Source: a virus. Taken from it: a DNA stretch of 28,848 nt. A program made the position numbers and the translations under genes. Each line of letters starts with the position of its first letter. Positions within the stretch are counted from its first letter, which is position 1. Under the pieces are notes generated by a model that worked only from the letters and a program-made list of their open reading frames with translations, did not search any database and was not told the origin of the DNA. The DNA lies in IMG/VR virus record IMGVR_UViG_3300025276_000158, positions 1-28,848 of that record; one strand, 5' to 3'. Below are positions 1-28,848 of this stretch, in pieces.

Positions 1-1923
1 TGAATTTACCGTTGTAGTCGTTCCATTTACTGTAAGGTCTCCTGCTATTGTAACATTTTGACCAAAGGACGCACCACCACTTCTGTTTAAAATTAAGGCT
101 GTAACATCTAGTGCATTTGCATCTGATGTTCTAAATACTATTGATTGAGTTACTGCTGCTTGGTCTATCCTTAAATCGCCTGTAATATTTTTTATAAAAC
201 CTGTTGAACCTGTATGAAATAATTGTAAATCATCTTGACTTCCTAGACTTATAACTGCACTATCAGGTACAGAAACACCTGTTGTAAATGCTCCGTTTCC
301 TGTTACTGATATACCTGTGCTTAAAGTTCTAAGTTTTTGAGAAGCATCATTATATAAAAAAACTGCACCATTTGCAAAGGCAGTAATCATAGGTTCTCCA
401 CCATTTGATTGAAGCCTAAACAAAGAACTTAAAACTTTTAAATCGCCTGTTCCTGTATCACTTATTATACTATCATTTCCATTATGAAATATCTCAAGTC
501 CATCGCTTGCAGTTCCATAAATAGACTTTACATTGTCATTATGAATAGTATCGCCAGTCATAGTTCCGCCAGTCAATGGAAGAAAAGAACCACCTGCGCC
601 AGTTATCGTGCCTGTAACTTCTAGGTTTCCTGTAACCTTTGCACCATCATTTAATGTTTCAATTCTTTTAGTTCCATCATAGAAAAATTCATTAGCACCA
701 TCTGCAAAGAAATTAGCCATAAATTCGCCTAGTCCTGTTTTTAAAAATCTAATGTTAGTAGAAGAAACCTTTAAATCTCCACCTGTACTTTGAATAAAAT
801 TATCAGAACCATCGTGATAAATCTGTAAGTCTTGACTTGTACCTATTCTAATTCTACTATTGTCTAATAAATCAATATTACCCCCTGTAACATCAACTCC
901 ATTTGTAACTTGAATAAAACCTGTTACTTTTGCACCTGTGTTTGTAGTTTCAAACTTTTTAGAACCATAATGATTTAATTCTACTGCACCATTTAAACCA
1001 TTCAATTTTAAATATGTTGCAACACCACCTGAACCATTATCTGTTCTTAATTCAATTTGACCACCATTTTGTTCATTAGAAAAATAGATATTTCCTGTTA
1101 AACTATTAAATACTGAATGATTCCCATCGTGGTCAATTTGCAAATCATTAGAATTACCCCAATAGCTGTGAACACCATCTCCGTGTAAAGTAGCACCTGT
1201 CATTGTTCCTCCTGCTAGTGGCAAGAATGAACCTCCTGCTCCTGTGATAGTTCCAGTCACGAGTAAATTACCTGTTACTTTAGAACCATCTGTTGTAGTT
1301 TCAAATCTTTTTACGTTATCGTAATATAATTCTACTGCTCCATCTTTATAAAAATGTGCCATAGGAGTTGCTCCACTACCGTCAGAAATAATGCTGACAC
1401 CTACTCCGTTTGAATCTAGCCATAACCTACCTGTTCCTGTATCTCTAACATAACTATTTGCAGAATCGTGATATATTTGTAAGTCAGAACTTACACCCAT
1501 TAAAATTCTGCTAGTATCTGTAAAAGTAATGTCATCCCCTGCACTTACTGCAATATCTTTTCCACTTGTTGTATTGCCAAACCCTAAAACCTCTGTTAAC
1601 GTATCTGTTTGTGAGAATTTAGTGTCTACGTAGAGCTTAACTGCTGCACTTGTAGGCACAGTAGTATCGTTATTAAAGTTTTCTATTCCATTAGCTGCTG
1701 TTACAAATTGCGTTATAGTAACGCCTGTGCCAGTATCTTTTAAAGAACCCCATTCTAGTACATTAGTAACCTTAAAGTCTCCTGCTGTATTTAAAAACAA
1801 GCCTGAGAGGTTACCAGCTCCATCAGTTAATTCTCTTAGAGTAGCTGAAAGCGCAGCGTTATCGATGGTTTTTAATAAACCGGGATAAGTTGCAGATATT
1901 TTAGTGTTAAATAGAGTTGCCAT
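1..1923 (-). CDS. Tail fibre / receptor-binding protein, partial (C-terminus off the left edge)
   Basis: This is an open frame of 641 codons from the ATG at 1923 to the window edge with no stop, so the C-terminus is missing. The N-terminus reads MATLFNTKISATYPGLLKTI. The body is built of repeats typical of fibre proteins of marine phages: about five copies of a DLQIYHDG-like motif (near 1480, 1140, 825, 500 and 230), RFETTTDGSKVTG-type linkers, and two copies of a segment containing GGSFLPLAGGTMTG. Such proteins form trimeric beta-rich fibres that contact the host surface. It is the last gene seen of the virion block and follows the connector gene and a 34-aa ORF. The repeats and the position support the call; the receptor is unknown. 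Confidence 0.85.
   Translation of the reverse strand, partial: MATLFNTKISATYPGLLKTIDNAALSATLRELTDGAGNLSGLFLNTAGDFKVTNVLEWGSLKDTGTGVTITQFVTAANGIENFNNDTTVPTSAAVKLYVDTKFSQTDTLTEVLGFGNTTSGKDIAVSAGDDITFTDTSRILMGVSSDLQIYHDSANSYVRDTGTGRLWLDSNGVGVSIISDGSGATPMAHFYKDGAVELYYDNVKRFETTTDGSKVTGNLLVTGTITGAGGSFLPLAGGTMTGATLHGDGVHSYWGNSNDLQIDHDGNHSVFNSLTGNIYFSNEQNGGQIELRTDNGSGGVATYLKLNGLNGAVELNHYGSKKFETTNTGAKVTGFIQVTNGVDVTGGNIDLLDNSRIRIGTSQDLQIYHDGSDNFIQSTGGDLKVSSTNIRFLKTGLGEFMANFFADGANEFFYDGTKRIETLNDGAKVTGNLEVTGTITGAGGSFLPLTGGTMTGDTIHNDNVKSIYGTASDGLEIFHNGNDSIISDTGTGDLKVLSSLFRLQSNGGEPMITAFANGAVFLYNDASQKLRTLSTGISVTGNGAFTTGVSVPDSAVISLGSQDDLQLFHTGSTGFIKNITGDLRIDQAAVTQSIVFRTSDANALDVTALILNRSGGASFGQNVTIAGDLTVNGTTTTVNS
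559..1290 (-). repeat. Duplicated fibre module inside the tail-fibre gene
   Basis: The segments 1201-1290 and 559-648 encode near-identical blocks (KVTGNLxVTGTITGAGG, then SFLPLxGGTMTG). They are 642 nt (214 codons) apart and in the same frame. Between them lie the DLQIYHDG-type motifs. This indicates growth of the fibre shaft by duplication of a module of about 214 aa. Confidence 0.75.
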
Positions 1924-2011
1924 TCTTTAAATTTTTTGTTTTATTATTTTCAATTTTTTTTAGAAAAACTTTTAACTTTTCTATATTTTTTTGTTTCACT
2001 TTATACTTCAT
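1907..2011 (-). CDS. Lysine-rich 34-aa microprotein
   Basis: This ORF runs from an ATG at 2011 to a TAA at 1907-1909 and encodes MKYKVKQKNIEKLKVF followed by a basic tail. Its ATG overlaps the TGA of the upstream connector gene as ATGA, the coupling used throughout this genome, and its end overlaps the fibre start by 17 nt. It fills what would otherwise be the gap before the fibre gene. It has no Cys and no membrane segment, and no family is recognised. The AT-rich composition could produce such an ORF by chance, so the confidence is moderate. Confidence 0.45.
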   Translation of the reverse strand: MKYKVKQKNIEKLKVFLKKIENNKTKNLKNGNSI

Positions 2012-2517
2012 AATACCCACCCATTAAATGTAGCATCATAACTAGGGTATATATCATCGTTACTGTTGTTTGTGTACTCAGGATAAGTGGTTTGATTAAA
2101 GCTCATGAAATCAATAAACCTTCTTGAATACCATTCTGCGTTAGTTCTTGCTTTTTCTGTTAAAAAATCTACTTCTTCCTTACTTACTGTATCTGCGTTC
2201 TCGCTTCGGTGTTTATACATTCCGCCGTTACGTATTTGATATGCCGAAAATGGAATATAATCTACCTGAGAAAACCAAATAAGCATAGGTACTACATAAT
2301 CATCTAATAGCTTTTTCCATCTAGCGTTAGCTGGCAAATCAATACCTGTTACTATTGCTGCTGTAAGTGCTTCATACATTTTTGTTCCTAAGTAGTTTTG
2401 GATATGAATTTCCTGCGCCAATTTAATGAATTGTATATACTTATCCGTATCCACATTTCCATCGATAATTGAGTTTCTAACTAAATCTGTTCTATTTATA
2501 AAAAGTACTGTTGCCAT
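2008..2517 (-). CDS. Putative head-tail connector (DUF6712-like)
   Basis: This is a soluble protein of 169 aa. Its N-terminus contains LFINRTDLVRNSIIDGNVD and an AQEIHIQNYLGTKMYEAL stretch. The C-terminal part contains EWYSRRFIDFMSFN and a region rich in Asn, Asp and Tyr. It resembles a family common in Bacteroidota phages (DUF6712, by my recollection) that lies next to portal or capsid genes and is thought to act as an adaptor or head-completion protein. It starts 3 nt after the portal stop in the same transcription unit. The structural role is inferred from family and position. Confidence 0.65.
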   Translation of the reverse strand: MATVLFINRTDLVRNSIIDGNVDTDKYIQFIKLAQEIHIQNYLGTKMYEALTAAIVTGIDLPANARWKKLLDDYVVPMLIWFSQVDYIPFSAYQIRNGGMYKHRSENADTVSKEEVDFLTEKARTNAEWYSRRFIDFMSFNQTTYPEYTNNSNDDIYPSYDATFNGWVL

Positions 2518-2520
2518 AAT

Positions 2521-4650
2521 TTATTCGCCTTGAGGGTTTCCGGGCAAAAAGCCCTTATTTGGTAAGTTTCTAGGTTGTATTGATACCTGATAAGGGTTAG
2601 TTACTTTATAACCTAATATAGCCGCCTGTCTAGTGCCTATAATATCCTGTGCATCTTTAGTATTTATCTTAGCTAGCTTGCTTTTATATGTCACTCTTCG
2701 CCATGAATGATGACAGTTACCACCGCCTTTGTATAGCCAAATAGAATAGGTGTTTGCACCCTCAGGGCCCCATCCGGGATTTACCTTTTGTGTGCCCATT
2801 GCTACTATATCTTTTTTACGGTATAATTTGTTAGCCCCTTTCATAGCCCTGCAAAACTTTCTAGCATTTGCTCCTACACTTCTTGGGCTGTAATAGTATC
2901 TAACTCTAAAATAGTTATCGCCTATCTTTTTATCCTGCGCTGATTTAGTGTTTGGGTATGCGCTACCAGTACTTACTACAAATTTCCATATCTTACCTAG
3001 AAGAGATAATTTCTCTTGGCTCTGAGAGTTTAATTCGTGTATAACCTCATCTATTTTATCATCCTTTTCGTAGTCTACAGCTTGGTCATATATGGCTTCC
3101 CACTCGTTTTCGTTTATATCTTCCCCTAGAGCTATTAACTTAGCCGCTACTTCTGCATCATCATCCTGCTCATCTGCTGAACAACAAAGCCTATCTACAT
3201 TAGAAAGCTTTACACAGTTAGGTACTTCTTTACCATCTTTTATCTTAGTGCCGTACTGCTCGTAACCATCCCAGCATGGTGCTTTTAACTCTGTATGATT
3301 TTCACAAGGCATAAAATAAACATCGCCTTCAATGTTCATTTCATGAAAACCTTCACAACCCATTTCATCAGCCTTAGCTATTGCTTCTTCCTTAGTTTCG
3401 TAAGCCTCTTTTCCATCAATAGTTTTAAGCTCTATTTTAGATAACTTACTTTCCATTTCAATACCAGTTTCCTCTTCTATTGTTTCTTTATCCTGTATTG
3501 AGCTATCAACTTCGGTAAACTCTAAGGGCTGTAACGTTGTAAAGTATAGGTTTAAGCTTATATCGTTGTATGATAGTAGTTTATCAAAGGAATCTATTAA
3601 AAGCTCTTGAAAAGGCCTTATAACAGTATTGTCCATTAATAAGCTAGCAGTTTTTATTTCATCTGAATTACTTGAAAAACCTGAGCTAGTTCTAATTCCT
3701 AATAAAAAAGGGCTTACAACCCTATGGGCTACCTGTATTTTAGATTGTGATTCTTCACTCAAGAACTGATACTGGTTATGAGCATCAGATAACTGTACTG
3801 GCGTTATCTCAGCTTGCGCCTCCTTGTTATCATTAAAACTTAGTATGAATTTACCTGCATTACTAGAGCCTGAAAACTTCTGTGCTATTTTTGTCTCTAT
3901 TAATTTGCGTTCTTCTTGATTAGGTGTTCCATTATTAAAGTTAATTAACATGCTGGGACTCAGGCCATTAAGGATATTGTTAAGATGGTAGTTTGATACT
4001 TCCTCTTCTAGCTCAGCGTATTGTAATCCGCCTTGATAATCGACAGGACTATAGTAATAAAACCCTGATTTATAAGGTTTTATGTATAAAATTTCTATAT
4101 TATCTTTAGACATACCGTAAGCTGGTATTCTTAAAGGCACATCACTACGCTTTATATTAACCCAGTCTTTAAAGTAATAGTAAGCTGGTATATCTCCATC
4201 ATCATTACACTTTTCAGCCCTTAGCGTTTCTATTGGCATGTGTTCGATTTGAGCAATACGTTTTTTGTCTTTAGTGTAAATAACCTGAACAGCGCATTGG
4301 CCCATTAATTTAAGGTCATAACACAATTTTCGCACTACATCTTTTTTAAACAAAGAAATCATTTGTGCGTACTCGTTTGGCCTACGGTTTCCATCTGTAG
4401 CGTTTAAGCCCTTACCATAAATAGCCTGAGAAATTCCGTTAACGGCTGCGTTATTTGTTGGACTACCATTATACCTATCTATCAGGTACTGAAAATAGTT
4501 GTTATCTGCGCCATATTCTATCCAGTCTTTTCCATTAACCTCTTTTATTTCAGGGCTCGTATAGGTGCTTAAATTAACAAAGCCAAACTGCGATATATTT
4601 TGGGCCTTTTTAAATTGCCCTTTGTTATCTCTTAATCTTGTTTTTTTCAT
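2521..4650 (-). CDS. Phage portal protein with long C-terminal extension
   Basis: A protein of 709 aa, far longer than usual portals (about 450-550 aa). Residues 1-380 look like a portal core: the N-terminal WIEYGADNNYFQYLIDRYNG, a central all-helical region and AHRVVSPFLLGIRTSSGFS at 309-325. Residues about 410-480 form a Cys-containing module (CENHTELKAPCWDGYEQYG) joined through an acidic linker (494-540) to a C-terminal domain, about 570-670. That domain carries Cys600, GWGPEGANTYSIWLYKGGG and CHHSW (646-650), a block that recurs in Bacteroidota phage portal-region proteins and may be a morphogenesis or metal-binding module. The portal is the dodecameric head vertex through which terminase pumps DNA. 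The start overlaps the upstream stop as ATGA. Confidence 0.8.
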   Translation of the reverse strand: MKKTRLRDNKGQFKKAQNISQFGFVNLSTYTSPEIKEVNGKDWIEYGADNNYFQYLIDRYNGSPTNNAAVNGISQAIYGKGLNATDGNRRPNEYAQMISLFKKDVVRKLCYDLKLMGQCAVQVIYTKDKKRIAQIEHMPIETLRAEKCNDDGDIPAYYYFKDWVNIKRSDVPLRIPAYGMSKDNIEILYIKPYKSGFYYYSPVDYQGGLQYAELEEEVSNYHLNNILNGLSPSMLINFNNGTPNQEERKLIETKIAQKFSGSSNAGKFILSFNDNKEAQAEITPVQLSDAHNQYQFLSEESQSKIQVAHRVVSPFLLGIRTSSGFSSNSDEIKTASLLMDNTVIRPFQELLIDSFDKLLSYNDISLNLYFTTLQPLEFTEVDSSIQDKETIEEETGIEMESKLSKIELKTIDGKEAYETKEEAIAKADEMGCEGFHEMNIEGDVYFMPCENHTELKAPCWDGYEQYGTKIKDGKEVPNCVKLSNVDRLCCSADEQDDDAEVAAKLIALGEDINENEWEAIYDQAVDYEKDDKIDEVIHELNSQSQEKLSLLGKIWKFVVSTGSAYPNTKSAQDKKIGDNYFRVRYYYSPRSVGANARKFCRAMKGANKLYRKKDIVAMGTQKVNPGWGPEGANTYSIWLYKGGGNCHHSWRRVTYKSKLAKINTKDAQDIIGTRQAAILGYKVTNPYQVSIQPRNLPNKGFLPGNPQGE

Positions 4651-5081
4651 CTTACTGTATAAGTATTATTAAAACCGTTATAGTACGTGTACTGGCCCTT
4701 ATTTAAATCGTAATGGTCGTTATCATTTAGCTGGTCTATATCTTGGTCTGTGCAAAAGATTCTATCTCTATATATATCTTCTTTAAAACCTGAATCTATT
4801 TGCCATAAAATATCATATAAATTCCAAAAACTATTGTTTGTATTCCAAAAATTATAATCTATAAATAAATATAAATCGTAAAAATGTGCCTCAACTAAAA
4901 CAGGATTAAATATCCTATTAATCTGCAAGTAGTTTCCTACAGTAGTTCCCGTTTGATTTAGATAATCAACTGTAACATTTGTACTATCATCCCTTACTCT
5001 TAAAGTAAAGGAACTATCATCATACTGTCTAGGTATAACTGAAAAGGTTTGAGCCGCTGCTGTAGTAGTTAAAATTATCAT
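4647..5081 (-). CDS. Phage structural protein of unknown role, upstream of portal
   Basis: A protein of 144 aa with a beta-rich N-terminal half (TTTAAAQTFSVIPRQYDD, then a FNPVLVEAHFYDLYLFID region) and a Tyr/Asn/Asp-rich tail. Similar short proteins sit near portal and connector genes in Bacteroidota phages, but I know no defined function. It is the first gene of a transcription unit: an ACGTTATATA element lies 5 nt upstream of its ATG and a terminator closes the previous unit. It overlaps the portal gene as ATGA. A virion or neck role is inferred from context only. Confidence 0.6.
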   Translation of the reverse strand: MIILTTTAAAQTFSVIPRQYDDSSFTLRVRDDSTNVTVDYLNQTGTTVGNYLQINRIFNPVLVEAHFYDLYLFIDYNFWNTNNSFWNLYDILWQIDSGFKEDIYRDRIFCTDQDIDQLNDNDHYDLNKGQYTYYNGFNNTYTVR

Positions 5082-5086
5082 ACACT

Positions 5087-5116
5087 TATATAACGTAAAA
5101 TAATACCTTATTTGTA
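5087..5116 (-). promoter_or_regulatory. Putative phage late promoter element, copy 1
   Basis: The sense strand shows TACAAA, 14 nt, then ACGTTATATA, ending 5 nt before the ATG at 5081. It shares both boxes and the 20-nt phase with four other copies in the window. It follows directly after an intrinsic terminator (5130-5159), as expected for a fresh start of transcription. It does not match the host TAnnTTTG box. Confidence 0.65.
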
Positions 5117-5129
5117 GAAGTGTCCACTC

Positions 5130-5159
5130 AAAAAAAAAGCACCCTTTAAAAGAGTGCTT
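5130..5159 (-). terminator. Intrinsic terminator after the capsid/tube unit
   Basis: Sense strand: a GC-containing hairpin with arms AAGCACTCT and GGGTGCTT (one G-T wobble) and a short A/T loop, followed by a run of about ten T. It begins 24 nt after the stop of the 180-aa protein gene and precedes the next promoter element. Confidence 0.85.
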
Positions 5160-5182
5160 AATTTTCTAACTAAAAACAAAGA

Positions 5183-5725
5183 TTATGGTTGTACCGGTGG
5201 TGCGGTAAGTGTTGGGTCAATCTGTTCTGAATCCCCAGTAACTCCAGCTGATAAGAAATACGGTGCGTACTCTTCTAAGCCTTCAAACGTTAAAGTGAAT
5301 CCTGATAAATCTCCAGCAGCTGCGCCTGTAACAACAGTTCCGCCAGTGCATTCCATTCCATTTTCATAACCACAAAGGAAAGTATTTCCGTAGTAATCTT
5401 CTACAGCTATATACGGTCTAGCTACTGCTAGTGTTTGTAACTCGTGCTGTGTTTTAGCATCTAGGAATGTAAGTGTTAAATTTAAAGTTTGTGTGTAGAA
5501 AGTTGTTCCGTTTTCTCTTGAGCTTGTAACCGTAGTTTCAAGAGATGAATTTCCTTTTACATCAAATTCGAACCAAGTTGGACTACCTGCTACAGTAGCT
5601 TCCCTAGTTGTTCCATCAACTGTAATAGCTGTAAGTGTACCGAAGTCTGCGAAATACGCAGCTTTGATTCCGCCGAAAGCTGATTTACAGGGTAATTTTC
5701 TACCAGTCGTAAGTAAACATGCCAT
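5183..5725 (-). CDS. Putative major tail tube or tube-like structural protein
   Basis: A protein of 180 aa, mostly beta-prone, with Thr- and Gly-rich strands. It begins MACLLTTGRKLPCKSAFGGI. A central segment contains FYTQTLNLTLTFLDAKTQHE and a late segment contains GFTLTFEGLEEYAPYF, followed by a Pro/Thr tail. It lies immediately downstream of the capsid gene and is followed by a terminator, so it ends the capsid transcription unit and is probably made in large amounts. Fold and position suggest a tail tube or other abundant virion protein. I see no motif that decides between tube and decoration protein. Confidence 0.55.
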   Translation of the reverse strand: MACLLTTGRKLPCKSAFGGIKAAYFADFGTLTAITVDGTTREATVAGSPTWFEFDVKGNSSLETTVTSSRENGTTFYTQTLNLTLTFLDAKTQHELQTLAVARPYIAVEDYYGNTFLCGYENGMECTGGTVVTGAAAGDLSGFTLTFEGLEEYAPYFLSAGVTGDSEQIDPTLTAPPVQP

Positions 5726-5751
5726 TTTTTTTATATTTTTTTTAACTATTA

Positions 5752-5779
5752 GAGTATTAGTTTTTTACACCTAATACCC
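5752..5779 (-). repeat. Inverted repeat in the leader of the tube-like gene
   Basis: Arms GGGTATTAG and CTAATACTC (sense strand, one G-T pair) enclose a 10-nt loop in the 74-nt gap between capsid and tube-like genes. No T-run follows on the sense strand, so it is not a standard terminator. It could be an mRNA-stabilising or processing hairpin that raises expression of the second gene. Confidence 0.5.
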
Positions 5780-5799
5780 TTTTAGTTGATTAATTAATT

Positions 5800-6783
5800 T
5801 TAAGCGTACTCTACAATATCAGAAGCAATTCCAAACTGTACCGAAGAAGTAAATCTCATTACCATTCTTACATTATTCGAAGCATCTAAATCTTGCATGT
5901 CTAAAACCTTGACAGCATTTGTATCATTAAGAAGCCCAGTTCCGAAATAAAGATTGCTACGTTGTGCAGCGTAAATTTTGTTTGGCGATAATCCCGGACA
6001 AACAAATATCTTAACCCCATTTACTGTTAGTGAACCGTTGTTCCACCATTGAGTTCCCATATTGTTCACACCATTAGCACCTAATCCTGCTGCGGCAAAT
6101 CCGCCTAAGGCCTGCACATAATATTTTGCAGCTGCACTTCCGATATAAACGAATAGGTCTTCCTTACCATATAATGCACCCGGAATAGCATCGACAACTT
6201 TAGATAATTCTGCAATAATATTCCCTGCATTTAACCCACCACCAACTGCTGCTACTTGCTGAGCTGCGGGAATATCTCCTGCTGCTGCTGAAGCTGCAAT
6301 TAATTTTTCAAATCCATCAAAAGAATTAACTCCTGCTGCACCTCCTGTGTCTCCCTGCCAAATACAAATTTCTGTGTTTTGTGCTACCTCAGATGCAACG
6401 TGTGCAATTAAGAAGTCAGAAAATTTAGGTGGTAAAGATTGTCCTAAACCAAATCCCATTTGCTGAGATTCCCAGTCATTTACAAAATCATATTTACATA
6501 ATTGTAGATTGACTTGTAGTTCAACGGGCTGAATTATACGCTCTGTAAGTGTTACAGAACTGTTAGGTGTAAAGTCACATGATGCTGGGCTAACTAAAGC
6601 ACCAGTAGCAAGTTTCTTAATTACCTCTTTGTAAGCGATGTTCGCTTTTACTGTGATACCACCGTCATCGATTGTGCTCGCTGACAATAATGCTGCAGCG
6701 ATGTATTCACCGGCAAATTGACCGGCATAAGTCGTCGTAATATTTACCGCAGTCGCTAATTTTACATTGTTAAGATTGCTCAT
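5800..6783 (-). CDS. Major capsid protein, HK97-fold type
   Basis: A protein of 327 aa, the usual size for an HK97-type shell protein. It has an N-terminal region followed by a long Ala/Gly-rich centre (GDIPAAQQVAAVGGGLNAGN around 169-188). Near the C-terminus it has the typical hexamer-contact pattern LTVNGVKIFVCPGLSPNKIY and YFGTGLLNDTNAVKVLDMQD. It follows the protease-like and acidic scaffold-like genes, the standard head-gene neighbourhood. No long N-terminal delta domain is obvious, in line with a separate scaffold. The call rests on size, pattern and context. Confidence 0.8.
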   Translation of the reverse strand: MSNLNNVKLATAVNITTTYAGQFAGEYIAAALLSASTIDDGGITVKANIAYKEVIKKLATGALVSPASCDFTPNSSVTLTERIIQPVELQVNLQLCKYDFVNDWESQQMGFGLGQSLPPKFSDFLIAHVASEVAQNTEICIWQGDTGGAAGVNSFDGFEKLIAASAAAGDIPAAQQVAAVGGGLNAGNIIAELSKVVDAIPGALYGKEDLFVYIGSAAAKYYVQALGGFAAAGLGANGVNNMGTQWWNNGSLTVNGVKIFVCPGLSPNKIYAAQRSNLYFGTGLLNDTNAVKVLDMQDLDASNNVRMVMRFTSSVQFGIASDIVEYA

Positions 6784-6790
6784 TTTTTTT

Positions 6791-7441
6791 TTATTTATTT
6801 AATTTATTTAATACTCTATCTAGTGTCGTGCTAAATTTACCTTTTGCAAATTCAACTTTTTTAGTTTGGCTTACAGCTTCCGGATTATGTTTAATTGGCT
6901 TAGCTGCTGGCTCTTCTGAAAACTCTTCTTTTATAGTACGAGATTTAGGCTGTCTTGAAATTTCCTCTTCCATTTCTACCTCTTTTTCTTCTTCTACCTC
7001 TTCTACCTCTTCCATTTTAGATTCCTTATCTCCTTTTAAATCAGCGATAGCATCTTCTAAGTTTTGAATTTTAGCTTCCATCTCTTTAAAAGAGTCCTTA
7101 GTAACATAGTTACCTTCATCAGCCATTTCTTTTTCATCGTAACCTAAATCAGAGGTAATTTCTTCCCCCTCTTCGGTTTCCTTTTGTGGTGCTTCATCAG
7201 CTACTTCTCTAACATCTCCAATAATTCCTTCCTCAGCAACTACAACTAAACGACCATCTTCTAAAAGATATTCTCCTACTGGCATCGCTACTTTTTCATC
7301 ATCTGTTACGATAAAGAGTTCTTTACCTTTTTCAAAAGATTCAGCACTAACTAGAGTGCCATTTTCTAACTTCATTTCTTCAAGTTTTACCTCGATATTT
7401 AGAAGTGTTTTAATTTGATTTAACATTTCGGTTGATTTCAT
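6791..7441 (-). CDS. Acidic scaffold-like protein
   Basis: A protein of 216 aa. The first ~75 residues form a small beta domain (KLENGTLVSAESFEKGKELF, then PVGEYLLEDGRLVVVAEEG) seen in scaffold-region proteins of Bacteroidota phages. Next come a Glu-rich region and a coiled coil (DSFKEMEAKIQNLEDAIADL), with strings of Glu around 145-160. The C-terminus is basic (KFSTTLDRVLNKLNK), as expected for a scaffold tail that binds the inner capsid surface. It is encoded directly before the capsid gene and after the protease-like gene and a 53-aa ORF. It has its own ACGTTATATA element 6 nt upstream of the ATG. Confidence 0.65.
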   Translation of the reverse strand: MKSTEMLNQIKTLLNIEVKLEEMKLENGTLVSAESFEKGKELFIVTDDEKVAMPVGEYLLEDGRLVVVAEEGIIGDVREVADEAPQKETEEGEEITSDLGYDEKEMADEGNYVTKDSFKEMEAKIQNLEDAIADLKGDKESKMEEVEEVEEEKEVEMEEEISRQPKSRTIKEEFSEEPAAKPIKHNPEAVSQTKKVEFAKGKFSTTLDRVLNKLNK

Positions 7442-7447
7442 ATTATA

Positions 7448-7477
7448 TATATAACGGTTATTAATTCTAATTTTGTA
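7448..7477 (-). promoter_or_regulatory. Putative phage late promoter element, copy 2
   Basis: Sense strand: TACAAA, 14 nt, then CCGTTATATA, six nt before the ATG at 7441. This copy has C instead of A in the first position of the second box. It would drive the scaffold, capsid and tube-like genes. Confidence 0.6.
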
Positions 7478-7484
7478 TTTTCAG

Positions 7485-7646
7485 TTATGTTCTTGTTATA
7501 ACACCTATGCCCTGAGCCCTCACAGAGCCGTCACAGCACTTAATAGAATACTTGTTAGTATCCCAGCACAAACAGGCTCTACTGCTTCCTGTAGGGCTTG
7601 TACGGCTTGGTATAAAAGTACCTTTGTTTTTATTATTATTTCCCAT
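7485..7646 (-). CDS. Cys-rich 53-aa phage microprotein
   Basis: ATG at 7646, TAA at 7485-7487. The protein begins MGNNNKNKGTFIPSRTS and has a CLC motif at residues 25-27 and a CC pair at 37-38 (KYSIKCCDGSVRAQGIG). The four Cys could bind a metal. Tiny proteins with this SRACLC...YSIKCCDGS...QGIG pattern recur in Bacteroidota phage genomes, by my recollection, with no known function. It overlaps the end of the protease-like gene by 11 nt and is followed by the promoter element of the scaffold unit. A plus-strand frame over the same interval is best read as its shadow. Confidence 0.7.
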   Translation of the reverse strand: MGNNNKNKGTFIPSRTSPTGSSRACLCWDTNKYSIKCCDGSVRAQGIGVITRT

Positions 7647-8247
7647 AATTATCAGCAGTTAATATTTCTTTAATTTTATTTAAAATTTTATCCTCTTTTG
7701 ATAAATCTTCTAGTACAGCCTCTTTGGGCCTTTCCATTTTATCAGCAAAATAACCCTCAATCGAGAATCCTTTTACTTTATTTGTTTTGACGTATTCCTG
7801 CCAAATTTCTTCATTATTTACTTTCACTGCACCCATCCAAGTTCCTACAGGAACATCTAATCCGTACTTTCTGGATTTATCCTGTGTTTCACTTTCAACA
7901 ATCCAGCTCTCGACTAATGTCAAACCACTCAAGGTCTGGTCATGTTCGAGAGTCGAGTTGTTTTGATAACCTTTTTTTAAATACATCTGTGATGCTTTTA
8001 CTATGGTATCTTTAGAGAAGAATATATAATATTCATCCCCCTCAGGGCCTTTCCTGAATATTGGCTTATTAGGTATCAATAAAGCACCTAATAAAATTCT
8101 TTTTTCTTTATCAATCTCAGCTAGTTTAACCTCTTGATTATTTAAGGCTACAAAATCAGACTCAATTGCAGGGCTCTCTACTATTGAGATAGCTTCGATT
8201 CCTGATTCCTCTTGTTCCTCATCTAGTATTAATTCTATTATCTTCAT
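7636..8247 (-). CDS. XkdF-like prohead protease candidate
   Basis: A protein of 203 aa resembling the PBSX XkdF / phage prohead protease group. The N-terminus has IEAISIVESPAIESDF, the usual opening of these proteins. Candidate catalytic residues are His102 in STLEHDQTL and Ser162 in GFSIEGYF. The strand VESWIVES (112-119) lies between them. These proteases cleave scaffold and capsid delta regions during head maturation. The gene precedes the scaffold-like and capsid genes and has an ACGTTATATA element 3 nt upstream of its ATG. Confidence 0.7.
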   Translation of the reverse strand: MKIIELILDEEQEESGIEAISIVESPAIESDFVALNNQEVKLAEIDKEKRILLGALLIPNKPIFRKGPEGDEYYIFFSKDTIVKASQMYLKKGYQNNSTLEHDQTLSGLTLVESWIVESETQDKSRKYGLDVPVGTWMGAVKVNNEEIWQEYVKTNKVKGFSIEGYFADKMERPKEAVLEDLSKEDKILNKIKEILTADNYGK

Positions 8248-8250
8248 AAC

Positions 8251-8280
8251 TATATAACGTTTTTAAAATTCAATTTTGTA
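8251..8280 (-). promoter_or_regulatory. Putative phage late promoter element, copy 3
   Basis: Sense strand: TACAAA, 14 nt, then ACGTTATATA, three nt before the ATG at 8247. It lies wholly in the 34-nt gap after the tape-measure stop at 8282. Confidence 0.65.
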
Positions 8281-8281
8281 T

Positions 8282-10678
8282 TTAATCAATAGTAGCACCT
8301 GTAACAATATTACGCTCTAAGCTCTGAGCACTTGTAACATCGTTAGCAACTACAAAAGCTTGAACTGGTTGTTGACTTTGGCCTCCTATAGCATCAGCGA
8401 GTTGATTTGTAGAACCTGCGCCTACTGTATTGAACTCAGGCGGAATAGATGCTGTTGGTGGAACAGGCTCTGTTGTAGGTGCGCCACCTGCTCCTGCTGC
8501 TGGGTTACTTGCTCCAGCACTTACATTTTTAGGATTGGTTTTTAATATGTCTTTCACAGACTTAAATCCTATTGCTGCTGTACTTGCTATGTTCACAAGC
8601 TTTAAAGCAAAGCCAAAAGGTGTAACTGTTTTAGTTGCTAACTCGGCTGTTATACCTTGATAGGTGTTTATAAGAGATGCAGCGGCTGCAGCTGCCTTAC
8701 CTGCCTTAGAACTTTCTCCTAATAGATTTGCAATACCTGCAAAAGTTTGCTGAGCCATATCTAGTTCAGCTTTGTTTTTAATTTCTTCAACTACTTTTTC
8801 TTGGTCATTATAGTATTTTATAATAGCTAATTCGTCATCCTTTGTACCGCCTATTCGTTTTAATTCAACTAAATCTGCTGCCTTTTGCTCTGCTAAACTT
8901 GCTTCTTCTTCTCCTAGTTTAGACTCTAAAAAGGCTTCTTTTTCCTCTGCCAGTAGAGCAGCCTCTTCATCTTCTATTATTTTCTTTTTTTCTTTAAAAG
9001 CATTTTCAACATCTAAAATCATTTGCTGTTTTGCTGTTTCCGTAAGCTTTAATTCCTCTAACGCTAATAAATTGGCTGCTCTTTCTTCTTCTATTTTAGT
9101 AAATTTGGTTTCTTTTTCTTTAACTATTAATGAGTCTTTAAAATCTTGTATAGCTTTTTCATTTTCTGCTTCTATAAGTGCTTTTTGGTTGTTAAAAGAT
9201 TTTTGAATATCTAAAAGCATTTCCTTTTTTTCAGTTTCAGATGCCTTTAATTCCTCTAAAGCTAAAAGCCTTTCCGACTTTTCCTGTTCTATTGCTGCAA
9301 ATTGATTTTTTGTGTCCTCAATTCTTAAAGAGTCAGCAAAATCTTTTACTGCTTTTTCGTTTGCTATTCTTTCATCTCTTCTTGCCTCGCCTGCAGCCCT
9401 TTGTTCATCTGCTTTTGCTTTGTTTACTGCTCTTTCTTCATTCCTTAGACCAATTATTTGACTTGTTACTTCTTTTGCTTTAGTAAGCTTTGCGGTTTCT
9501 AGTTGTATTAAAACAGCTTTTAAGTTTACTTCTTCTTCTAAGCTTTCTTTGGTAGAATCCCCTAAAGCGTTTTCTGCAATTTTAGCTTTTAGTCTTAAAC
9601 TTGCTGCTTCAATTTCTTTTCTAGTTATTTCATCCTCTAATCTACCTGCTTCAATTAAAAACTCTATACGTTCTGTTAACGTATATTTTTCTTTGTTAAC
9701 TGCTTGTTCTAATAAGGTTGCTCTATCTCTATTTGCTTCTGCTCTATCTACAATTATAGCCCTTTCAAGTTTGTCTGCTCTTGCTCTTTGGTCAGCTATT
9801 TTTGCTGCTATTTTAGCCTCACGTTCTATTTCTTTTATAAGTGCTTTTGTGCTTTTTGATACAGCATCAGTCAACATTTTAGCTGCATTTAAACCATCAT
9901 TTAGACTAGAAAGACCTTTTTTACCTGCATCCATTGCTCCTGCAAAATCTCCTTTAAATAGCTTTGAGATTGCTTTGCCCATAAAGCCAAGCCCTTCAAT
10001 GACTTTTTCAACTTTATCCATTACAAATTCCTTAATACTCTTTCCAAAGTTTTTAAGGGTTTCTATTGGACTTGTAAATAAATTAATTAAAAACCTACCT
10101 AGTGCTGCTAATTTGTCTGTAAACACATCGACGACAGCACCTATAACGCCCATCATTTTGTTCCAAGAGTTCTGACCTTCTTCCGATGATGTAAACGCTT
10201 GTCCTAATGCTGTTAATGCAATAAGTAAAGCACCAATACCTGTTCCAATAATGGCAATTTTCATAAGGTTAAAACCCTTTGTAGCTCCGCTTATTGATTT
10301 GGTCATGCCTGTAAAACCTGAAATAGCTCCACCAGTTTTAGAGTCTAACATGCCAAGCACACCCTCGTATTCAGCTGATGATTCAATAGACTCATCCATT
10401 TCACGATTAGCTAGCTTACGCTCTTGATTTAAGTCTTTTAAACCGCTTTGTTCTTCTTTTAAGCGTAATTTTGTATCCTTAATTTTATCGTTTAAGTGCT
10501 GTCTTTTGGCTAAGTCTGTAGCTGATGTTTTACTTAACTGTTTTTCATAGTCTCGTAACTCCTTATCAATATCAAATAATAAATCCTCTTGGGCCTGCAG
10601 CGATGCGTTTAGCTCATCTATGTTTTGCTGGGCCTGCTCTGTAGAAAGCTTTAAGCTATATTCTCTTACTTCTGCCAT
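8282..10678 (-). CDS. Tail tape measure protein
   Basis: A protein of 798 aa. Residues 1-105 are coiled coil. A hydrophobic part runs from about 138 to 200 with two membrane-like stretches (IAIIGTGIGALLIALTAL at 141-158 and the segment around GVIGAVVDVF). A very long charged coiled coil follows, 280-640, with an Ala-rich helical segment and a Pro/Gly-rich C-terminus (GGAPTTEPVPPTASIPPEF). This is the classic tape-measure layout, which sets tail length and is ejected into the host envelope. The length predicts a tail of roughly 110-120 nm by the usual 1.5 Å per residue rule. The coiled coil contains a 66-aa tandem repeat. It overlaps the upstream 47-aa ORF by 13 nt. Confidence 0.85.
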   Translation of the reverse strand: MAEVREYSLKLSTEQAQQNIDELNASLQAQEDLLFDIDKELRDYEKQLSKTSATDLAKRQHLNDKIKDTKLRLKEEQSGLKDLNQERKLANREMDESIESSAEYEGVLGMLDSKTGGAISGFTGMTKSISGATKGFNLMKIAIIGTGIGALLIALTALGQAFTSSEEGQNSWNKMMGVIGAVVDVFTDKLAALGRFLINLFTSPIETLKNFGKSIKEFVMDKVEKVIEGLGFMGKAISKLFKGDFAGAMDAGKKGLSSLNDGLNAAKMLTDAVSKSTKALIKEIEREAKIAAKIADQRARADKLERAIIVDRAEANRDRATLLEQAVNKEKYTLTERIEFLIEAGRLEDEITRKEIEAASLRLKAKIAENALGDSTKESLEEEVNLKAVLIQLETAKLTKAKEVTSQIIGLRNEERAVNKAKADEQRAAGEARRDERIANEKAVKDFADSLRIEDTKNQFAAIEQEKSERLLALEELKASETEKKEMLLDIQKSFNNQKALIEAENEKAIQDFKDSLIVKEKETKFTKIEEERAANLLALEELKLTETAKQQMILDVENAFKEKKKIIEDEEAALLAEEKEAFLESKLGEEEASLAEQKAADLVELKRIGGTKDDELAIIKYYNDQEKVVEEIKNKAELDMAQQTFAGIANLLGESSKAGKAAAAAASLINTYQGITAELATKTVTPFGFALKLVNIASTAAIGFKSVKDILKTNPKNVSAGASNPAAGAGGAPTTEPVPPTASIPPEFNTVGAGSTNQLADAIGGQSQQPVQAFVVANDVTSAQSLERNIVTGATID
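8963..9358 (-). repeat. 66-codon tandem duplication in the tape-measure coiled coil
   Basis: Residues 441-506 and 507-572 align with a 66-aa period: EKAVKDFADSL against EKAIQDFKDSL, LLALEELKASETEKKEMLLD against LLALEELKLTETAKQQMILD. The units are diverged but clearly homologous. Confidence 0.75.
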
Positions 10679-10809
10679 TTTATGTTGTTTTTTATAAGTT
10701 TTTTTGCACCTTTAAAATCTTTGGGCAAAGCGTTTAGGCCTTGCGCTATCTTAATGCTCTCAGTTTCTCCGTTTGCTATTTGCAGCAATTCTATTATATT
10801 TTTTATCAT
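10666..10809 (-). CDS. 47-aa ORF between baseplate and tape-measure genes
   Basis: ATG at 10809, TAA at 10666-10668, encoding MIKNIIELLQIANGETESIK and a basic Lys-rich C-terminus. Its start overlaps the upstream stop as ATGA, and it overlaps the tape-measure start by 13 nt. This tight coupling argues that it is translated. It is helical and amphipathic with no membrane segment. It could be a small tail assembly factor, but no family is recognised. Confidence 0.6.
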   Translation of the reverse strand: MIKNIIELLQIANGETESIKIAQGLNALPKDFKGAKKLIKNNIKWQK

Positions 10810-12935
10810 ACCTTATTTAATAGTTCCATATTGCTTTTACCGCTTTGTAGGTTTGTCGTTATAGAGTTGATTATATAGTTTCGGTTGTTTATAGTAAATG
10901 TGTCATTTAACTTAAAATCATATAAAATTCTTAAAGGTAAATAGGCAGTTACTTTAGTTATTCTGCGGCTTGTATTAAAAACATCAATAATGTATTCACT
11001 ATGATAATCGGAAAAGAGTGTATCAGTAAAAGACTGTGTCTGACTAAACTCGTTTTGCTCTAATGCAAAATTAATGTTTTCTGTACCTGATGAGCTTACA
11101 AGATTTAAGCTATTACTCGGAACCCAGTAAGTATTTGTCGCAACTTTACCTGTCCCAGTTGCTACAGTTTGAAAACTCATTTGAGTTCCTGTTTGTAGAA
11201 TAGCATAAAATATAAGTGGCTTTCCTATATATGGCTGTGCATTTTCATTAACTGACCATCCCCATTGAATATCTAAAGGCGCACCGCTGCTAGCATTTAA
11301 AAGCCTTTCATATTGCATGTGCTCAAAAGGAACAGAAACATTATAAATCTCTGTAGAGGCGTTGTAGTTAATTCCTCCTGTTCCATCAGTATTAGTACCT
11401 CCAATGTATGCTAAAGAACCCCATGCACGTCCGTCTAGTTGCTCGAATTGTTTAGCTAAAAAAGTCCCTGTTCCTTCATACTTATATATAATTTCTTTGT
11501 AAGGCAAAGCTACGTTTACTTGGCTTTTTGTTACATCAACGTATTTTGATATATTATAATTTACAGGAGCATCGTTCCCGTTTATGTCTGCTGAGGTATA
11601 ATAACTGTTATTAACCCCTGAACCTGTTCTGCCCTCTAAAGGTCTTACAACTATTGTACCTTCATCGTCTACATAAGCCACTAAATTAAACATCTTAAAT
11701 AGCCCAGTAAGAAAAGACATAATACTAACATCAGGAATTTGCTCAGCAACGATAAAGTCGAAATCAATAGTAGCATTAAATTGACCAACACTTACAGTCT
11801 CATTCCATAATACCGGAGCTTGTCCCGGAAGTCTATAGAACCCTTCAAAAAACCATGTAACAGAACTTATAGTTAGTGGTAAACTGTGTAAGATAGTTAC
11901 TGTATAAACTCCATTATCTACATAGCCCTGTAAAGAAATAACGGTTGTCCCGGTTCTTGCAGTTGATGTAAATACAACGTTTCCTGACTCTCTTACTTGT
12001 ACCTGATATTCGACTGCGTTTCCTGACTGTGGTGTTACGGTTAATGCACTGCTAGTTATATCATTTGGGTTTGTAATTATTTCTGATGGAATTATAATAG
12101 TGTTTCCGTTTCTTACTATATAAATTACTGTACCAGTCCATGATGGCGTTATAGTTGAAAACTGAACGACTTGCTGAGGTGCTTGAACGTAGCCACTTTT
12201 ACGATGTAGCCACATATATAGTTTATAGAATACTGGATTTGTAGTGCTAAAGAAATCTCTAGAAAAAACAATGTTATTTGCGTATCCGTTTGCGGTCGTG
12301 TATTTAGATTCTATTTCCAGTATTATTTCATACAGTCTTATAGCAAATTTTAACTGGTCAAATACAACCCCTTGCTGTAAACCAGAGTTATAATAAACGT
12401 TATCATAGTTTGGCGATTGTGAGTTGTAAAATAGCCTTTGAGTATGCGTAATTAAAGGCACGATTATTTTGCCATTTCCTTGCTCACTCACTAAGTGGCT
12501 TCTTACTGTTGGCCAATTATACGTCTTAGTATAATCTGGACTAGAAAATGGCAATGAGCCTAGTTTGTCATCTCCTAAAATATCAGGTAACTCTACTGTG
12601 TTTCCAAAGAAGGTAATACGATAAGTATGGGCTAAGTTGTTTTTTAGTGATACACCCTCTAGTTTTATTCTACCAGTTTTATAGGGTATAAAATTTAACT
12701 CAATATTCCCTGATTTTTTAATTCTTGCATCAAACCCATCTACAATATCATAATTATAATAGTGTTCAAAAATCTTGTTATTGTTCTTACTTGCAGGTAG
12801 GGAGAATGTCTTAGTAAATGAGGTAAATATCTTTGCCACATCTTTTACGTTTTGAATAGTTTGCGTAAGTGAGACTGATTCATCTTTAAATAACTCTAAC
12901 CTTTGGCCCTCAATATATAGCTGTAATTCTTGCAT
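10806..12935 (-). CDS. Large tail / baseplate protein
   Basis: A protein of 709 aa. The N-terminus (MQELQLYIEGQRLELFKDES, then VAKIFTSFTKTFSLPASKNN) is typical of a protein conserved in Bacteroidota siphoviruses beside the tape measure, probably the distal tail/tail-hub equivalent. The middle is beta-rich with an Ig-like stretch (about 275-370), and the C-terminus contains FKLNDTFTINNRNYIINSI. No peptidase motif was seen. It follows the 333-aa tail protein after a short repeat region and couples to the 47-aa ORF as ATGA. Its order relative to the tape measure is reversed compared with lambda-like phages. Confidence 0.65.
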   Translation of the reverse strand: MQELQLYIEGQRLELFKDESVSLTQTIQNVKDVAKIFTSFTKTFSLPASKNNNKIFEHYYNYDIVDGFDARIKKSGNIELNFIPYKTGRIKLEGVSLKNNLAHTYRITFFGNTVELPDILGDDKLGSLPFSSPDYTKTYNWPTVRSHLVSEQGNGKIIVPLITHTQRLFYNSQSPNYDNVYYNSGLQQGVVFDQLKFAIRLYEIILEIESKYTTANGYANNIVFSRDFFSTTNPVFYKLYMWLHRKSGYVQAPQQVVQFSTITPSWTGTVIYIVRNGNTIIIPSEIITNPNDITSSALTVTPQSGNAVEYQVQVRESGNVVFTSTARTGTTVISLQGYVDNGVYTVTILHSLPLTISSVTWFFEGFYRLPGQAPVLWNETVSVGQFNATIDFDFIVAEQIPDVSIMSFLTGLFKMFNLVAYVDDEGTIVVRPLEGRTGSGVNNSYYTSADINGNDAPVNYNISKYVDVTKSQVNVALPYKEIIYKYEGTGTFLAKQFEQLDGRAWGSLAYIGGTNTDGTGGINYNASTEIYNVSVPFEHMQYERLLNASSGAPLDIQWGWSVNENAQPYIGKPLIFYAILQTGTQMSFQTVATGTGKVATNTYWVPSNSLNLVSSSGTENINFALEQNEFSQTQSFTDTLFSDYHSEYIIDVFNTSRRITKVTAYLPLRILYDFKLNDTFTINNRNYIINSITTNLQSGKSNMELLNKV

Positions 12936-12964
12936 CTATGTTATTCTATGTTATCTTATGTTAT
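12935..12964 (-). repeat. Three tandem 10-bp repeats spanning a stop codon and leader
   Basis: On the plus strand TCTATGTTAT occurs twice, followed by CTTATGTTAT, head to tail. On the sense strand this gives ATAACATAGA-type units that include the stop of the 333-aa gene and end at the start codon of the 709-aa tail gene. It is either a slippage product or a leader element. Confidence 0.8.
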
Positions 12965-13952
12965 TTATATAGTCAAAAGCATCTTCAAACTCTATAGTAT
13001 ATTCTATTAATCTATCATTTAAAGAGGTTTTATAAGCCATGCTAGATGTTTTTACAACTACTGGAATTGTTCTATATGAACTATTATAACCATTTCTTAA
13101 TGCGTTAATCCAAACATATTCGCTTAATAATAACTCTTCAAAAAAGCCGTTTGCAGCTTCAGGATAATAACCTGAGCTTAATACACGCTTTTGTTTTGCC
13201 TGTGTATTAAATAGCTTTCTAGGTGCATCTTGAACGTCATACTGAGCAGCTTCATCCTCAGGCGTTTGTAGCGTGTTTGATTGATATTTTTCGTTTGTCC
13301 TTGTTACTGACTTTGCCTCTTTTAAGAAAAACCATAAATCCTGTTGTACTCCATATCGATTAATAAACATAACCTGTATCGGTCTGTATTTTGTGCAATC
13401 AATTCTATTTATTATACATGTATTGCTTTGAGTAGTTACCGATGTATCATTTAAACCGTATGCTATAGAGGCCACTGTTGTTCTAGATGCGTTTATATAG
13501 CCTACATATCCTGCTGTCTTTTCAGGAACATATATCTGCCATCTATCGCCACCTAAAACATTTGGAGCGATTAAAAACTGAGCACCTGATGCAAAAGGTA
13601 TTGTAGGATTTCCTCCTTCTTCATAATATCCGAAAGCCTCAAAGCATTCATCATTATAAGTTTGAACAGCTCCGACTACAGACCCAGTTGCGTTTAGCCC
13701 TGAATAATTCGTTAAGACCGTTGCCACAGTAACCGACTGAGCAGTCGAATTATAAGACCAAGTTATGTCTAAATAATCTCGTACAAGTTCTGCTATCTCA
13801 AAGTTTGAGCCTGTAAGTGTGTTTGGGTTGTTTTTTATTATTGTATATCTAGGTGTGCCTTCAATGGTTATTACACATTTAGTCGATAGTACCCCTGACG
13901 ATGGTACAGAAATAAATTTATATTGTGGGTTTCTTAATGCTATATATGCCAT
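12951..13952 (-). CDS. Putative tail protein (distal tail / baseplate region)
   Basis: A protein of 333 aa beginning MAYIALRNPQYKFISVPSSG, with predicted beta sandwich content and GTPRYTIIKNNPNTLTGSNF in the first quarter. The C-terminal part contains VWINALRNGYNSSYRTIPVV. Proteins of this kind lie beside the large tail protein in Bacteroidota phages. It is in the tail operon between the gp10-like gene and the 709-aa protein. The exact position in the virion is inferred. Confidence 0.6.
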   Translation of the reverse strand: MAYIALRNPQYKFISVPSSGVLSTKCVITIEGTPRYTIIKNNPNTLTGSNFEIAELVRDYLDITWSYNSTAQSVTVATVLTNYSGLNATGSVVGAVQTYNDECFEAFGYYEEGGNPTIPFASGAQFLIAPNVLGGDRWQIYVPEKTAGYVGYINASRTTVASIAYGLNDTSVTTQSNTCIINRIDCTKYRPIQVMFINRYGVQQDLWFFLKEAKSVTRTNEKYQSNTLQTPEDEAAQYDVQDAPRKLFNTQAKQKRVLSSGYYPEAANGFFEELLLSEYVWINALRNGYNSSYRTIPVVVKTSSMAYKTSLNDRLIEYTIEFEDAFDYINNIR

Positions 13953-13955
13953 AGT

Positions 13956-14525
13956 TTATTTCTTTTTTCCTAATATTATTGCGTTCTCAATATCCAAAGT
14001 AAACGCCTCAAATAAATTATCGCCTAGTTTTTCTAATCCTTTTTCAAAAGGCTTTGTAAAAAACATGTTTGCTTTTAAACCTTTGTTATATATACTTCGA
14101 GCAATTAAAAAGCCCATAGATTCATAAGACATAAATTTACCTGTCTTTTTATCCTTCCATTGAAATTTCTTTTTTTTCAGCCATCCTGTTTTGGTAGAAG
14201 GATTGTAAATTGCATTAGTCAAACCACCCTTTTTTCCTGTTCCACTTCCGTACTGAAATTTAGACATTGCTGATGCTGTTTCAGGATATGTTGAGGTTTT
14301 ACCCCTCACTCCTTTGTCTACAAAAGGTGCGTAATCTTCCATTAGGAAATCTAATAAAAAGAAACTTGGCTCTCTATCTAACTTATATTCAATAGAATTA
14401 TATAATGGGCCACCACCTTTATTTCCACCATAGGCATCCTTATCTTTTGTTAGGTTGCTTTTAGCTTGCTGCACTACATACTTACCGTACTTGTCTAATA
14501 CTTGTTTTAGGTTATCAGAATCCAT
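13956..14525 (-). CDS. HK97 gp10-like tail / head-tail joining protein
   Basis: The ATG at 14525 (TAATG overlap with the upstream stop) is preferred over a TTG at 14531, giving 189 aa beginning MDSDNLKQVLDKYGKYVVQQ. The pattern of an N-terminal helix with NLTKDKDAYGG, a GPLYNSIEYKL strand, then DYAPFVDKGVRG, matches HK97 gp10-type proteins that act at the head-tail or tail-completion interface. The middle is Lys/Gly-rich. It is followed 3 nt later by the 333-aa tail gene. Confidence 0.65.
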   Translation of the reverse strand: MDSDNLKQVLDKYGKYVVQQAKSNLTKDKDAYGGNKGGGPLYNSIEYKLDREPSFFLLDFLMEDYAPFVDKGVRGKTSTYPETASAMSKFQYGSGTGKKGGLTNAIYNPSTKTGWLKKKKFQWKDKKTGKFMSYESMGFLIARSIYNKGLKANMFFTKPFEKGLEKLGDNLFEAFTLDIENAIILGKKK

Positions 14526-14995
14526 TAGCAAATATAAATATCGTTGTAAATCATTATATCCATAGTAGCTGTCCAGCCTGCTAATTGGTTTTCAAACCTA
14601 TCGTAAAACGGACTTAAACTTGGATTACCTTCTAATTGATACATCTCAGTATGTAGGTTGCCCATCCTTAGCCTCTGTATAAGCTTATTAAGCACCGCTA
14701 ACTGCGTATTAAGTATATCTTGCACATTATTATTACCAGTAAATCTATCAACCGTAAAATCCTTTGATTGGTTTACTATATCGCAGGCTAGTATGCTTAT
14801 GTTAAACCTCAACACTTGTTCCTCATCAATGACGTTATTTATTATAATGTGGCCTAAAGGGAAAATATCCTGTTTATTTAGATTAACCTCTGTTATATCT
14901 CCAGTCGTTACTGAGTTAATATCCTTATCCTCTAGTAGAGCTGTTTTAATAGTTTCCGTTAATTGGTAAAAACCCCTTACACCTTGATTGCTCAT
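14525..14995 (-). CDS. Putative tail terminator / tail completion protein
   Basis: A protein of 156 aa beginning MSNQGVRGFYQLTETIKTAL. The middle has NKQDIFPLGHIIINNV and NNVQDILNTQLAVLNKLIQR, and the C-terminus has ENQLAGWTATMDIMIYND. It resembles a well-conserved small protein of Bacteroidota siphoviruses next to gp10-like genes, with the size and alpha/beta make-up of tail terminators. Its ATG overlaps the stop of the -1-frame chaperone extension as ATGA, which supports use of that frame. Confidence 0.6.
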   Translation of the reverse strand: MSNQGVRGFYQLTETIKTALLEDKDINSVTTGDITEVNLNKQDIFPLGHIIINNVIDEEQVLRFNISILACDIVNQSKDFTVDRFTGNNNVQDILNTQLAVLNKLIQRLRMGNLHTEMYQLEGNPSLSPFYDRFENQLAGWTATMDIMIYNDIYIC

Positions 14996-15246
14996 TTAAA
15001 TTTCTTTTTTATTTGTTTAGCTTCTAGCTCGTTTTTGTCTTTCATAAAGGATAACATCATAAAGCATTCATGCACACCTAGTTTAGTGATATCTTCAAAT
15101 CCTCTAATATCGAATTTAGCGAGTGCAGCGATTGATTGATACCATCCCCATTTTTTTGTAAACTGAGAAAATGAGTCAAGGTTTTTGTCTCCGCCCCCTC
15201 TAAATAGTTCGTCATATTTTTCGATAAGTCTAGTCCTAAATTCCAC
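14992..15246 (-). CDS. -1-frame C-terminal extension of the putative tail chaperone
   Basis: An 84-codon open frame from a GTG at 15246 to a TGA at 14992, in the -1 frame of the overlapping 216-aa gene, with no good ATG of its own. It encodes WGWYQSIAALAKFDI and LGVHECFMMLSFMKDKNELE, protein-like and similar to C-terminal parts of phage tail-assembly proteins. A -1 slip at the T10 run (15247-15256) would join it to residues 1-161 of the upstream frame to make a product of about 245 aa, in the manner of lambda gpG-T. Its stop is ATGA-coupled to the next gene. Alternatively, one T is missing from the assembly and the two frames are a single gene. Confidence 0.65.
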   Translation of the reverse strand: MEFRTRLIEKYDELFRGGGDKNLDSFSQFTKKWGWYQSIAALAKFDIRGFEDITKLGVHECFMMLSFMKDKNELEAKQIKKKFK

Positions 15247-15728
15247 AAAAAAAAAATTGAGCTCATAACGGCATCCATAGGCATATCCATTATCTGCTGC
15301 TCTGTACCTACTCTGTATTCCTCAATGCTGTATCTCTCTTTTACGTTAACCAGCACAGGCCTGTATAGTACATTCATAGCCTTTTCCATATTTTCCCAAT
15401 CTCCAATAAACGTATCTAAGTCAATATATTCCCCTAGAGTTATTTCATCTAGCTGAGGTTGAAAACCATACTGCACACCATTAAGCGTAAAGCGTTTTAC
15501 TAGCTCAGGCTTATTATCAAATAGAGCTGTAATAATACTTACTATTTCTTCGGTATCCCTAAGCTGTAAATTCATTACCTCTTTTAAATCTAAGCCACAA
15601 AATATCTCTATCATTTTGGCGTTTAAAAATCTTTCGTCTGTTACCTTTTCCTGTATTTTCAAAAAGCGTTTGTATTGCTGTAATGTAATGTCCTTTAAGG
15701 AAGTTGGTATTGTAATTTTCACTTTCAT
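15078..15728 (-). CDS. Putative tail assembly chaperone, frame-0 product
   Basis: A protein of 216 aa beginning MKVKITIPTSLKDITLQQYK, mostly helical. It contains VQYGFQPQLDEITLGEYIDL (85-104) and a conserved WENMEKAMNVLYRPV stretch, a pattern common in Bacteroidota phage tail-region proteins. Residues 158-161 (IFFL) lie over a T10 slippery run. Past it, frame 0 continues for 55 codons (KNGDGINQSLHSLNSILEDL) and also looks protein-like. It is the first gene of the tail operon, with an ACGTTATATA element 3 nt before the ATG and a terminator just upstream. The chaperone role is inferred from the overlap design. Confidence 0.65.
   Translation of the reverse strand: MKVKITIPTSLKDITLQQYKRFLKIQEKVTDERFLNAKMIEIFCGLDLKEVMNLQLRDTEEIVSIITALFDNKPELVKRFTLNGVQYGFQPQLDEITLGEYIDLDTFIGDWENMEKAMNVLYRPVLVNVKERYSIEEYRVGTEQQIMDMPMDAVMSSIFFLWNLGLDLSKNMTNYLEGAETKTLTHFLSLQKNGDGINQSLHSLNSILEDLKISLN
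15247..15256 (-). other. T10 slippery run, candidate -1 frameshift site
   Basis: On the sense strand ATT TTT TTT TTG (frame 0) can slip back one base so that GTG GAA TTT is read next, entering the 84-codon -1 frame. It contains the heptamer T TTT TTG. Polymerase slippage or a sequencing error in the homopolymer are alternatives. Confidence 0.6.
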
Positions 15729-15731
15729 ATA

Positions 15732-15761
15732 TATATAACGTATTTAATTAGGTTTTTTATA
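15732..15761 (-). promoter_or_regulatory. Putative phage late promoter element, copy 4
   Basis: Sense strand: TATAAA, 14 nt, then ACGTTATATA, three nt before the ATG at 15728. It lies just downstream of the terminator at 15776-15803 and would start the tail operon. Confidence 0.65.
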
Positions 15762-15775
15762 GTCTGATGTTTCAG

Positions 15776-15803
15776 AAAAAAAAAAGCAGCTATTTCTAGC
15801 CAC
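15776..15803 (-). terminator. Intrinsic terminator with GAAA tetraloop
   Basis: Sense strand: GTGGCTA, loop GAAA, TAGCTGC (7-bp stem with two G-T pairs), then ten T. It closes the small operon of the 61-aa, ParB-like and two microprotein genes and separates it from the tail operon. Confidence 0.85.
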
Positions 15804-15826
15804 CCTTTTATTATAGTGTTTTTGTT

Positions 15827-15952
15827 TTATCTTTGGTCTGCTTCAAAGCAAGCATTACTACAAACGCCCCTGTCTTCATGCATAGGTTTGCCACACATGC
15901 CGCATTCAAATTCAGGCTGCTCATGTGGGTTTAAAAAGTCATCCCAGCTCAT
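15827..15952 (-). CDS. 41-aa zinc-ribbon-like microprotein
   Basis: ATG at 15952, TAA at 15827-15829. It encodes MSWDDFLNPHEQPEFECGMC followed by a second Cys pair; the Cys are residues 17, 20, 31 and 35 (CxxC...CxxxC), suited to bind one zinc. Such mini zinc ribbons usually bind nucleic acid or proteins. Its start overlaps the stop of the upstream membrane microprotein, and the terminator follows 24 nt downstream. No named family is recognised. Confidence 0.65.
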   Translation of the reverse strand: MSWDDFLNPHEQPEFECGMCGKPMHEDRGVCSNACFEADQR

Positions 15953-16074
15953 ATATCAAATATTACGGTTAATAAAACTCTTCCAATAAAATAGCTAGGT
16001 ATTAATATTAGCATAAATAACTCTACTTTTTTAAACTGCTTTCCTAGCCTAGCAGCTCTACTTAATTTTTTCAT
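15949..16074 (-). CDS. 41-aa single-helix membrane microprotein
   Basis: ATG at 16074 (ATGA overlap with the ParB-like gene stop), TGA at 15949. It has a basic N-terminus (MKKLSRAARLGKQFKK), then one hydrophobic segment, residues 19-40 (VELFMLILIPSYFIGRVLL within it), and almost no C-terminal tail. It is predicted to be an inner-membrane protein with N-terminus inside. Its role is unknown; it is coupled at both ends to neighbours. Confidence 0.6.
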   Translation of the reverse strand: MKKLSRAARLGKQFKKVELFMLILIPSYFIGRVLLTVIFDI

Positions 16075-16772
16075 TTGTTGTATTTTTTATATAAATCTCT
16101 TAAATAGTTGTACTGCTCTGTTTCGTTATTGTAGCAAACTAAGTAATGTTTTTTAGTTATTTTCTCTATTATTTTAAATTGCAAACCACCTACAGCTGCA
16201 TCTATCCTTTTTAAAGCCCTTACGTTTAAGGCGGCATAAGGGTTAAACTTTAGGCTGTTATTATAGCTAAGCAGGTTTAAGCACTCAAATATTCTTTGTG
16301 CTCTTTTAACATCTATTTTATAATTGTTATTACTAAGGGCTATTTTAATATTAGAGCAGCTAGCATTTTCATGCAGTAAAGCTATAACGTTAATTTTACT
16401 CATCTTTTTATTACTCTCTACATACCAGTCATTTGCTATCCTTAAAGCTTGCTTACAATCAGCATTGCCTTTAAGCGCATTCTTATTACAAAAATCTAAA
16501 GCAGTCCACTTTTTACTAATCTGTAATTGGTCGATATTATCCTCGTCTGTGTCTTGAGATATAATATAACACACCGGTATATCAAGCTCCTTAGCAGCTT
16601 GCAGTCTATGCTGGCCATCTATTATAGAGTTGTTTTTATTTACTAAAATGGGCATTTGTAAACCTATATTACTAATTGATTCTTTAATCCTTTGCAGGTT
16701 TTGTTTGTCTAATTCCCTATTCCCTATAACCTTGTTAAATATTGAGTAGGCTTTTGTTGTTCTGATTTCCAT
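16071..16772 (-). CDS. ParB N-terminal domain protein
   Basis: A protein of 233 aa. Residues about 10-75 form a ParB/sulfiredoxin-fold domain with the signature SIIDGQHRLQAA (49-60). The rest is helical and basic and may bind DNA or a partner (LNVRALKRIDAAVGGLQFKI near 187-206). Phage ParB-like proteins often act as CTP-dependent or nuclease-like DNA-binding factors rather than in partition, and no ParA is present here. It sits in a short operon with a host-type promoter, near terminase. A second ParB domain is fused to the methyltransferase at 18865-20127. Confidence 0.8.
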   Translation of the reverse strand: MEIRTTKAYSIFNKVIGNRELDKQNLQRIKESISNIGLQMPILVNKNNSIIDGQHRLQAAKELDIPVCYIISQDTDEDNIDQLQISKKWTALDFCNKNALKGNADCKQALRIANDWYVESNKKMSKINVIALLHENASCSNIKIALSNNNYKIDVKRAQRIFECLNLLSYNNSLKFNPYAALNVRALKRIDAAVGGLQFKIIEKITKKHYLVCYNNETEQYNYLRDLYKKYNK

Positions 16773-16773
16773 T

Positions 16774-16959
16774 TTAGTTTTTTATTAAGATTAAATCTAG
16801 CTGGTCTGCTACGTAGTTAATGTGCTTTTGCGTTGTTTGACTCCAGTAACCTAATTGTAGTAAATCATTGCCCTCAATTTTAGCCACTATAGTTGAGTAG
16901 CTCCATACGTTGTTTCCTTGTATGCTTAAATTTTGTTTGTACTTGTCCAGTATTATCAT
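16774..16959 (-). CDS. Small conserved phage protein, 61 aa
   Basis: The sequence contains NVWSYSTIVAKIEGNDLLQL and GYWSQTTQKHINYVADQLDL, a pattern I recall from small phage proteins of unknown function in many hosts (the DUF8033 type, by memory). It is soluble and alpha/beta. It is the first gene behind a perfect host-type promoter with a 36-nt leader, so it is likely expressed early and strongly. Its stop lies 1 nt before the ParB-like gene start. No biochemical role is known to me. Confidence 0.6.
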   Translation of the reverse strand: MIILDKYKQNLSIQGNNVWSYSTIVAKIEGNDLLQLGYWSQTTQKHINYVADQLDLILIKN

Positions 16960-16995
16960 TGTTCTGTTTTTAATACCGGCTTAATTGCCAGTCCT
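16960..16995 (-). promoter_or_regulatory. Short 5' leader with hairpin, shared with the 22205 gene
   Basis: From the -7 box to the ATG the sense leader holds a small hairpin (ACTGGC, 6 nt, GCCGGT) followed by TATTAAAAACAGAACA directly before ATG. The leader of the gene at 22205 has the same design (TATTGG, CCAGTA, then TATTTAAAAACAGAACAAA). Confidence 0.55.
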
Positions 16996-17026
16996 CAAAT
17001 GTAAAACAAATAAACTTATAAACAAA
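16996..17026 (-). promoter_or_regulatory. Host-type (Bacteroidota) promoter
   Basis: Sense strand: TTTG (17026-17023), exactly 19 nt, TACATTTG (17003-16996). This fits the Bacteroidota primary sigma consensus TTTG-N19-TAnnTTTG at every defined position. It drives the 61-aa/ParB-like operon and lies directly after the terminase large gene. Confidence 0.85.
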
Positions 17027-17044
17027 ATAATTAATAACTTTTAT

Positions 17045-18208
17045 TTAGCTTATGGTATAACGGCCAAAATTAGGCCTGCTTAAAATAGAGTAAGTAGCGT
17101 ATCGGCATGGGTCTATAATGTGATTGTGCTTATCCTCCGGCACGTTAACCAGCAACCCAGCCTTATCCTCTTTCCACTTGTAGTTTCTAAATTCTGATAT
17201 TGCATTATGTGAACTGGATAATATGTGTATTTTATAACGCTTTAATAAATCTATGCCGGCATTAATAGAATCCTTTCCTTTAACACTTGGAAATATATTG
17301 TGGCCCATTCTGCGCAGCTCGTTAATTAAACGTGGCTCAGCACTGTCAGCATATATAGGGTTCTTTAACAGCTTTTCTTCTTTTAGGAATGTATTTATAT
17401 CGCTGGTAGTCATTTGGGTGCGATACAGGTGTTCTTTAATGTATAGGTTATGACCTAGCGTGTAAACAGAAACCAAAGTTGTAGGGTCATTGGTATAACC
17501 AAAGTCCATCCCATAAGCCACTAGGCTTGCATCAACTGGCACTTCTGTAACTTCTGTGTATTTAAAAATAGTGCTCCTACTAGCTGTTCTTTCTCCCAAC
17601 CCATACACCTGCCAATATTGTTCGTCTGTTTCTCTAAGCCTTTCTATCTCGGCTATAATAGAGGCATCAACAAAAGGGTTATCTAAATAGGTGGTTTTAA
17701 AAAAGGCGCAATCCTCTCTAGTTAATACCTTATCATATATCCAATGGTATTCATCTGAGGGGTTAAAATCTAGTACTATCTTATCCTGTGTTCTAAATAA
17801 CAGCTGCTGCCAATCCTCAAAGTACAATTCGTTAGCCTCGTTAATAAACAGTAAATCCCTTTTACGCCCTCTAATCTTTTGAGGTTGGTCTAATGATATA
17901 AACTCTACTAAATTGCCAAATAGGTTATACTCTGAGTTACTGCGATTATGGAAGTTTTCGCTGTATATATTATGGGCCTTTAATATGCTCATAAAATCCC
18001 TTAATACTGTAGCACGTAAACTAGGAAAGGTTTTACGGCAAATGGTTATAATCTTATTATTGTTTTTAGTGCAATACTCAAAAATAACCCACAGCAGTAT
18101 GTTGTAGGTTTTTCCCGACCTAGTTCCGCCCTGTTCTACTACAATTTTTTTCTCGTTGTTTACTAAGTGCTTATAAACAACGTTAGTCTTTATTTTTAAT
18201 TGAGTCAA
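17045..18208 (-). CDS. terL: Terminase large subunit
   Basis: A protein of 387 aa of the PBSX XtmB / Terminase_3 type. The ATPase has Walker A GGTRSGKT (27-34) and Walker B LLFINEAN (119-126). The nuclease has acidic residues in GMDFGYTNDP (D235), YADSAEPR (D288) and HIIDPCRYA (D366). It packages DNA into the prohead through the portal and cuts the concatemer. It overlaps terS by 26 nt. The gene is followed by the host-type promoter of the next operon. Confidence 0.95.
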   Translation of the reverse strand: MTQLKIKTNVVYKHLVNNEKKIVVEQGGTRSGKTYNILLWVIFEYCTKNNNKIITICRKTFPSLRATVLRDFMSILKAHNIYSENFHNRSNSEYNLFGNLVEFISLDQPQKIRGRKRDLLFINEANELYFEDWQQLLFRTQDKIVLDFNPSDEYHWIYDKVLTREDCAFFKTTYLDNPFVDASIIAEIERLRETDEQYWQVYGLGERTASRSTIFKYTEVTEVPVDASLVAYGMDFGYTNDPTTLVSVYTLGHNLYIKEHLYRTQMTTSDINTFLKEEKLLKNPIYADSAEPRLINELRRMGHNIFPSVKGKDSINAGIDLLKRYKIHILSSSHNAISEFRNYKWKEDKAGLLVNVPEDKHNHIIDPCRYATYSILSRPNFGRYTIS

Positions 18209-18590
18209 TTATTTCTATTTGAAAGTTAGTTGGCATTCCCTCAGCTCCGGTTATCTCCTGTCTTTCTACATATCCTCTTTGCTTACCTTTTGTCTTTAAA
18301 TAAAAGATAGTCGCTGCTGTAGAGTTAGCTGATATTTGTTTATGTAACTGGCTTTCCGCAAAGTCTAAGGCCACATTTTCTATATCCTTGACATCTCTTG
18401 CAAACACCTCATCTTCTTTCAGCCACTTATAGTAAGTGCTTCTAGGTGTGTCTGATTTTCTACATGCAACTGTTACAACCCCTAAGCTCTGTTCTAAAGC
18501 TTTTAAGAGTGTTTCCTTTTTTATGTGTCTACTTTTGTCCATTATTTTTTTATTTAGGTATTCTTTACCATTATTAGCGAAGTGATTCAT
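18183..18590 (-). CDS. terS: Terminase small subunit
   Basis: A protein of 135 aa with an N-terminal helix-turn-helix (about 24-60; LGVVTVACRKSDTPRSTYYK then W) and a C-terminal helical part with AATIFYLKTKGKQRGYVERQ, the standard end of small terminases of this family. It recognises viral DNA and regulates TerL. It lies directly upstream of and overlaps terL. An alternative start at the internal Met17 would lose only a short basic tail. Confidence 0.9.
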   Translation of the reverse strand: MNHFANNGKEYLNKKIMDKSRHIKKETLLKALEQSLGVVTVACRKSDTPRSTYYKWLKEDEVFARDVKDIENVALDFAESQLHKQISANSTAATIFYLKTKGKQRGYVERQEITGAEGMPTNFQIEIIDSIKNKD

Positions 18591-18611
18591 ATATTATTGT
18601 TAAAATTAATA

Positions 18612-18884
18612 CTATAAACATTTTTTTATAAATTTATCGAATGGCTCTTTTATGCAGCTTGATAGCTCAATATAAGTTTCATTATGTTCAGGAAAAGTAT
18701 GTATAGCAAAATGGCTTTCACTAAGTAAAAACAAAGCTGTGTAACCGTATGGTTTAAAATGCTTTTCGCATAGGTCTAAAACATTAAAACCACTTTCAGC
18801 TAGTAATACACTAAAGTATTCTTTTAGGGCCTTAGGCTCTGTTTTATCTATCCATACTGCGTAATTATATATCTGCGCTTTCAT
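18612..18884 (-). CDS. Short S-adenosylmethionine decarboxylase homologue
   Basis: A protein of 90 aa matching the bacterial class 1B AdoMetDC core. The self-cleavage motif is LLSESHFAIHTFPE: Ser57 (the pyruvoyl-forming Ser), His62 and Cys77 have the same spacing as Ser63, His68 and Cys83 of the Thermotoga enzyme, and Glu56 precedes the cleavage Ser. Such enzymes make decarboxylated AdoMet for spermidine synthesis. It ends 13 residues after Cys77 and is shorter than the usual 115-130 aa, so the last part of the fold is missing. It overlaps the ParB-methyltransferase gene by 20 nt and precedes terS. It could supply polyamine for DNA packaging or lower AdoMet against restriction; both are inferences. 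Confidence 0.8.
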   Translation of the reverse strand: MKAQIYNYAVWIDKTEPKALKEYFSVLLAESGFNVLDLCEKHFKPYGYTALFLLSESHFAIHTFPEHNETYIELSSCIKEPFDKFIKKCL

Positions 18885-20127
18885 CTACTGCTATGTTTTT
18901 AAAGTCTAATTTTTTATATATATTTTTTATCTCTTTGGGGTTTCCTTTATAAAACACCAGTACGTTTTGGTGGCACTTACCTACTTTTCTGTTATGCATG
19001 TACCGGCCTACTCTTTGTGGAAGCGTGCCTATACTCTCAGCTATTATCATCTCATTGTAAAGCTTAGCACCATTTCTAATAAATATGTTTTTTACATCAT
19101 CAGCAAAGCCATAGTAAAACCCTTTTTTATCTCTTATATCTCCTACTACTATAACAGCAAACCTATTTTCTTTTAAGCATGTTAAAGCTCTTGTAAATGC
19201 GTTGTCTAGTATTTGTAAAAAGTCTTTGTACTCTTTTTGGTTGCTGGCATCATTCTTTAAGTCAGAGTAAACCTCTAAATCAAAATATGGTGGGCAACTA
19301 AACAGTAAATCTTGGCTATCCTCTTTTATATGTTTTAGCACGTTTTGGCCATCATCACAAATGTATTTGCTTTTACTACCTTTTAGCCTTTGGTTGTTTA
19401 AGTCTGTTTGCTCCTGCCTTAGCTCAATACCAGTAAACGTATTCCCTAGCGCATCACTAATATATCCAAACACACTATCCCCAGCAAAGCAGTCAAATGT
19501 ATTACAGTTATCTAAGCCAAACCATTTATTTGCTATCTCAGCTAACACAGGGTCAAGTAAGCTTACGCCATTGTTAGTTGCAGCCATTATGTTAGTAGCT
19601 CCCTTAGCAAGCGCACCCTCTCGGCTTTCGCCCTCATCTCCTATTAAGCTTTTCCAGTATTTTTTACGCTCCTGCCAGTATCCTTTTTTAGTATCTAATA
19701 TGCTAAACGGTGGCACTACAAAAGTATCTTCTAATTTATTGTGTTCCTCTTTAGGCTCTTGCTCAAACGGAAAGCCATCTAACCCCCATTCTTCCAGCTC
19801 TTTAACATCCCAATCATTAGCCAGTACATCCCAATCCCATTCGCCAAAGCCTACATTATCTTTAACTATAAATTCTTCTACCTGCTTATCGGTTAGGTTA
19901 TCTGCTTTTATTATATACACTTCTTTTAGCCCTGCTTCTTTGCATGCTCTGTAGCGCATATTGCCACCCAGTATAGCCATATCTTTATTGACTACTATGG
20001 GCCTAAGCTGTAGCATTTCCGGAAAATCCTCTATACTAGTTACTAGTTTTTTAAATTTAGCTTCTTTTATTGTGCGAGGGTTCGTAGGGTTTGGGAACAC
20101 TTTATTTATTGCAACTTTTTGTATCAT
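18865..20127 (-). CDS. ParB domain - DNA methyltransferase fusion
   Basis: A protein of 420 aa. Residues 1-95 form a ParB-like domain (IVVNKDMAILGGNMRYRA ends at 61). After an acidic linker, residues about 145-395 form an AdoMet-dependent DNA methyltransferase: motif I region FDCFAGDSVFG (211-221) and catalytic motif IV SCPPY (277-281), the form seen in N4-cytosine/N6-adenine enzymes. Such fusions are frequent in phages and modify phage DNA to resist restriction or mark packaging sites. No restriction endonuclease partner is seen. It is first in the unit with the AdoMetDC homologue and terminase, behind ACGTTATATA 3 nt before the ATG. Confidence 0.88.
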   Translation of the reverse strand: MIQKVAINKVFPNPTNPRTIKEAKFKKLVTSIEDFPEMLQLRPIVVNKDMAILGGNMRYRACKEAGLKEVYIIKADNLTDKQVEEFIVKDNVGFGEWDWDVLANDWDVKELEEWGLDGFPFEQEPKEEHNKLEDTFVVPPFSILDTKKGYWQERKKYWKSLIGDEGESREGALAKGATNIMAATNNGVSLLDPVLAEIANKWFGLDNCNTFDCFAGDSVFGYISDALGNTFTGIELRQEQTDLNNQRLKGSKSKYICDDGQNVLKHIKEDSQDLLFSCPPYFDLEVYSDLKNDASNQKEYKDFLQILDNAFTRALTCLKENRFAVIVVGDIRDKKGFYYGFADDVKNIFIRNGAKLYNEMIIAESIGTLPQRVGRYMHNRKVGKCHQNVLVFYKGNPKEIKNIYKKLDFKNIAVDESADI

Positions 20128-20130
20128 AGT

Positions 20131-20161
20131 TATATAACGTATTATTTAGATTTATTTTGCC
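20131..20161 (-). promoter_or_regulatory. Putative phage late promoter element, copy 5
   Basis: Sense strand: GGCAAAAT, spacer, then ACGTTATATA, three nt before the ATG at 20127. The A-rich box is 1 nt further away than in the other copies. The element overlaps the last codons of the DnaA-domain gene. Confidence 0.6.
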
Positions 20162-20651
20162 ACTCCCAGCTGCTTTTAATAATTTTAAATTTGTCCTTAA
20201 ATTCAAAAAATTTATCATCCGGCACAGTTAAAACCATTTTTACTAATGGGTTTTTTAGAGTTTCACGCAGTTTTAAATACTCAGCCTCTAAACTATTATA
20301 TTTATTCTCTAAGTAATTAACCTTATCTATCTCGCTATAAGGTATGCGTGATTTAAAAACAAAGGTATTTTCAAACTCTGTAAGCTGTGTATTATCTCTT
20401 TTGTATATAGGGTACATTTTTACTAGATGCATAGCTGAGGCATGGTCCATATTTTTTCCCTGAGACTTAAAAAACGCTGCAATATCTTTCCAGCGTAAGT
20501 TAAGTTTTTCACGTAACAAGTAGCAAACAATGGCCCTAAACTCTACAAAGGGCCTTTGCCTAGTGTTATCATATATATTAACACCTGATAGCTTTATAAT
20601 TTTTTCTGCAATATCTAAGGGTGTTAAATTATCCTTATTGTTTTCTTCCAT
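20142..20651 (-). CDS. DnaA domain IV-like DNA-binding protein
   Basis: A protein of 169 aa. Residues about 28-80 match the DnaA C-terminal helix-turn-helix: RQRPFVEFRAIVCYLLREKL, WKDIAAFF, then the signature-like DHASAMHLVK (69-78; DnaA proteins have DHSTVxHA here). The C-terminal 70 residues form a coiled coil (VNYLENKYNSLEAEYLKLRE). There is no AAA+ domain, so it cannot replace DnaA. It may bind a phage origin or DnaA boxes, or act as a regulator. It is the last gene of the early unit; its start shares one base with the stop of the exonuclease gene. Confidence 0.75.
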   Translation of the reverse strand: MEENNKDNLTPLDIAEKIIKLSGVNIYDNTRQRPFVEFRAIVCYLLREKLNLRWKDIAAFFKSQGKNMDHASAMHLVKMYPIYKRDNTQLTEFENTFVFKSRIPYSEIDKVNYLENKYNSLEAEYLKLRETLKNPLVKMVLTVPDDKFFEFKDKFKIIKSSWEWQNKSK

Positions 20652-21364
20652 TATTCAGTTCTTAGTTTTAAAAGGTTGTAGCACTCTATATATTTTAGTT
20701 TTGCTTTTCCCTTATATTGTTGTTTAAATAATTCGTACAGTTTTTTAGTGTATTGGTATTTAGTAGCACAATCATCAAAGTATCTTTCTGCAAACCTCTT
20801 ACCTTTTCCTTTAAAAAAATTAACATTGTCTGCTGTATCTCCTACTATCATCTGCTCGTAAAAGTTATATAAAGCCTCATCCTCAGTTATATTTAAAATC
20901 TCTTTATGTTTATAATGATAATTATATATTTTTGCTGGGAATTGCCTGTAGTCCTTGTCTATAGAAACTATCATAACCTCATCCCTGCCTAGCTCTTTTG
21001 TTAATTTGGCCCAGTAGCTAGCCACTAAGTCATCTGTCTCAATACCAAAACCATAAATGCTATCGTATTGGCTTTTAACATAGGCGTGCATCTCATGCAG
21101 TAAAGGTGGAAGCTCCTGCTTTTTTCTATTCGCTTTATACTTAGTGTTTAGTATTTTTCTAAAATTGCCCTTAGAGCCGCTAAACGTTAACACCTTGTCT
21201 ACACTATACATTTCCTCTAAGTGGTTTACAATAGCCATATATTGCTCGTCAAACTTATTTCGTGCCTCAGCTATATCTGTGTAATACTTTTCAGCATCAG
21301 GGCTTTCTCTTTTACGGTAACAGCTGGCAAATATTAAGCTGTCTGCATCTACTAGCAAAATCAT
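20651..21364 (-). CDS. 5'-3' exonuclease / flap endonuclease-like protein
   Basis: A protein of 237 aa in the FEN/PIN superfamily. Metal-binding acids appear in LLVDADSL (D6, D8), ETDDLVA (109-115), SIDKDYRQ (134-141) and GDTADNV (175-181), and the basic arch motif is YKANRKK (76-82). GDTADN followed by KGKGKR is the usual site of the helix-hairpin-helix. It would remove RNA primers and flaps or degrade host DNA. It is coupled to a 59-aa gene upstream (ATGA) and to the DnaA-domain gene downstream. Confidence 0.85.
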   Translation of the reverse strand: MILLVDADSLIFASCYRKRESPDAEKYYTDIAEARNKFDEQYMAIVNHLEEMYSVDKVLTFSGSKGNFRKILNTKYKANRKKQELPPLLHEMHAYVKSQYDSIYGFGIETDDLVASYWAKLTKELGRDEVMIVSIDKDYRQFPAKIYNYHYKHKEILNITEDEALYNFYEQMIVGDTADNVNFFKGKGKRFAERYFDDCATKYQYTKKLYELFKQQYKGKAKLKYIECYNLLKLRTE

Positions 21365-21540
21365 AAGTTATTTAGCTTCTCTAAAGTTCCTTCAAAGCCC
21401 GGTATCTCAGCAACTTTTGTTTCCTTATAAACCTTGTAACCGTTTTTTTGTAAAAACTTTACTGCTTTTTGTATTTTTTTTTCCTTAACTCTAAAGGCTT
21501 CAAAAATTTCACTCTCAAATGGGTTTGGTTTTATGTTCAT
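21361..21540 (-). CDS. Small basic protein, 59 aa
   Basis: ATG at 21540 (ATGA overlap with the upstream stop), TGA at 21361 overlapping the exonuclease start. It encodes MNIKPNPFESEIFEAFRVKE, then a Lys-rich helix and GYKVYKETKVAEIPGF. It is a helix followed by a short beta hairpin with no Cys and no membrane segment. Double ATGA coupling makes translation very likely. The family is not recognised. Confidence 0.65.
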   Translation of the reverse strand: MNIKPNPFESEIFEAFRVKEKKIQKAVKFLQKNGYKVYKETKVAEIPGFEGTLEKLNNL

Positions 21541-21806
21541 ATTTTTTTAAGTGAGGTTTTAAGTAAGTCTAAGTGCATGTCCTGCATCTTCTTATTCTCT
21601 TCTACTACTTGGCTTACTATAAAAGGTAAGTCCTTAAAAAGCTGCTCTACGTTAATTACAACCCACCTATCATCGTTACAGTCTCCGTAACCAATATGCA
21701 GTTCCCCATCTTGACAATACAAGTGGTTTGTTTCATTTATATAAGTATATTCTTTAGCTCTTTTTAGTTGTTCCTCTAATTCGTTAATCCTGTTTTTTAA
21801 AGTCAT
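21537..21806 (-). CDS. Hypothetical protein with coiled-coil ends, 89 aa
   Basis: It starts with a short coiled coil (MTLKNRINELEEQLKRAKEY). A beta segment with two Cys follows (HLYCQDGELHIGYGDCNDDR), then a helical C-terminus (VEENKKMQDMHLDLLKTSL). It lies in the host-promoter unit between two other small genes. The leader AAAAAACTAATAAAATG is A-rich, as is usual for Bacteroidota genes. No function can be assigned. Confidence 0.65.
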   Translation of the reverse strand: MTLKNRINELEEQLKRAKEYTYINETNHLYCQDGELHIGYGDCNDDRWVVINVEQLFKDLPFIVSQVVEENKKMQDMHLDLLKTSLKKI

Positions 21807-21810
21807 TTTA

Positions 21811-21960
21811 TTAGTTTTTTATGTTAAATTTTAAAAAGTTTTTGTTCTCTTTTTCTTTTAGCTGCACGTTAATAATAACATCTGTTATATTAGGGTCTTG
21901 CTGGCTATACTCTTCTATAGCTTTTTTTATTTCTAATAAGGTGGATGTAGTTACTTTCAT
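21811..21960 (-). CDS. Small hypothetical protein, 49 aa
   Basis: ATG at 21960 (TAATG overlap with the upstream stop), tandem TAA stops from 21813. It encodes MKVTTSTLLEIKKAIEEYSQ, then PNITDVIINVQLKEKENK, a helix followed by a beta strand and a basic end. There are four nt between its end and the next start. No family is recognised. Coupling and reading-frame fit support it as a real gene. Confidence 0.6.
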   Translation of the reverse strand: MKVTTSTLLEIKKAIEEYSQQDPNITDVIINVQLKEKENKNFLKFNIKN

Positions 21961-22205
21961 TATATAGCCTCTACATCGCATTCCTCAAAAGTTAAAAGTC
22001 CGTTGTCTCCACTAAATACAATATCTGTACTTTCAGTGTACCTTTCTAGCTTAACCATTCCGCCCTCGTGCATCTCAATATCATTATAAAAAATGCTGCC
22101 ATGATTTAATTTTAACCAGTGATATAATTTGGTTTGTATATTATCTTCTGTTATGTCTACACTTATTAAAATACCCGTACTGTCGTTCTGAAATAATGTT
22201 CTCAT
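21960..22205 (-). CDS. Small acidic hypothetical protein, 81 aa
   Basis: It is the first gene behind the perfect host-type promoter at 22245-22275. It contains DSTGILISVDITEDNIQTK and MVKLERYTESTDIVFSGD, so it is mostly beta with an acidic C-terminus (FEECDVEAI). It is soluble with no motif known to me. Its position as leading early gene is typical for small host-takeover proteins, but that is only a guess. Confidence 0.65.
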   Translation of the reverse strand: MRTLFQNDSTGILISVDITEDNIQTKLYHWLKLNHGSIFYNDIEMHEGGMVKLERYTESTDIVFSGDNGLLTFEECDVEAI

Positions 22206-22244
22206 TTTGTTCTGTTTTTAAATACTGGCGTTATTACCAATACC
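22206..22244 (-). promoter_or_regulatory. Short 5' leader with hairpin, shared with the 16959 gene
   Basis: The sense leader has arms TATTGG and CCAGTA around 8 nt, then TATTTAAAAACAGAACAAA directly before the ATG at 22205. It is 39 nt from the -7 box. It has the same design and nearly the same 3' part as the leader at 16960-16995. Confidence 0.55.
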
Positions 22245-22275
22245 CAAATATATAACTATTTTAGTTATTAACAAA
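22245..22275 (-). promoter_or_regulatory. Host-type (Bacteroidota) promoter
   Basis: Sense strand: TTTG (22275-22272), exactly 19 nt, TATATTTG (22252-22245), a full match to TTTG-N19-TAnnTTTG. It lies in the 85-nt gap after the nuclease-like gene and drives the exonuclease/DnaA-domain unit. Confidence 0.88.
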
Positions 22276-22290
22276 ATATTTAATAAAAAA

Positions 22291-22710
22291 TTACAGGTCA
22301 AAGTTTAAATTTATGCGGCTTGCATCGTTTTCCTTGAGTAAGTAAACGTCTTTGTGTACTCTTTTTCTAGTCCACATTGTTGTATCAGGGCAATACTTTT
22401 TAACCGGCTTAGGCATTTTAAGCTCGTTTAGCCAATACATAAAGTTTCCCTTAGGGTCAAACACAAAGTATATCTTTACAATGGTTTTGTCGAGGGCCAT
22501 TAAAGCATCGTACTTATCCTTTTCCATCATCTTTTCCTCGTAATAGTCGTTTCTAAATTTAAACTCTATTACGCAGCTTTTATCTTTAGGCGTTTTGCCT
22601 TTGGCATCATAGGGTATGTTTTTATCCCCAGTCCACTCTAAATCCCAGCCATCTATATTCAGTATTAATACTACAGCTTTTTCAAATTGGTTAGTCTTTT
22701 TTTTCTTCAT
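22291..22710 (-). CDS. PD-(D/E)XK nuclease-like protein, 139 aa
   Basis: It has a possible PD-(D/E)XK active site: Asp35 in NIPYDAKG and Glu49-x-Lys51 in CVIEFKFRN, with the usual ~14-residue separation. The rest is a small alpha/beta protein (KTIVKIYFVFDPKGNFMYWL at 75-94). A Holliday-junction resolvase or restriction-like nuclease role in recombination or DNA degradation is plausible. It overlaps the upstream 73-aa gene by 20 nt and ends the early unit just before a new promoter. The call rests on motif spacing only. Confidence 0.6.
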   Translation of the reverse strand: MKKKKTNQFEKAVVLILNIDGWDLEWTGDKNIPYDAKGKTPKDKSCVIEFKFRNDYYEEKMMEKDKYDALMALDKTIVKIYFVFDPKGNFMYWLNELKMPKPVKKYCPDTTMWTRKRVHKDVYLLKENDASRINLNFDL

Positions 22711-22912
22711 TAGACCAAATTAAATTTAAATCACTTATCCATTTGTTTACTGTCTTCGGTGCGCAGGTGCAGGGCTTGTAAAAACTATGTTTGTAATATC
22801 GTGAGTGCAATTCGCAGACCAAGTTAAATTCTTCTGCTGTAATTGTGTCGTGCTGCTCACCCATTCGAAAGGCTTTCCATTTTCCATAATCTTCTTTGTT
22901 AAATTTTACCAT
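22691..22912 (-). CDS. Small conserved phage protein with CxC motif, 73 aa
   Basis: It contains DTITAEEFNLVCELHSRYYK and HSFYKPCTCAPKTVNKWISD, a pattern I recall from Bacteroidota phages and integrative elements. Three Cys (Cys33 and the pair at 48 and 50) and several His could bind metal. The C-terminal helix with KTVNKWI suggests a DNA-binding helix. It overlaps both neighbours (7 and 20 nt). Its function is unknown. Confidence 0.6.
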   Translation of the reverse strand: MVKFNKEDYGKWKAFRMGEQHDTITAEEFNLVCELHSRYYKHSFYKPCTCAPKTVNKWISDLNLIWSNEEKKD

Positions 22913-23052
22913 CTTTTTATCTTTATATTATTAAACTTTTTGCGCCTTTCATCGCAGTTACACTTTGTGCCTTTAAATGCGTGATAGGTTTCTATCATAT
23001 ATTTTATGCCTGTATATTTTGTTATATAATATATTATATTTCCAAGTTTCAT
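22906..23052 (-). CDS. Small conserved phage protein, 48 aa
   Basis: ATG at 23052 (ATGA overlap with the upstream stop), TAA at 22906-22908. It encodes MKLGNIIYYITKYTGIKYMI and a CNCDERRKKFN motif at 31-41. A very similar ITKYTGI...CxCDxRRxKxN pattern occurs in other Bacteroidota phage microproteins, by my recollection. The N-terminal part is hydrophobic and amphipathic and the C-terminus is basic. Its function is unknown. Confidence 0.65.
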   Translation of the reverse strand: MKLGNIIYYITKYTGIKYMIETYHAFKGTKCNCDERRKKFNNIKIKRW

Positions 23053-23444
23053 ATTTTTAGTTTTTTAATGTTCCAAAATTTTCCGAGCTCGTTAAGCATT
23101 GTATTAAAGTCTGTATCTCCTTTTTTAGTATGCCATTTGCCTTTGTAATAGTATTTAAACACTTTGCACTCGTGCAGGTGTATTAACTTACTCGCATCGT
23201 ATTGTTCATGCGTTACAAATAAAACTATAGCTTTTTTAGTATGCCAACTATTGCATAGCCTTTCTAAAACTAATTTTTGGCCGGTTGCCATGCTGTTGTC
23301 AACTCTTTTTATTTCTACTAAAATTAGAGCCTCATTGTCAAACTCTAAAACAGCATCAATATCTGTGGGATGTATTGGCCCGTTTTGTACTCCTGTAAAA
23401 TCTATGCCCTGTTTAATTTGCTTACTGTTTCTGATTAATGTCAT
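23049..23444 (-). CDS. PD-(D/E)XK nuclease-like / resolvase-like protein, 131 aa
   Basis: Asp30 in PTDIDAVLEF and Glu44-x-Lys46 in LILVEIKRVD form a textbook PD-(D/E)XK pattern with the Asp 14 residues before the Glu. A helix with GQKLVLERLCNSW follows. Such small enzymes act as Holliday-junction or VRR-type nucleases in phage recombination. It lies directly after the sigma-like gene (ATGA overlap) and before the 48-aa gene. Confidence 0.75.
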   Translation of the reverse strand: MTLIRNSKQIKQGIDFTGVQNGPIHPTDIDAVLEFDNEALILVEIKRVDNSMATGQKLVLERLCNSWHTKKAIVLFVTHEQYDASKLIHLHECKVFKYYYKGKWHTKKGDTDFNTMLNELGKFWNIKKLKI

Positions 23445-23938
23445 AGCAATTTTTTAAGTTTGTTTTTTACTTTTTTATAAGTAAAGTAAAGAGCGTAATA
23501 TTTAATCTTAGATTTCCTAGAAAAATCAGCAATGCTTTCTCCACTATTAATAATTTCAAAAACCTTTCTATCATACCAGTACATATTTTCTAGCTCTTTC
23601 TCTATTCTCTCGTAGGTTTCTATAAAGTTTACATCGCTGTGCCCATAGTGTGTATCTCCAAAATTTTCTATATGCTCATCTAAAGACAATATTTGTATAT
23701 TTTTTTGCTTCCTTTTTAAGTCAATAAATAAGGTTTTAAGTGTTTTAAATATGTAGTAATAATTTATCTCATCTTTATACATTATATCTAAGCCACCTTT
23801 TTCTAGTTGTAGTTGTATTTTAATATACATTTCTTGAGTAATATCCTCAGCTATTCTTCTAGTACACCCAAAGGTGCAAACTATATCAACCCATGTGTTG
23901 TGCTTTTTAGCTATTAATATTATCTTTTCTTGTACCAT
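23441..23938 (-). CDS. Divergent sigma-70-like factor
   Basis: The ATG at 23938 (TAATG overlap with the ATPase stop) is preferred over a TTG at 23977, giving 165 aa. The N-terminal half resembles sigma region 2: AEDITQEMYIKI (30-41) is the usual DxxQExF-like helix, followed by a basic FIDLKRKQKN. The C-terminal half (WYDRKVFEIINSGESIADFS, then a Lys-rich recognition-like helix, 121-165) resembles region 4. Such proteins redirect host RNA polymerase to phage promoters. It is encoded in the early block, and five non-host promoter-like elements lie before packaging and virion units, its likely targets. Confidence 0.72.
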   Translation of the reverse strand: MVQEKIILIAKKHNTWVDIVCTFGCTRRIAEDITQEMYIKIQLQLEKGGLDIMYKDEINYYYIFKTLKTLFIDLKRKQKNIQILSLDEHIENFGDTHYGHSDVNFIETYERIEKELENMYWYDRKVFEIINSGESIADFSRKSKIKYYALYFTYKKVKNKLKKLL

Positions 23939-24774
23939 TATATTTTTAAAGGGTCGTACAAATTGTCTACTATACAAGGTAGGCCCAGTTCGTTTACTTC
24001 AAAACTAAAATTATCAAAAGCATAGCCCCTACTTCTTTTACATTTAACCGTCACCCATTCCTTATTAACTGTATTGGCTTCTAACTCGATATGAGTCTCA
24101 CATTTTTTTTCTAAAAAACTTCCCAAATGTCCTGTCATTTTGGTTGTTCCGTAGTTGTGATGAATAACGTTTATTATATGGCAGTTAAATTTAGCTGACC
24201 ACTCCATTAGCTTTTGTACTACTGCATTAGATTCCTCTAAGCTGTTAACATCGCTTACAAGGTCGGCAATTCCATCGATAATGACAAGTGAGGGCGTATT
24301 TATTTTGGTTTGAAGATAATACTCAATAAACTGTAAACGTGTCTTATAGCCTATCGCACGCAGCCCAAATGTGTGATAAATAGAGGGGTCAACCCCTTTG
24401 TCCATATCAAAAACCCTTTTAAAAACCTTTTGGCAATGCCACAGGCCCTGTTCGGTATCTATATGTAGTAAATGGCCTTTGCCTCTATGGCCTTTAATAT
24501 TGCCGCCATATATATTAGAGTCGCTTAAATATACTGAGGCTAAAAGGCTTATAAAAAATGTCTTTTTAGTTTTAGGCGGTGCACTTACACAACTTAAATT
24601 GCCATAAGTGCCGATTGGTATTGGTAATAAACTGTCTCCGTTTTGTTGTTTAATTAATTTTTCGCCAAACGATAAAGCTACTGGTGGATATTCTACTGTT
24701 TTCTTTGTATTTACATAACAGTCATCTATAATAAACTGCATTAACATGTCGTGTTCTAATTGTTTTTCTGTCAT
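23938..24774 (-). CDS. RecA-fold ATPase / RepA-like helicase
   Basis: A protein of 278 aa with a P-loop variant SAPPKTKKTF (64-73), LLHIDTEQG (102-110), Walker B SLVIIDGIADL (162-172) and VIHHNYGTTKMTGHLGS (203-219), the set seen in AAA_25 / RepA-type replicative ATPases. The last Gly of the Walker A is replaced by Lys, as in many phage members. It probably acts as hexameric helicase or loader in phage replication, next to SSB. It is preceded by an intrinsic terminator in its leader, so it may depend on read-through. It couples to the sigma-like gene as TAATG. Confidence 0.78.
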   Translation of the reverse strand: MTEKQLEHDMLMQFIIDDCYVNTKKTVEYPPVALSFGEKLIKQQNGDSLLPIPIGTYGNLSCVSAPPKTKKTFFISLLASVYLSDSNIYGGNIKGHRGKGHLLHIDTEQGLWHCQKVFKRVFDMDKGVDPSIYHTFGLRAIGYKTRLQFIEYYLQTKINTPSLVIIDGIADLVSDVNSLEESNAVVQKLMEWSAKFNCHIINVIHHNYGTTKMTGHLGSFLEKKCETHIELEANTVNKEWVTVKCKRSRGYAFDNFSFEVNELGLPCIVDNLYDPLKI

Positions 24775-24787
24775 AATTATGTTAAAT

Positions 24788-24822
24788 AAAAAAAGGGTAT
24801 GAATCTATAAACATACCCTTTT
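24788..24822 (-). terminator. Intrinsic terminator between ssb and the ATPase gene
   Basis: Perfect 11-bp stem (AAAAGGGTATG / CATACCCTTTT on the sense strand) with a 10-nt loop and a run of seven T. It lies 22 nt after the ssb stop and 13 nt before the ATPase ATG. No host-type promoter is seen after it, so downstream genes probably need partial read-through or antitermination. Confidence 0.88.
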
Positions 24823-24844
24823 CTATTGTTAAGTAAAAAGTTAT

Positions 24845-25180
24845 TTAAAATGGCAAATCTCCATTTTCTATTACATGGGATGATTCTGTTCCGGATATAA
24901 TATCTAGCTTTTCTTCTTTTTCTGCTAGCTTAATTGTGCCGCCATTGTTTACAGCATCTTTTATCCATACCACTTTACCGTTTCCTAAATAACTTAAAGG
25001 CTTACCGGCCTCTTTTTCTTCCATTGTACGGCTGTCTGTTACCGATACGTTATTCCCATAACGTGTTTCATCATTTATAGATATTGTAAAATTATACCAA
25101 ACGTTTCCATCCTTTCCTTTTACAAATTTCTCTTTTGGCAGCTTTGCCACATTGATACTCGCATTAATAATTGCACCCAT
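24845..25180 (-). CDS. ssb: Single-stranded DNA-binding protein
   Basis: A protein of 111 aa with an OB-fold-like layout (INASINVAKLPKEKFVKGKD, then WYNFTISINDE) and an acidic tail ending NGDLPF, like the DDIPF-type tips that recruit partner proteins. It is shorter than bacterial SSB. It would coat ssDNA in phage replication and recombination. It lies between a 39-aa ORF and a terminator, so it may be made in excess over the genes after the terminator. Its leader has AAAAAACAAAAACT before the ATG. Confidence 0.82.
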   Translation of the reverse strand: MGAIINASINVAKLPKEKFVKGKDGNVWYNFTISINDETRYGNNVSVTDSRTMEEKEAGKPLSYLGNGKVVWIKDAVNNGGTIKLAEKEEKLDIISGTESSHVIENGDLPF

Positions 25181-25204
25181 AGTTTTTGTTTTTTAGTTAA
25201 TAAT

Positions 25205-25324
25205 TTATTTTGTTCTATTTAATTTATTGTTTTTATTAGATTTATGCCATTGATAAGTTTGAGTAAAATCATCGCAAGGAATAAATTTAACTTTTTTATT
25301 TAGTGGTTTTTTTAATTTTTTCAT
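25205..25324 (-). CDS. Basic microprotein, 39 aa
   Basis: ATG at 25324 (ATGA overlap with the upstream stop), TAA at 25205. It encodes MKKLKKPLNKKVKFIPCDDF and a C-terminal Asn/Lys-rich tail with TYQWHK. It is strongly basic and could bind nucleic acid. Coupling supports expression; there is no known family. The chance of a random ORF in such A-rich sequence is not negligible. Confidence 0.5.
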   Translation of the reverse strand: MKKLKKPLNKKVKFIPCDDFTQTYQWHKSNKNNKLNRTK

Positions 25325-25704
25325 TTTTTAAAATTATCTGATTCATCTTCGCCAAATACGCCCAGCTCGTAGAAACCAGTAAGCTTTAGTACGGCCCTGC
25401 TCATAGCTCTTTTTTCAGCCATTTCAGCTACATACCAACTGTTACAGTTACCGTCTTTATAGTTATCTCCTTTTAGTGCACTACCAAAAGTTTCTATGCT
25501 TTTACCCTCTTTATGTGCATTGGCTTTAAATACAGCAAACTTTGGTTCACACTTAATTACATCGTATTTAATTTCTATTTGCTCAATAGCCTGTATTTTA
25601 TCTATACCGGTTCTTGTGATGATAACGTAATGCTGGTGCTTAAATACATCCTCTTTGTCTAAGCCATATTTTTTATAAAGCTCTACTAATTTGTCTCTGT
25701 TCAT
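25321..25704 (-). CDS. Putative recombination / ssDNA-annealing-associated protein
   Basis: A protein of 127 aa with a beta-rich first half (HYVIITRTGIDKIQAIEQI) and a helix with the signature AEMAEKRAMSRAVLKLTGF (93-111). That AMAEKRAxxRxxLKL pattern recurs in phage proteins near ssb and recombinases and is reminiscent of the core helix of ERF/Rad52-like annealing proteins. The gene lies directly upstream of the 39-aa ORF and ssb. The C-terminus is acidic (GEDESDNFKK). A role in recombination is inferred; no catalytic residue is expected. Confidence 0.55.
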   Translation of the reverse strand: MNRDKLVELYKKYGLDKEDVFKHQHYVIITRTGIDKIQAIEQIEIKYDVIKCEPKFAVFKANAHKEGKSIETFGSALKGDNYKDGNCNSWYVAEMAEKRAMSRAVLKLTGFYELGVFGEDESDNFKK

Positions 25705-25707
25705 ATT

Positions 25708-25857
25708 TTAATTATTTAATTTATTATTTATTACTTCTAATTGAGCTTCTAAAAACCTTATACGGCCCTGTAAAGCTTCTACTCTTGCATTATATAAATC
25801 TAATAAAGCATCTTTACTTTGGTGTGAGTAGTGCGTTCTTACGTTTCCTACATCCAT
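25708..25857 (-). CDS. Small coiled-coil protein, 49 aa
   Basis: ATG at 25857, TAA at 25708-25710. It encodes MDVGNVRTHYSHQSKDALLD, then a helix with VEALQGRIRFLEAQLEVINN. It overlaps the upstream 52-aa gene by 10 nt and ends 3 nt before the next start. The LEAQLEVI stretch resembles part of its upstream neighbour (LEVIKAEIKLLETQL), so the two may pair or share origin. Its function is unknown. Confidence 0.6.
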   Translation of the reverse strand: MDVGNVRTHYSHQSKDALLDLYNARVEALQGRIRFLEAQLEVINNKLNN

Positions 25858-26006
25858 TCTAGCGTGTCTTTAAAGGATTTTTTTTCTTGCAGCTCTTTAA
25901 ATAAAGCCATTTGAGAAAATGCATCTTTGAATAAAGCTGCATGCTGTAGCTGAGTTTCTAAAAGCTTAATTTCTGCTTTTATCACTTCTAATTGATTTTT
26001 TGCCAT
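25848..26006 (-). CDS. Small coiled-coil protein, 52 aa
   Basis: ATG at 26006, TAG at 25848-25850. It encodes MAKNQLEVIKAEIKLLETQL and continues as an almost continuous helix (MALFKELQEKKSFKDTLEWM). It is the first gene behind the host-type promoter at 26127 and has a 120-nt leader ending AAAACTTAGAACA, like the leaders of the other two host-promoter units. It has no motif beyond a coiled coil. Confidence 0.6.
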   Translation of the reverse strand: MAKNQLEVIKAEIKLLETQLQHAALFKDAFSQMALFKELQEKKSFKDTLEWM

Positions 26007-26126
26007 TGTTCTAAGTTTTAATGTTACCGCAATATATAAACATTTTTGTTAATAAAAAAATACAAGAGCAAAAAAAAAGAGCTAATAATTAAATCAACCC
26101 TTTCTTTTAACATAAAACAGAACGCT

Positions 26127-26157
26127 CAAATATAGTCATTTACATTAAACTAACAAA
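26127..26157 (-). promoter_or_regulatory. Host-type (Bacteroidota) promoter
   Basis: Sense strand: TTTG (26157-26154), exactly 19 nt, TATATTTG (26134-26127), a full match to TTTG-N19-TAnnTTTG. It starts just after the NinG-like gene. The remaining ~120 nt to the next gene are A/T-rich leader without another recognisable element. Confidence 0.85.
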
Positions 26158-26161
26158 ATTT

Positions 26162-26560
26162 TTATATTTTACTTACTAATTCTGTATAATGGTCAATTAA
26201 CTCTATTAACTCAAAATCAGCTTGTTTGATAGTTTCTCTTGATTTTATTAATAGCTCTGATGCTATATCATAACCAAATTCATCGTTAAGGTTCATAGCA
26301 AAAATATAGTTTTGTCCGTACCTCATGCAGTTACAGGCGTAGCATTGAGGCCTACAATTATCTTCCGACCATCTTAGTATTCTTGAGGCCCTAGAAATAA
26401 AATGTCCGTTCTGCATTCCCTTGCCTTTCCAGTAAGCTCTTTTCTCGCATGTGTAGCACTTAACAACCCCATCACTATCTGCGTGGCTTCGCCTTATATA
26501 CTCACTAAAAATGGTATCTAGTTTTTTTATTAATTTAGTTCTAGTTAGTTTTTTTGCCAT
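26162..26560 (-). CDS. ninG: NinG-like recombination protein
   Basis: A protein of 132 aa with the NinG/Rap pattern: a zinc site CYTCEK (Cys35, Cys38), the conserved MQNGHFISRASR (49-60), then NCRPQCYACNC (69-78). In lambda, NinG (Rap) is a structure-specific nuclease that acts on recombination intermediates; the NGHFISR block is HNH-like. It is shorter than lambda NinG (about 204 aa). It starts on the stop of the 78-aa gene as TAATG. Confidence 0.85.
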   Translation of the reverse strand: MAKKLTRTKLIKKLDTIFSEYIRRSHADSDGVVKCYTCEKRAYWKGKGMQNGHFISRASRILRWSEDNCRPQCYACNCMRYGQNYIFAMNLNDEFGYDIASELLIKSRETIKQADFELIELIDHYTELVSKI

Positions 26561-26796
26561 TAATCTAAATGCTTTAAAAACATAGAGCCTAAAGAGTTGT
26601 CTATCTTTTTTATGGTTTTATAAATATACTTGCTGTTTCTTTTTACCTCAGCTTTTTCAGATTTAGTGCTTTCCTTACCTAAGTTGGTATATTGGCTTGC
26701 ATCTATTTCAAGCAACCTATCTATTTTCTCTCTTGTTTGAATTGAGGAATAACAGAATATTTTATCTATTTTTTCTTGGGTATAAGTAATTTTCAT
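26560..26796 (-). CDS. Hypothetical basic helical protein, 78 aa
   Basis: The ATG at 26796 is preferred over a TTG at 26811. The protein starts MKITYTQEKIDKIFCYSSIQ and continues with TREKIDRLLEIDASQ and a Lys-rich helix (SKYIYKTIKKIDNSLGSM). It is small, basic, all-helical and soluble. It is the first gene after the A/T-rich repeat region at 26797-26938 and is coupled to ninG. A DNA-binding or regulatory role is possible, but no motif proves it. Confidence 0.6.
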   Translation of the reverse strand: MKITYTQEKIDKIFCYSSIQTREKIDRLLEIDASQYTNLGKESTKSEKAEVKRNSKYIYKTIKKIDNSLGSMFLKHLD

Positions 26797-26828
26797 TTTA
26801 TAAAAATACAAAAATTATTTTTTTTCTA

Positions 26829-26918
26829 AAGATAAAAGTAATAAATTTAAACTTTTTATAGTATTAGTAAAATAAAATTACAAATTATTAGTAATAAATA
26901 TTATAAGATAAAAGTAAT
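26829..26918. repeat. Repeats in the A/T-rich intergenic region before the early genes
   Basis: The gap 26797-26938 is about 85% A/T. It holds a 14-nt direct repeat AAGATAAAAGTAAT (26829-26842 and 26905-26918), an 8-nt direct repeat ATTAGTAA (26863-26870, 26887-26894) and a dyad TTATTAGTAATAA (26885-26897). No full TAnnTTTG promoter is present. It is a candidate operator or origin region between lysis and early genes. Confidence 0.6.
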
Positions 26919-26938
26919 GTTATTGGGGTTTTATGTAA

Positions 26939-27058
26939 TTAAGAACCGCACCCCTCACAATCAGGGTTATCAATACTGCATGCCTTATCATTAGCCTCAT
27001 CGTTTGTTAACTCATCAATAAAGTCTTCAAAGCTATCGCTGTTTGTAAAGTCATCCAT
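26939..27058 (-). CDS. Acidic Cys-tailed microprotein, 39 aa
   Basis: ATG at 27058 just after the holin stop, TAA at 26939-26941. It encodes MDDFTNSDSFEDFIDELTND and ends CSIDNPDCEGCGS. It is very acidic with three Cys near the end. It is the last gene of the lysis unit. It may be a chaperone-like or regulatory peptide; no family is recognised. Confidence 0.55.
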   Translation of the reverse strand: MDDFTNSDSFEDFIDELTNDEANDKACSIDNPDCEGCGS

Positions 27059-27059
27059 T

Positions 27060-27482
27060 TTATTTGCCTATTGCTCTAAGCTTTTCAAACCCTCTACTGC
27101 CAAAGTAAGCAGCGACAATTAAGGATAATAAACCAGTAATGCTATCTAAGGGATATTCTAAAAACCAGCCTATAACGTAGGATATAGAGAAAAACACTAA
27201 AGTAAGTGGTCTAACGTTTTTAGAAAGCCAACTATCAGATTTCATATCGGCATCCCACCTTTTAGAAATCTCTTGCATTTCTACTGCATCCATTTTAAGC
27301 AGTATTAAAGCTGTTTCTTTGTCTTGAGGTGTAAGTTGTTTGTCGTTTGTAATAAGCCCTTTAACGGCCTTTAGTATGTTACTTGTCGGATTTAAACTTA
27401 ATGCTACATCAAATAAATGAGGTGCTATTTTTTTTAAAAAACCGCCTACTTTAGTTTCTGAAAACTTCTTTTTAGGCTTCAT
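27060..27482 (-). CDS. Holin-like protein (3TM GTA/phage holin type)
   Basis: A protein of 140 aa. An N-terminal amphipathic part (KVGGFLKKIAPHLFDVALSL) is followed by a helical spacer with ETALILLKMDAVEMQEISK. Then comes the pattern SWLSKNVRPLTLVFFSI (84-100) with two membrane segments (91-109 and 115-128) and a basic tail SRGFEKLRAIGK. This is the layout of the GTA_holin_3TM family. It would permeabilise the inner membrane so the M15 endolysin can reach the wall. It overlaps the upstream 51-aa membrane gene as ATGA. Confidence 0.78.
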   Translation of the reverse strand: MKPKKKFSETKVGGFLKKIAPHLFDVALSLNPTSNILKAVKGLITNDKQLTPQDKETALILLKMDAVEMQEISKRWDADMKSDSWLSKNVRPLTLVFFSISYVIGWFLEYPLDSITGLLSLIVAAYFGSRGFEKLRAIGK

Positions 27483-27634
27483 TTTTTATTGTTCTTGTTT
27501 AACAGATACCACTTTTGTACTGTATATCCTATGGTTACTGCAATCAATAGGATTTTTAAAATTACGTCTATATTAGTCAATGATATAGTAAAGGTGCTTG
27601 CGTTAATAAATAAAGTTTGATAATCGTATTTCAT
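27479..27634 (-). CDS. Single-helix membrane microprotein, 51 aa
   Basis: ATG at 27634 (ATGA overlap with the upstream stop), TGA at 27479 (ATGA overlap with the holin). It encodes MKYDYQTLFINASTFTISLT, then one membrane helix (about 21-41; IDVILKILLIAVTIGYTV) and a basic tail. With the N-terminus outside and basic C-terminus inside, it may be an accessory lysis protein such as an antiholin or pinholin, but that is inference. Confidence 0.65.
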   Translation of the reverse strand: MKYDYQTLFINASTFTISLTNIDVILKILLIAVTIGYTVQKWYLLNKNNKK

Positions 27635-28095
27635 TTTTTGTCTATTTGCTCCAGTTTTTTACTGGCCCAGTTAATACCACTAGTGCCACCCCAGCCTAGC
27701 CATGCTACATATCCTTTATCTTTCCAAGGGGTTGCCTCATTTTCTACGCTTACCTCAGCATTTTTTTCGTGTCTTTTAAAAGCACTCATTCTAGCAATGG
27801 TTTCACGACTTATTTTTTCTCTTTTTGCCAGCTGGTTAGCTCTAGTCCAACCAATCTGTGTCATGCCTTTTACCTCATCGCCATGCTTATCACGCCACCT
27901 AAGGGCCTTTTTAGCGTTATTGCTGGCACTTTTTGGATAATCGTTGTAAGTCTCTAGATTTATCATTTTACCCTGAAAAGAACGGTAACAAATAGCTATA
28001 GCCTGAGCCTTATCATGATACTGCATCATTTGAGGCACACAGCGCATCATGTAGTCGCTTTGTTTTTCTCCGGTTTTCTTATTAGGTATTGGCAT
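27631..28095 (-). CDS. Phage protein with two recurrent domains of unknown function
   Basis: A protein of 154 aa. Residues 1-45 (KKTGEKQSDYMMRCVPQMMQ, then IAICYRSF) match a short N-terminal module common in phage morphogenesis-region proteins. Residues 50-150 carry YPKSASNNAKKALRWRDKHG, GWTRANQLAKREKISRETIA and WGGTSGINWASKKL, a helical module often fused to or encoded near capsid-maturation proteins. Here it sits between endolysin and holin genes. It is soluble and basic. No catalytic motif is seen, and its role is unknown. Confidence 0.6.
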   Translation of the reverse strand: MPIPNKKTGEKQSDYMMRCVPQMMQYHDKAQAIAICYRSFQGKMINLETYNDYPKSASNNAKKALRWRDKHGDEVKGMTQIGWTRANQLAKREKISRETIARMSAFKRHEKNAEVSVENEATPWKDKGYVAWLGWGGTSGINWASKKLEQIDKK

Positions 28096-28105
28096 TATGT
28101 TTGTA

Positions 28106-28579
28106 TTAGCAGGTTTTACATTCTCCAGTTTTAGGCCATTCTAAAAATCTGCCTTTTCTCTGAGCTACATACACTTTTTTTCTATTAGCTTCTTTGCTTA
28201 CGTATGATACGTGAATCCATTGTGGGTTTTCAACGCCAAATTCCCAAATTAATTTATCGAAATCTAGATTGTCTTTTATGTAATGAAACATCTCAGAGTT
28301 TGTTTTTTTGCCCATTGTAGTTATATCAATAGCATTACCTGTTAAGTGCTGCGAGCGATAAGCACCCTTTATCTCACGATTAAGAGCCTCTGACCTAAAA
28401 AAGCTATTCACACGTATTGGCCCACCAACCCACTCACGTAAGGGCTCGAAAATCTCTTCTGCTAACAGCTCCATATTAGTTATATGTTCAGCTTTTGGCT
28501 TATTAGCTATTTTCTTGCGCTTAGCAGTTGCTGAGTTGGTAGCTTCTTTATACGATATGTTTTTACTTATTTTCTTCAT
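28106..28579 (-). CDS. M15-family peptidase, probable endolysin
   Basis: A protein of 157 aa of the Peptidase_M15_3 type. The zinc site is SQHLTGNAID (His78, Asp85) and WIHVSY (His123). VNSFFRSEALNREIKGAYRS precedes it, as in D-Ala-D-Ala carboxypeptidase-like endolysins. It cuts peptide cross-links of peptidoglycan. There is no signal peptide, so export depends on the holin encoded downstream. It overlaps the upstream coiled-coil gene by 17 nt. Confidence 0.88.
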   Translation of the reverse strand: MKKISKNISYKEATNSATAKRKKIANKPKAEHITNMELLAEEIFEPLREWVGGPIRVNSFFRSEALNREIKGAYRSQHLTGNAIDITTMGKKTNSEMFHYIKDNLDFDKLIWEFGVENPQWIHVSYVSKEANRKKVYVAQRKGRFLEWPKTGECKTC

Positions 28580-28805
28580 CTTCTTTGATTAATTCATAAG
28601 AGCCATCTTGAAGGTTTATGTTTACTTTTCCATAACTTTCTTCAAGTTCCTTTTTAGATTTGTCTTGTTCTACCATTAATTCAACATACATGTGATTTAA
28701 GCTATGTATCTGAGTTTGTAGTAATCCCAAGTCGTGCAAAATTGCACCTTTTTTCTGCTCTTGTTCTTGTAATCCTTTTAATTCTACTTCTGTAATTTTT
28801 GACAT
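28563..28805 (-). CDS. Coiled-coil protein, 80 aa
   Basis: It contains EVELKGLQEQEQKKGAILHD, a long helix with LLQTQIHSLNHMYVELM and an acidic C-terminus (LQDGSYELIKEDEENK). Short coiled-coil proteins of this make-up are common before lysis genes of Bacteroidota phages. Nothing in it suggests an enzyme. It is the first complete gene at the right edge. The 43 nt upstream (28806-28848) are A/T-rich with no clear promoter. Confidence 0.6.
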   Translation of the reverse strand: MSKITEVELKGLQEQEQKKGAILHDLGLLQTQIHSLNHMYVELMVEQDKSKKELEESYGKVNINLQDGSYELIKEDEENK

Positions 28806-28848
28806 TTTAAATGTTTTTTAAGTTAGATGTAAATATACTGAATTTTAA

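Follow-up and report, generated by a model that had tools for sequence, protein, structure and literature searches.

Conserved elements upstream of virion genes in a marine phage lineage: probable late promoters of a putative ECF-type sigma factor with leaderless or nearly leaderless transcripts

Introduction

Two phage-encoded sigma factors are among the closest described parallels to the locus examined here. In phage phiEco32, the ECF-like sigma factor gp36 directs middle and late genes by way of the host polymerase (PMC8948821, PMC4281155). For phage 7-11, one of these reports describes the sigma factor SaPh711_gp47 together with a bipartite late promoter, GTAAtg-(16)-aCTA, located upstream of late genes, and places the transcription starts of both phages 6-9 bp from the element (PMC8948821). 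In Flavobacterium psychrophilum, a CGT box at -10 has been taken as a signature of ECF promoters (PMC9723704).

The DNA analyzed here, referred to as the window, is the IMG/VR record IMGVR_UViG_3300025276_000158, a stretch of 28,848 nt with a GC content of 0.32-0.37 in which nearly all genes lie on the minus strand. Like phage 7-11, it appears to pair a sigma factor of its own with bipartite promoters upstream of late genes, and the putative sigma factor, like gp36, resembles the ECF type. Based on comparisons of the window sequence with its relatives, we consider it likely that five elements in the window act as late promoters recognized by an ECF-type sigma factor of the phage and that they give rise to leaderless or nearly leaderless mRNAs. 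The lineage to which the window belongs is a widespread one of marine phages, with hosts probably among the Flavobacteriia.

A bipartite element upstream of five genes

The pattern CGTTATATA has five matches in the window, all on the minus (coding) strand (5087, 7448, 8251, 15732 and 20131), as compared with a mean of 0.33 and a maximum of 2 in 100 dinucleotide shuffles of the window. Four copies are exactly ACGTTATATA, and the copy at 7448 is CCGTTATATA. Gaps of 5, 6, 3, 3 and 3 nt, respectively, separate the 10-mer from an ATG, and an A-rich box (TACAAA three times, TATAAA once, GCAAAA once) precedes it. These observations confirm a preliminary description of the window, which had claimed five sense-strand copies located 3-6 nt before an ATG and the same set of hexamers. 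That description had placed the A-rich box 20-21 nt ahead of the 10-mer; the value of 20 nt stands, measured from the start of the box to the first base of the 10-mer, but it is exact in all five copies and 21 does not occur. It had also read TATATA as the -10 core, for which CGTTA, an ECF-type CGT box, is the better reading. The Bacteroidota primary-sigma box TAnnTTTG is absent at -7 from all five sites, a mismatch that had been correctly pointed out.

The first putative late promoter (5087-5116, minus strand) comprises TACAAA at 5116-5111 and ACGTTATATA at 5096-5087. Its ATG at 5081 lies 14 nt past the C of CGTTA (offset 14) and begins gene 4647-5081, which is ahead of the portal gene (2521-4650). 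The second (7448-7477, minus strand; TACAAA at 7477-7472, CCGTTATATA at 7457-7448) has an offset of 15 to the ATG at 7441 of gene 6791-7441, located ahead of gene 5800-6783. The latter is the likely major capsid gene, named from its position and size only, as it matches a PHROG of unknown function. The remaining three share an offset of 12. Promoter 3 (8251-8280, minus strand; TACAAA at 8280-8275, ACGTTATATA at 8260-8251) precedes the ATG at 8247 of gene 7636-8247, which is head maturation protease-like by PHROG match; promoter 4 (15732-15761, minus strand; TATAAA at 15761-15756, ACGTTATATA at 15741-15732) precedes the ATG at 15728 of gene 15078-15728, the first of a virion gene cluster recognized by PHROG matches; and promoter 5 (20131-20160, minus strand; GCAAAA at 20160-20155, ACGTTATATA at 20140-20131) precedes the ATG at 20127 of gene 18865-20127. 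This last gene is ParB-N/DNA methyltransferase-like and heads a unit that, again by PHROG matches, includes S-adenosylmethionine (SAM) decarboxylase-like and terminase genes. Terminator-like hairpins followed by T runs are found just upstream of promoter 1 (5159-5137, minus strand) and promoter 4 (15809-15780, minus strand), in keeping with the earlier statement that two copies directly follow intrinsic terminators.

Sites were also scored with a position weight matrix (PWM) trained on relatives, using 20 block-shuffled windows as background. The five window sites scored 35.8, 30.1, 29.6, 28.1 and 14.3 bits, the next-best window site scored 8.5, and the top scores in the shuffled windows ranged up to 15.8. 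For the site at 20139 (late promoter 5) the PWM score alone is not significant, and support comes from its exact 10-mer and its conservation in relatives. The 3' end of ORF 20142-20651, located upstream, contains the GCAAAA box of this promoter; this may account for the poor PWM match.

Several features of the surrounding genes were recorded separately. The SAM decarboxylase-like gene of the terminase unit (18612-18884, minus strand) matches its PHROG with an E value of 4.7e-34. ORF 20142-20651 (minus strand), directly upstream of late promoter 5, shows a weak match to the DnaA C-terminal helix-turn-helix (E 4e-6, under the Pfam cut-off). In one relative (L368, G011:1-11000), ORFs at 2492-5994 that were judged by eye to resemble QueC, QueD, QueE and FolE, of queuosine/deazaguanine synthesis, occupy the place of the remainder of the window's methyltransferase and of its SAM decarboxylase-like gene, an exchange suggestive of alternative DNA-modification cassettes.

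Conservation in related phages

At least 120 stretches in IMG/VR match TACAAA-N14-ACGTTATATA, against 55 for the reversed-pattern control in the entire collection. Among 278 related loci, we counted CGTTAT located 10-18 nt ahead of an open ATG, which yielded 349 sites. The same five orthologues follow 325 of these (115, 89, 70, 37 and 14 for promoters 1 to 5), and AAA is present at -18 in 323 of the 325. The preliminary description had made its reading depend on the motif being enriched ahead of orthologous operons in relatives, which it is. In 13 of the 14 long contigs, the pattern AAA-N15-CGTTATATA occurs four or five times per contig, always on a single strand, as compared with one match in total for the reversed pattern across all 14. 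A point against the proposed mechanism is that the other contig, G005, carries the putative sigma gene discussed below but only one exact site, although it contains four CGTTATAT sites at offset 12. A further set of 80 loci was picked solely by capsid-gene similarity; in these, 128 of 135 occurrences of CGTTA within the 3-80 nt before an ATG fall at 11-16 nt, whereas the control 5-mers ATTGC and GCTTA gave 0. Because many loci in these sets are related, the counts should not be treated as independent.

Probable position of the transcription start

To place the start point, 383 AAA-N15-CGTTAT sites were picked regardless of any ATG. An open ATG is located 12-16 nt past the C in 339 of them; a distance of 11 does not occur, and a distance of 10 occurs twice. 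Each of the five orthologue groups shows conserved amino acids combined with variable third codon positions from codon 2 onward, and because codon conservation begins there, the ATG is the true translation start. Sigma-70 family -10 elements have their first base at about -12. With the C of CGTTA at approximately this position, transcription would start at the A of the ATG for sites with an offset of 12, and 1-4 nt upstream for offsets of 13-16. We infer from this geometry, which is also the basis for the exact nucleotide, that transcription starts at or within a few nucleotides of the ATG and that the first genes of the virion units are subject to leaderless translation. Strict leaderlessness is proposed with less confidence than the overall mechanism. 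The earlier suggestion of starts at or next to the ATG, and of leaderless or nearly leaderless late mRNAs, gains support from the fixed spacing between the A-box and the -10 element, the free distance to the ATG and the ECF-like geometry. The element-ATG geometry also fits the start distances described for phiEco32 and 7-11.

The alternative that retains the most weight, while still unlikely, is that the elements are promoters but initiate transcription far upstream of the ATG or within the gene, such that the mRNAs are not leaderless. The start position rests on geometry, and the starts reported for phage sigma factors vary by several nucleotides, at 6-9 bp from the element (PMC8948821). Another point against leaderlessness is that most host mRNAs are leadered (PMC9723704, PMC6847099), with leaderless transcripts accounting for 5.5% of the mapped host mRNAs in F. 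psychrophilum (PMC9723704). However, the boxes end 3-7 nt upstream of a conserved, true start codon, which leaves no room for a long leader, and the ATG distances show a sharp lower limit at offset 12.

A putative sigma factor and its link to the element

Gene 23441-23938 (minus strand) encodes a 165-aa protein with zero Pfam hits that is most likely a previously unrecognized ECF-type sigma factor, as judged by its predicted structure, Foldseek and VIA matches to ECF sigma factors, weak PF04542 matches in relatives, the phage protein P12024S_33 (see below) and co-occurrence with the motif. The AlphaFold model is helical and two-domain (pLDDT 80, with a modest pTM of 0.43), and its best Foldseek matches in the PDB are all ECF sigma factors (AlgU, RpoE, SigH and SigW). 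The model superimposes on sigmaE region 4 bound to -35 DNA in its C-terminal part (1.6 A over 63 residues) and on sigma2 of SigR in its N-terminal part (2.3 A over 71 residues). The predicted model therefore exhibits the ECF layout, with sigma2 and sigma4 folds only and without sigma1.1 or sigma3. The protein belongs to a family of 38 members, the others being recovered at 63-86% identity to it; weak PF04542 (Sigma70_r2) matches occur in 16 of the 38 (best E 0.0069), and the family stays under the Pfam cut-off. When the family was aligned by hhalign with E. coli RpoE alone, region 2.2 was in register but the alignment was weak. No match was obtained when the sigma profile was searched against PDB sequences or when the window protein was compared with named phages by tblastn. 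Relatives in GTDB genomes could not be confirmed, so this route identified no prophage or host.

The sigma gene is encoded by 19 of 27 long motif contigs, as compared with 0 of 32 long control contigs. It is present in all 18 motif contigs that contain the neighboring helicase gene, and the eight motif contigs without it are missing that helicase gene as well. Contig G011, which has four sites and no sigma gene, was considered as a counterexample and rejected as truncated: on the left it reaches no further than the orthologue of 22291-22710 and so ends shortly before the sigma position. This co-occurrence may partly stem from the shared ancestry of one phage lineage. In the sigma-encoding genomes, the conserved motif sits on the coding strand ahead of the virion units, as is expected of late promoters that depend on a phage sigma factor. 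In FpV9, BD26P1 and SJC10, which are Bacteroidota phages that have a homologous terminase and gave no PF04542 hit, CGTTA was not found at 11-16 nt. A T7-like RNA polymerase (PF00940) was not found either, a result of little weight because the control genomes also gave no match.

Together, these observations suggest that the 23441-23938 protein reads the five promoters, which would act late in infection. The preliminary description had not mentioned this likely reader. It is rather improbable that the promoters are instead read by a host ECF sigma factor while this protein does something else. In favor of this alternative, F. psychrophilum has seven ECF sigma factors, and in its ECF-type promoter class, SM6, a CGT box occupies -10 (PMC9723704). 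However, the phage gene with the predicted ECF-sigma fold is present wherever a contig covers its position, and the P12024S lineage pairs a variant sigma factor with a variant element.

Promoter or translation signal

Relative to the C, the A-box falls at -18 in 71/72, 27/27, 19/20, 33/34 and 3/3 sites with C-to-ATG distances of 12, 13, 14, 15 and 16, respectively, and still in 30/34 once sites more than 70% alike are removed. The spacing between the A-box and CGTTA is thus fixed while the distance to the ATG is free, as a sigma factor needs, which argues for a promoter rather than a ribosome signal. That the element acts in translation initiation on leadered mRNAs, with no promoter function, might be suggested by its location always just ahead of a start codon and by the A-rich, rather than Shine-Dalgarno, contexts used in Bacteroidota (PMC6847099). 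This explanation was rejected as very improbable, because it is CGTTA, not the ATG, from which the A-box keeps a constant distance; moreover, only five genes per genome have the element ahead of them, all of them first in their units, and two copies come right after terminators. Chance likeness among five elements in AT-rich DNA has a negligible probability, as it is rejected by the shuffles and reversed-pattern controls and already refuted by conservation in hundreds of loci.

A second promoter class and a candidate small RNA

Over the whole window, TAnnTTTG shows no enrichment (45 occurrences, with 46 expected). The longer host-type pattern TTG-N19-TAnnTTTG was found in the sigma loci 78 times in the sense orientation and 18 times in antisense. 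Within the window, the genes at 22205 and 16959 each have such a promoter ahead of them, at distances that would give leaders of roughly 30-35 nt; these regions (22205-22274 and 16959-17025, minus strand) share the same promoter spacing and a similar leader, GCCrGTATTwAAAACAGAACAA, before the ATG. The presence of leadered host-type promoters and CGTTA promoters in the same phages points to two promoter classes for different genes, and the phages appear to use the former for one gene class and leaderless CGTTA promoters for virion units.

A further host-type promoter, TTG-N19-TATATTTG, is found at 26060-26156 (minus strand), with a strong hairpin and a T9 run no more than about 60 nt past it. 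The region, which has a conserved GTTCTGTTTATT-like 5' stretch, may encode a phage small RNA about 55 nt long. This candidate has better folding than any of its shuffles (z -3.96) and no Rfam match, and its arrangement recurs in L125, L131, L132, L137, L141, L147, L150, L160 and L169.

Proposed mechanism and implications

We propose that the phage ECF-type sigma factor, made earlier in infection, would join the host RNA polymerase. Of its two domains, sigma4 would read the A-box (about -33 to -28), while sigma2 would both read and melt CGTTA (about -12 to -8). Transcription would then start approximately 12 nt past the C. This start would coincide with the A of the ATG or precede it by a few nucleotides, and the mRNA from which the first gene of each virion unit is translated would have no leader or almost none.

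For the marine lineage as a whole, we see even prospects that the virion program runs from five leaderless late mRNAs set by the phages' own ECF-type sigma factor, with leaderless initiation as part of the late takeover. If true, this takeover would occur in a phylum with mostly leadered, non-Shine-Dalgarno mRNAs, and a transcription program with its probable regulator would be available for a large, essentially uncultured phage lineage represented by hundreds of metagenome contigs. A sigma family largely missed by Pfam and PHROGs profiles would also be identified. The defined promoters would make leaderless translation in Bacteroidota directly testable, and the compact sigma/promoter pair could be of use in flavobacterial genetics.

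Comparison with known systems

The open papers that were searched, which make up only part of the literature, contained no description of either the sigma family or the motif. The phiEco32 promoter, tAATGTAtA, is a single element without a -35 box (PMC8948821, PMC4281155), whereas the A-box of the window elements is strongly conserved and held at a fixed spacing. The phage 7-11 promoter has other boxes and serves a phage of another host phylum, and the accessible portion of its description reports neither a fixed position relative to the start codon nor leaderless mRNA (PMC8948821). The SM6 ECF promoters of F. psychrophilum serve host genes (PMC9723704), unlike the elements upstream of phage virion units in the window.

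A further counterpart is found in Nonlabens phage P12024S (JQ823122), for which no promoter description was found in the papers searched. Its gene 33 adjoins a VRR-NUC gene and is annotated as containing Sigma-70 region 2; the product passes the PF04542 cut-off (25.2 versus 24 bits) and aligns with the window sigma family (E 1.4e-8). A scan of viral contigs for the P12024S-type pattern gave 59 stretches, mostly background and few with an ATG at 12, so we do not claim that this variant is widespread. P12024S differs from the window in that its sigma factor is only about 25% identical and in that the element of this phage and its relatives is AAACAAA...CGTTAATA. It resembles the window in that the sigma gene is syntenic and a CGTTA element, with its C mostly 12 nt before the ATG, is located ahead of late genes, one of them the gene before the portal gene.
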